From: Leptolyngbya boryana PCC 6306
GTDB taxonomy: Bacteria > Cyanobacteriota > Cyanobacteriia > Leptolyngbyales > Leptolyngbyaceae
Assembly (NCBI RefSeq): GCF_000353285.1
Contig: NZ_KB731327.1
Coordinates: forward strand, 1-45,320
Reading direction: 5' to 3'
DNA length: 45,320 bases
Numbering within the stretch: the first letter of the stretch is position 1; every line of letters begins with the position of its first letter. The notes under the pieces were generated by a model that was given only the letters and a program-made list of their open reading frames with translations, made no database searches and had not been told where the DNA came from. This document shows, piece by piece, positions 1-45,320 of this stretch. The position numbers and the translations under genes were made by a program.

Positions 1-10
1 CAGAACTTAC
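1..10. other. Left telomere tip, half of the hairpin palindrome
   Basis: The window opens with CAGAACTTAC, which is one half of the palindrome GTAAGTTC-W-GAACTTAC seen whole at the right end, with its centre at position 2. A sequence that begins at the centre of a palindrome shared with the other end is what a covalently closed hairpin telomere gives. The exact tip nucleotide cannot be settled from sequence alone. Confidence 0.75.
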
Positions 11-419
11 TTGCATCCCTATGTCAACCCATCCATACCTATAAGATATCCATATCATTCTGCTCCTATATAAATTACTTATGGATAACAACCGCGTATA
101 CATACTCATAGAAATGGCGGGGATCGCTGAAAGCTATACAGGCAGAGGGTTGCAGCGTTTGGTAGTTGCTCACGGCGCGATCGTACCCTTGTCCACACTA
201 TTAGATATCTATATCATTATAAGCTGCTTTATTGAATATTGATATAGATATCCGTATCTTTATTGAGTTTTACTTATGGATAAGTACTCGCGGGGATTGG
301 ATGATAAGCGATTTGTATCAGTCGCTTTTCTTCTCTTGCTATTTGTGCTTAGTGCCTGAAATGCCCGCTATGTATGGGTTTTGATGTATATGCATAATTA
401 GCTTGCATATTCCAATTAC

Positions 420-448
420 TTGCATATTGATACGGATTGCGCTATGAT
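420..448 (+). promoter_or_regulatory. Sigma70-type promoter of the left telomeric genes
   Basis: TTGCAT at 420-425 and TATGAT at 443-448 are separated by 17 bp. The right arm has the same element (TTGCGT, 17 bp, TATGAT), so spacing and -10 box are conserved although the surrounding sequence has drifted. It would drive transcription inward from the telomere. Confidence 0.65.
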
Positions 449-520
449 ATACATATCCAAAGGGCAATCGATCCAATTCCACTCGCATCGATTGCCCACC
501 CCATGAACAGGAGTCTTTTT

Positions 521-727
521 ATGTTATCAGTTTCTTCTACTTCACTCTCAACCGATGAAGCCGCGATCGTTGATCATGCCGCTGAACTCCTCAAACTTGT
601 GAACCTCTCCATGAATGACCAACTCACGATCGAACACGCCATCGGTCTGATCGCGATCAACCGCAATTGCACTCGCCCCCGCGCCGCTCAAATCCTCAAT
701 AAAATCGCGTTCCCTCAAAACTTCTAA
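521..727 (+). CDS. Small telomere-linked protein, left copy (68 aa), unknown function
   Basis: I do not recognise a family. The start at 521 is preceded by AACAGGAG and gives a protein beginning MLSVSSTSLSTDEAAIVDH. The longer frame from 437 has no ribosome binding site and overlaps the promoter. The protein looks all-helical and has no signal peptide or membrane segment. Near-identical genes lie in the right repeat (44580-44783) and, without a start, at 16813-17001, so it is the most copied gene of the element. It is first behind the telomeric promoter and is followed by a conserved hairpin. A structural or regulatory role at the ends is possible but is only an inference from position. Confidence 0.7.
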   Translation: MLSVSSTSLSTDEAAIVDHAAELLKLVNLSMNDQLTIEHAIGLIAINRNCTRPRAAQILNKIAFPQNF

Positions 728-738
728 CGCTGGAATGT

Positions 739-767
739 GCCCCGGTCAAATCAAGGGCGATCGGGGC
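739..767 (+). terminator. Hairpin after the left telomeric small gene
   Basis: GCCCCG at 739-744 pairs with CGGGGC at 762-767, extended by the adjoining GTC/GATC bases. No long T run follows, so attenuation or RNA processing is as likely as termination. The right arm (44540-44567) and the internal copy (17013-17039) keep a hairpin at the same place with different paired bases. Confidence 0.5.
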
Positions 768-805
768 TTCTAACCCAAACATCACAATCTTCTGGAGATT
801 CAATC

Positions 806-1219
806 ATGGCACTCATTCTTAACTTCAACGCCGCTCATCGCGCCAAGCAACTAAAACAGCCGATTCACGCGATCGAGAAACTACAAAACACACCCCAAGG
901 ACATAAACAGGCTGAGGCATTGAATCAACAGATTCGCCAACAGTGGAGAGATCGAGGATCAGCATCCTTGAAACAGCAACAGGGATTGATGGATCAAACT
1001 CGAAGAGTAATTAAAGATTCTCTGGGGGCGGATCATTGGAGTCTCGATTACATTAAGTTCACGACCGCAGAATACACCGAACTCAATAACCTCAAACAGC
1101 ATCGAGTCGCACAACGCAATGAGGCAACTCAACAACTGGATAACCCTAGTGCGATCGTGGCTAAAGCCGCACGACTGCTCGACTTTATGCTTAAATCAGT
1201 GAAGCTGTTCTGCTATTGA
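806..1219 (+). pseudogene. Fused remnant: start of the 133-aa telomeric gene joined to the protelomerase N-terminus
   Basis: The start at 806 has CTGGAG upstream, like the right-arm gene at 44505. Residues 1-23 match the N-terminus of that 133-aa protein (MAxILNFNAAxRAKQLKQPIHAI). From residue 24 the protein matches the protelomerase from about its residue 19 (EELQDTPKGHKQAEALNQ region) to about residue 120, then ends in about 17 unrelated residues. The join falls at a shared GATCG, which suggests deletion at short homology (HIP1-like) sites. The whole catalytic domain (SGRR, KRR, MGH, HYR) is absent, so it cannot resolve telomeres. It is still an open frame of 137 aa and could bind DNA or partner proteins, but decay is the simpler reading. 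murJ starts 5 bp after its stop. Confidence 0.85.
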
Positions 1220-1223
1220 TACT

Positions 1224-2891
1224 GTGACTGAAACTTCTAAGTCAAAACGCTCCCTCACCAGAATTGCCGGAATCGTTGCGATCGCCACGCTCATCAGTAA
1301 AGTTTTTGGACTTGTGCGCCAAGTTGCGATTGCAGCGGCATTTGGAGCGGGAGCCGCAGCCGGAGCGTATAACTTTGCCTATGTAATTCCCGGCTTTCTG
1401 TTTGTGCTGTTGGGCGGCATTAATGGACCGTTTCACAGTGCGATTGTCAGTGTTCTTGCCAAACGCAAACGCGAAGAAATTGCGCCCGTTATCGAAACGA
1501 TTTCAACCATAGTGGGTGGGTTACTGCTGCTGCTAACGATCGGAATTATCGTTTTTGCTGAACCATTGATGCATCTGACCGCTCCCGGACTGTTTATCTC
1601 TCCAGCAGAAGCCACCGCAAAAGGGTTAACCCCTGAACGGTTGCAGGTGCTTCAGCAAACGCGGGACATTGCGATCGTTCAGCTTAAAATCATGGCTCCA
1701 ATGGCGCTTCTTTCTGGTCTAATCGGCATCGGTTTTGGAACGCTAAATGCAGCAGATCAATATTGGCTCCCATCGATTAGCCCATTGTTATCAAGTTCGG
1801 CGCTGATCGTTGGATTAGGAGGCTTAACCCTTGTGCTCGGAGCCAACATTCTCAAGCCGGAATATGCCATGTTAGGCGGTGAAGTCCTCGCTTGGGGAAC
1901 GCTGAGCGGCGCAATTTTGCAATGGTTGATTCAACTTCCGGCACAGTGGAAATCGGGACTCGGCGGTTTACGATTACGCTTCGATTTTCGCCGCCCTGAA
2001 GTGAAAGAAGTTCTCAGAGTGATGGGTCCGGCTACATTTTCATCCGGCATGTTGCAGATTAATGTCTGGACAGACCTATTCTTTGCGTCCTTTCTAAAAA
2101 ATGCTGAGGCGGCGGTTTCAGCAATGGGGTATGCTGGATTGCTGATGCAGACTCCGTTGGGAATTCTGTCTAACGTAATTTTGGTTCCGCTACTGCCAAT
2201 CTTTTCTCGCCTTGCCGCTCCAGAAAATTGGGATGAACTCAAACAGCGCATTCGTCAAGGGTTACTTCTAACCGCCGTTGCAATGCTGCCATTGAGTGCT
2301 TTAATGGTTGCGTTAGCACAACCGATCGTTAGTATCATTTACGAACGGTACGCTTTTAATCAATCCGATGTCCAACTTACCGCTATTATTCTAATGGCTT
2401 ACAGCGTCGGAATGTTTGTGTACTTGGGTCGCGATGTTTTAGTTCGAGTCTTCTATGCATTAGGCGACGGAGATACACCCTTTCGCATTAGCATCGTGAA
2501 TATTTTTCTGAATGCGGTCTTCGATTATTTGTTAATCAATCTTCTCGGTGCGCCTGGACTCATACTGGCAACGGTCTGCGTCAATCTCATCTCGATGATT
2601 GTGTTAATGGTCTTTCTTGATCGCAGGCTCAATGGTTTACCCTGGCGTGAGTGGAGCTTACCGATTTTAGGGCTGACGATCGCAAGCGGTATTTCCGGTG
2701 CAGCCGCTTGGGGATCTGCAAATTTCATTCAGCGCTTTTTAGGACCAGCCAGCTTCCTGACCCATCTAATTCAACTGAGTGTGGCGGGTTTGATTGGGCT
2801 AATCATCTTTGCCCTCATTGCGATTCAGCTAAAGTTGCCAGAAGTCAATCTGTTTGCTAATCGACTTCGTCAACGTATCTTCAGACGGTAA
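1224..2891 (+). CDS. murJ: Lipid II flippase MurJ (MviN family)
   Basis: The 555-aa protein has the MurJ/MviN pattern from the start (LTRIAGIVAIATLISKVFGLVRQVAIAAAFG in two overlapping parts, then GPFHSA and KR) and about 14 hydrophobic segments to the end, so it appears full length. MurJ flips undecaprenyl-linked lipid II across the inner membrane for peptidoglycan synthesis. The start is GTG at 1224, 5 bp after the stop of the telomeric remnant, so it may be transcribed from the telomeric promoter by translational coupling. MurJ is normally chromosomal and essential. A copy at the end of a plasmid is odd and may be a second paralog. The family call is firm. Whether it is the cell's only copy cannot be told here. 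Confidence 0.93.
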   Translation: MTETSKSKRSLTRIAGIVAIATLISKVFGLVRQVAIAAAFGAGAAAGAYNFAYVIPGFLFVLLGGINGPFHSAIVSVLAKRKREEIAPVIETISTIVGGLLLLLTIGIIVFAEPLMHLTAPGLFISPAEATAKGLTPERLQVLQQTRDIAIVQLKIMAPMALLSGLIGIGFGTLNAADQYWLPSISPLLSSSALIVGLGGLTLVLGANILKPEYAMLGGEVLAWGTLSGAILQWLIQLPAQWKSGLGGLRLRFDFRRPEVKEVLRVMGPATFSSGMLQINVWTDLFFASFLKNAEAAVSAMGYAGLLMQTPLGILSNVILVPLLPIFSRLAAPENWDELKQRIRQGLLLTAVAMLPLSALMVALAQPIVSIIYERYAFNQSDVQLTAIILMAYSVGMFVYLGRDVLVRVFYALGDGDTPFRISIVNIFLNAVFDYLLINLLGAPGLILATVCVNLISMIVLMVFLDRRLNGLPWREWSLPILGLTIASGISGAAAWGSANFIQRFLGPASFLTHLIQLSVAGLIGLIIFALIAIQLKLPEVNLFANRLRQRIFRR

Positions 2892-2987
2892 TATGCAACC
2901 TACTCCCTACACCGTAATTTAAGGTGTTGGTAAATTAGCGGATGAATTTTATATTTCTACTCCTAAAGAAGTAGAAGAGAAATCTCG

Positions 2988-3041
2988 ATGAAATGTCCCG
3001 AATGTAGCAGAGAACGCGTTTGTCTGAACCCGAAGTTGTGA
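2988..3041 (+). pseudogene. Tiny remnant resembling the start of an IS1-type transposase
   Basis: ATG at 2988 opens MKCPECSRERVCLNPKL and stops. The CPEC zinc-ribbon start resembles the IS1-type remnant at 15871 (MQCPECQSTHIRKNGK), but only about six residues are convincing. The rest of the 227-bp gap between the convergent murJ and exporter genes holds nothing I can support. Confidence 0.3.
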
Positions 3042-3118
3042 GAATACACATGCTTTTTCAGAGCAGGGTTGAGAGATGTCATACCGCCAAGATGCTTTTC
3101 ATCTGACACTCCAGAGCT

Positions 3119-5296
3119 TTATGCCTCTCGCAATTGCTGGGAACTCAAGTAATAATAGAGACCCCGCTTTGTGATCAGTTGTTCGTGAGTTCCTTGTTCT
3201 AAAATATTGCCTCCTTCAATTACTACAATTCGATCTGCCGTCGCGACAGTCGAGAGTCGATGAGAAATAAAAAGTATAGTGAGATTGTGAAAAAAGTTAT
3301 CTAAATTCTTAAGAACTAGAGCTTCTGTTTCGTGATCTAGAGCTGAAGTTGCCTCATCCAAAATGAGAAGGCGTGGCTTTCTCACCAGAGCACGAGCAAG
3401 CGCAATCCGCTGACGTTGCCCCCCGCTGAGATTTTCTGCCTTCTCCGCGAGCATAGTATCGTACTGTTGAGGTAACTGACTAATAAATTCGTGAGCAGCC
3501 GCACATTTTGCTGCCTCAATAATCTCGTCCAAAGAGGATCCTGAATTTCCATAAGCAATGTTTTCGCGAATGGTGCCCTCAAACAGATCACTGTGCTGGG
3601 TGACCACACCAATCTGGGAGCGAAGAGAAGGTAGCCAAGCCTTAGCAACATCAAAGCCGTCTAGATAAATTTTGCCTAAGGAAGGGGGATAGAAACCAAG
3701 CAGTAGCTTGATTAGGGTCGATTTACCTGAGCCGCTGCGACCGACGAACGCGATTCGCTCTCCCGGCTGCACCTCTAAGCTAATATTTTGCAAGACATTT
3801 CTCTGACCATCAGATTCATAACGAAATGTCAGACGCTCAAATTGGACATGACCTTGTAGATTCGGCAATCTAATGTTTTCTTTTGCGGCTTTGACATTTA
3901 ATTCGGGTTTACTCTCTAACACATCGTTCACCCGCTCAATAGCATTTAAGGTTTCTTGAAAAACGTTCCAAATTCCAACGAGTTGAGTAACCGGAGCAGA
4001 AAAGCTTTTTGCCAATAGGGTAAATGCAACAAGTTCTCCCACGGTCATCTGGCTCTGAAGCACCATGATCGCTCCATAGAACAGCACAGCAGAGTCACTC
4101 AAATGACTGACGACTCCGCTTGCCAAGTTAGAAACGATGCCCAGTTGAATAGTTCGTAGATAGGCGTTGGTAGAACGAAGATATAGATTTTCTGCCTGCC
4201 AACGGGTTGGGTACTCAATCCCCAAAGTTTTGATAGTGCCCAATCCACTCAAGGATTCGATCAGAAAGCTTTGGGCATCTGCTCCCTTCTCAAACACATT
4301 CCGGTAGGAATACTGCATCTGAGGAGTAACCCAGTATAGGTTAACGAGGTGTAAAGCCAAAAAGAAACAGGCAACGAGTGTGAGTGCACTATTTAAATAG
4401 AACATGAGTCCCAGATACAGAATGGCAGAGAACACGTTCAAGAAAGATTGCAAACCAATGTGTGTAAAAAAATTGGTGATTTTTTGGGTTTCCTCGAACC
4501 GACTCGTAACATCTCCAACCTTACGAGCTTCAAAAAAACATAAGGGCAGGGAGAGCAAATGCTTATAAAAATCAGTCAACATCAGCAGATTTGTTCGCAT
4601 GGAAACGAACAAGAGAAGTTGCTGACGGCAAGAACTGATATAGGCATTTAATAGAACAACTGTACAAAGAACAATTAGGCTATACAAAAGCCAGTACGAG
4701 GTTTGATTGATAACAACTTTATCTAAAATAAACTTAGTCAAGATTGGCAAACACAGTCCAAGCAATTGAATCACCAATGATGCTAAAGCAATTTCCAGCA
4801 CTAAGTATTTGTATGAATTTACATAGGGAACAAACTGTTGCAAGGTAGGTTTTGACTCTTCGATCTGCTTAATGACTTCCGTTGGTTTCAAGTAAAGCGT
4901 GTAACGAGTCCAGCCTTTCAGAAAATCCGCTTTGGACAAGTTCAGAAGCCCCTCCCCTGGATCGGCAACTTTCACAGTTCTATCGTTCGCTTTGTAAACG
5001 ACAACCCAGTGATACCCTCGCCAGTTCACGATCGCAGGCAATGGCTTTTGAACCAAATTGTCGTAGGTTTCCAATATTGCTTCTGTTTCATATCCCAAGG
5101 TATTGGCTGCTTTTAGCAGATGGAGCATGGAAGACCCTGACTGTCCAACATGAGCCAACTCTCTTATTCGGTTGAGGCTGACGTGCTTTCCGTAGTAACG
5201 ACAAATTGTTGCTAAACAGGCAGCACCACAGTCCATTGTGCTTTGCTGATAGATCAATGGAAAACAGCCGAAGCGATTCTTAAAGCTGACCTGCAT
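3119..5296 (-). CDS. C39 peptidase-containing ABC exporter (PCAT)
   Basis: 725 aa with three domains. An N-terminal C39 cysteine peptidase (about 10-140) has the catalytic Cys23 in QQSTMDCGAACLA, His96 in YHWVVV and Asp112 in ADPGEG. A six-helix membrane domain follows (about 165-450). The ABC ATPase has Walker A GRSGSGKST at 519-527, signature LSGGQ at 623-627, Walker B LLILDE at 643-648 and the H-loop His679. PCATs cut the leader of a double-glycine precursor and export the peptide in one step. Such a precursor lies at 11009-11254 on the same strand. It is the last gene of the cluster, has GGAG before the start, and all catalytic residues are intact. It acts in the inner membrane, probably with the HlyD-like protein upstream. 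Confidence 0.95.
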   Translation of the reverse strand: MQVSFKNRFGCFPLIYQQSTMDCGAACLATICRYYGKHVSLNRIRELAHVGQSGSSMLHLLKAANTLGYETEAILETYDNLVQKPLPAIVNWRGYHWVVVYKANDRTVKVADPGEGLLNLSKADFLKGWTRYTLYLKPTEVIKQIEESKPTLQQFVPYVNSYKYLVLEIALASLVIQLLGLCLPILTKFILDKVVINQTSYWLLYSLIVLCTVVLLNAYISSCRQQLLLFVSMRTNLLMLTDFYKHLLSLPLCFFEARKVGDVTSRFEETQKITNFFTHIGLQSFLNVFSAILYLGLMFYLNSALTLVACFFLALHLVNLYWVTPQMQYSYRNVFEKGADAQSFLIESLSGLGTIKTLGIEYPTRWQAENLYLRSTNAYLRTIQLGIVSNLASGVVSHLSDSAVLFYGAIMVLQSQMTVGELVAFTLLAKSFSAPVTQLVGIWNVFQETLNAIERVNDVLESKPELNVKAAKENIRLPNLQGHVQFERLTFRYESDGQRNVLQNISLEVQPGERIAFVGRSGSGKSTLIKLLLGFYPPSLGKIYLDGFDVAKAWLPSLRSQIGVVTQHSDLFEGTIRENIAYGNSGSSLDEIIEAAKCAAAHEFISQLPQQYDTMLAEKAENLSGGQRQRIALARALVRKPRLLILDEATSALDHETEALVLKNLDNFFHNLTILFISHRLSTVATADRIVVIEGGNILEQGTHEQLITKRGLYYYLSSQQLREA

Positions 5297-5433
5297 TGCA
5301 ACGTTCTCCGACCTCGTATTTTTCTAAGTTCTAGATGACAACTTATCTGGGAAACTCTGTTTTTAGCTACGATTCTTCCAGAAGCTTGCTATGCGATACA
5401 AAGGCAGCTTGCTAGGCAATCACGGGTGTTCTT

Positions 5434-5982
5434 TCATTTGCTTAATAGCACATCGAATAAGCGTTGATTTCTCGTTTGAACCTCTGCTTGAACGGTGAGT
5501 CCTGAAAATAACTGTATTGAATGCTCGTTAGTTTTAATCGAGTTTTGAAGTAAGCCTAGTGTTACAGTAAAATTATCTTCGTTACTAGAGTCAGGCGTAA
5601 TCTGTTGCACTTGAGCTGAAATACTACCAAATTGCTGGAATGGGTAGGCATCAACCTTGATTCGTGCTAACATACCCACCTTGATAAAGCCAATATCTTT
5701 GTTTGGCACAGTTGCCTTTACTACAAGCGGTGTCGTTTTCGTTGGAACGATTTTTCCTCGTGCGCTCACCCAAACTGGAACTCGCCCCAAGTAGAGTAAA
5801 CACAAAATCGCTCCTAAAGCAGCGGTCATGAAGTAGATAGCACCTCGTTGCATGAGCGAAGGTTCTACCATCATGACTTCCGATAGCTGGTTCGTCTGCA
5901 ACGCTTTTTGAGCAAATGTATCTAGCGTTGCAATATCTTGCTCTGAAACTGAAGCAGTTGTTTGAGAAGCTTGTTTCACCAT
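5434..5982 (-). CDS. Shortened HlyD-family membrane fusion protein
   Basis: 182 aa, against the 400-500 usual for HlyD adaptors of type I exporters. It has a cytoplasmic N-terminus, one membrane helix at about 47-67, then VSARGKIVPT, the normal start of the periplasmic beta part. It continues directly into TPLVVKATVPNKDIGFIKVG, which in the family normally comes after the lipoyl domain and the long coiled-coil hairpin. About 200 or more residues are therefore missing in frame, including the part that meets TolC. The start lies 6 bp after the stop of the ABC gene upstream, so the two are translationally linked. It may be a working minimal adaptor or a fixed deletion. The frame is clean. Confidence 0.85.
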   Translation of the reverse strand: MVKQASQTTASVSEQDIATLDTFAQKALQTNQLSEVMMVEPSLMQRGAIYFMTAALGAILCLLYLGRVPVWVSARGKIVPTKTTPLVVKATVPNKDIGFIKVGMLARIKVDAYPFQQFGSISAQVQQITPDSSNEDNFTVTLGLLQNSIKTNEHSIQLFSGLTVQAEVQTRNQRLFDVLLSK

Positions 5983-5988
5983 CTTAAT

Positions 5989-8900
5989 TCATATCCTGCT
6001 GTACAAACTAGCGTATAAACCACCTTGGTCTATTAATTGGGCGTGGGTACCGCACTCCAGAATCCGTCCTTGATCCAACACCAAAATGAGGTTAGCCGCA
6101 CAGATAGTACTTAAGCGATGGGCAAAGATAAAACTGGTTCGGTTTGCCATTTGCCGTTCTAAATTATCTTGGATTATTCGCTCTGATTCTGAGTCGAGTG
6201 AAGCAGTAGGCTCATCCAGAATTAAGATACGGGGATTGGTTAAGAGGGCACGCGCGATCGAGAGACGCTGTCGTTGACCGCCGCTCAGGGTAATACCACG
6301 TTCCCCAATTTGAGTGTCGTAATCCATCGACAATTTTTCGATGAATTCATGGGCACCTGCTAGCTTAGAGGCTCGCACAACACATTCTAAATCTGATGTT
6401 GGATCAGCTTTCGCAATGTTTTCTCGAATAGTACCATTGAATAGAAAAGCATTCTGTTCGACAACGCCTAATTGATTGCGGTACGAAGACAATTCAATAT
6501 CACGAATATCAATTCCATCTACTAAAATAGTGCCACTCGTGGGCTGCAAAAGCTTGCTTAATAGTCTTGCTAGCGTGGTTTTTCCGGAGCCACTTCTGCC
6601 CACAATCGCGATTTTTTGACCCGGTGACACCTCTAAATTGAGATCGCATAGAACATTGCGATCGCTGCCATCGTAACAAAAGCAAACTTGTTTGAGACTT
6701 ACGGAACCCGAAATCGTCGGCATTACAGCAGTCCGGTCCTGATGTTCGGGCGGGATCACCAAAACATCGTTAATCCGCTCGAAGGCAATCCGGATCTCTT
6801 GCAGGTCATCCCACACCCCGATCAAACTTTGTAGAGGTGTCAAAAGCAAGCCCAGCATGGCGTTAAATGCAACCAGTTCCCCAATTGTCAAGGCACCCTT
6901 GATTGTGAGATTAGCGCCATAAGCCAGGATAACGACAGTCCCAATTTGTTGAATCAGATCACCCATCAAGCTGACATTGAATGCGAGCAGCGAACCTTTG
7001 AACTCTGTCATTAACGCTTTGCCCATCAGGGTGCTTCCTCGCCTGAAAAAGAGGGTTTCCGTCGAGACCGCTTTAATGGTTTCGATCCCACTGATTGCCT
7101 CAATCATATGAGACGCTACCTCCTGACGACATTCAAACACCCGCTGATTATTCGCACGCAGTAGCGGTGCCGAGATAATCAGAACGCATCCGTACATTGC
7201 AACGAACAAGATAGCCACACCTGTCAGTCGAGCATTTTGGTTCAAGAGAAACGCTAGATAAATAAGAACCGTTAAACTATCAACAATAATTTTGAAACCG
7301 CTTTGGGTCACTAGTTGCAGTAGCCTTTCGTTTTCCTCAAATCGAATCGTGAAATCTCCAACTCGCCATTTTGAGAGGATTTGTGGGGGTAGAGAGAGAA
7401 CATGATTAAACAACTGAATGGTGATCGATACACTGAGGCGTTTGAGAGCATGTGCCAACAATATTTCACGCAAAGCACCACTTGCAAGTTGTACACCTGT
7501 GACGATTAGCATTCCGAGCAACATGAGTTGGAGTAAAGAGCTGTTGCTGTAAGCAAGCACTTTGTCGATCGTAACTTGAGTGAATAGAGGCGCAATTAAA
7601 CCCAACAATTGTAAGATTAGGGAGATGATGCCAATCCATACCAGAACTCGTCCATAGGGACGGAGCATGGGTAGAAACTGTTGCAGAATTTGATTAGAGC
7701 GGCTGCCTAAATTGCCAAAATTTGGCATGTAACTGATATTCAGCAATTTGCCATTCCAGGATTGAACAAACTTCTGTCTAGGAATGAGATTAATTCCAGT
7801 CAAGGGATTTGCCAGCGTGACCTGCGTACGAGAAACAGACAGGATGACCACTAACTGATCCTCAGGACTTTCCACTATGGCTGGAAGCATCACCATCGAG
7901 AGCCGTTGGTCGTTTAGGGACAGTAATCGTGTAAGGTATCCCCATGCTTCCGCCTTCTGACTAATGGTCACTAACGTGTCAGGGCAATTTTTCTGAAGCT
8001 GTTTGCGGATGATAAGTTGCAGATTACGCGGTCGCTGATAAAGACGATCAATCAGCGCAAGACAAGCAACTCCCGCGAGCACCGGTGTTCCAACTTGGAC
8101 AAACAGGTAGTGACGGGAAAACCATCCTTCTCCAACTTTGACCTTCTTGAACTGAAACGTGGAGAATGGGTCAGGTTCCTTATGTAGTGGACGTGGACTC
8201 GCTAAAACTGCCTGCTGTTGTAAAGTACGATGTTTCGCAAGTTGGGTGATGTAGTCTCGGACTTGTGCATTGGCAACCAGTTGAGAACAGACCAATTGAT
8301 CCAGACACCAAACAACGGCATCTTCAAGAGCAATGGCACTTGTTGAATATGTGGATTGACCCAGCAAGGCAGTTTCACCACAAAGATCACCTGTTTTTAA
8401 GGTGGCTAGAGCTATTTGATTTGTGCCTTCTTTAATCAGGACAATACGCCCTTCACGGATAATAAAAGCGGCATTGGTGATCGCGCCTTCTTGAAACAGA
8501 AGTTCACCTGACTTTACATGAAGTTTTTCAACGGATTGGAATAGCGCTTGGCTTTCTAGCAAGCTTAGAGCAGAGAAAGATTCAAGTTTCCTAAGAAATG
8601 CCAATTCCCTTTGCTGGTGGACTCGAACTTCTAAATCCTTCCGAAAGTGAGGAAACTGACGCACGAGCCACTCAAAGTCTGTCGCTCTCAACTTGAGAAG
8701 TGTGAGAGGTTCAGTTACCCGAATCGTGAACTCAACAGGCTCTTGAAACAGTAGAGATGCTTCCCCAAAGCTATCATTCATGCCAAGAATCGCCAGTGTG
8801 ATGGGTTGGTTGACAGCATCATAAGTCACTGCTCTCGCTTTGCCTGCGATAATCAGATAAAACGCCTCTCCAGGCTCACCAGCACGAAGGATGATGTCCC

Positions 8901-9036
8901 CCAACTGGAAAGAAATTAAGATCGCCTTTTTCACCAGTCCATCAATTACGGCTGGTGGGAGGGAGTTAAAGAGGCTATGTTGCAGGAGTTGCTGCTCAAC
9001 ATTCATAAGTATACTAGCCGCTGAATTGACGCACAT
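5989..9036 (-). CDS. HlyB-type ABC exporter with two cyclic-nucleotide-binding-like domains and an inactive C39 domain
   Basis: 1015 aa. Two cNMP-binding-like domains (about 20-145 and 150-265) carry GEASLLF and GETALLG, but neither keeps the usual Arg of the phosphate-binding cassette, so canonical cAMP binding is doubtful. A C39-like domain (about 310-440) aligns with the neighbouring PCAT but has lost all three catalytic residues: Ala321 for Cys, Gln394 for His and Asn410 for Asp, as in the C39-like domain of HlyB. A membrane domain and a complete ABC ATPase follow (GRSGSGKTT, LSGGQRQR, ILILDEPT). The N-terminus overlaps the upstream gene. Met11 (9006) is an alternative start. It probably recruits or exports substrate without cutting it, alongside the protease-competent transporter. 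Confidence 0.92.
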   Translation of the reverse strand: MCVNSAASILMNVEQQLLQHSLFNSLPPAVIDGLVKKAILISFQLGDIILRAGEPGEAFYLIIAGKARAVTYDAVNQPITLAILGMNDSFGEASLLFQEPVEFTIRVTEPLTLLKLRATDFEWLVRQFPHFRKDLEVRVHQQRELAFLRKLESFSALSLLESQALFQSVEKLHVKSGELLFQEGAITNAAFIIREGRIVLIKEGTNQIALATLKTGDLCGETALLGQSTYSTSAIALEDAVVWCLDQLVCSQLVANAQVRDYITQLAKHRTLQQQAVLASPRPLHKEPDPFSTFQFKKVKVGEGWFSRHYLFVQVGTPVLAGVACLALIDRLYQRPRNLQLIIRKQLQKNCPDTLVTISQKAEAWGYLTRLLSLNDQRLSMVMLPAIVESPEDQLVVILSVSRTQVTLANPLTGINLIPRQKFVQSWNGKLLNISYMPNFGNLGSRSNQILQQFLPMLRPYGRVLVWIGIISLILQLLGLIAPLFTQVTIDKVLAYSNSSLLQLMLLGMLIVTGVQLASGALREILLAHALKRLSVSITIQLFNHVLSLPPQILSKWRVGDFTIRFEENERLLQLVTQSGFKIIVDSLTVLIYLAFLLNQNARLTGVAILFVAMYGCVLIISAPLLRANNQRVFECRQEVASHMIEAISGIETIKAVSTETLFFRRGSTLMGKALMTEFKGSLLAFNVSLMGDLIQQIGTVVILAYGANLTIKGALTIGELVAFNAMLGLLLTPLQSLIGVWDDLQEIRIAFERINDVLVIPPEHQDRTAVMPTISGSVSLKQVCFCYDGSDRNVLCDLNLEVSPGQKIAIVGRSGSGKTTLARLLSKLLQPTSGTILVDGIDIRDIELSSYRNQLGVVEQNAFLFNGTIRENIAKADPTSDLECVVRASKLAGAHEFIEKLSMDYDTQIGERGITLSGGQRQRLSIARALLTNPRILILDEPTASLDSESERIIQDNLERQMANRTSFIFAHRLSTICAANLILVLDQGRILECGTHAQLIDQGGLYASLYSRI

Positions 9037-9937
9037 TCAACTTAGAGAAGACTGTACTCTGGTAGAATTGTTTGATTCGGTTGAAAAACTCTTTGGGAAT
9101 TTCACCAAGCCATTTATTCTCGATCACTCCATCGTTTACCAGTACGGCAATGGGAAAGCTATCGACTAAGTAACCGAACAGTAATCTATCCATTTGGACA
9201 ATAGGAAAGCGAACCAGATGTTGCACCTTAAAGGCTTCGATTTCTTCAGGTTTGAGGGACATAATGCCGATAACGCTGGGTAGATCCTTCTGAGTATTCA
9301 TAACATTCAGCAAGGGCACCCATTGTTTGCAATAAGGACAGTCTCTGCCGAGGAAGACGACAAAGTGGGTTCCTTGCTGTAGGCTTGCGTTATTGTCTTT
9401 CAACCATTGAGGAGACCAGCGTTTCCCAGCTTTGAGTCGTGAGAAGTCTATCAGTGGTTTAGATCGCGATCGCCAACCGAGGAGGCTACCGATGGGCAAG
9501 GCGATGAGCGTGACGATCCACTGCCAGGAGTACGTTTGGTAATCGGGTGTTGGGTAAAGCCAAGCTAAGTCTAAAAGCAGAATGTAGGCGAGATTGAGCA
9601 AGATGCTTTTCTGAGGAGTGATAACGAACAATCCGCTATAACAGCCACAATCTTCAGTACGCCCTGAGGACACGGACCAAGTTGTGAGTGCAGAGAGCGC
9701 CAGAATGAGAACAATCGTTCCAGGAACTAGCCACTGAGGGAAATCATGAAGGATTAATGCTGTCCCTAACGCGCACTCCAGACCGATAAATGCGATTGCA
9801 CTTGGTAGTACGATTCGGGGAAACAGCCCATATCGAAAGAGCTGGACCATGAAAGATTGAGAATTGAGTGCCTTAACGATTCCTGTAATAAGGAAGACAA
9901 GACCAACAACAAAGGTGCTGAGGTGTGCAATCATCAC
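9014..9937 (-). CDS. MauE/DoxX-like membrane protein fused to a thioredoxin-like domain
   Basis: 307 aa. The first half has four or five membrane helices of the MauE/DoxX type with a DCGCYSG motif at about 96-102. The second half (about 175-300) is thioredoxin-like with the dithiol motif CPYC at 200-203 and a cis-Pro region FPIAVL. MauE-type proteins pass redox equivalents across the membrane, and a fused thioredoxin fold suggests formation or correction of disulfides outside the cytoplasm. This fits the six-cysteine precursor of the same cluster. It overlaps the isomerase gene by 4 bp upstream and the ABC gene downstream, so all three are likely co-transcribed. The oxidising or reducing direction cannot be told. 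Confidence 0.85.
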   Translation of the reverse strand: MMIAHLSTFVVGLVFLITGIVKALNSQSFMVQLFRYGLFPRIVLPSAIAFIGLECALGTALILHDFPQWLVPGTIVLILALSALTTWSVSSGRTEDCGCYSGLFVITPQKSILLNLAYILLLDLAWLYPTPDYQTYSWQWIVTLIALPIGSLLGWRSRSKPLIDFSRLKAGKRWSPQWLKDNNASLQQGTHFVVFLGRDCPYCKQWVPLLNVMNTQKDLPSVIGIMSLKPEEIEAFKVQHLVRFPIVQMDRLLFGYLVDSFPIAVLVNDGVIENKWLGEIPKEFFNRIKQFYQSTVFSKLNVRQFSG

Positions 9938-10728
9938 AGGTCCTCAAAAATAGGATAGATAATTTTTGACTCAATACGCATTTTTGCAACTAGCTTGTTA
10001 AACAGGAGTGTGCGAATAGTGTCTTGCTCTGCTTCCAGATTGGCTGGATAAATGGCACCTACCTTAAACAGGTTATAGCCTTGCTCAGTTTTAGTAGGAC
10101 CCACAATGTCTCCTGCCTGAGCATTAAACACGGCAGCTTCAATCTCAGTAATCACTTCGTTGCGGCTCATTCTACCAACATAACCTGCTTTTGGCTTGCT
10201 CTCCTCATCAAGAGAATGTTGCATTGCCAGCAAATGAAAGTTTTCATCTTCCTCGGTGATTTTAGCGTAGAGTTCTTCAGCTATCTGTTGATTCTTAACA
10301 CGGATGCTGTAGAGATCAGCTCGGTCAAACTCCAGTTGATGTTGAGCAAAATAAGCTTCAACATCCCTGTCAGGAATACTTTCTCGAACCTTGTTACGCA
10401 GTAAATAGTAATCAAGGTGATTCTGGAGGGATAGGATATTTTGATGTTTATCTCTCAACCAATGCCTCAATTTCTCGACAGATTCCAGCCCAAGATGATA
10501 GCGAAATTCGTCGGATGCAACCTGCAATTCTTCTGTGGAGTTGCTGAGGTTGTTTTGAAGGGCATATTGGCGAACAAGCAATTCTATGATAAATCTGCCA
10601 AAATAAATTTCTACATCATCAAACATGAAACGGCGAAGAGCTTCGCGTAAGTCAAAAGCATCGCCGTTGACAGTGACCAGAGCGGGAACTTCTCGCCCTA
10701 CATGTTCTTGCAAACTCTGCAACGTCAT
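9934..10728 (-). CDS. Parvulin/SurA-type peptidyl-prolyl isomerase
   Basis: 264 aa, with a helical N-terminal part (about 1-130) and a parvulin-type PpiC domain (about 135-240) including GYVGRMSRNE and the closing GYNLFKVG. I see no clear signal peptide, as in other cyanobacterial SurA-like proteins next to HlyB/HlyD genes. SurA-like isomerases next to HlyB/HlyD-type transporters are known from cyanobacterial bacteriocin clusters. The likely role is to fold or chaperone the peptide, which has several prolines. Its stop overlaps the start of the MauE-thioredoxin gene, so it is in one operon with it. It lies 280 bp after the precursor gene. Confidence 0.85.
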   Translation of the reverse strand: MTLQSLQEHVGREVPALVTVNGDAFDLREALRRFMFDDVEIYFGRFIIELLVRQYALQNNLSNSTEELQVASDEFRYHLGLESVEKLRHWLRDKHQNILSLQNHLDYYLLRNKVRESIPDRDVEAYFAQHQLEFDRADLYSIRVKNQQIAEELYAKITEEDENFHLLAMQHSLDEESKPKAGYVGRMSRNEVITEIEAAVFNAQAGDIVGPTKTEQGYNLFKVGAIYPANLEAEQDTIRTLLFNKLVAKMRIESKIIYPIFEDL

Positions 10729-10816
10729 AGAATTGCCCCATAGTATGTAAACAAATTTGCGATGAGAACCAACCCCCTAGTTTGTCAGGAGAATGATCAA
10801 ACTATGCTACTAGTAG

Positions 10817-10970
10817 CTAGATCTGCCAGGTAATGAAAAATCACTGTAATGCTCTTATGGATAGACTATGCTGATTTGTCGTGAAATCACACATATTGGC
10901 TAGCTTGTAAGAGTATTCCAGATTCTTTCTGGTTACCTGGCAACCTCAACTTCTTATTTTCCAGATCTAG
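10817..10970. repeat. Two nested inverted repeats between precursor and isomerase genes
   Basis: CTAGATCT (10817-10824) is mirrored by AGATCTAG (10963-10970), and TGCCAGGTAA (10824-10833) by TTACCTGGCA (10933-10942). The arms are exact and nested. The roughly 100 bp inside hold no gene. It could be a small palindromic mobile remnant or an RNA fold setting how much of the downstream operon is transcribed. Confidence 0.55.
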
Positions 10971-10982
10971 GAGAATAAAATG

Positions 10983-11006
10983 AGAGATTTTTAGAAGTCA
11001 ATCTCT
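10983..11006 (-). terminator. Weak terminator or attenuator after the peptide precursor
   Basis: On the minus strand AGAGATT pairs with AATCTCT across a 10-nt loop, followed by CATTTTATT. The position directly after the precursor stop is typical for partial terminators that make precursor transcripts outnumber those of the export genes. Confidence 0.5.
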
Positions 11007-11008
11007 AT

Positions 11009-11254
11009 CTATCCAGGAAGGCAACGTCCTGCTGGACCAACAAAGATGTTATATGGCACACAGGTCAATCCTGGGCAGCGGCAGCTGGGACCGAATACTG
11101 CATTACATGGTTGACCCACTCCATCAGCGGGACAAGCGCCACCATAGATGCTACTCAACGCAACCATGCTCACGACAGTAGCGCGTGCAGGTAAGTCTTG
11201 AACATCAAACTCTTGCCGCACAGTGGTTGGAATCAATGAATTCCTGCGTAACAT
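11009..11254 (-). CDS. Candidate double-glycine peptide precursor with a cystine-knot-like core
   Basis: 81 aa. Residues 1-39 form a leader ending LSSIYGG, a classic double-glycine site for C39 exporters. The predicted mature peptide is 42 residues (40-81) with six cysteines at 41, 50, 58, 60, 65 and 78, spaced C-x8-C-x7-C-x-C-x4-C-x12-C and rich in Gly and Pro. This order resembles inhibitor cystine knot (knottin) peptides such as spider agelenin-type toxins (CNAxxGP then CxGLxC, from memory), although those have CC where this has CRC. GGAG precedes the start at 11254. It lies at the head of a cluster with C39 exporter, isomerase and thioredoxin-like genes, so secretion and disulfide formation are expected. 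Bioactivity is unknown. Leader and core are seen directly. The knot is inference. Confidence 0.8.
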   Translation of the reverse strand: MLRRNSLIPTTVRQEFDVQDLPARATVVSMVALSSIYGGACPADGVGQPCNAVFGPSCRCPGLTCVPYNIFVGPAGRCLPG

Positions 11255-11295
11255 AACTGGTTCTCCAATTTCAAGATGTTGTTAATCGTTACTAA

Positions 11296-11342
11296 CTATC
11301 GAAGAGTTGATTTTCGATAGATTTCGATAGAAGTGTCTATCG
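11296..11342. promoter_or_regulatory. CGATAG operator-like cluster upstream of the precursor
   Basis: Four CGATAG/CTATCG hexamers lie in 47 bp: CTATCGAA (11296), TTCGATAG (11313), TTCGATAG (11323) and CTATCG (11337). They form two overlapping inverted repeats 42-88 bp before the precursor start. The same core appears in the palindrome at 13038-13065. The rest of the 438-bp gap up to the LuxR-type gene holds no gene I can support. It has a 10-bp inverted repeat AGGGTGTTAT/ATAACACCCT at 11532 and 11643. Confidence 0.6.
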
Positions 11343-11692
11343 CTTCTTTAATCAACCTGAAGTACAGAATATAGGAAGAAAAAAAGCCTAACAACGTACA
11401 AAAGATCATATCTTTATTAACGTTCTTGCAATCACGATAGTCAATGTAATCTCAAGACAAGTAAAATCTGCTGTTGGCAATTGACTTGAGAATTGCTAGC
11501 TACACATTCATTTTCGGCTCTTATCTGCTAAAGGGTGTTATCCACTTTGAAAACAGTTGGCTCTATGGGCTACTTTCAATCATCTATCAAAATTACTAAT
11601 ATGAGCTGAATTCCCTCTCTAGCTTGGGTGCTACAAAAGTACATAACACCCTCTAGTACTGTCACAACAAAACATTTAAAGCGCGCGAAAGC

Positions 11693-11941
11693 TTATATTT
11701 TTATTGCTCCTATCTTGACAGCAATAGCCACAGCATGAGCACGATTATTGGCACACAGCTTTTGCAAAATACAACTGATATTCGATTTGACTGTACGCTC
11801 TGCCAAATTTAAACAAGAAGCAATTTCTTTATTACTCTTTCCAGCAACTATCAATTGAAGAACTTCACATTCGCGGACAGTTAGTTGTGCTGAACCATTT
11901 GAAGAGCACAACCCCTCGTCATTACCTGTTGAATGATTCAT
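11693..11941 (-). CDS. Single-domain LuxR/GerE-type transcription regulator
   Basis: 82 aa, consisting almost only of a LuxR-type helix-turn-helix (about 20-80: LTVRECEVLQLIVAGKSNKEIA then AERTVKSNISCILQKL, in two runs). There is no receiver or ligand domain, so its activity may be set by its level or by a partner. It is on the same strand as and 438 bp upstream of the peptide cluster, and is the natural candidate for its control, perhaps through the CGATAG sites. No strong ribosome binding site is visible before the start. The family call is firm and the target is inferred. Confidence 0.85.
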   Translation of the reverse strand: MNHSTGNDEGLCSSNGSAQLTVRECEVLQLIVAGKSNKEIASCLNLAERTVKSNISCILQKLCANNRAHAVAIAVKIGAIKI

Positions 11942-12490
11942 ATTGAAAATCTAACTCATTAGGAAAGCCGCCGCATAAAATTAATTCTTAGTAAACCTGA
12001 CTAAAGACCCTAAAAATATACTGTAATTCTCGCTCTTCTAGAAGTTGAATCGTATTGATAAGAATTAGCAATAGTATTTGCTTTATTTGCTACTTTTCTC
12101 TAATAAAGCTTGTGCTTGTTAATTCTGTCTATCACCCATTTGAGCTACGGAATTTCTCAATCGATACTTGTTCATCAAAGATTGCCCAACCTGATTGAGG
12201 TATTGAAAGAGGACAAATTTTCAGGCAGAAGCGGCTCAAAAAACAAATGCTAGTAAATGAATTATTTAGTGTAGGGTGTTTACTAATTAAACCTTGCGTT
12301 TTAATCTCAAGAAACAATTAAAAGTTTTATAGATAGGCATCTCAGCCTCTGATTAATGAGGAATTGAAAGTCTTGTAGAACATGGATTTCAAATCGATTT
12401 TCTGCTATCACGCAAAAAATCTACCTAGTCTAAGTAGTCAATATTATGTTAGAAAACATAGAGACTCGAAGGCTATTGAGTAGGAAGATT
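11942..12490. other. About 550 bp without a supported gene
   Basis: AT-rich sequence between the divergent LuxR-type gene and the decayed adaptor gene. The only longer open frame (complement of 12132-12317) has no ribosome binding site and no recognisable product. Promoters for both directions are expected here, but I cannot place them with confidence. Confidence 0.5.
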
Positions 12491-12765
12491 ATGCAAGAGA
12501 CGAAGGATATTAAGCCGGAAGAAAAATCTACTCCTGACAGTCAATCTGTTTTGGATTTATCAATTAAACGAGTTTCTAAAATCTACCGCTTCTTGGACTA
12601 GCGCATTGCTATTGCCGTAGTTAGTATCCTTGGAGTTGATACTTAGCTTGGCTGCACATACATTCTGAAACGTTCCGCTGATTCTGTCGCTTATAGTTGT
12701 TCCAGCCACTCAAGGTAATGTTGAAATTACAGTCACTCAAATAAGATACAGAGTCTATCAATTGC
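12491..12765 (+). pseudogene. Decayed HlyD/MacA-type adaptor, N-terminal part
   Basis: ATG at 12491 opens MQETKDIKPEEKST and runs 36 codons to a TAG at 12599. The same frame continues RIAIAVVSILGV, a membrane helix, meets a second TAG, and reads YILKRSADSVAYS. After a one-base shift it reads VVPATQGNVEITVTQI, which parallels LVPVTRSNVELTVTE of the intact adaptor at 13178. It is therefore the ruined 5' part of a paralog, with two stops and a frameshift, broken off before the coiled coil. The remaining 400 bp to the intact gene have no gene apart from two palindromes. Confidence 0.75.
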
Positions 12766-13037
12766 TCTCATTACCCGCCCTTAGTGAACTATATTCTTAG
12801 AAGTCTTGACCTTGATTGAATTTTCGGTGCGTCGCTAACTGCAAACTCCATTAATAGGATTTGACCAACTCATCCTTGCCAATTTACTCTATATACCAAT
12901 GACTGAGAAAATTTTGAGAGCATTGTCTGCTCTGATGCACGCTCTAACCAAAGCACATAGTGATCTATTTGGTCATACACTTGTATTAATTTCTTACAAT
13001 AGAAAACTTCTAGCCTTCTAGATTATTACTTAAATTG

Positions 13038-13065
13038 AACTATCGTATGTACACATACGATAGTT
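13038..13065. promoter_or_regulatory. 28-bp palindromic operator before the MacA-like gene
   Basis: Arms AACTATCGTATGT and ACATACGATAGTT are exact 13-bp complements around an AC centre. The site is about 113 bp before the start at 13178 and contains the CTATCG/CGATAG core also found before the peptide precursor. It looks like a dimeric repressor or activator site. Confidence 0.7.
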
Positions 13066-13079
13066 TAATTATAAGCTCT

Positions 13080-13101
13080 GTATGATGGATACCCATCATA
13101 C
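13080..13101. promoter_or_regulatory. Second palindrome before the MacA-like gene
   Basis: GTATGATGG (13080-13088) and CCATCATAC (13093-13101) are exact complements around ATAC, 15 bp after the first palindrome. It may be a second operator or a hairpin in the leader RNA. Confidence 0.55.
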
Positions 13102-13177
13102 GAACTGTCAACTGTAGGAAGTTAAAGGAAGTAAAGCTAAAGGTTAAAGACAAATTAAAAGCTAGGCAAAGGTAGCC

Positions 13178-14521
13178 ATGACAGATATCAAATCAACAGA
13201 CGCTAGACCAGCAGAGAACTTAGTACCTGAGAAACAATCTCCACCCACTAAGACTAAATTTGTGCAGGGTAGAAGGCGATTTTCTTGGCGCATTGGGCTT
13301 GGTGCTATGGGTATCATTGGCACTGCGAGCTTTGGATACAGCCGCTTCTTCAATCGCCCTTCTGAAGCCGTTCCCGTTGTCCTTGTTCCCGTAACCAGGA
13401 GCAATGTTGAACTTACCGTGACAGAAAGTGGCACGATTGAGCTTGGTGGACAACAAACCCTGAAATCGCCGCACGACGTGACTGTTGAGCAAGTCAATGT
13501 GAAAGAAGGCGACCGCGTTCAGCAAGGACAAGCATTGCTGATTTTGCGTGATCGTGAAACTCAAGACAAATTACAAACTCAGCAAGTCGAAACGGGCAAA
13601 TTTCAGCTTGATCTTGCCCGTAATCGTGACAAAGTAGACGAAGCTCAACAGAGGCTTAAACTAGCAACGGGAAGGTATCAAGCAGCACAAAATGTATTTC
13701 GCCAGGGCGCGATTTCTGGCTCCGAATTTCAGCGATTTCAAGACGAATTAGAAAAAGCAAACACGGAGTTCAAAGATTCTCAAACTGACCTGCAAAAGTC
13801 TGAACTTGAAACCCGCAAAGGACAAGAGAAACTCATCGGGATGCAGCAGCAATTGAGCGATCGTATTGTTACGGCTCCAATCAGTGGCATGGTGTTGAAG
13901 GTGAACGTGAAGAACGGAGACGGAACGAAAACTGAAAGCAATTTACTGACGATCGGCGATCCAGCAAAAGAAGTTGTGAAGTTACAACTAACGACGCTGA
14001 ATGCAGCGAAAGTTCGGATCAACCAGCCTGCAAAAGTGAGTGTAATTGGACCAGACGCTAAAACATTCACGGGAAGAGTCATCAGTCTATCGCCGCAAGC
14101 AACCTCTCCAAGAGAAGGCGAAAGCAGTAACACAGGGATGAATTCTGGTGGATTAGGCAATGAACAGGCTAAAGTTGAAGCCAGAGTCATGCTTGATCGT
14201 CCTAGCACTTCACTAATTCCCGGAAGCTTAGTAAGTGTTGAGGTGATCACTGACCAGCGGCAGAATGTGGTTGCAATTCCGCCTGAAGCAGTTCAGCGCA
14301 CTGAAGCATCACCCTTTGTTTGGGTAAAAGATGCTCAAGGGAAAGCACAGAAACAATTGATCGCTTTAGGACTTCAAGGCTTACAGCAAGTCGAGGTGAC
14401 ATCCGGACTAAATCAGAACGATCAAATCGTACTCGCTTCTCCAAGTCTGCCGCTTACGGTTGGAACACCGCTCAAACTGGGTAGCCCACCTCAAGTATCT
14501 CCTGAAGGCGCAAAACCGTAG
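13178..14521 (+). CDS. MacA/HlyD-type efflux adaptor protein
   Basis: 447 aa. It has a cytoplasmic N-terminus, one membrane anchor at about 40-60, a barrel-sandwich part (GGQQTLKSPHDVTVEQVNVKEGDRV in two runs), a long coiled-coil hairpin at about 125-225, the second lipoyl half (DRIVTAPISGMVLKV), and beta-barrel and membrane-proximal parts to the end. It is full length. Such proteins bridge an inner-membrane ABC permease to an outer-membrane channel for efflux of drugs, lipids or peptides. The MacB-like permease follows 40 bp downstream in the same direction. Two palindromes upstream suggest local control. No ATPase or TolC gene is present, so these must be supplied elsewhere. Confidence 0.9.
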   Translation: MTDIKSTDARPAENLVPEKQSPPTKTKFVQGRRRFSWRIGLGAMGIIGTASFGYSRFFNRPSEAVPVVLVPVTRSNVELTVTESGTIELGGQQTLKSPHDVTVEQVNVKEGDRVQQGQALLILRDRETQDKLQTQQVETGKFQLDLARNRDKVDEAQQRLKLATGRYQAAQNVFRQGAISGSEFQRFQDELEKANTEFKDSQTDLQKSELETRKGQEKLIGMQQQLSDRIVTAPISGMVLKVNVKNGDGTKTESNLLTIGDPAKEVVKLQLTTLNAAKVRINQPAKVSVIGPDAKTFTGRVISLSPQATSPREGESSNTGMNSGGLGNEQAKVEARVMLDRPSTSLIPGSLVSVEVITDQRQNVVAIPPEAVQRTEASPFVWVKDAQGKAQKQLIALGLQGLQQVEVTSGLNQNDQIVLASPSLPLTVGTPLKLGSPPQVSPEGAKP

Positions 14522-14561
14522 TGCAAGTTGATCAAGATTGCTGTTCATTCGAGAAGCTTCT

Positions 14562-15758
14562 ATGACACTCTCATTTGGCGATTTGCTGGGTACAACTTGG
14601 AAATCTCTTGCGAATGACTTAATGAGATCGGGACTCACAACGCTCGGTGTGTTTATGGGTGTTGCTGCTGTCAATGCCACCTTAAACATTCAAACAATTA
14701 GCAGCACACAGCTTGCGTTGAAGTTAGCCGATCGAGACCAGCCTTATATTGTCCCGTTTGTGCAACCTCAAGCCGAAACTCTGCCACCCGAACTTGGAGT
14801 TGCAGATCAACAAGCATTAAGGCAAGCTGTTCCCTTGATTCGATCAATCAGTAAAGTCGGTCGGGTGTTTAGTATTCGCTCCGTACAGTTTGAAGGTCAG
14901 GAAGCGAAAGAGATCGAATCGAACAGTGTTTCTCTCAACTATCTAGAAACAACTGGGCGCAGAATGGTTCAGGGAAGATTCTTCGATCGTGCGGATTTTG
15001 ATCAATACCGTCCAGTAGTCATTCTTGATCAAAAGTTAGCAGCAACCTTGTTTGCAGGACAGAACCCAATCCGACAGGCAGTTTATGCTTCTGGTAATCG
15101 CTTTACTGTTATTGGAGTAACACAGACGAAATCCAGCGGCTCAGAGTTTATGCGATCAGAAGGAATGATTTGGCTTACAGAACCTTATGCCACTGCCATT
15201 CAAGGCGGATTTCAATACAGTACTTTGCAGATTAGCGCTCATCGACTCGAAGACATTAAAGAACTCTCAGAGAAGATTGAACAAGTCCTATCACAACGCT
15301 ATCCGCAAGCGAGAGTAATGATTATTGATAACGCAAAGGATTTAGTTAGAGAGCAGGAAGCACAAAAAATCGCGTCTACAGCATTGATGCTGGTTGGATT
15401 AGTGGCGCTAGGAATTGGTGGAGTTGGAATTGCGAACATCACGATCGCATCTGTGATCGAACGGACTAAAGAAATCGGTATCCGTCGGGCAGTTGGGGCA
15501 ACTCAGTTTGAAATTATGATGCAGTTTATTTTAGAAGCTACTTGTCTGAGTGTCGTGGGCGGTGCGATCGCAATTATTACCGTTCACGGCATCACTTACG
15601 TGGCAACCAGCACTGTTTTTCCTGCCCCCTACAAATTCTCTTTCAACAATACAGTTTTGGCAATGAGTTCAGCACTCTTGGTTGGCGTTGGAGCAAGTTT
15701 CTTTCCTGCTCTCCGCGCCACTCAGGTAAATGTAGTACAAGCGCTTCGGAGTGAGTAG
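14562..15758 (+). CDS. MacB/FtsX-type ABC transporter permease, ATPase lacking
   Basis: 398 aa. The start at ATG 14562 has GAGAAG upstream, while the TTG at 14538 does not. One N-terminal helix, a periplasmic MacB_PCD domain (about 40-265), then three helices with the FtsX motif ERTKEIGIRRAVGA and a C-terminal PALRATQVNVVQALRSE. This is the permease half of MacB. The usual separate or fused ATPase is missing beside it, where cyanobacterial clusters usually have it. With the adaptor at 13178 it probably forms a tripartite exporter. Its place next to the peptide cluster suggests immunity or export, which is inference. The downstream sequence is disrupted by IS debris. Confidence 0.9.
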   Translation: MTLSFGDLLGTTWKSLANDLMRSGLTTLGVFMGVAAVNATLNIQTISSTQLALKLADRDQPYIVPFVQPQAETLPPELGVADQQALRQAVPLIRSISKVGRVFSIRSVQFEGQEAKEIESNSVSLNYLETTGRRMVQGRFFDRADFDQYRPVVILDQKLAATLFAGQNPIRQAVYASGNRFTVIGVTQTKSSGSEFMRSEGMIWLTEPYATAIQGGFQYSTLQISAHRLEDIKELSEKIEQVLSQRYPQARVMIIDNAKDLVREQEAQKIASTALMLVGLVALGIGGVGIANITIASVIERTKEIGIRRAVGATQFEIMMQFILEATCLSVVGGAIAIITVHGITYVATSTVFPAPYKFSFNNTVLAMSSALLVGVGASFFPALRATQVNVVQALRSE

Positions 15759-15870
15759 CAGTTTAGGAGGTGGTAACGAAGCTAGAGAGCAGACTAGATG
15801 ATGTGAACACTGCATAGAGTCCAAAAAAGCGGTCGTTGCATAATAGAAAGATGAATTAAGGGTGGTTCTC

Positions 15871-16004
15871 ATGCAATGCCCCGAATGCCAGTCTACTCAT
15901 ATCCGCAAAAATGGAAAGAGAAAGAGTAAACAAAATCACATCTGCGTCAATTTAATTGTGGGCGACAGTTCATCGATTGCTATGAGCCGCCGAAAGGCTA
16001 CAGG
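15871..16004 (+). pseudogene. IS1-type transposase remnant, frameshifted and truncated
   Basis: The start MQCPECQSTHIRKNGK is the zinc-ribbon N-terminus typical of cyanobacterial IS1-type transposases. After ICVN an extra five bases (TTAAT) shift the frame, and the next frame continues CGRQFIDCYEPPKGYR as expected. The sequence then ends in unrelated DNA at about 16004. Only about 40 residues survive, without catalytic DDE residues. Confidence 0.75.
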
Positions 16005-16772
16005 GTCAGGCGAGAGCGATAACACGATCGCATTCGGCGCTATTGCATACTCGATCAGATATGGATATGCAATCAAGTGAAGTTCGAGTACACCCAACCG
16101 CTCCCAATGCGATCGCACTAATTCCGGCAATCGCTCAGTGTCGATCGCCATTTCTTCAATGCTCGGATTGCCTGTCTCTCGATCAACCTGATACGTCACC
16201 CATGATCGCTCTCGTTCAGCAAATGGATACTCAGAGCGCAACTCATGTAAACGTTCTGTCACTGCGGGTACGCCTTGCCACGCCGCGAGTTCTTCGTCTC
16301 CTGCAAAAACATCGGGCGGAGTCGTTTCTCCATAAACAGAGCGAAGAGCGGCTTGAATCTTTTCAAATTGCTCGTCCTGCCAAACCGTATGTCGATCCAG
16401 TTGTTCAGTTAACGCAGGCGCATCAAAGGGCGGTAGTTCTAGATCTGGGTACACGGCTGAGATCGCTTGCTGGTCCTGCTCAAAGGCAAAAAGCTGCTCT
16501 TCCTGTGTTTCCATTGCGAAGAGGTCAGATCGCCAGAGGCGGCGTTGGTCAATCAGCAGCGCGGTTCTTGTCATCCACGTTCGCCAAGTTTCGGCAGTCA
16601 ACCCGCTCGACCTGAGAGAGCCGTCGCCATCAGGATGCTGATCGAAGGGCGGAACGCGCAACCCATCTTGTTCGAGTAACCACACACAAAAGTAGATCGC
16701 AGATCCCATGCCCAAACTGAGGAAAAACAGGGGATCGGGATTTTCGGGCGGTGGACTCTCAAGTAAAAACAT
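15936..16772 (-). CDS. Hypothetical protein, C-terminus replaced by IS remnant
   Basis: 278 aa, acidic, rich in Trp, Glu and Leu, with one hydrophobic stretch near the N-terminus (PLFFLSLGMGSAIYFCVWLL). I recognise no family. The last 25 or so residues (VAFRRLIAIDELSPTIKLTQM) are the antisense of the IS1-type remnant, so the native protein was cut near 16005 and now ends in IS-derived sequence. No downstream partner remains on this strand. Upstream lies the internal copy of the telomeric small gene on the other strand. It may be a dead gene although its frame is clean. Confidence 0.6.
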   Translation of the reverse strand: MFLLESPPPENPDPLFFLSLGMGSAIYFCVWLLEQDGLRVPPFDQHPDGDGSLRSSGLTAETWRTWMTRTALLIDQRRLWRSDLFAMETQEEQLFAFEQDQQAISAVYPDLELPPFDAPALTEQLDRHTVWQDEQFEKIQAALRSVYGETTPPDVFAGDEELAAWQGVPAVTERLHELRSEYPFAERERSWVTYQVDRETGNPSIEEMAIDTERLPELVRSHWERLGVLELHLIAYPYLIEYAIAPNAIVLSLSPDPVAFRRLIAIDELSPTIKLTQM

Positions 16773-16812
16773 TAGCAGTGCCTACGAGAATGGTCGCTGC
16801 TTATCAGAATAA

Positions 16813-17001
16813 ACGATCGCACAATCCTTCGAGTCCGCGATCGTTGACCACGCCGTTGATTTGCTCAAACTCACTCACCTCTCCATGAACGACCAACTCA
16901 CTATCGAACACGCCATCGGTCTGATCGCGATCAACCGCAATTGCACTCGCCCTCGTGCCGCTCAAGTGCTGAACAAGATGGCGTTTCCCGATAACTTCTA
17001 A
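16813..17001 (+). pseudogene. Internal, start-less third copy of the telomeric small gene
   Basis: The frame is open from 16813 and reads SAIVDHAVDLLKLTHLSMN onward to AFPDNF, matching the right-arm (44580-44783) and left-arm (521-727) proteins almost residue for residue. The first 13 or so residues, the ribosome binding site and the promoter are missing. The gene's trailing hairpin is kept at 17013-17039 (TGCCCC / GGGGCA, then TTTTG). It shows that terminal-repeat sequence once moved or recombined into the middle of the replicon. Confidence 0.85.
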
Positions 17002-17085
17002 CACTCGAATATGTGCCCCGATCGATAAGGGTTGGGGCATTTTGAAGTACTGCCGATTCAATTCCTATCCAATTTATTGATCTAT

Positions 17086-17303
17086 ATGCGTATTCAAGTT
17101 GAATCTACCTCAACTTGCAATAATTGCGGCAATGTTCTTATCGATTGCAATGAAATTTTGCGTGAGAGTGCAAAAAGCCGAATCAGCCAAAGTGCAAACA
17201 CTGTGACAATCGCGGGTGCTACGAAAGGCTGATCGCACACTTGCAGATTGCCTCCGTTGTGACCGACCAACAGCCTATGAGGATTAAAGGCACACGCGCC
17301 TGA
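17086..17303 (+). pseudogene. Possible frameshifted small Cys-rich (zinc-ribbon-like) gene
   Basis: ATG at 17086 opens MRIQVESTSTCNNCGN and reads to about CNEILRE. A shift of one base near 17165 then gives CKKPNQPKCKHCDNRGCYER and a plausible tail ending GTRA at 17300. Six or more cysteines in CxxC-like pairs across both frames suggest one former zinc-binding protein. No ribosome binding site is clear, and the reading is uncertain. The rest of the gap to 17380 holds nothing else. Confidence 0.3.
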
Positions 17304-17380
17304 CCTCATTTACTAATGGGGTTTTTAGTGAGCCGGAGAAACCGATGAGCCTCTACAGCTAGAACTGGTACGATCGCCGA

Positions 17381-20300
17381 TTAATCACCCGTGTAGTCAG
17401 ACACTCGAATCACCTCCGATGGCTTGATCGATTTGCTGCCAGTTCCAGGAACGTGAACTGTAATACTATTGGGCTTTTCAGATAAAACTCTAACCAACGT
17501 TTCACCACCTGCTTGCAGCCGAGCGTAAACCCACTTGTTATGACTCGCAGGCTTCACAGGCTCTTGGGCAGTTTCAAGCTCTTGAACGGGTTCTGCTGCC
17601 GTCTCTGGAGTCTCAAATTGCTGCCAGCATTCGTAGAACCGCACTTGCTGTTCATCATCGTCAACTTGAGTCGTAAAAGCATCGAGAATTTGCTGCTGTT
17701 GACCCTGAGAGCAACGCTCAAAGCGATCGTAGAACTGTTGGAAGGCTTCAACCGAATTAATTAAAGCCATCCGGTCTACGGCTCGTTGAACTACGTCTTG
17801 AGGCAGCAGAGTAGGATTGTCCACCCTGTCCGCTTTGTCCAAATTTGCTGAATCGGCTGAAACTGGCTCTACGCCTACCTGTCCACTCTGTCCAGCCTGT
17901 CCGTCCAGAGTCTTGACCCTTAAAGAGTCTTCCTCAACTTGTAGACTGGCATCATTTGATTTCAAATCTACTTCAAAACCTTTACCCTGAACAGTTGATC
18001 CACCCTGGACACCCGCACTGTATAAAGGTTTCAGGCTGTCCACCCCTTGATTTTCAGAATTTTGAGGCGGGACACCCTGGACACCCGCATTGTGTAAGGA
18101 TTCTGGCGTTTCAGAGAGTGAAATATCAGGTGGATTCCAGTAAGCCTCAAACTCCTCAAGCCCGCCCTCGACACACATAGCTTTCAAGCAAGTCCATTCT
18201 GGATTTTGGGGAAATTCCGCATTACCCCCACCCGAAGACACAAACACTCTTGGCACAGGAGTAATGCCCCTCCAATGAGCAGGGATGCGGCTGCGTTCGC
18301 CCTCAACCATCGGACTCCAGCCGCGATCGACGTAGTTTCGAGACAACACGGTTCTCAAGTGTGAAATAAATTTGGTTTGTCCCAGATGGGTATAGCCGTG
18401 TTGCTGGCAATAAGCCCGATACCAGTCATAGAGTTGGGCATGAGAAACAGTCTCGGTCGGATCAGCACTTGGGCGCAGGCACAAATCGACAAAGCTCTTA
18501 GTAGAATCGCCATATAGTGCTGCATCCAGAACGAGATTTTTGGCGCGATCGCTGGTGGGAGGCGAAAGCAGGATGGCATCACGCTCCGACCGGGGCATTG
18601 CCAGCGCCCACGCGATCACTTCTGCCTTGACCGCTTGCAATTTCGCGCCAAGATTGGGATCGGCAATCACTAGCCGCTCAATCACAGCAATGGGATCAAC
18701 TCTACGACCCCAGCCGTCAGCAGCATTTTCGATTTGTAGATGTGAAACAGACCCAATCCAAAAGCGAATGTTCCAGGTTTTTTGATAAGCGACAGGGCTA
18801 AACAGCGCCCGCCCGGTCATGGCTCCATTGTCTACCAGTTCATAAAACGCCTGAAGCCCTTGCACAAAACCGCCAACGTCAGCAAAGCCGAAAATGCGCT
18901 TGCCAGTCAGATGTTGATGCCTACCTTCTGGTGTAGATAGGTCAGAGAATGCAGTTGAACTACCAGAACACTCTTCCCCAAGCAGGCTATTCCAGAACCG
19001 CCCCAAAGTGCCTTTACCGCCGCCCGATTTCCCAATCAGGTGAGGAACCCGCCCATAGGGGGCGGTTGGATCGAGAAAAGCTGATGTGTGGGCGCGAATT
19101 TTTGCAAGTTGATCCGCACCAAACGCTTCAAGCACAAACTTGAGGAAGACTTCAGGGCATTCGCTACTGGGCTGGTAATTGTGCGGAATCACGGTCGTCA
19201 GCAGAAATGCCTTGTCGTGAGGCATTGTTTGACCAGTCCTGAGATCAACGGTCACATCGTTAAATGCCAACAAATGCGCGTTGGTGGTCAGCGTTTCTCG
19301 CTCAAGTCTGGAGCGGCAATACTTGAAAGCAGATTCCTTGTGCTTGTTATCTTCGTAGGGACGAGTGATATACGGTTGTCCGTATCGGGGGATATTGATT
19401 TTGAATGCCTTTGCCCCATAGTCGGTGATCAGCTTGTTGATCGCGGTATCGGTCTTGTGTTCCCAGTAGCGTCCATTCCAGCAATAAAAGGCAGAGTTGA
19501 TCACAATCCAATCGCCTGTTTCCCCACCAAATAGAACTCGGTAGGCGGAACCGTCAAACTGCTGACGGGTGCAGCAGTATTGAAAATTCAGCCCCATGTC
19601 TGCACAAACCTGTCTAAACGGGTTGTCTGGGTTGCCATCATCCCCGCCGCCATCGCCATCATCGCCGCCCCCGCCGTTGAAAGGAGGCTCGTTACCGCCG
19701 CCCTGGTGCTGCCGCAGTTCGACTTGACGATGGATCTCAGCTTCCAGCCGCTTGATGAATTCTTCCCCGCCGATCGACGCGACCATATCAACCGCATCGC
19801 TCTTTGGCGCTAGGTCAGAGTCGATATTTGTGGGCACAATCGCTAAAAACGGTACACCTGCACGATCGCAGGCTTGCTGAAGCAGTTCTGCTTTCTTGTA
19901 CCCGGCTGTATCGTGATCAGGATGGTAGACTAGCCCCACATTTTCAGCCTTGAGCAGTGCGATCAAGTCGTTAATGGCTGCTTCACCCCAGTCTGAGCCT
20001 TGCAGGGTGATCGCCGCATAGCCTTGTTGCCAGTAGATCTCGGCTGCTGGCTCTCCCTCAACTCCGACTAGGAAAGTTGCAGTACACGATCGCACAGCCG
20101 CGATCGCGCTTTCCCATCGATAGGGCATCCAGGGCGCTAGACCTTTTGAGCAAACAGGCTCACCCATAACGGCTTCACGGGTTCCAGTCTGCTCACTATT
20201 TTCCCAGACCGGCACTTCTTCCCCTTCCTCTGCTGAATGCCACTGACGATAGGTCTTGTCGTAGCCTTTGGGCTTCGATTCGTCAGCCCATTGAACCCGT

Positions 20301-20785
20301 TCAACCCACTGAGAGGAAGAATATTCAAACCGCCAAACTAGCGTTTCCCCATGCTGTTTGCTGCGTTTCCGCTGTGGCTTGGGGCTATCTGTAACAGGTT
20401 CAGCTAGTCGAGCCAGCACCACGCCCTCAGATGGCAAGGGAGCGGGTTTAGGAGGTTTCTTTGAGGGCGTGATAGTGCCGCGAACCCATTCCCCAGCAAC
20501 GGGAGCAAGGCTGTAGCTTCCCTTTCGCACTGTTTCCTTCTGATTGTCTACAACTTCTGACCAGGGACGCAAGGCTTCCTTGATCTCGCGTTTGTGCTGT
20601 TCGGTTTTGTCGTTCCAGCAGCCAAAATTGGGAACGTTATGGCTGTTCAGCTTTTTGCTGATTGAAAAGTTGTCCTCTCCGCAGGCAGGGCAGATGAATT
20701 TTCCCTTCTTTCCTTTTCCTGTAGCGGGCTGTAGATGATCGATGAAATGCCGAATGTCAAACGGCGGTAGCTGTTTCAGATACAT
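17381..20785 (-). CDS. Plasmid replication primase-helicase (zinc finger, TOPRIM, SF3-type helicase)
   Basis: 1134 aa from ATG 20785 (a TTG at 20866 would add 27 unlikely residues). An N-terminal zinc finger (CPACG...GCW, about 32-56) is followed by a TOPRIM domain (about 240-320) with GVEGEP and the acidic DHD pair. Then come a Gly/Asp-rich linker (about 362-388) and a phage/plasmid D5-type SF3 helicase with Walker A GKSGGGKGT at 585-593. The C-terminal 300 residues are linker-like with an RVSDY end. It would open and prime the replication origin. Phage N15 RepA, which drives another hairpin-ended linear plasmid, is also a large primase-helicase, so this is the probable replication protein here. 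The origin could lie within or beside the gene, but I cannot point to it. Confidence 0.88.
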   Translation of the reverse strand: MYLKQLPPFDIRHFIDHLQPATGKGKKGKFICPACGEDNFSISKKLNSHNVPNFGCWNDKTEQHKREIKEALRPWSEVVDNQKETVRKGSYSLAPVAGEWVRGTITPSKKPPKPAPLPSEGVVLARLAEPVTDSPKPQRKRSKQHGETLVWRFEYSSSQWVERVQWADESKPKGYDKTYRQWHSAEEGEEVPVWENSEQTGTREAVMGEPVCSKGLAPWMPYRWESAIAAVRSCTATFLVGVEGEPAAEIYWQQGYAAITLQGSDWGEAAINDLIALLKAENVGLVYHPDHDTAGYKKAELLQQACDRAGVPFLAIVPTNIDSDLAPKSDAVDMVASIGGEEFIKRLEAEIHRQVELRQHQGGGNEPPFNGGGGDDGDGGGDDGNPDNPFRQVCADMGLNFQYCCTRQQFDGSAYRVLFGGETGDWIVINSAFYCWNGRYWEHKTDTAINKLITDYGAKAFKINIPRYGQPYITRPYEDNKHKESAFKYCRSRLERETLTTNAHLLAFNDVTVDLRTGQTMPHDKAFLLTTVIPHNYQPSSECPEVFLKFVLEAFGADQLAKIRAHTSAFLDPTAPYGRVPHLIGKSGGGKGTLGRFWNSLLGEECSGSSTAFSDLSTPEGRHQHLTGKRIFGFADVGGFVQGLQAFYELVDNGAMTGRALFSPVAYQKTWNIRFWIGSVSHLQIENAADGWGRRVDPIAVIERLVIADPNLGAKLQAVKAEVIAWALAMPRSERDAILLSPPTSDRAKNLVLDAALYGDSTKSFVDLCLRPSADPTETVSHAQLYDWYRAYCQQHGYTHLGQTKFISHLRTVLSRNYVDRGWSPMVEGERSRIPAHWRGITPVPRVFVSSGGGNAEFPQNPEWTCLKAMCVEGGLEEFEAYWNPPDISLSETPESLHNAGVQGVPPQNSENQGVDSLKPLYSAGVQGGSTVQGKGFEVDLKSNDASLQVEEDSLRVKTLDGQAGQSGQVGVEPVSADSANLDKADRVDNPTLLPQDVVQRAVDRMALINSVEAFQQFYDRFERCSQGQQQQILDAFTTQVDDDEQQVRFYECWQQFETPETAAEPVQELETAQEPVKPASHNKWVYARLQAGGETLVRVLSEKPNSITVHVPGTGSKSIKPSEVIRVSDYTGD

Positions 20786-21024
20786 GATTTTGGATGCTCT
20801 AGGTTTCGTTCTATGAGTGAACAGAAACCAGGTGCGCCAAACCTCACAAGCCGCGTAGAGCCTCAAAACCTAGTCTAGATAGGGGTTCTGAGAAATTTGA
20901 TACCAAGTGGCTACTTTTGCTATCATTGCACTACGGGGTTGCAGCATTCAAACTGCAACTGGGAAAAGGTCTGGGAAAGCCGTTCAAACTTTACGACCTG
21001 ATTTCAAATTGAATCAATTTGCTG

Positions 21025-21063
21025 AAAACCTCATCTGTCACAATTCGTGACGTTGGGGTTTTT
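21025..21063 (-). terminator. Terminator after the 269-aa gene
   Basis: On the minus strand AAAACC...GTCAC pairs with GTGAC...GGTTTT around GAATT. The stem ends in a T run on either strand. It separates the primase gene from the upstream minus-strand genes. Confidence 0.6.
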
Positions 21064-21076
21064 TAGCGAGTAGAGC

Positions 21077-21886
21077 TTACTGCCCTGTTGGGACTAGCCA
21101 AGCTTTAATAAATGGTAGCAGTTGAGATTCCTCCAGTACATAAATACTTGAACGTCTACGGAGCAGCAGAACTCGTTGATCACCAACTGTGGTGTACAAC
21201 GAGTCTGAGTGCTGTCCGATTCTTGTCTGCCCCGTCAGAACCAACAGTTTAACCGCAGAGCGGTTTCTGTCGCGTGACGACGTTCCAAACAATTCTGCTT
21301 GGCGATTCATTCTAAGCCAAAACTCTTGCAGTGCTAATCGCTCAATATGATCAGGCTTCCAGGGTTTTAAACCACTGCTTCCAGTCCTAATGTAAAGAGC
21401 TTCTTTTTGCTCATTGTAAAAAACTGTTCCTTTGCCCTGACTGCGGAGAGCAATCGTAAAGACAGTTTTCTTTGGCGGTAACGGAAATTTGATGAAAAGG
21501 TCTAGCCTGCCGTGATCCGGCACTGGCAAATCAGTAAAAATTTGAATCTCTTGATCACGGAAGGCTTCATCCAATGCCTTTCCGTTTCTGAGGATGCTGT
21601 TGACTTTTTGCGTTCGCGTTAAGAGAAATCTAGACCCGATCGTGCCACCTAAGAAACTACTCGTCCTTAAGAAAAGCTCAGGAATGACAACACTTGCGGT
21701 AAGCGCCCCAGCCGCTACAGCATAAGCCGCCATTATCCAGCGGTCTTCTTCCTCAAGCCGTCTAAATTCTGCCTGGTTATCGTGTTTCGTTTCCACCACA
21801 CACCCATCATCAAGAGATGTCTCTATTCTCCCCCTTGAGCTTGCGCCCCTGATTAGTTCTAAGTGTGGCTTGTTTTGCACAAACAT
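21077..21886 (-). CDS. Hypothetical membrane-anchored protein, possible nuclease-like fold
   Basis: 269 aa. One hydrophobic segment at about 52-72 (MAAYAVAAGALTASVVIPEL), then a soluble domain. The stretch RLDLFIKFP, KKTVFTIALRSQGKGTVFY resembles the D-x(n)-ExK core of restriction-like or NERD nucleases, with the second acidic residue lost (ALRSQ), so activity is doubtful. Its start is 3 bp from the stop of the Uma2-type gene upstream, so they are co-transcribed. The family is not recognised. Confidence 0.6.
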   Translation of the reverse strand: MFVQNKPHLELIRGASSRGRIETSLDDGCVVETKHDNQAEFRRLEEEDRWIMAAYAVAAGALTASVVIPELFLRTSSFLGGTIGSRFLLTRTQKVNSILRNGKALDEAFRDQEIQIFTDLPVPDHGRLDLFIKFPLPPKKTVFTIALRSQGKGTVFYNEQKEALYIRTGSSGLKPWKPDHIERLALQEFWLRMNRQAELFGTSSRDRNRSAVKLLVLTGQTRIGQHSDSLYTTVGDQRVLLLRRRSSIYVLEESQLLPFIKAWLVPTGQ

Positions 21887-21888
21887 CC

Positions 21889-22488
21889 CTACTCGCTCTC
21901 TCCGGCTGTAAGAACTTGCTGCGCTGTCAAATTCAAAGCCTTGAAGGTTGAAGATTTAATACGATCGCTCCCGCGAAACTCTGATGCTTTGTAAGCTTTG
22001 CCATCCAGAGACAGCACCAGCACGACTTCTCGCAACGGATCAACGATCCAAAACTCAGGAATGCCCCGTTTCGCGTACTCTTTGGGTTTTTCAACGTAGT
22101 CTCGATCGTAATTATTACTACCAGGCTCCCCCGGCGAAACCACTTCAACGACGAGTCTCGGAGCAGGCAGATCCGATTCAATCAGTGATCGTCGATCTCG
22201 CTTCAGCGCTTGATGAATCTCTTCTGTCACTACCATCAAATCGGGGTAGCGAGATGTTACCAAGGTGCTTGAGACCCGAATTTCAGTTCCTCGACGCATG
22301 AGATAGTGCGGAACAAATTGCAGCAGCACAGAAAACAGAAACCCAGCGATCAATACATTCCCATCGTTCTCAGCGCCCATCTCAACGATTACCCCATCGA
22401 CCAACTCATAATTGCCCTCTGGCAGTTCAGACGGGTCTAGTGCTGCATACTCCTCAAACGTTCTGAACCGTGATTTCGCTTGCGTCAT
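21889..22488 (-). CDS. Uma2-family (DUF820) endonuclease-like protein
   Basis: 199 aa with the family hallmarks: N-terminal FRTFEEYAALDPSELPEG, YELVDGVIVEMG, PDLMVV, RLVVEVVSPG and IPEFWIVDP. These give the PD-(D/E)XK-like core (Asp in PDLMV, Glu in VEVVSP). Uma2 proteins are expanded in cyanobacteria, and their physiological role is mostly unknown. It starts a short minus-strand run with the 269-aa gene. Confidence 0.9.
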   Translation of the reverse strand: MTQAKSRFRTFEEYAALDPSELPEGNYELVDGVIVEMGAENDGNVLIAGFLFSVLLQFVPHYLMRRGTEIRVSSTLVTSRYPDLMVVTEEIHQALKRDRRSLIESDLPAPRLVVEVVSPGEPGSNNYDRDYVEKPKEYAKRGIPEFWIVDPLREVVLVLSLDGKAYKASEFRGSDRIKSSTFKALNLTAQQVLTAGESE

Positions 22489-22534
22489 GGCGATTGCCCT
22501 CGCTACTGCCTACGTCAATGATGGCTTAAATTCT

Positions 22535-22864
22535 TCAACTGAGTGCTTTTTCAATCTCAGCCCCCAGCCGATCCAGTGCCTTCTCTTTAACGTGATCGGC
22601 TGCGCTTCTTGCACTCTCAGCGAGAATCGTATCAGTATTGGGTGTGAGTTTCAGCGCTCCTCCCAAGTAGCTAAGTGCTTTGCAGTAGTAATCAGATAAA
22701 TGAGTTGATGCCAACCGCTTTACGGTCTGATGGTCGCCGCTCTGAAATGCAGCAAGCGCTCGGTTGTGAAGCTCAGTTTCAGGATTGCCAAGTGTTTCAA
22801 GAATCGCTGCAACCGCTTGATTGACCTTCTCTAAGGTGAGTTCACTACTTTGTGTCACTTCCAT
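22535..22864 (-). CDS. Hypothetical helical protein (109 aa)
   Basis: All-alpha, acidic, no signal or membrane segment. It follows the 169-aa RHH-like gene by 11 bp and is probably co-transcribed. I do not recognise a family. The pattern of short helical pairs (NRALAAFQSGDHQTVKRLA) is reminiscent of TPR-like repeats, without proof. Confidence 0.6.
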   Translation of the reverse strand: MEVTQSSELTLEKVNQAVAAILETLGNPETELHNRALAAFQSGDHQTVKRLASTHLSDYYCKALSYLGGALKLTPNTDTILAESARSAADHVKEKALDRLGAEIEKALS

Positions 22865-22875
22865 TGCTGTTTCTC

Positions 22876-23385
22876 CTATTCGTAATCTTCTTTTGCGTCT
22901 CGTTCAATCTGGGGCAAATAGGCGGATTCCCAATTGTCTATTAAGTGCGTTCTAACCATTCGTCCGATCATCTGTGGGTAGCTATCTCGATGAACGATGT
23001 GTCCCACGCGCAACAGAACGTAGTTATAGCGAGAAAGTTCGATCGTGTTGTATTTGCGGCGATACCGTTCTTCCATTGGTATTGGTGGAATGGTATCAAT
23101 CGGGGATTGTCCAAATAACGGCAAAGATTTGAGATAAGTGGGCAGGTCCTCCTCAGAACGATCTCGAAGAATTAGAAAATGTTCTGATGAGGTGATGCCT
23201 CTCGCTTGAGCATCTGCGATTCCTGCCTTGACATAGAAATCGCGGTAGCGCTTGAAGTAAGCCTGCAAAGCGTTTTTAAGAATTGAAGATTTGTTATATC
23301 CCAGTTCCTCACACGCTTGCATTAGCTTGTCCCAATCGTCATCTCCCAAGAGAACATGGTTGATTCGTAGTTCTTTGATCGCCAT
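22876..23385 (-). CDS. Hypothetical plasmid protein with RHH-like N-terminus
   Basis: 169 aa. The N-terminus (INHVLLGDDDWDKLMQACEELGYNKSSILKNAL in two runs) looks like a ribbon-helix-helix or similar short DNA-binding fold. The remainder is Tyr/Arg-rich and not recognised. It is divergent from the plus-strand operon at 23568, with a shared 180-bp promoter region. A regulator of copy number or of that operon is possible, by position only. Confidence 0.6.
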   Translation of the reverse strand: MAIKELRINHVLLGDDDWDKLMQACEELGYNKSSILKNALQAYFKRYRDFYVKAGIADAQARGITSSEHFLILRDRSEEDLPTYLKSLPLFGQSPIDTIPPIPMEERYRRKYNTIELSRYNYVLLRVGHIVHRDSYPQMIGRMVRTHLIDNWESAYLPQIERDAKEDYE

Positions 23386-23567
23386 TCTAGAAAATTGTAT
23401 TCATACTCATAGCAAAGTTTCTCACAAATAGAACAACGTTATATCACCTGACAGAAATCATAAGCCACAGTAATGAAATAAAACAGCCTAGTTAGGAAAG
23501 ATTATGCTATACCTATAGCATTCGGGTGACATTACTCGATCTTCAACTGACTTTGAGGAGACATCTT

Positions 23568-24245
23568 ATGATGTTCAGTCCATCTAAAACTGACTTGAGC
23601 AACGATGAAATTGACGTTTCAGATATCAATTCATCTAGAAACGTAATTGAACTTCACCCGAATTCGCCTGACGTTTCACTTGATGCTATTTCAGAAGAGC
23701 CAATTACTGTTTCTGATTTTTGCCAACAGTACAGTATCACCTCAGATCAATTTTTGGCACTGCGACGCAAAGCTGCAAGAAAATATCCAGATTTAGACTT
23801 CAAGCCTATTCGCGAAGGTTCGCGTACTTTCTGGGTGCAAAACGCTGAAATTTTGATTCAAATGATCAAAGAAGGTGCGGTAGAGGCTAAGTCTACAACT
23901 GCAAAAAAGCCGGATGCGATCGACGGTGAAATTGTCAACGAACAGCAATTAGCGGACGGCTCTTCATTAATTGTGCGACGGCAAGTCTTTGAAGTTTCTC
24001 TACACCCATTTGACGCGCCTAAAACCCGCGAATTCGTTGAAATTGATGCTTCACCAATTCAGCAATTGAATGCCTCCCTAAAAGCCGATCAAGATGCTGC
24101 TAAAGAAGCAGAAAAGCTAACTCGTTTGGGACGAATCGCGAATGAAGCCATTGTTGAGAAAGAACAAGAAACTTTAGTTCGACTGTTGATCAAGCAAGGC
24201 TATAGCAAAGAACAAGCGATAAGAATTGCTTCAGGAATCAATTAA
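23568..24245 (+). CDS. Hypothetical protein, first gene of the unknown plasmid operon
   Basis: 225 aa from ATG 23568, which has TTGAGGAG upstream; the GTG at 23526 does not. A middle part (ITVSDFCQQYSITSDQFLALRRKAARKYP in two runs, then FWVQNAEILIQM) looks like a winged or helix-turn-helix DNA-binding domain. The C-terminus is helical and ends in a UBA-like LIKQGYSKEQAIRIASG. No membrane segment. It leads a run of plus-strand genes with close spacing. Confidence 0.65.
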   Translation: MMFSPSKTDLSNDEIDVSDINSSRNVIELHPNSPDVSLDAISEEPITVSDFCQQYSITSDQFLALRRKAARKYPDLDFKPIREGSRTFWVQNAEILIQMIKEGAVEAKSTTAKKPDAIDGEIVNEQQLADGSSLIVRRQVFEVSLHPFDAPKTREFVEIDASPIQQLNASLKADQDAAKEAEKLTRLGRIANEAIVEKEQETLVRLLIKQGYSKEQAIRIASGIN

Positions 24246-24268
24246 ACAAACAGCAGGGAGAAAGCGCT

Positions 24269-24484
24269 ATGCCTAGAGGCAAAAAATCAGAAGTGAATCC
24301 AGTGACCGAGATGCCAGTGATCGAAGTAACTCCCGTAATGGGCGAACCCGACAAGGTAAATGTAGAACGCAAAGAATCCAACAATGTGATTCCATTCACC
24401 GGAACTGATCAATCCGTACAAAACAAACCAGATACCACCGCAATCGATCAGTTTCTTGCACAGTACGGAATTGAACTTGTCTAG
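24269..24484 (+). CDS. Small hypothetical protein (71 aa)
   Basis: Low-complexity, acidic and probably disordered, ending TTAIDQFLAQYGIELV. It has CAGGGAG upstream, lies 23 bp after the first gene and 11 bp before the next, and is part of the same operon. Family not recognised. Confidence 0.6.
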   Translation: MPRGKKSEVNPVTEMPVIEVTPVMGEPDKVNVERKESNNVIPFTGTDQSVQNKPDTTAIDQFLAQYGIELV

Positions 24485-24495
24485 GAGAAGATACT

Positions 24496-25029
24496 ATGCC
24501 CTTTCAGCTTCCTCAAAATTTCAATGTTAATCTGCCGAATTTTCAAGAACTGGCAGAAAGCGCGATCGGTACACCAGAAAGCGGATTTGCCCCGACTGAA
24601 GTAATCGCAAGAACCTCTGATACAGATCGAGAGCAACACGCGCAGATTTATCGCGAACAAATGAACACGATCGACAACCTGAAAGACGGTCTTCGACTCG
24701 TAAACAACGTTGTGACTGCGGGTGTAGAAGCTACCGTATTAGGTCAAACCCTGCTCAAGTACCAGACTGGACTAGAAAAGGTTCGCAACGAAGGTGTAAA
24801 GCTCCAGAAAGCGCAAACGCAAACCGCAATTTCGCAAGCAGAATTATCGCAATTGCAACTCAAACTTGGATTTGAAACCGACAAGCTGCCAATTCTGAAC
24901 GTTGGCTATCAAGCCAAACTGCAAGGGTTACAGGTACAGGCAGAAATGGCACAACGCGAAACCGAGAAGTTGATGATTGAACGCGATACCCGCTACCCGA
25001 TCGTAGATGTTCAAGCGATCGCCGCCTAA
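24496..25029 (+). CDS. Hypothetical coiled-coil protein (177 aa)
   Basis: Helical throughout, with coiled-coil stretches at about 75-165 (KVRNEGVKLQKAQTQTAISQ and following). TAGGAG stands before the start. There is no signal peptide. Its place before the large coiled-coil ATPase suggests that the two proteins may touch. Family not recognised. Confidence 0.65.
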   Translation: MPFQLPQNFNVNLPNFQELAESAIGTPESGFAPTEVIARTSDTDREQHAQIYREQMNTIDNLKDGLRLVNNVVTAGVEATVLGQTLLKYQTGLEKVRNEGVKLQKAQTQTAISQAELSQLQLKLGFETDKLPILNVGYQAKLQGLQVQAEMAQRETEKLMIERDTRYPIVDVQAIAA

Positions 25030-25090
25030 ATCCGAAAGGGGCGTTAGAGCGCCCCTCATCAGTCCCAACCATCACGAAGGAACTAGAACC

Positions 25091-27208
25091 ATGTTAAATC
25101 GAGAATTGCTCAATCAATTAGCAGAAACGGTTTCAGTTAGCGGAATCGCTGCAAGTGCCGTCATCACGCTTGCAACCAACACGATTCTTCCTAGCCCTCA
25201 GATTGCCACACTCAGCACAATGGCAGGAGTTGGATTTGCGGTGTCCTACAGAGGATTGAATCGAGATCAAACCATTCGCAAATTGCAGTCCGAGCGCAAC
25301 AATTTTGAACAACAGAAGCTAAAGGCTGAAACCGCTCTCAGTGATGCTCAGAACCGTCTTGAGCAAGGCTTAAAAGACCGTCAGGACTACTACGAACAAA
25401 AACTGGTTGATCTGCGATCGCAGATCAGCGCAGACACGAATTTGAGGACAAAATACGAGGAAGTCAAACGAGCCTTTGATCAAGGTGCAACTGAACTTAG
25501 ATCAACCCTTGCTGAATGTGACCAGCTTCGATCGACCGTTGCAGGGTTCGAGGGTCAGAAACAACAATGGATTCAGAAGTTTGATGCAATCATCCTAAAC
25601 CACACTCAAGAGAGTGAGAAATTGCATGAGCAAATTCGCCAGCTTGAGCGCGAGAATCTAGAGTACAAAGCGCGATTCGACAGCATTGACGAACTTGCGA
25701 AACTGAGAGCCGACAAGGAAGCCTCAGAACTGCGAGACGCGATCGCGCACTTGCAGAAAGTCTACGAGCAAAAAATGGCTGAATATGTGCAGCTTGCCCA
25801 TCGCTACAACGACCTCAGAACTGAGGATGACGCTAAATTTGCCGAGCTACAGGGCAAATTCTCCTATCTCACAGGTGAAGGCTTTCAAGAAGTTCAGCAA
25901 GAATTCAGTGCGGACCTCTCTGATCGCGATCGAATGCTGATTGCGGCAAGCGCCAGGATCTCAGAGCTTGAATCGCCCTACTATTTCGATGAGATTGGCG
26001 AATTTACCCGCCCAAATCGCTTGATTAAAGCCTTGTGGGAGAGTGAGCAGCCCATTTGCCTCGATGCCTCTGAAATTGTGCCCTACAGCGATGGGACTGG
26101 CTTTGATGTCTTTCTCAGTTTGCGAGATCGCAAAATCAGAGGGCAAGCGACGATCGATGCACTCAATGATCGCGGCAACGAGTTCAGCGTTTTGTGCGGT
26201 TGCATTAAGGATCTGAAGTTTGAATACGATCGCACCAACCCACATCGCATCAAAACGGCAATGGTGTTCCGTAAGACTGCGAAAACCGACTCGAAAGCGA
26301 CGATCGATAAGCTGTGGATTCCAGCCGATCAGTTTGCTGCAAAAGTACCGAAGCTCCTGAAAAAAGCCATGACCCGCATCATGGCATCCACAGGCGAGGG
26401 CAAAGGCATCTTTGTCAATTTGCTTCTAGCCGTCGAAGCCAATCAGATGGCTCCTGCTTTTGTGCGATTGCATGACCCGATGGACGGTTCCGCAGAAGAC
26501 CACTGGCAAATCCCCAAAGCGTCGAAAGGAGCCGCCCAAAGCGTCAAAGCCATGAAAGCGTTTCTTGCCGAATTTGATCAGCGTTTGGAAAAACACATTG
26601 CCCACCCTAAAACACTCGACATCTTCGATGAAGTCGATATCCTTGCCGAGCGCGATAGCAGCATCAATAAATCTATGCTGACTTGTGCTAAAGGAATGCG
26701 GCACAACGGCATGAGAGCCTATCTCATCGGACAGTCCCCCAGTGCTGGAAAAAAGGGCTTTGAATGGGCAGACTTCGACAATTTTAACTGCGTTTATTTC
26801 GGGACTGCTACCATTACCGCGATCGACAAAACACCTGCCCTAGAAACAAAGAAAGACGCGCTCCGCAAGGAGTATGACAAACTCAAAGAATACTGCGATC
26901 GCCAAAATGAGGAGTTTGGCTTAGACGGTTGGAATGAATATCGAATTGGGCTGATTGTCACAGGTGGAAAGGCTTTCTTCTTCGAGCTTCCCAATGCAGA
27001 TTCAATCGTTTGTGATTGGAGCAAATTGACACAACAGCCAACAGAAAAAGTGGAAACCCTAGAGCCTGTAAAGTCAAACTTCGACTGTCCCGAATGCAGT
27101 TCTAGCAACACAAAAGATCGATCAGGCAGAAAGAAACTGGCAAATCAGCTAACCAGATATTATCGAGTTTGTAGCGATTGCCAGCATAAATTTGAAACTG
27201 ATTTGTAG
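25091..27208 (+). CDS. Membrane-anchored coiled-coil P-loop ATPase with C-terminal zinc ribbon
   Basis: 705 aa from ATG 25091 (AAGGA upstream; the in-frame start at 25007 lies inside the previous gene). One or two hydrophobic segments at about 15-50, then a coiled coil from about 55 to 290. A conserved globular part is followed by a P-loop domain with Walker A STGEGKG at about 433-439 and Walker B LDIFDEVDIL at about 509-518. A CPEC-x(n)-CSDC zinc ribbon closes the protein. The ATPase core resembles the HerA/FtsK/VirD4 group (TGEGKG, then a DPMDG segment and a glutamine-switch IGQS). It may be a coupling or DNA-translocating protein for mobilisation or segregation of the plasmid. I do not know this exact architecture. 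Confidence 0.75.
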   Translation: MLNRELLNQLAETVSVSGIAASAVITLATNTILPSPQIATLSTMAGVGFAVSYRGLNRDQTIRKLQSERNNFEQQKLKAETALSDAQNRLEQGLKDRQDYYEQKLVDLRSQISADTNLRTKYEEVKRAFDQGATELRSTLAECDQLRSTVAGFEGQKQQWIQKFDAIILNHTQESEKLHEQIRQLERENLEYKARFDSIDELAKLRADKEASELRDAIAHLQKVYEQKMAEYVQLAHRYNDLRTEDDAKFAELQGKFSYLTGEGFQEVQQEFSADLSDRDRMLIAASARISELESPYYFDEIGEFTRPNRLIKALWESEQPICLDASEIVPYSDGTGFDVFLSLRDRKIRGQATIDALNDRGNEFSVLCGCIKDLKFEYDRTNPHRIKTAMVFRKTAKTDSKATIDKLWIPADQFAAKVPKLLKKAMTRIMASTGEGKGIFVNLLLAVEANQMAPAFVRLHDPMDGSAEDHWQIPKASKGAAQSVKAMKAFLAEFDQRLEKHIAHPKTLDIFDEVDILAERDSSINKSMLTCAKGMRHNGMRAYLIGQSPSAGKKGFEWADFDNFNCVYFGTATITAIDKTPALETKKDALRKEYDKLKEYCDRQNEEFGLDGWNEYRIGLIVTGGKAFFFELPNADSIVCDWSKLTQQPTEKVETLEPVKSNFDCPECSSSNTKDRSGRKKLANQLTRYYRVCSDCQHKFETDL

Positions 27209-27386
27209 GGCATTGTATCAGCGCAAGCCGTTGCGCTACTCTGCGCTTCAATGCGCGACGGCTTCTAAAAGCTTTGCTACACAGGCAATTCATCAGCGCA
27301 ATCATCAGCGCATCTTCAGCTTGTTTGGGATCGCGTTTGAAGCGCAACTGTTAGAAAATAATACTGAGATTGTATTAGGAGAAGTC

Positions 27387-27545
27387 ATGTACGGTTATCG
27401 AGGAAATCGAGGAGTCATTAGCAACTTTCTTGGAACTCTGTTAGCAGGTTATCTAGTGGGTCAAATTCTGCCGCTCGGTTCACTGGTTAACGCAATCGGT
27501 CAAAACATCGACAATATTGCTAAATCAGGACAGGTAAAACGATGA
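27387..27545 (+). CDS. Small hypothetical membrane-associated protein (52 aa)
   Basis: ATG 27387 follows TTAGGAGAAGTC closely. The protein, MYGYRGNRGVISNFLGTLLA onward, has one hydrophobic segment and overlaps the next gene by 4 bp. The 178 bp upstream are rich in repeated TCAGCGCA-like pieces and contain no gene. Function unknown. Confidence 0.65.
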   Translation: MYGYRGNRGVISNFLGTLLAGYLVGQILPLGSLVNAIGQNIDNIAKSGQVKR

Positions 27546-27931
27546 AGCATCTATCGAGCGAGTACAAAGCTTACATCAATTCGGCTGGTTGGAAAAAGTC
27601 GTTAAGACGTGCGATCGCATTCAATTTGTTATTGGGTCAAGACGTTGTTTTCCCATTCCTAAAAGCTCACGATATTGAGCATCTGAGCTATAAGCGAATT
27701 AACTTCAAGAATTGCAGAGGGTACGAAATCCCATTTCTTGATCTACTGCCGCTCAATCGTGTAATTCATCGTCAAGTTGTCACACCCATCAAAGATGTGT
27801 TGCGATCCCTGTTTGGACGGAAATTAGGCAGTGCGATCGTCGCTTACTTCTTAAGAATGTGCCTACTGTTTTGGTATGCGATAGTTCTGCTTACCGTAGT
27901 TACATTTTTCTCGCTGTCAAATCTGCTTTGA
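27542..27931 (+). CDS. Hypothetical protein with C-terminal membrane helix (129 aa)
   Basis: Overlaps the previous stop by 4 bp (ATGA), so it is coupled to it. A basic N-terminal half, then one strong hydrophobic helix at about 97-120 (YFLRMCLLFWYAIVLLTVVT). Not recognised. A membrane partner of the coiled-coil ATPase is possible from context. Confidence 0.65.
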   Translation: MKHLSSEYKAYINSAGWKKSLRRAIAFNLLLGQDVVFPFLKAHDIEHLSYKRINFKNCRGYEIPFLDLLPLNRVIHRQVVTPIKDVLRSLFGRKLGSAIVAYFLRMCLLFWYAIVLLTVVTFFSLSNLL

Positions 27932-28093
27932 GTTCTTATTGCGATCCTCGCATTGAACTAGGGCGGAATGCAACGAACTTCACGCAGCCTTTTCATTACC
28001 TGTCTGGTTGTCTTTGCTGGCGTTAACACAATCTTCTAGTGAAGACGCTTGTTATCAATTCTTATCACTTCACCATTCACATAGAACAAAACA

Positions 28094-28447
28094 ATGTCTC
28101 AATACTCATCTGAATCAGCGCACCAACAAACGGTTGAAATTTTGCAACAGTTACAAGTGCCAAACCCAGAGTATGCTGTGAATCTGATTGCTTGGCTCGA
28201 ATCAATTGCGACTGACTCGAATTTTCAGAATTCGGTGCAAACTGAAGCACAACGATTTGCAATTCAGTGGCATTGCGCGAAGCAATATGCAATCTCTGTT
28301 TTGGATGTTGCAGATCCAACCCCAGAGCTTATTTTAGAGATGTACCGAACGATTTATTCAAAGCAGTCTGAAAGTGCGATTGGAGAGGTTGCTTCAGCCA
28401 TTCGAGAGTTTGTGACTGAACTCAGCCGAATTCGCCAAAGTAGATAG
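28094..28447 (+). CDS. Hypothetical helical protein (117 aa)
   Basis: Soluble, helical, acidic, with no known motif. It lies 162 bp after the previous gene and directly before a strong terminator, so it ends the operon or has its own promoter. AGAACAAAAC before the start gives no clear ribosome binding site. Confidence 0.55.
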   Translation: MSQYSSESAHQQTVEILQQLQVPNPEYAVNLIAWLESIATDSNFQNSVQTEAQRFAIQWHCAKQYAISVLDVADPTPELILEMYRTIYSKQSESAIGEVASAIREFVTELSRIRQSR

Positions 28448-28479
28448 CAAACCTACTTACGCCAGTTATCAGCATAAGT

Positions 28480-28502
28480 AAAGCGGTTCGTCGCCGCTTT
28501 TT
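28480..28502 (+). terminator. Rho-independent terminator ending the unknown operon
   Basis: AAAGCGG (28480-28486) pairs with CCGCTTT (28494-28500) around TTCGTCG and runs into T residues. The 280 bp from here to parA hold no gene. They contain one copy of the partition-like motif at 28685. Confidence 0.8.
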
Positions 28503-28684
28503 CGATTTAGCTGGACGCTTCGCTTTCACAACCAGCTCAGATAATAGAGTTCGCGGCATCACAGCAACGAATTCTAGCAGTTTGAGATCACGCTTAATAG
28601 CCTACTGGCACTGTATTTACTTGGAGTCCGCTTGTTCAGATCACTTCGTCGCTTAGAAAGTAAATCGAAATTAGTACTTATTAA

Positions 28685-28698
28685 ATGACTAAATTCAG
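28685..28698 (-). promoter_or_regulatory. Partition-like 14-bp near-palindrome, copy 1
   Basis: On the minus strand it reads AGCTGAATTTAGTC, 12 of 14 bases matching GACTGAATTTAGTC, a palindrome with one mismatched pair. It lies about 87 bp before parA. Further copies are at 29638, 29970 and 34654. This looks like a parS or operator family. Confidence 0.5.
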
Positions 28699-28784
28699 CT
28701 ATTGCATAATTCACCAAAAGCAGTTTTAATACGTTGAGCAAGAAATGTTGCTCTACACTCTTCTCGTTTTGCTAAAGGTGTTTT

Positions 28785-29549
28785 ATGCAAACGCTAACCT
28801 GTACCTCGCTATCGGGAGGGCAAGGAAAAACGACCACTTCTATCTTTCTTGGACGGACATTAGTTCAAGCTGGATACCGAGTTCTAATGATCGATGCCGA
28901 TCCTCAATCCAGTTTGACCTTCTATTTGGGGCAGGAAGTTCAACCGAATCAGCCGACCTTGCTAGAGGTTCTCAAAAAGCTAGTGCCAGTTGAGGATGGA
29001 ATTTATGAAGTACAAGACAATCTTTGGCTGATGCCTTCAGATGATGCCTTAGATAATGCTCAAGATTATCTTTCTGGAAGCGGAATGGGAGCGATCGTAC
29101 TCGGAAAACGACTGAAGGAAGTTTCAGATTTGTTTCAGTTCTGCATCATTGATGCACCACCTCAGCGATCGCAGATTTGTTTAACAACGGTTGGAGCCGC
29201 AGATTATGTTCTAATTCCGGCTGAAGCGTCCTCGAAAGGAGTTAATTCGCTCATTCGGACGCTTGATCTGATTCAAGAGCTTAAAGATATGGACGCTTTT
29301 TCGGGTTCAGTTCTGGGAGTTCTACCGTTTCGCGATCGCTGGACGGGACGAACTCAGGCGAATCAAAGCAAAAAAAGTATTGAAACGATGCGCGAGATTG
29401 CGGGAGAAATGCCAATTCTTCCCTCGATTCTGGAGTCTGAGCAGTTCAAAAAAGCGATCGATCAAGGCAAAATGCTCAACGAATTAGGTCATCCGAATCT
29501 TGAGCATCCATTTCAGCAAATCGTTCAAAAGTTGGTAGGTGGAAAATGA
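28785..29549 (+). CDS. parA: ParA-family partition ATPase
   Basis: 254 aa with a deviant Walker A SGGQGKTTT at the N-terminus, Walker A' region LMIDADPQSSLTFYLG and switch region IIDAPPQ. The usual signature lysine (KGGxGKT) is Ser here, as I recall for other cyanobacterial plasmid ParA proteins. It drives segregation of plasmid copies together with a DNA-binding partner. The next gene overlaps its stop by 4 bp (ATGA), which is typical of a par operon. AAAGGTG lies before the start. A full ParA fold with no extra N-terminal HTH makes it the small type, so repression, if any, must come from the partner. Confidence 0.9.
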   Translation: MQTLTCTSLSGGQGKTTTSIFLGRTLVQAGYRVLMIDADPQSSLTFYLGQEVQPNQPTLLEVLKKLVPVEDGIYEVQDNLWLMPSDDALDNAQDYLSGSGMGAIVLGKRLKEVSDLFQFCIIDAPPQRSQICLTTVGAADYVLIPAEASSKGVNSLIRTLDLIQELKDMDAFSGSVLGVLPFRDRWTGRTQANQSKKSIETMREIAGEMPILPSILESEQFKKAIDQGKMLNELGHPNLEHPFQQIVQKLVGGK

Positions 29550-29959
29550 CGGACGCTTTCGACCGCTTAAAAAATCGCTCTAGAGCAACAGTGCCTTTGA
29601 GAGATGCTTCATTAGTTAAAGACATAAATGACGTAAAGACTGAATTTAGTCATTTGTCAGAGACGGAAGTGACTAAGGTAGAACAATCTCTTTCGGAACT
29701 CAATGAGGTCGAAGCATTTCCTGAAGTTGTGCGGCGAACGATTCGACTAGAACAGCAAGTCGATGAAGAACTGGAGCGATTGTGTAGTCGCGAGCGCCTC
29801 ACACGAGAAACGTTTCTGGAAGCAGCATATTTGCTGTGCAACGACAAGCCAGAAATTCTACAGGAGGTGCTGACGATCGCGAAAGAACGATACCGTCAGC
29901 GTAAAGCTGCGGGTGAAAAGCGCAAGTTTCAAACGATGGGTAAAAAGTTTGAGTCATAA
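29546..29959 (+). CDS. Probable partition partner (ParB-like in role), 137 aa
   Basis: Highly charged and helical, overlapping parA by 4 bp. The C-terminal half (RLTRETFLEAAYLLCNDKPE and KERYRQRKAA) looks like a small RHH-type DNA-binding domain. No ParB/Srx motif is present, so it is ParB-like by position, not by family. One copy of the GACTGAATTTAGTC motif lies inside the gene (29638-29651) and another just after it (29970-29983), consistent with self-binding near its own operon. Confidence 0.65.
   Translation: MTDAFDRLKNRSRATVPLRDASLVKDINDVKTEFSHLSETEVTKVEQSLSELNEVEAFPEVVRRTIRLEQQVDEELERLCSRERLTRETFLEAAYLLCNDKPEILQEVLTIAKERYRQRKAAGEKRKFQTMGKKFES
29638..29651 (+). promoter_or_regulatory. 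Partition-like near-palindrome, copy 2
   Basis: Exact GACTGAATTTAGTC, inside the parA partner gene. The motif is a palindrome apart from one G-T pair. Confidence 0.5.
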
Positions 29960-29969
29960 ACAACTAAAA

Positions 29970-29983
29970 GACTGAATTTAGTC
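29970..29983 (+). promoter_or_regulatory. Partition-like near-palindrome, copy 3
   Basis: Exact GACTGAATTTAGTC, 11 bp after the partner gene, followed by a degenerate copy TTGACTGAATGAATT at 29992-30006 and then the helicase gene at 30029. The spacing suggests a binding cluster. Confidence 0.55.
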
Positions 29984-30028
29984 ATTCAATCTTGACTGAA
30001 TGAATTTGAACCAACAGCGAGAGCGACC

Positions 30029-32050
30029 ATGCCACGAATTTTTGACAACATCGAACTGAAGCTGCTGCCAATCTTGCAAGAAACGTTGAAGGATGCAAAA
30101 CGGGCGGATTTTTGTGTTGGATATTTCAATCTACGGGGCTGGCAAGCGATCGATTCCTACATTGAAAAACTTCCAGATGGCAATCAAGAATGTTGTCGAT
30201 TAATTGTGGGAATGCAAACACTACCGCGTGAGCAGCTTCATCGAGCGCTGTCCCTAACTGATGTGGAGTGGGAAGTTGATCAGCGTGAGGCAATCCGACT
30301 CAAGAAACGAGCAGCGCAGGAGTTTCGCGATCAGTTAATGATGGGTGCACCGACAAATGAGGATGAAGCGGGACTGCGGCGGCTGAGTCGGCAATTGAAG
30401 TCAAAGAAATTGGCGGTTAAGCTGTTTCTTCGCCATCCGCTTCATGCCAAGCTCTATCTGATTCATCAAGCAAATCCCAATTTACCAACCATTGGCTTTT
30501 TAGGAAGCAGTAATTTGACGTTAGCTGGATTGCGGTATCAGGGAGAGTTGAACGTTGATGTTTTAGACCATGATGCGACTGAGAAATTGAAGCGCTGGTT
30601 TGAAGAAATGTGGGGCGATCGCTTTTGCCTAGATATCTCAGCCGAACTTGTCCAACTGATTGACGAAAGCTGGGCGCGAGAAGAACTGATTTCGCCGTAT
30701 CACATCTATCTGAAAATTGCCTACCATTTGTCGCAAGAGGCTCGCACTGGGTTGTCTGAGTATCGAGTGCCGAAAGAATTTCGCGATCGCCTATTTGACT
30801 TTCAAAGTGCAGCCGTCCAGATTGCAGCACAGCACGTTAACAAACGGGGTGGTGTTTTGATCGGGGACGTGGTGGGATTAGGAAAAACAATGGTCGGGTC
30901 TGCACTAGCGCGGATTCTGCAAGAAGATGCTTTTCTAGAAACCCTAATCATTTGTCCCAAAAATCTCGTTTCAATGTGGTGGGACTATGTGCGCGAATAT
31001 CGGCTGATTGCAGAAGTGATCTCGATGAGTCAAGTTCAAACCGAACTGCCAAACCTGCGTCGATATCGCGTGGTGCTGATTGATGAAAGCCATAACCTGA
31101 GAAATCCAAATGGGAAGCGGTATCGAGCGATTCAAGAATACATTGCGATGAACGAAAGCAAGTGTATTTTGCTTACAGCTACGCCCTACAACAAAACCTA
31201 TTTAGATTTATCAGCCCAGTTGCGGCTGTTTATCCCGGAAGACAAAGACTTAGGCATTCGACCGGAGCGGCTATTACAGGAGCTTGGCGGAGAGATCGCA
31301 TTTAAACGGAAACATCAAGTTCCAGTGCGATCGCTGCGCGGCTTCGAGATAAGCGAGTATGCAGACGACTGGCGAGACTTAATGAAGCTCTATATGGTAA
31401 GACGAACCCGCAGCTTCATCAAAACTTACTACACTCAAGCGGATGAAGACGGGCGACGATATTTAACTTATCAGGATGGATCGCGAGCTTACTTTCCAGA
31501 GCGTGTTCCCAAAACCGCAAAGTTTGAGATTGGAGATCCGATCAATGATCCATATGCTCGGCTTTATTCTGACTCCGTTGTAACTGTAATTAATCAATTA
31601 AATTTACCGAGATACGGATTAGGAAATTACATTCAAGCCACGATCAAGAAGAATGCGAAAACAAAGAGTGATGAAGCTGAGCAGCGATTAGTTGAGGGAC
31701 TGTCACGCGCCGGACGACGATTGATGGGATTCTGCCGCACGAACTTATTTAAGCGGCTAGAAAGTGGAGGAGTTGCTTTTATTCAATCCTTAGAGCGTCA
31801 TATCTTGCGGAATTACATTTATCTGTATGCGATCGAGCAGGATTTAGAAATTCCGATCGGCACTCAAGAAGCAGAGTTACTCGACACTCGCAACAATGAC
31901 GAAGACTCAGATTCGCTACTCGCCTCATTGTTTGATGTTGAAGTTGAAGAAACTGATACAGAAAGCGTTCGGGAAGTGCTAGATGTCTCTGAAGCGGTAT
32001 TCTCAAAACTGTTGCAGGCTTCCTCAATGCTCAAGGCGACACTCTGTTAA
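30029..32050 (+). pseudogene. PLD-SNF2 helicase, C-terminal helicase domain lost
   Basis: 673 aa. An N-terminal phospholipase-D-like domain (about 1-200) holds one HxK motif in HPLHAKLYLI and GSSNLT. An SNF2/DEAH helicase N-domain (about 245-400) has GDVVGLGKTM (Walker A), LIDESHNLRN (DESH box) and LLTATPYNK. Such proteins usually run to about 1000-1100 aa with a second RecA domain. Here the frame ends in ASSMLKATLC because the gene is joined at about 31993-32005 to part of an AlbA_2 gene in another frame. The RecA2 domain is absent, so ATP-driven translocation is unlikely. PLD-helicase proteins occur in anti-phage and restriction-like loci, so this may be the remnant of a defence gene. Confidence 0.8.
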
Positions 32051-32400
32051 TCGGAGTCAATGACGCAGGAGAAGCGATCGGACTCGCTAACGACTACCGC
32101 ACCCTCAAATCCGGCAAACAAAACCGCGACGGCTTCGAGCTATGGCTGATGGGCGATTTACTCCTCAAAGAATTGGGCAATGATTTAGCACCCACGATCG
32201 CGATCACGTTCCATCTGCTCAACGGGCAAGACATCTGCAAAGTTACCGTCAACCCTGCCCCTCACGAAGTGTTCGTCATCCTCAAAGACAGAAACGGGCA
32301 ATCCAAAAAATGCTTCTTCATCCGCGCTGGAAACTCAACCCGTAGCCTCGACGATCCCAGTGAGCTTATCAGTTACATTCGCGATCGCTGGAAATCTTAG
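31993..32400 (+). pseudogene. 3' part of an AlbA_2 (Schlafen-type) gene fused to the helicase
   Basis: The frame opens after a TGA at 31990 and reads ILKTVAGFLNAQGDTLLIG, VNDAGEAIGL, continuing to FFIRAGNSTRSLDD and RDRWKS. These are hallmarks of the AlbA_2 ATP-binding domain (PF04326), lacking only its first part (the EFK segment). No start codon or ribosome binding site of its own is visible before ATG 32149. It meets the next, convergent AlbA_2 gene tail to tail with a 32-bp overlap. Confidence 0.8.
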
Positions 32401-33643
32401 GCTGACTCTCTCCATTAAAATCCTCTAGCAAGTAGGCGGCAAGCTCTTCGGTCATCACAAATCGAAGAACATCATTGTAGGTAATTTCATAAACGAGCGC
32501 GTGATTTTCCAAAATTCTCAGCTTGCCTCTTAAATAGGGGTGCTGTTCAAAATAGTAAGAAAAGATGATGTTGTTCGGGTTGGCATCATAAATCCATCCG
32601 TCGCTAAGAAGCACAAACTCTCGCACAAACGGGTATTGGCTAAGGTCATTCTTCATGTCTGCCAGCAGTTCTGGAATTAGCGCTTCAACTGATGAAAATA
32701 CGCTTTCGTCTCGTTTGGGCAGTAGCGGACTCGCTTTAACTACTTTTTCACGGGAGGTTTTGAGATGGGCGATCGTGCTGTCGATTGATTTCAATACTTT
32801 GACAATTTCATTAGTGGGATCGCCGCCAATTGAGATCGGTGGAAGTGAACTTGTAGCTTGAATGGCTGCACTATACACATAGTGATTTCCAGCAAGGTCG
32901 TCGTATTCGGCATTCAAAACAATATCTCGATCAAACTCACTGCTCGAACCTGCATAGGTAGCAATATCAAAAAAGTACGGATTGCTACGATCGATCATGG
33001 AACATTTTATCGGAAATTGAGCCGAGTAATTTTGCAGCAATCGTGGCAGAGGCGAAATTGAGATCGACACATTGAGTGCTGGAGCATCAGTTAATGCCAA
33101 AACCCCAAGTTGTGCCACCAACTCTTTATCTGGCTTTAATCGCAATGAATGTGTTAGTCGAGGTTTAGATAAATGCCGCTTCGCCCAAATTGCTTCGACG
33201 ATAAAATGTTGTGCCCTCTCAGTATGAGCGCCTGCCCGAATGTAATAACATTTGTCCGGAGCCATGTGTGGTCCAGCATTACTTTCAGCGATCACAACCA
33301 GCAAAACTGCAAAGCCTGCCTTAATTTCACCTCGCCCTGCTGAATCCTGAATCAATTTAATTTCATAGCTTGGCGTAGGCTCAACTTGGTAAACCGCTTG
33401 GTCAACCCAATCTCGTAATGCCTGTTTTCCCACTTTAAGCGGAACTCCACCATCCGCATTTCCATCGCCATCAACCCCAGCGACAAAACATCCGCCGCCA
33501 GAGTTTGCAAATCCTGAGACAGCGCATTTTAATTTCTTCTTGAGGTCGTCCATACTAACGCCGCTGCATTTAAACTCGAAATGATCATCCTCAGCCGTCG
33601 GAAGTTGTGTTAAATCAAAGCTTTCAAGATCGATTTTGAGCAT
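32369..33643 (-). CDS. AlbA_2-domain ATP-binding protein (intact)
   Basis: 424 aa. The N-terminal AlbA_2 domain (about 15-150) is complete: EDDHFEFKCSGVS, FANSGGGCFVAGVDGDGNADGG and CYYIRAGAHTERA. The C-terminal 270 residues are unrecognised and contain LPPISIGGDPTNE and a helical stretch. Members are found in defence islands and near regulators, with unclear activity. It is oriented against the AlbA_2 fragment. I do not see a ribosome binding site before the start at 33643. Confidence 0.8.
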   Translation of the reverse strand: MLKIDLESFDLTQLPTAEDDHFEFKCSGVSMDDLKKKLKCAVSGFANSGGGCFVAGVDGDGNADGGVPLKVGKQALRDWVDQAVYQVEPTPSYEIKLIQDSAGRGEIKAGFAVLLVVIAESNAGPHMAPDKCYYIRAGAHTERAQHFIVEAIWAKRHLSKPRLTHSLRLKPDKELVAQLGVLALTDAPALNVSISISPLPRLLQNYSAQFPIKCSMIDRSNPYFFDIATYAGSSSEFDRDIVLNAEYDDLAGNHYVYSAAIQATSSLPPISIGGDPTNEIVKVLKSIDSTIAHLKTSREKVVKASPLLPKRDESVFSSVEALIPELLADMKNDLSQYPFVREFVLLSDGWIYDANPNNIIFSYYFEQHPYLRGKLRILENHALVYEITYNDVLRFVMTEELAAYLLEDFNGESQPKISSDRECN

Positions 33644-33684
33644 GACTGAAAGTAAGTAACAGGAACAAACTATTGAGCTAAAAT

Positions 33685-33726
33685 GTTGAGACGGGAGGCT
33701 AAGAAATTCCTAGCCTCCCGCTCAAC
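33685..33726. terminator. Strong hairpin downstream of the YjzC-like gene
   Basis: GTTGAG-A-CGGGAGGCTA pairs with TAGCCTCCCG-CTCAAC around AGAAATTCC: a 10-bp perfect stem extended by 6 bp. It sits between the YjzC-like gene and the AlbA_2 gene, both on the minus strand, so it most likely ends the former. Confidence 0.75.
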
Positions 33727-33905
33727 TATGGATTCGTCACTTGAATCAGAACGTACCCGTCTCCAGTTCCCTGAGTGGGAGGAAACGGTTCACCCTTGAC
33801 ACAAGTAACGTTGCGTCCCGTCGATCGAGCGAATCGATTAACTTCGGCATAGATGCCGCTAATCGGTACGGTTTGACCAGGACGGTATACAGTTGCAGTT
33901 GACAT
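33726..33905 (-). CDS. YjzC-like small protein (59 aa)
   Basis: Not long enough for usual ORF cut-offs. ATG 33905 follows GGAGG at good distance. The protein starts MSTATVYRPGQTVPISGIYA, matching the YjzC pattern (F/Y-x-PGE-x-AP-x-SG-x-Y-x-E). It then has a short charged part and closes with DGYVLIQVTNP. YjzC-like proteins are small and of unknown function. They may bind nucleic acids or be metal-related. The hairpin at 33685-33726 overlaps its stop. Confidence 0.8.
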   Translation of the reverse strand: MSTATVYRPGQTVPISGIYAEVNRFARSTGRNVTCVKGEPFPPTQGTGDGYVLIQVTNP

Positions 33906-34097
33906 AAATCCTCCAAAATACGAGGTTTGTAAGACAGAGTTGCCGCTCTGTCTTTTTCACATCAGAGCTTGAGCGCTATATGTGCGCCCTTCGCTGAATT
34001 CTAATGCTAGAGATAGCGTAACTCACATAATCGAAAATGATCAAAGAATTTGACTAAACGATCGAATTCTTCTACCGATTTCCGCTATACTGCCAAC

Positions 34098-34598
34098 ATG
34101 ACCACTGGATTCAACCGCCAAGAAGTGATTGCGATGACTGGAATAAAACCCAGTAATTTAAGTTATTTAGACGAAACTGACTTAGTAAAACCGCACAAAA
34201 TAGGTGAATCTAAGAAACCGCAGGTCATTTATTCAATCGAACAAGTCATTCAGATTAAACTGATTCAACGATTGAGAGAACAGCTTTCGTTGCAAGAGAT
34301 TCGCAAAATCTTTCAGTTCTTAGTTGATCGACAATATCAACCCAGCATTTTCGGCTGCAAATTAATGCGCGTTGGAAAAGAACTTTACTTCGTCGAAAGT
34401 GAATGTGAGTTCGGGGCTTATGTTCTGTCCGTTTCTGGAAAACATAAGGGACAAATTATGATTCATCAAATTGGCGAACTTGGAGAGGCAATTGTTGAGC
34501 TACAACAAGAGGCGCTCAAGCGACAAATTTTGGATTATGAAAAACGTGCAAAGGGAACGCTTCTCGAAACAGTTTCACAGGTTATGGCTAAGAAGTAA
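34098..34598 (+). CDS. MerR-type transcription regulator
   Basis: 166 aa from ATG 34098 (no clear ribosome binding site; the TTG at 34050 is an alternative). The N-terminal domain is MerR-like (FNRQEVIAMTGIKPSNLSYL, TDLVKPH, YSIEQVIQIKLIQRLRE, LSLQEIRKIFQFL). The C-terminal part (about 80-166) has no recognised sensor domain and no metal-binding Cys cluster. A near-palindromic motif shared with the par locus lies 56 bp after its stop (34654). Its gene may therefore be part of the same regulatory or partition circuit, by inference. Confidence 0.8.
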   Translation: MTTGFNRQEVIAMTGIKPSNLSYLDETDLVKPHKIGESKKPQVIYSIEQVIQIKLIQRLREQLSLQEIRKIFQFLVDRQYQPSIFGCKLMRVGKELYFVESECEFGAYVLSVSGKHKGQIMIHQIGELGEAIVELQQEALKRQILDYEKRAKGTLLETVSQVMAKK

Positions 34599-34653
34599 TT
34601 TGATGAGATTTAGTGACTGTTCAATCAACTCTATATCTTGATTAACGGTCAAC

Positions 34654-34667
34654 TACTGAATTTAGTC
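34654..34667 (+). promoter_or_regulatory. Partition-like near-palindrome, copy 4
   Basis: TACTGAATTTAGTC, one base off the other copies (GACTGAATTTAGTC), followed by CATTCAGTAATTAC. It lies between the MerR-type gene and the next minus-strand gene, about 4.7 kb from the parA cluster. Confidence 0.45.
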
Positions 34668-34709
34668 ATTCAGTAATTACTCAATCGTTTGCTACCAAAC
34701 AGTCAGTAC

Positions 34710-34856
34710 GTGGGAAGCGGAACGAGGTTTTCCGAAATTGAATCCTACGCAGGTGAAAATTTTTGTAAGAAATTAGATTGTGCCCTAGAGGAATTGGCTG
34801 AAGCGTTCGCTAATTCTGGGTCAGTCAGCGACCACCCTCTTGAACGAAGCGCTTAA
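34710..34856 (+). CDS. Possible small protein (48 aa), low support
   Basis: GTG 34710 opens VGSGTRFSEIESYAGENFCK and reads to DHPLERSA. The composition looks protein-like, but there is no ribosome binding site and no recognised family. The open frame extends upstream to a stop near 34672 without ATG. It is listed because it fills most of a 300-bp gap. Confidence 0.2.
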   Translation: MGSGTRFSEIESYAGENFCKKLDCALEELAEAFANSGSVSDHPLERSA

Positions 34857-34895
34857 TACTCTGTCGATTTGAGTTTTGTGAGATCGCTCTCTTCT

Positions 34896-35630
34896 TTAAC
34901 CTCTTCCAATTCTCACACTAAGCTCTTCTCTAAAAATGGCAGCGGTGCAACCCTCCCACCGCTTTCCCGATCGCCATACTGCACCGTCAAAAATGAAGTA
35001 AATTACCCTTACCTGATTTTTATCTTCATCCACTTTTAAGAAATAATTTCTCTTCTGCACAAAATCAAACAGCACAAAATAGGGAAATTCAGAACTGATT
35101 TCCAACCAAGTGTCTAACGCAGTATCACTTGGAAAATGCGAATCGATCACTTCTACTGCAACCCAGGGAGATAACTTAGTGTGTTTATGCAGCGAATGAC
35201 CTCCAAAAATGTCATGTCGCCATTGAAGTTCACTCGACATTGTACGGGTTACTTCTTTTGCCCAAACGTATTTTTCACTCTTAAATAGCGGCACAAGGAG
35301 TTGCTCTTCCGTATCAAAGCTTCGATGCCCAAACAATAGATCTTGTTTTTGGAACAGCGATAGTAATTCAGCGACTCTATTATTATGACGAGTCGAAGTC
35401 TCTCCACGGCTTTCAGGCAGTTTCATTGTCTTGGACGGGGTATAGAAGTGGGGCGTATCTGACCTGTAGCGAAGTCGCAACCTATTCTTTCTATCAAAGT
35501 CCCAGAGTTCTTGAGTTCGTAGAAAAGCTCGAAATGCTGGATCGCGCAATTCTTCAGGGTAGATAGTCACCCAAGTTCGATTTGAGGCTTGATATGTAGC
35601 TCTATCCCACTTTGGTTTTGACATAGGCAA
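34896..35630 (-). CDS. Hypothetical protein, possible PD-(D/E)XK-like fold
   Basis: 244 aa. The middle part (PWVAVEVIDSHFPSDTALDT) has an Ile/Val-Glu-Val strand typical of Uma2-like or restriction-like nucleases. The preceding EVTRTMSSELQWR may hold the other acidic residue, but I cannot assign a family. It has no signal or membrane segment. It lies between the MerR-type gene and the relaxase. Function unknown. Confidence 0.55.
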   Translation of the reverse strand: MPMSKPKWDRATYQASNRTWVTIYPEELRDPAFRAFLRTQELWDFDRKNRLRLRYRSDTPHFYTPSKTMKLPESRGETSTRHNNRVAELLSLFQKQDLLFGHRSFDTEEQLLVPLFKSEKYVWAKEVTRTMSSELQWRHDIFGGHSLHKHTKLSPWVAVEVIDSHFPSDTALDTWLEISSEFPYFVLFDFVQKRNYFLKVDEDKNQVRVIYFIFDGAVWRSGKRWEGCTAAIFREELSVRIGRG

Positions 35631-35747
35631 GAGTTGGTCACTATGTTGTTAAACCTATCAATTCTGGAAATGACTATCTATGCGATCTTTCCAGTCAACA
35701 TATCTATTTCTACACTGTGATTCATCAAGAATCACAAGCACTTCCGA

Positions 35748-37067
35748 TTACAACTCAATTTCTTGAGACTTTTCAGGCAGCCCTTTCGGTAACGGCGGTT
35801 CCACCCTCTCTGGTTGAGTGGTTGTCTGTTGATTTTGAGAGCCTTTCTGCTGCCGTTTTTTCTCCCGCGCCGCTTGATGTCGCATCCGCTCCTCATGTTG
35901 CTGAATTACCGATCGCTGCCACGCTTGCAACCGCTCAAGATCAGCTTGAGTTAATCCGTTGCTTTGATACACATCGTCGAATCGCTCCAGCACCGTCTCA
36001 CCCATGCGGTGAAGTTCTGGGTGCCCAGATGGGGCGAGTTGAATTTGATACTCTTCAAACGTCGCAGTTTTGAGTTTAGGCAATCCCGCCCGTGAATGTT
36101 CCCAAATGTCTTCGACCAAACAGATTGCATCCCATAATTGAACTTGTTGCTGAACCTCTTGCCCCGTCTGTTTCTGCTCTAGGTCAGGCTGACGTGACTG
36201 CTCCGGTTGCTCAATCTGAATTAATAAGGCTTGGCATTCTTGAGCATTCATCGCATTGAGTTGCCGCAGCATCGCATCATCCCGCTCCGGCTGGTAATCT
36301 ACCCCTGCGTACTCGTATAGCCCGTTGAAGGAGAAGCGATCGCCCAGTTGCCGCCCCTTAAAGTATTTGCCTTCCGCCCCAAAACTAACGCCCCTACCAT
36401 CATCGAATTCGTGAAACTTCATCGTGTAGCCTTGAGCTTTGATTCGCACCATTAATAGTGGCATCGATGGCTGATCCGCGACGGCTTCATCTAGGGCATT
36501 TCGGAGCGTGTCTTTCGTCAGCGTTTGCCCCTGTTCTTTTAGTTTCACCTCAGCGATCGACGTATTGACCCGCTCCCCTTTTTCTTTCGGAGGGCAATAC
36601 TGCAAATCCCGCTTCAACTCGATCTCTCGTTCAACGTCTTTCAGCTTGACTCGCTCATAGGCATCATCGACCCAAGTTCCATCCAGACGCACCGTTGACG
36701 AGAGAACATGAATGTGATGAACGTCGCGCTTATCAATTTTCTCAAAATGCTCAACCGCAAAAAATTGGCAATTTTGCCCGTGATTTCGCAGCTCTAGCAA
36801 ATCATCCACAATACCAATTTTGGTTTGAAGGTCTGGGGTTTCTCCCGGTGGAAAGCTGATCTTGTACTGCACATAAGTTCGGTCAACGTTGCCATTCTGA
36901 TCGGATGAAAACCTTAGCTCTTCCGTCAACTCCTGCTCAGTCTCTCCGAACATATTGGTGTGAAAGATTGGATTTTCGGCTTCCCGCCCCTTTTCGCGCT
37001 TATCTGTTCGCAGCAGATAGCCCATTACTGACCCTGGTTGACGACCGCGATCGACGATGATTCTCAT
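35748..37067 (-). CDS. Relaxase / mobilisation nuclease (MobA-like)
   Basis: 439 aa. The N-terminal domain has the relaxase His cluster HHIHV at 117-121 (H117, H118, H120) and a candidate catalytic Tyr17 (SVMGYLL), with AVEHFEKIDKRDVHHIH resembling the motif III of Mob-type relaxases. The C-terminal 180 residues are Gln/Glu-rich and helical, as in the linker of MobA proteins. It nicks one strand at an oriT and leads it into a recipient cell. It overlaps the RHH gene by 4 bp (ATGA). Relaxases work on circular or internal sites. Finding one on a hairpin-ended linear plasmid raises how transfer is completed. Confidence 0.88.
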   Translation of the reverse strand: MRIIVDRGRQPGSVMGYLLRTDKREKGREAENPIFHTNMFGETEQELTEELRFSSDQNGNVDRTYVQYKISFPPGETPDLQTKIGIVDDLLELRNHGQNCQFFAVEHFEKIDKRDVHHIHVLSSTVRLDGTWVDDAYERVKLKDVEREIELKRDLQYCPPKEKGERVNTSIAEVKLKEQGQTLTKDTLRNALDEAVADQPSMPLLMVRIKAQGYTMKFHEFDDGRGVSFGAEGKYFKGRQLGDRFSFNGLYEYAGVDYQPERDDAMLRQLNAMNAQECQALLIQIEQPEQSRQPDLEQKQTGQEVQQQVQLWDAICLVEDIWEHSRAGLPKLKTATFEEYQIQLAPSGHPELHRMGETVLERFDDVYQSNGLTQADLERLQAWQRSVIQQHEERMRHQAAREKKRQQKGSQNQQTTTQPERVEPPLPKGLPEKSQEIEL

Positions 37068-37390
37068 GAGTTACGCTCCACTTGTCGCGCCAATCGATAT
37101 AAAACAACTTCCCGCCCGACTTCCCGACAGACTGCGATTGCGTCCCGCAACAGCGAAGCTCCCGCTTCTTGCTGAAACTCAGAGGCAGGCATCGCCTTTA
37201 GATTCTGATTCAAGTTCATGAGTTGAGTGTAGATGTCTGCTAGGGTTGTAGAGTCCTCAGCATCTCTAACTCGCCCGTCGTCTAGCCCCTTCTTAAGTAG
37301 GTATGAGTTTACGCTTAACTTGGCTGATTCTGCCTTAATCTTAATTCGCTCTCTTTCCGCTTCAGTACACCGAACTAAAACTGAAACCAT
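37064..37390 (-). CDS. MobC-like ribbon-helix-helix protein
   Basis: 108 aa from ATG 37390, which has AGGTGATAGC before it; the longer frame to 37483 lacks a site. The N-terminus (MVSVLVRCTEAERERIKIKA, then SVNSYLLKKGLDDGR) is a ribbon-helix-helix DNA-binding fold as in MobC/MbeC relaxosome proteins. It would load the relaxase on oriT. The four-base overlap with the relaxase start links translation of the two. Confidence 0.85.
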   Translation of the reverse strand: MVSVLVRCTEAERERIKIKAESAKLSVNSYLLKKGLDDGRVRDAEDSTTLADIYTQLMNLNQNLKAMPASEFQQEAGASLLRDAIAVCREVGREVVLYRLARQVERNS

Positions 37391-37520
37391 GCTATCACCT
37401 GCCACAACTTGATAAAAATATAGCAAGGCAAAACACAGATTGCGTAATGAAAAATGTAAGAAGATATAGATACTAATGCTCAAACATAATTGAGTTATCT
37501 AGATAAGAACAGGAGAAAAA
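37391..37520. promoter_or_regulatory. Divergent promoter region and candidate oriT
   Basis: 130 bp between the mob genes and the divergent DNA-binding-like gene. It holds a perfect 12-bp palindrome TTATCTAGATAA (37495-37506), which precedes AGGAG and the start at 37521, so it is a likely operator. An oriT is expected in this gap. I do not see a clear match to a known nic consensus. Confidence 0.5.
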
Positions 37521-38021
37521 ATGGTTAAGCTTAGTAAAGAAGCTCTGAAACAAATTCAGTCAGAATTAGGAAACGTTAATGCAAGCTGGCAGGAAGAATT
37601 TAACCTGCGTCAAACCGTAGAAGAGTGTTTCGACCTGATTGAGTCAGCAAGAAGTTATAACGTTTCTTGGGAAAGAATTACAGACATTATTAAAAAAGCA
37701 AGTGGAACAACTGAAGGAATCAGCCCTGCAAGCATTAGTAAATATTATTTGGAACTTGCAAAAACCTCTAAAACTCAGCAAAGGAAAAAGAAAAAAACAA
37801 GTGTACCAAAACGTAAACAGATTGAATCGAACAAAGATACTTCTCCTAAAATAATCAAATCTACTTCCGAAGCAGTCGCCAATCCTCAATCCTCAACTTC
37901 CGAAGAAAGTAGCAATTCAGACGTGAATCAGAACGAAGATACGCAAAGTAGAACCAGTGAAAAGTTTGGTTCTTTCTATGGCTCGGACAAGCAGAAAGTC
38001 TCTGACCAATTCAACATCTAG
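37521..38021 (+). CDS. TraK-like relaxosome or mobilisation protein (by position)
   Basis: 166 aa. N-terminal helical domain with SWERITDIIKKASGTTEGIS, ASISKYYLELAK, an HTH-like segment. The C-terminal half is Lys/Ser-rich and disordered. It starts behind AGGAG and a palindromic operator. It is first of three genes in which the ATPase and coiled-coil membrane protein follow, as TraK-TraL-TraM follow one another in IncP-type plasmids. Family not certain. Confidence 0.65.
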   Translation: MVKLSKEALKQIQSELGNVNASWQEEFNLRQTVEECFDLIESARSYNVSWERITDIIKKASGTTEGISPASISKYYLELAKTSKTQQRKKKKTSVPKRKQIESNKDTSPKIIKSTSEAVANPQSSTSEESSNSDVNQNEDTQSRTSEKFGSFYGSDKQKVSDQFNI

Positions 38022-38030
38022 AAGAAGCGC

Positions 38031-38909
38031 ATGGGAGCATCAAAAGCAAGTAAATCTCCAAGCAGCGGTAAGACTGTAATTCCCTTTTTTGATGGTATTA
38101 ATGGCGTTGTTCACCTGTTCGATGGCGATAAGGGGGGCGTTGGGAAAAGTTTTTGTTGTGCAACCTTTACTCAATACTTTCTCGATAGTGGACTTCCCTT
38201 TATTCTGCTAGAAGCAGATCGATATAATCCGGATCTCGCTCGAAGATACAAAGGTGTAGCAGAGATCGATTTTGCTATTTTCTCGGACGATCCAGATAAA
38301 ACAAAAGCCGATGAAATCATTGAGTACGCAAAAGAGCGGCAAGTCATCATTTCTCTTCCCTCACAAGTTGGTAAGCCTTTAGCCGAGTGGCTCGAAGATG
38401 GGCTACCCACTGCGATCGACAACCGAATCAAGTTTGTTCGATGGTTTGTGGTGTCAGGCTCGTATGAATCGTTCAATCTGCTGAGATTGTCACTCAAACA
38501 ATACGGGAGCCAGATCCAATATGTTGTCGTTAAAAATTTTGGCTTCAATGATGACTGGGCACCGCTAGACGCTGAACCAGATTCAAACATCAACTACGAA
38601 CAATTGCCTGAATGGAAGCCTTTAGAGTCGGTGAATGACGAAGAGGCTGAATTAGAGCGACTGGTGAACCAAAGAGAACTGGAAGCAAAGCAAATTGTCT
38701 ATTTCATGCGGAAATATGGGGTGAAGACGATCGATTTCCCAAAACTTCCAACCCGTGAACGTTATCTTCTTGATGCGTACAATCTCACTTTTAGTCGAGC
38801 GTTAACCTCAAAGGTTTTTGCAGCACGATCGACCAGCCTCACTCGAATCAAAAAGTTTCTGGCAGAAGCTTACACCCAATTTGAAAGCACAGGATTGATC
38901 CTGAAATGA
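38031..38909 (+). CDS. MinD/ParA-like ATPase, TraL-like in position
   Basis: 292 aa with a classical KGGVGKS deviant Walker A (GDKGGVGKSFCC) and ILLEADRYNPD as the following Walker A' acidic strand. The C-terminal half is unrecognised. It is not the partition ParA (28785) and lies in the mobilisation operon, 9 bp after the TraK-like gene and overlapping the next by 4 bp. TraL/MobD-type ATPases accompany relaxases. The exact role of these proteins is unclear. Confidence 0.8.
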   Translation: MGASKASKSPSSGKTVIPFFDGINGVVHLFDGDKGGVGKSFCCATFTQYFLDSGLPFILLEADRYNPDLARRYKGVAEIDFAIFSDDPDKTKADEIIEYAKERQVIISLPSQVGKPLAEWLEDGLPTAIDNRIKFVRWFVVSGSYESFNLLRLSLKQYGSQIQYVVVKNFGFNDDWAPLDAEPDSNINYEQLPEWKPLESVNDEEAELERLVNQRELEAKQIVYFMRKYGVKTIDFPKLPTRERYLLDAYNLTFSRALTSKVFAARSTSLTRIKKFLAEAYTQFESTGLILK

Positions 38910-39586
38910 CTGACACAAATGGTTCGACAAGCGCAATAGTCCAAAGATTTCCACATCTTGCACCCGATGATGATCTTCTAAGAATTCTGGCTTGGTGCGA
39001 AGGTTTAGAGGAAAAAGTTGAAAACTTTGGAGAGAGCTTAAACGTATGGACGCAAGCTATTCTGAAACAGACCGACCTATCGACTCAGCAGAACCAGTTG
39101 ATCGTCAGTCAAAATTTGACCCTGCAAGAGACAGCGAAAACCAACGCCGCGCTTGGGCAAACCTTGGTTCAATTGAAGCAGGGCTTGACTCAATTGCAGA
39201 CGGAATTCACATCGCTGAAGAATACAATCTCAACGCACGGAACTGCCTTGAGCAGCTTGAACACGCAGGTCCAGAGCTTGAGCAAGAAGCTGGACGATCT
39301 CAGCCTGAAGTTGAAATCGCTGGAAACGCTCAAGGTTCTGAACAACAAAGTAGACAGCTTGACGACCGACGTTCAAACTTTGAACACCAACGTCAGCAAA
39401 TTGACGACCAACTTGAACTCTAATCGGCTCATCCCGATTGCCTTTGGCGTTTTTATTTTAGTCGTTCAAATTATGCAGCTATTTGCCTATAAAGGACTCT
39501 CGGAAAGTTTACAAAGTGCAATTCAAGGTGTTCGAGATCGCGCAGAGTGGGCACTGGTAAAACTAGAACGATTGGAAAGACGATGA
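38906..39586 (+). CDS. Coiled-coil protein with C-terminal membrane anchor, TraM-like in position
   Basis: 226 aa. A long coiled coil at about 40-175 with regular heptads (LNTQVQSLSKKLDDLSLKLK and similar), then a membrane helix at about 177-195 (PIAFGVFILVVQIMQLFAY) and a short helical tail. It overlaps the ATPase by 4 bp. TraM/MbeD/MobE-type proteins of mobilisation operons look similar. It probably tethers the relaxosome to the membrane or entry apparatus, by context only. Confidence 0.75.
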   Translation: MTDTNGSTSAIVQRFPHLAPDDDLLRILAWCEGLEEKVENFGESLNVWTQAILKQTDLSTQQNQLIVSQNLTLQETAKTNAALGQTLVQLKQGLTQLQTEFTSLKNTISTHGTALSSLNTQVQSLSKKLDDLSLKLKSLETLKVLNNKVDSLTTDVQTLNTNVSKLTTNLNSNRLIPIAFGVFILVVQIMQLFAYKGLSESLQSAIQGVRDRAEWALVKLERLERR

Positions 39587-39660
39587 ACCTGCATTAAGCG
39601 GGGTGTTCAACGGCGATCGCGTTAAGTCGTTAATCGCTTTTGGCGTAAATCTGAAGCTAC

Positions 39661-39712
39661 GATCCACCGCCAACATTTAGCGTTAGATCTCATCTCTGCT
39701 GGTGGTGGATCA
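39661..39712 (+). terminator. Terminator of the mobilisation operon
   Basis: GATCCACCGCCAACA and TGCTGGTGGTGGATC pair with two mismatches around a 21-nt loop, then CATTTTCTTTG. It lies 75 bp after the last gene of the operon. Confidence 0.7.
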
Positions 39713-39860
39713 TTTTCTTTGATTGCTTGGTCGCTCTAGCGGAAGGCGAATTTCAGACGGAAAATGACTCAACGCTGTAAAATCTTTGCCAGAAACCAGA
39801 GGATCGGTAGATAATTGGGCACAACAGCCATGATTTAATGGCACATTCCCTCGACGAAGT

Positions 39861-40112
39861 ATGGCGATTATGGCGCGGCAAATTGTGAATAACCAATGGC
39901 TTCGACAGTTGCGACATGAAGCGAACTGGACACAAGAGCAACTTGCCGTTCGCATCGGGGTGGCATCATCAACGCTGCGATCGTGGGAGCAAGGCAAGGT
40001 TAAAGTGGCAATGACATTGGAGCAGTGGGAAGAGTTAGCGATCGCCGTCAATGTTTCTCTGAGCGATCTTCATTCGAGAATTCGCAAACTGCATCAAAAG
40101 ACTGCTGAATGA
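39861..40112 (+). CDS. XRE-family HTH regulator (83 aa)
   Basis: Single Cro/C1-type HTH at about 14-68 (WLRQLRHEANWTQEQLAVRI, ASSTLRSWEQGK). It has no further domain, no antitoxin partner next to it on either strand, and no clear ribosome binding site. The 180 bp after it hold nothing and run into the IS left end. Confidence 0.8.
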   Translation: MAIMARQIVNNQWLRQLRHEANWTQEQLAVRIGVASSTLRSWEQGKVKVAMTLEQWEELAIAVNVSLSDLHSRIRKLHQKTAE

Positions 40113-40293
40113 AGCGATCGCACAGTCCCCGGTATCGACTGCTCAAATTTCCAGAAGTTCTATAACTTAATCGCAGTCGAAATTTGAAAGGGATGAGCAA
40201 AGCAACGGAACCCCATAGGAATTAATTCCACTCGATGCCTTCGAGTCCTAAAATTCAAACCGGAACTGTATGATTCTGATTCCAAATTAGTTT

Positions 40294-41771
40294 GTGTTTT
40301 GTAAGGAAAGTGAGTCATTGTGGGAGCAACCGCCTAAGCTGAAAGAGATGCCCGACGGAGGAATAGCCTCTATGAGCGCCCGCAAGCAACGCAGCACGGC
40401 TGGAGATAAAACGATTTGCCTGCCAATAGCTGATGATGTGAACTACAACCAACTGGTTGAGGATACGAAAGGGTTCCGCGCCTACCTGGATGGCGTGATT
40501 GCCACGCATCCGGAGTTGTTTCCAGCAGGGATTGAAGAGGGCTATTGCTTTCATGGGTTTGTGGAGTCGGGCAAACTGCACCTGAGTACACGCCGGATTC
40601 GGTTGAAGTGCAATGGGCAAGCGTATCAGATTCGACCGGACACGGTGATGCCCTACATGATCGGCAAGACCGAGGAGGTCGAGAAAGGACTCTACTTACG
40701 CCGCTACGGGGTGCCGTATGAGGGCATTGCCCATGTGTTGGGGCATTCGGCGATGTACTGGTTTAACGCGACGCAAGCGTTAGGACGCCCCTCGATGGTG
40801 GGCAGTACGGTGAAAGACCCCGAACGGCTCCCCCCCATCTGAGTGCCGACGAAAAGCATAGCTGGTGGCGGGGAAACCGGATTTACATCGCCGTAACCGC
40901 CGCGCTGGGCTGTTTCTTCGGGGTCGGCATTGCCGAGCGTGCGGATGCGGAAGCGTTAAGCGAAGCCTACCGAGGTTTTCAGCAAGAGACACAGCAACTC
41001 AAGCCGGACTATCAACCGCAAAGCGTCAATACCGATGGCTGGGAAGGCACGCAACTTGCCTGGAAGAGGTTGTTTCCTGAGATTACGCTGGTGCTGTGTT
41101 TCCTCCATACGGTCTTGGGCATTCAACAGCGCTGTCGGCGACTGAGGGAAGTCTGCCACACGGTCACCGACAAACTCTGGCACCTCTACTACAGTTCGAC
41201 GTTGCGGCAGTTTGCGCAACGCTTGCGACGCCTGCACGAGTGGGCAAGCAATCCCAAAATCGACTTACCGGATGCCGTGCGCCAGAAGTTGCTGGGCTTG
41301 AAGGCGAAAGCACCGCAGTTCACCGTTGCCTTTGACTTGCCCGATGCGGCTCGCACGAGCAATCAAGTAGACCGATTGATCAACTATCAAGACCGACTCC
41401 TCTATGCCATGCAGTACTTTCACGGCACCCTCGCCTCTGCTAATCAAGCCCTGAGAGCGATGGCATTGTTGTGGAACTTCCATCCTTACTGTTACAAGGT
41501 GCGCTCCGTGCCACCCTATGTACGATCGCCGTTTGAAGCCTTGAATGGGTTTCGCTATCATGACCACTGGTTGCGCAATCTTTTGATCGCCACGTTGTGG
41601 AACTTCCATCCTTACTGTTACAAGGTGCGCTCCGTGCCACCCTATGTACGATCGCCGTTTGAAGCCTTGAATGGGTTTCGCTATCATGACCACTGGTTGC
41701 GCAATCTTTTGATCGCCACTTCACTGAATGGGCGAGGCACCGCTAAACCAGTCAAACACAAACAAATTTAG
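40294..41771 (+). pseudogene. IS transposase with one frameshift at a run of seven C
   Basis: The first part (to 40842) reads RRYGVPYEGIAHVLGH, ending PERLPPI at a TGA just after CTCCCCCCC. One base away the frame goes on as PHLSADEKHSWWRGNRIYIA through to TDGWEGTQLAWKRLFPEITL and the end at 41771, so the two are one gene. One more, or two fewer, C would restore the full protein. The DDE residues probably include the Asp in VNTDGW. The frameshift may be sequencing error, slippage regulation or inactivation. A perfect 126-bp tandem duplication at 41468-41719 also extends it in frame by 42 aa. Confidence 0.75.
41468..41719. repeat. Perfect 126-bp tandem duplication within the transposase
   Basis: Two identical 126-bp copies (41468-41593, 41594-41719), each coding LWNFHPYCYKVRSVPPYVRS and the 22 residues after it, in frame. 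Exact identity suggests a recent event or a mis-assembly. Confidence 0.95.
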
Positions 41772-41773
41772 AA

Positions 41774-42061
41774 CTAGGTATGATTTTCTGGAAACTCGAC
41801 GAGTCGATCGACGGTAATTTCTTCGATCGTAAAGTGGAATGGGTCTTTTGGCTGTAGCGGATCGAGGGCAGCCGCTCTCCAGATCACATCACCACTTCCA
41901 ATATCTCTGTACTGCCAGGGTTCTTGCAGTAGCGGTTGAATGGAATGGCAAGTCTTCGCGAGATCAACAGCGCTAAAGATGCCAGCAAGTCTACTAACTC
42001 CACCGCCGTAATTTGCGTAGAGTCCCCAAACAGACTGACCGGAAAGAGAGTGATAAGACAT
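41774..42061 (-). CDS. Hypothetical protein (95 aa)
   Basis: A short, slightly acidic soluble protein with GLYANYGGGVSRLAG and PWQYRDIGSGD. Its stop abuts the IS right end by 2 bp, so the C-terminus may be altered. GGAG stands 8-10 bases before the start. It follows the protelomerase gene on the same strand after 152 bp. Family not recognised. Confidence 0.55.
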   Translation of the reverse strand: MSYHSLSGQSVWGLYANYGGGVSRLAGIFSAVDLAKTCHSIQPLLQEPWQYRDIGSGDVIWRAAALDPLQPKDPFHFTIEEITVDRLVEFPENHT

Positions 42062-42213
42062 CAGCGGACTCCAACTGTTTACAACTGCTGAAACAGCAGT
42101 TTAGTGACTCAGGGATGAAAAATCTTAGAAACGTAGAAAACTGTTACGTTCTGCTCAAAGCCTGATCTGAGACCAAGACTTGATTTCGCCTAAATCCTTG
42201 AACTGCATGAGCA

Positions 42214-44022
42214 TTACGCACCTGCAAGTTGAATTACGTCTTCAATTTTCGCCTTCCCACGATGCCCATAATTATGTTTGTCCGGGTCGATCTGATGCTT
42301 GTAATGGTGCTGTTGGATCTCAGCTTGCCGTGTTCCCTCGATCGTTTCTCCTTTGCGGTTTCGTCCACCGATCGTGGCCACGATCGCTTCTTGGGATTTA
42401 GCAAATGCTTTGAGTGTATTAATCCCAATTGCCCATTTTTCTGTATGTTTGCGATCTGGCGCATCGTTGTACGCGAAGATGGCATTGATCGCTTGATTAA
42501 TGCGTTCGGTTGTTTCCGCCGCTCCTGCTCGTTGTCTCGGTTGGCTTGCTTCCTTTTGGACTGCCTTGCTTGTTTCAGTTGGTTGACTGGGTGTAATTGT
42601 CTCGTGCGTTTCGGCTGAAGTTGCTTTCGGTTTTGCGGCTCTCACAGGTGTAGCAGGAGGATTAACTTGAGTCTGCAACAGTGCCTTGTTCACCTCGACC
42701 AGTTGCGCGATCGCGGCAATCAGTTGATCAAATTTCTCCGCTTGTGGAATTGCGAGCGTTGAAACTGGAGTGACTTCGGAAGTATCCAATTCCGACTGAT
42801 CCAATTCCGACTGAGCTTCTACTGTTTGAGGTTGCATCGGGATATCCTCTTCTACGGTTGATTGAAGCTGACCCAAAGTGTTCTGCTGTGATTCAAACCA
42901 GTTCAGAAAAGCGTGGAAGCGTTCTTGCTGTTGTGTCCCTGCATCTCTAAACTGCTCTAGAATTTGGTCAAATCGCTGCTTGTCTTCTTGCCAGATGCGA
43001 TAAGAGGAGCGCGTTTTGCGCTCTTTTGGTGTGGGTTGGTTCTCTGGCATTCCAGCTATAAAAGTATCCAATGGTTGAATTCCTCCATGCCCCAATTTGA
43101 TGCCCTTGCGCTTGCCACGATGGAGCGCGATCAATTCGTCTTCAATTTCGTACAGGCGGTAGTGTCGTTCTGAGCTAAAGGTTTCGAGCCGTTGCTGAAG
43201 TTTGCGACCGTCGCTTTTCTCGCTCTGGGTCAGCGTCTCGAAATGCCCCATAATGTGCGCCTTAAACAAAAGGTCATCGACGTGCTTGGGGCAATACCAA
43301 AAGGTTGCAATGCAGCAAAAGACCGACCGCCACAAGTGGGTATAGAGTTTGTCTTTTCCACCTGGAGCGGGAACGAGATCCGCAAAGTGACGATCGCTCA
43401 TTTCTGCTACCTTGTTCTCATTCGCATCGGCTGGGGTAATACGTCGAAGTTTGGCAACACCTTCTAAAAACCGTTTTGCTGTGGTGAGCAGCGGAATAAC
43501 AAAAATGAGTGGAACTGTCTCACCCCGCCGCTTTAAAGCCCCTCTAAAGGACACGCTCCACTGATCCCTCGCTTCAAACTCAGCGGTGTACAGCACTTCC
43601 CCAAGTCGCCGTCCTGATAGCAAGGACAAGGCAGCCGCGACCGTCGCCCAATCCGGTGATTCTAGGAGTGAAACGGCTCTTGCTACAATCGCATCTGGAT
43701 CATGCAGATAGCACTGCTGCAATTGCCGATCTCTGGCTCTACCCTGCTTTTGGCGATTGAGTTCAAAGTTTTCTTCTCGACTGAACCCGATGTAGTTGAG
43801 ACTCCAATGATTCTCGCCTAAAGAGTCCTTAATCACACGGCGCGTCTGATCCATTAGTCCTTGTTGCTGGCTCAAGGTTTTAGAACCTCGATCGCTCCAC
43901 TGTTGGCGAATGCGTTGATTCAGTGCTTCAGCCTGTTTGTGTCCCTTTGGTGTGTCTTGTAACTCCTCGATCTTGGGAATGTAGTCGAGTGCGATCGCGT
44001 CTTGAAGCCATTTGCGGGTCAT
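42214..44022 (-). CDS. Protelomerase (telomere resolvase), TelN/TelK-type
   Basis: 602 aa. The core aligns with phage N15 TelN in four places: ALSLLSGRRLGEVLYTAEFE (TelN ALAAVSGRRMIEIMFQGEFA), WSVSFRGALKRR (YTVNFSGQAKKR), LYTHLWRSVF (VYKDSRAIYA) and AHIMGH...HYRLYE (EILGH...HYKQF). Catalytic residues by this alignment are Arg139 (or Arg138), Lys164, Arg232, His260 and Tyr288. The spacing from Arg139 to Lys164 is 25, as between R275 and K300 of TelN. Between His260 and Tyr288 there are about 19 extra residues. The N-terminal 120 and C-terminal 300 residues are unlike TelN. The end carries RINQAINAIFAYNDAPDRKH and HNYGHRGKAKIEDVIQLAGA, probably extra DNA-binding. The enzyme cuts the duplicated telomere palindrome and rejoins each strand as a hairpin. 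AGGAG precedes the start. Confidence 0.93.
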   Translation of the reverse strand: MTRKWLQDAIALDYIPKIEELQDTPKGHKQAEALNQRIRQQWSDRGSKTLSQQQGLMDQTRRVIKDSLGENHWSLNYIGFSREENFELNRQKQGRARDRQLQQCYLHDPDAIVARAVSLLESPDWATVAAALSLLSGRRLGEVLYTAEFEARDQWSVSFRGALKRRGETVPLIFVIPLLTTAKRFLEGVAKLRRITPADANENKVAEMSDRHFADLVPAPGGKDKLYTHLWRSVFCCIATFWYCPKHVDDLLFKAHIMGHFETLTQSEKSDGRKLQQRLETFSSERHYRLYEIEDELIALHRGKRKGIKLGHGGIQPLDTFIAGMPENQPTPKERKTRSSYRIWQEDKQRFDQILEQFRDAGTQQQERFHAFLNWFESQQNTLGQLQSTVEEDIPMQPQTVEAQSELDQSELDTSEVTPVSTLAIPQAEKFDQLIAAIAQLVEVNKALLQTQVNPPATPVRAAKPKATSAETHETITPSQPTETSKAVQKEASQPRQRAGAAETTERINQAINAIFAYNDAPDRKHTEKWAIGINTLKAFAKSQEAIVATIGGRNRKGETIEGTRQAEIQQHHYKHQIDPDKHNYGHRGKAKIEDVIQLAGA

Positions 44023-44103
44023 TGTGGTTCTCCTAATTGAAAAGAATAAGGGGACAGTTTAATGGCACTGTCCAAGCTCAGTTATGCAATCGGACAGCGA
44101 AAA

Positions 44104-44505
44104 CTAATCCAGAAGTGTTTCGGTAGAGACTACGCCTGCATCGACGAGTTTGCTGTAGGCGGGCATGGTCACGAGTGCTTTGAAGAAGCCAGAATTTCCG
44201 AACGGTGATTTATGCCAGTAGTGGTCTTTGTTGCCAAATTCAGCGTGTTCAATTCCTGGTACTTTCGGACGAATCCGCAATGTTTTAAGTAGCGTTCTCA
44301 CAGTTGTGTCATCAGCCTCAGCCCAACGAATGCTGAAGCAGTTATAGACATAGCTACCCAAAATAGGCTTAGTCGGATTGCTGCTTTCACCCATTTCGGG
44401 GTAGAAGCAATGCGGACGATCATCGATAGGGAACACGATCGCGTGAATCGGCTGTTTCAGTTGTTTCGCACGTTGAGCGGCATTGAAGTTGAGAATTTGA
44501 GCCAT
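44104..44505 (-). CDS. Telomere-linked protein (133 aa), unknown function
   Basis: ATG 44505 follows CTCTGGAAATTC; the longer frame from 44574 crosses the hairpin. It opens MAQILNFNAAQRAKQLKQPI, which is also the start of the left-arm fused remnant. The rest (FPIDDRPHCFYPEMGESSNP to VVSTETLLD) is mixed alpha/beta with aromatic clusters and no recognised family. It precedes the protelomerase by 81 bp on the same strand. An accessory factor for telomere processing is possible from context. Confidence 0.65.
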   Translation of the reverse strand: MAQILNFNAAQRAKQLKQPIHAIVFPIDDRPHCFYPEMGESSNPTKPILGSYVYNCFSIRWAEADDTTVRTLLKTLRIRPKVPGIEHAEFGNKDHYWHKSPFGNSGFFKALVTMPAYSKLVDAGVVSTETLLD

Positions 44506-44539
44506 GATGAATTTCCAGAGGTTTATGAATTTCGTCTGA

Positions 44540-44567
44540 GTGCCCCAACTTACGAGGGTTAGGGCAC
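44540..44567 (-). terminator. Conserved hairpin between the telomeric small genes, right arm
   Basis: GTGCCC (44540-44545) pairs with GGGCAC (44562-44567). Left and internal copies keep a stem in the same place with other bases, which is compensatory change and so a sign that the fold matters. Confidence 0.5.
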
Positions 44568-44579
44568 ATTCCATCGTTA

Positions 44580-44783
44580 TTAGTTATCTGGGAACGCCCG
44601 TTTATTCAGCAATTGAGCGGCTCTGTGGCGAGTGCAATTGCGAGTGATAGCGATGAGACCGATCGCGTGTTCGATAGTGAGTTGGTCATTCATAGAGAGG
44701 TGCGTGAGTTTGAGCAAATCAGCGGCATGATCAACGATCGCGGCTTCATCGGTTGAGAGTGAAGTAGAAGAAACTGATACCAT
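44580..44783 (-). CDS. Small telomere-linked protein, right copy (67 aa)
   Basis: ATG 44783 has ACAGGAG upstream, in the same context as the left copy at 521. It reads MVSVSSTSLSTDEAAIVDHA to RAFPDN, differing from the left copy at a modest number of residues. Function unknown. It is the first gene behind the right promoter and precedes the telomere protein and the protelomerase, which likely share its transcript. Confidence 0.75.
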   Translation of the reverse strand: MVSVSSTSLSTDEAAIVDHAADLLKLTHLSMNDQLTIEHAIGLIAITRNCTRHRAAQLLNKRAFPDN

Positions 44784-44855
44784 AAAAAGACTCCTGTTCA
44801 TGGGGTGGGCAATCGATGCGAGTGGAATTGGATCGATTGCCCTTTGGATATACAT

Positions 44856-44884
44856 ATCATAGCGCAGTCCATATCAATACGCAA
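44856..44884 (-). promoter_or_regulatory. Promoter of the protelomerase operon, right arm
   Basis: On the minus strand TTGCGT and TATGAT are separated by 17 bp, the same arrangement as at 420-448. It faces inward, toward the protelomerase gene. Confidence 0.65.
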
Positions 44885-45303
44885 GTAATTAGATATAGAC
44901 ACTCTAAATACGCATACACATAAAATTCATACGCAGTAAACATTACAGCCATCTAACCGAAACTAGCGAGAAAGAAGACGACTGATACAAATCACTTATC
45001 ATCTCACTTATCATCCAATTCCTGTCCCCAGCCATTCATAAGTAAAACTCAATAAAAGTATGAATATCTATATCAACATTCAATAAATCGACTGTAAATG
45101 ATATGGATGCTTAATAGGTATGGATAGGAGACAGATACCATGCGAGTACACACGAGTCTCTGAAACCCGCCCTCTGTATAGCTTTCATCGATTCCCGTAT
45201 TTTTGTGAGTATGTATACGCGGTTGTTATCCATAAGTAATTTATATAGGATCAGAATGATACGGATATCTTGTAGGTATGGATGAGTCGACATAGGGATG
45301 CGA

Positions 45304-45320
45304 GTAAGTTCTGAACTTAC
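45304..45320. other. Right telomere tip palindrome
   Basis: GTAAGTTCTGAACTTAC is two complementary 8-nt arms around a single T at 45312. The arms continue outward as GCGA/TYGC on comparison with the left end. The right end has thus been read 8 nt beyond its centre into the complementary strand, as hairpin read-through would give. Confidence 0.8.

What the first reader, a model, noticed from the sequence alone, without database searches (positions are those of the whole stretch)
1..45320. Cyanobacterial linear plasmid with hairpin telomeres and its own protelomerase
Both ends are an inverted repeat ending in a shared palindrome, the right end reads past the centre of it, and a TelN-type protelomerase gene lies inside the right repeat. 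A primase-helicase replication gene and a ParA are also present, as in phage N15-type linear plasmids. Linear cyanobacterial replicons are known (the 430-kb one of Cyanothece ATCC 51142). I am not aware of one shown to use a protelomerase.
Basis: partly seen in the sequence, partly recalled or inferred. Interest (0 to 1): 0.97.

Follow-up and report, generated by a model that had tools for sequence, protein, structure and literature searches.

The report
Hairpin-ended linear plasmid of a cyanobacterium
This is very probably a straight, hairpin-capped plasmid of the cyanobacterium Leptolyngbya boryana that carries its own end-sealing enzyme, and its ends are built around a single central base where the well-studied hairpin ends have an even centre, which hints at an unusual version of the enzyme.

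Summary
The window is a whole 45,320-bp contig of a Leptolyngbya boryana genome, identical over 44,369 bp to plasmid pLBY of strain IAM M-101 and longer at both ends. Its ends form an inverted repeat of about 880 bp, and the right end reads through a palindrome. The 602-aa gene at 42214-44022 is a protelomerase (PF16684, E=1.9e-27) with the expected catalytic residues. The same genome has a second replicon (C2+C5, about 553.7 kb) with related telomeres and its own protelomerase. Of 386 sampled cyanobacterial genomes, 15 (this one included) hold such genes. The new point is the centre: here and in three related genomes the read-through palindromes are odd (core TC-W-GA), whereas N15, phiKO2 and three other cyanobacterial contigs are even. 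A 2013 paper says all known protelomerases cut 6 bp apart; an odd palindrome predicts an odd stagger. A relative lies in a perfect 6.2-kb palindrome in a 4.68-Mb single-contig genome, suggesting a linear main chromosome. Hairpin plasmids were already inferred in Nostoc, so this is a new variant of a known kind. No reads or assays were available, and some related plasmids are recorded as circular.

The parts
1..115 (.). Left telomere: outermost part of the inverted repeat; the tip reads C-A-GAACTTAC, centre base at position 2
   Evidence: 93% complementary to 45199-45313; 55 of 90 positions identical in the four telomeres of this genome, against a maximum of 8 in 20,000 random draws
1..875 (+). 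Left terminal inverted repeat
   Evidence: 79.8% identity over 890 columns to 44436-45313 reversed
737..1219 (+). ORF holding a truncated remnant of a protelomerase gene (863-1183, residues 15-121, 64% identity)
42214..44022 (-). Protelomerase (telomere resolvase), 602 aa
   Evidence: PF16684 1.9e-27; profile hits to three solved protelomerases; pLBY's identical gene is named 'protelomerase family protein' WP_017292343
43219..43698 (-). Catalytic domain match (residues 109-268) with Arg138/139, Lys164, His229, Arg232, His260; the predicted nucleophile Tyr288 lies just after it
43159..43161 (-). Codon of the predicted nucleophile Tyr288
   Evidence: invariant in 11 of 11 aligned proteins, the window's own included; aligned with the TelN/TelK 'HYKQF' tyrosine
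44436..45313 (.). Right terminal inverted repeat
45304..45320 (.). Read-through telomere tip, odd palindrome GTAAGTTC-T-GAACTTAC
17381..20866 (-). D5_N / P4-family primase-helicase, probable replication protein (1161 aa)
   Evidence: D5_N 3.6e-17; TIGR01613 4.6e-13, below its cut-off
28785..29549 (+). ParA partition ATPase
   Evidence: (AAA_31 5.1e-33)
35748..37067 (-). MobA/VirD2-like relaxase
   Evidence: PF03432 9.9e-14
37064..37483 (-). NikA-like mobilisation accessory protein
   Evidence: PF21983 4.8e-12

Best explanation
The window is a complete linear plasmid whose two strands are joined by a hairpin at each end. [quoted passage not shown] The plasmid's own tyrosine protelomerase binds the conserved block about 30-90 bp from the tip on each side, cuts both strands around the centre and folds each strand back to seal two new hairpins. 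Because the palindrome is symmetric about one A/T base pair, the two cuts must be an odd number of bases apart (5 or 7 most likely), and each junction should yield one daughter hairpin with A and one with T at its tip. A ParA segregates the plasmid and a relaxase may mobilise it. Shown here: repeats, palindrome, protein family, catalytic residues, clade pattern. Inferred: hairpin closure, cutting, stagger, A/T segregation, binding block, mobilisation.
For: Inverted ends and palindrome; PF16684 and conserved catalytic set; pLBY, 100% identical over 44,369 bp, recorded linear, stops 425 and 526 bp short of the window's ends; second replicon in the same genome: C2 and C5 left ends 84.5% identical over 472 bp, matched at 100% over the 3 kb compared by the two ends of NIES-2135 plasmid2, recorded linear, which starts 30 and 15 bases further in; independent read-through of the same GTTC-A-GAAC centre with 23-base arms at the end of G392:C166; odd read-throughs also in Chondrocystis p2 (both ends, 94-base arms), p3 right end (46) and G027 (3,079); even centres in G078:C53, G078:C59 and G395:C54, and in N15 and phiKO2 as controls with the same script; on a 39-protein tree the 6 odd-labelled and 5 even-labelled rows need one change, 0 of 500 shuffles as low.
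Against: No read, gel or enzyme data. The window's own read-through is only 8 bases. IU 594 p2, with the same ends as NIES-2135 plasmid2, is recorded as circular. Leptolyngbya NIES-2104 carries a 45%-identical protelomerase on a plasmid reported as circular, and no telomere-like sequence was found in the 28 kb examined. NIES-3755 p1 is recorded circular and only its left end looks telomeric. pLBX's left end and Chondrocystis p3's left end show no telomere. The branch between odd and even rows has modest support (93/87), the tree program warned of long branches and uneven composition, C2's label rests on half-ends, G411 has a 3-base asymmetric centre, and G278:C104 (AAAA-T-TTTT, outside the clade) was left unlabelled as ambiguous; counting it as odd would break the single-change pattern.
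Confidence: 0.9

Rival explanations
1. Linear plasmid capped by covalently bound terminal proteins, as in Streptomyces, with inverted repeats but open 5' ends.
For: Terminal inverted repeats occur in both types (PMC4443254, passages seen).
Against: Contig ends read past the centre of the palindrome in this genome and in relatives, which open ends would not give; a protelomerase is present; none of the 46 annotated genes of pLBY is named a terminal-protein gene, although many are hypothetical and no dedicated tpg/tap search was made.
Confidence: 0.03
2. Circular plasmid with a large inverted repeat, broken by the assembler at the repeat.
For: Related plasmids of NIES-2104, NIES-3755 and IU 594 are recorded as circular.
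Against: Four ends in this genome start or end about the same C-W-GAAC centre and share 55 of 90 bases; pLBY stops within 0.53 kb of both window ends and NIES-2135 plasmid2 within 30 bases of the C2 and C5 ends; no exact overlap of the window's end with its start, 5-499 bases tested.
Confidence: 0.04
3. Hairpin plasmid as proposed, but the odd centre is an assembly or sequencing artefact and the true palindrome is even with the usual 6-bp stagger.
For: The window shows only 8 bases of read-through; single-base errors at hairpin tips are conceivable; five tips of two other cyanobacterial genomes are even.
Against: Odd centres with the same TC-W-GA core appear in four genomes, with arms of 8, 23, 46, 94 and 3,079 bases, and their enzymes fall in one protein clade (the G392:C166 tip was not assigned to a protein); a random artefact would not follow the protein tree.
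Confidence: 0.15
4. The plasmid is linear but resolved in trans by the protelomerase of the 553.7-kb replicon, the window's own enzyme being dispensable.
For: Telomeres of the two replicons are related; the left copy of the gene is truncated.
Against: The right copy is an intact 602-aa frame with all catalytic residues.
Confidence: 0.15

Closest known systems
Phage N15 / phiKO2 linear plasmid-prophages with TelN / TelK
   Same: Own protelomerase beside its target palindrome, large replication protein, ParA/SopA-type gene; linear hairpin prophage form (recalled; also stated in PMC4443254 passages)
   Different: The window's protein did not match them by tblastn even at E 10, only by multiple alignment; mobilisation genes and no gene named as phage structural; palindrome odd here, even in N15 and phiKO2
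Agrobacterium TelA
   Same: Best-scoring solved relative of the clade profile, 3e-21, over a stretch that ends at the catalytic His and so does not include the Tyr
   Different: The single protein scores 20.6 bits on the NCBIfam TelA model, cut-off 800; TelA cuts 6 bp apart at an even site (PMC3558466, section 'DNA Sequence Requirements' read)
Linear hairpin plasmids pNPM8-10 of Nostoc sp. N6 (PMC5987646, passages seen)
   Same: Cyanobacterial linear plasmids with inverted repeats and hairpins inferred from palindromic reads
   Different: End sequence AAATTAACRGAC; a telomere of that kind on G078:C53 is even-centred and goes with a protelomerase outside the window's clade; the words resolvase and protelomerase do not occur in the paper's main text
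L. boryana pLBY / pLBX and NIES-2135 plasmid2
   Same: The same replicons in other records; RefSeq already labels 'protelomerase family protein'
   Different: pLBY lacks both tips, so its telomere centres are not visible there

Membership tests
Telomere resolvase / protelomerase (PF16684) | Score above the curated cut-off of the ResT-TelK catalytic domain | tested here: met
   96.4 bits, cut-off 27
Telomere resolvase / protelomerase (PF16684) | Catalytic Arg, Lys, Lys/His, Arg, His, Tyr (which TelK residues are catalytic is recalled) | tested here: met
   invariant in 11 of 11 aligned proteins; the position of TelK Lys380 is His here, as in part of the family
Telomere resolvase / protelomerase (PF16684) | Turns a palindromic junction into two hairpins | not testable with these tools
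   needs purified enzyme
Telomere resolvase / protelomerase (PF16684) | Cuts 6 bp apart (stated for all known enzymes in PMC3558466) | tested here: inconclusive
   the palindrome is odd, which predicts an odd stagger; the cuts themselves are not mapped
Hairpin-telomere linear replicon | Mirror-image ends with read-through of the tip | tested here: met
   (8 bases at the right end only; 23 bases in G392:C166)
Hairpin-telomere linear replicon | Covalently closed ends | not testable with these tools
   needs exonuclease / snap-back test or raw reads
N15-type linear prophage | Phage structural genes on the replicon | tested here: not met
   none named among the 46 annotated genes of pLBY, nor above cut-off in the 30 window ORFs scanned by Pfam
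N15-type linear prophage | Close relatives among phages | tested here: inconclusive
   no match, but the same searches miss N15 and phiKO2 themselves, so only close relatives are excluded

The most novel reading that the evidence does not exclude
Cyanobacteria hold a clade of protelomerases that resolve telomeres symmetric about a single base pair, so that they cut 5 or 7 bases apart and leave a tip base that segregates A/T between daughters; besides plasmids of 45-550 kb, members of this clade cap whole cyanobacterial main chromosomes (G027, 4.68 Mb, and probably G429, 5.46 Mb), which are linear although held as single contigs in which this is not evident.
Probability: 0.6. Interest if true: 0.9.

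Novelty: new variant of a known kind. Interest (0 to 1): 0.76.

Why it matters
Hairpin telomeres are known in detail from a few phages, Borrelia and Agrobacterium; a 2013 structural paper states that all known protelomerases cut 6 bp apart and suggests that this spacing reflects a shared mechanism (PMC3558466). An odd-centred clade would show that the refolding step tolerates a different geometry, and can be tested simply with purified enzyme. It also makes cyanobacteria, whose linear replicons have lacked an explanation, a place where several hairpin systems coexist (two linear replicons with two protelomerases in one genome), and raises the prospect of linear main chromosomes in photosynthetic bacteria.

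Tried and rejected
Phage origin: tblastn of the 602-aa protein against 50,697 phage records at E 0.01 and at E 10 gave no match, but missed N15 and phiKO2, which are held there; two IMG/VR scans gave no relative. Rfam: nothing in the window at the gathering score. GC skew of the window shows no clean origin. Exact end-to-start overlaps that would close C1, C2, C3, C4 or C5 as circles were not found. The Nostoc N6 plasmids and the Anabaena incision element are not in the collections, so Nostoc's tips were judged from the paper's passages and from G078:C53. Structure prediction of the protein was tried five times and the queue was full each time; no fold comparison was made. A telomere at the left end of G429 was not found; G027's centre pattern occurs at one place in G027 and nowhere in G401, G411, G419, G429. 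The idea that every protelomerase-bearing plasmid is linear was dropped.

Rows left out of the parity count: G409:C72, two mirror-image copies with a run of N between them; a 22-base inverted repeat with a 3-base centre inside G401:C2 at about 9674; palindromes inside the window at 13038-13065 and 25408-25427, a 10-base even palindrome in NIES-2104's plasmid and internal GTTCWGAAC matches without arms, all of them inside contigs and not at ends. Half-ends without read-through (C4 left, C2, C5, G429 right) are not in the count. The G406 protein stops at an internal TGA; only its open piece went into the tree.
Full report
What it is. The window is the whole of contig C4 of a 7.26-Mb, five-contig genome. 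It matches plasmid pLBY of Leptolyngbya boryana IAM M-101 at 100% over all 44,369 bp of that record, reversed, and is longer by 425 bp at the left and 526 bp at the right. The genome is therefore L. boryana; strain PCC 6306 is an inference from its five scaffolds (PMC4675709, passages seen).

The ends. Positions 1-875 and 44436-45313 form an inverted repeat, 79.8% identical over 890 columns, 93% in the outermost 115 bp. The right end runs through the centre of a palindrome: GTAAGTTC-T-GAACTTAC, arms of 8 bases about one central base. The left end begins one base beyond the same centre. Two other contigs of the genome, C2 (521,445 bp) and C5 (27,054 bp), begin with C-T-GAACATAC and C-A-GAACATATAC and are 84.5% identical over 472 bp. 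NIES-2135 plasmid2 (553,673 bp, recorded linear) has C2's end on its left, from C2 base 31, and C5's end on its right, from C5 base 16, at 100% identity over the 3 kb compared, so C2 and C5 most likely hold the two ends of one linear replicon. Over 90 ungapped bases the four telomeres agree at 55 positions; 20,000 random draws from the same replicons never passed 8. The motif TCCATATCTAT (up to 2 mismatches) occurs 23 times in the window, 13 of them within 500 bp of one end or the other.

The enzyme. ORF 42214-44022 (-) gives 602 aa. Pfam PF16684 matches at 1.9e-27, 96.4 bits against a cut-off of 27. A profile of 11 relatives finds the solved protelomerases 4e0z (3e-21; TelA, recalled), 2v6e (7e-16; TelK, recalled) and ResT 8vs5 (5.6e-5). 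Arg138/139, Lys164, His229, Arg232, His260 and Tyr288 are invariant in all 11, the window included, and line up with TelN and TelK; which TelK residues are catalytic is recalled. A truncated copy of the gene lies at the left end (863-1183, residues 15-121, 64%), and a 42-residue remnant in contig C1. C2 carries a second intact protelomerase, 44% identical, at 148205-149938. I infer that the terminal repeat once spanned the gene at both ends, as it still does in G027, and that the left copy decayed.

Relatives. Of 386 cyanobacterial genomes sampled, 15 hit PF16684, 14 above cut-off, this genome among them; of 58 relatives searched with the protein, 16 hit, again with this genome, some only in part; of 72,556 plasmid records, 14 hit, all of them from cyanobacteria (records near the window's genome may be left out). 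Several contigs are hairpin-ended by their sequence: Chondrocystis NIES-4102 p2 (both ends read through 94 bases, first 3 kb of the ends identical) and p3 (46 bases at the right end; the left end shows none), G078:C53 (22,857 bp, both ends 53 bases) and G078:C59 (18,151 bp, both ends 19 bases). Chondrocystis p5 has a 1,104-bp inverted repeat, 99.9%, but no read-through. G078:C53's AAATTAACGGAC fits the conserved end AAATTAACRGAC of the linear plasmids of Nostoc sp. N6, whose hairpins were inferred from palindromic reads (PMC5987646, passages seen); the main text does not hold the words resolvase or protelomerase. The PF16684 protein of G078:C53 is thus a lead to the Nostoc enzyme.

Odd and even centres. 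One script gave the centre for 15 read-through tips chosen as palindromes at or beside contig ends or between mirror-image protelomerase genes, plus two phage controls among the 15. Odd with one central base: window right, G392:C166, Chondrocystis p2 left and right, p3 right, G027: 6 of 15, all with the core TC-W-GA. Odd length with a 3-base asymmetric centre (TTC): G411:C11, 1 of 15. Even: G395:C54, G078:C53 left and right, G078:C59 left and right, N15, phiKO2: 7 of 15. Ambiguous: G278:C104 (one T inside an A/T run), 1 of 15. G392 is another genome of the same genus and repeats the window's GTTC-A-GAAC with 23-base arms. On a 39-protein tree, with 6 rows labelled odd (window, C2, G027, G411, Chondrocystis p2 and p3), 5 even (G395:C54, G078:C53, G078:C59, TelN, TelK) and 28 unlabelled (G278 among them), one change separates the labels, in all of 200 bootstrap trees, and none of 500 shuffles does as well; the separating branch has 93/87 support, and the program warned of long branches and uneven composition. 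C2's label rests on its half-ends. Counting G278 as odd would need another change.

Why the parity matters. PMC3558466 (one section read) states that all known protelomerases cut 6 bp apart. For a dimer bound symmetrically about one base pair the stagger has to be odd. That step is geometry, not measurement. It also predicts that the two daughter hairpins from one junction differ at the tip base, which fits the mix seen here (three tips of this genome read T outwards, one reads A), but four tips prove nothing.

Possible linear main chromosomes. In G027, a single 4,681,111-bp contig, the protelomerase (876 aa) lies in both arms of a perfect palindrome with 3,079-base arms about one A at 2113190, between a malic-enzyme-like gene on one side and TonB/ExbB/ExbD-like genes on the other (my reading of the translations; not searched). 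GC skew in 10-20 kb samples is positive in 8 of 10 samples before the palindrome and negative in 10 of 12 after it; the samples right beside it have the other sign. So the palindrome lies near the skew flip, where the ends of a linear chromosome with a central origin would be. A live protelomerase should resolve such a palindrome, so a circle would probably be an assembly join (inference). In G429, a single 5,458,034-bp contig, a 60%-identical protelomerase lies 8 kb from the right end, and that end, read inwards, starts GATAATACTTTTATTG, the half-site beside the centre in G027; the left end shows no telomere, a second partial copy of the terminal DNA lies 5 kb inside the right end, and five skew samples (+0.024, -0.069, -0.013, +0.026, +0.078) fit a central origin but are few.

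Against. There are no reads or biochemistry. IU 594 p2 and NIES-3755 p1 are recorded as circular, and the NIES-2104 plasmid is reported as circular, though they carry the gene; in NIES-2104 no telomere was found in the 28 kb examined. A 'linear' label in the plasmid table is weak evidence, since pLBX and Gloeothece Cy782202 bear it with ends that do not look telomeric. The window's own read-through is short.

Other content of the plasmid: D5-type primase-helicase, ParA with a neighbour that has a weak ribbon-helix-helix match, relaxase with NikA-like partner, a peptidase-ABC/HlyD/MacB export cluster, MurJ, and a PLD-SNF2 helicase that resembles defence proteins below their curated cut-offs. 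Pfam was run on 30 of the 80 listed ORFs.

Literature. Searches: protelomerase + cyanobacteria (2 papers; the second, PMC6895999, not opened), telomere resolvase + cyanobacteri (7), linear plasmid + cyanobacteri + hairpin (16), linear chromosome + cyanobacteri + telomer (41, of which 25 listed), Leptolyngbya boryana + linear plasmid (1), Leptolyngbya boryana + pLBY (0), hairpin telomere + cyanobacteri (5), any two of protelomerase and five genus names (1,008, of which 15 listed, none of the 15 with 'protelomerase'), Cyanothece + linear chromosome + plasmid (9), Leptolyngbya boryana + dg5 + plasmids (10, of which 8 listed). In these listings and in the passages I saw there was no study of a cyanobacterial protelomerase. 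PMC4674748 on the linear chromosome of Cyanothece ATCC 51142 has no mention of telomeres or hairpins. Subscription papers are mostly missing from that library.

Noticed in passing
L061 4112-10270 (G027:C1 around 2113190): Perfect odd palindrome with 3,079-base arms and a protelomerase in each arm, in the middle of a single-contig 4.68-Mb genome: likely a linear main chromosome closed by the assembler.
   Followed up: partly
L189, right end of G429:C1 (5,458,034 bp): The contig ends at a telomere half-site (GATAATACTT... read inwards), 8 kb from a protelomerase: a second candidate linear main chromosome.
   Followed up: partly
L086 and L117 (G078:C53): 22.9-kb contig with a Nostoc N6-like telomere at both ends and a PF16684 gene: a lead to the enzyme of the hairpin plasmids reported in Nostoc.
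   Followed up: partly
L071 both ends, L072 left end: Tandem repeats of about 21-24 bp (GTGTACAGGGAACTTGTATAGG-like) at the ends of 12-14-kb linear plasmids of Gloeothece and Stanieria that carry a telomere resolvase (seen by eye).
   Followed up: no
L083, L084, L085, L087, L071, L072, L073: Two neighbouring ORFs both match the protelomerase profile in small plasmids or contigs, as if the enzyme were split or doubled.
   Followed up: no
control genome Synechococcus elongatus: Of 14 named control genomes, Synechococcus elongatus has a PF16684 match over the cut-off.
   Followed up: no
window 41468-41719: Perfect tandem duplication of 126 bp near the protelomerase gene.
   Followed up: no
window 16835-17013: Third copy (84%) of a small-ORF segment of the terminal repeat, next to the primase gene.
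   Followed up: no
window 3119-15758: Peptidase-containing ABC transporters, HlyD, MacB, rotamase and MauE genes: looks like a peptide export cluster; the small ORF at 11009-11254 has no Pfam match.
   Followed up: partly
window 30029-32050: PLD plus SNF2 helicase protein resembling candidate anti-phage defence proteins.
   Followed up: partly
NZ_CP092421 (IU 594 p2), L052 and L053: Recorded as circular although its two ends equal those of NIES-2135 plasmid2, recorded linear: probable topology error in one of them.
   Followed up: partly
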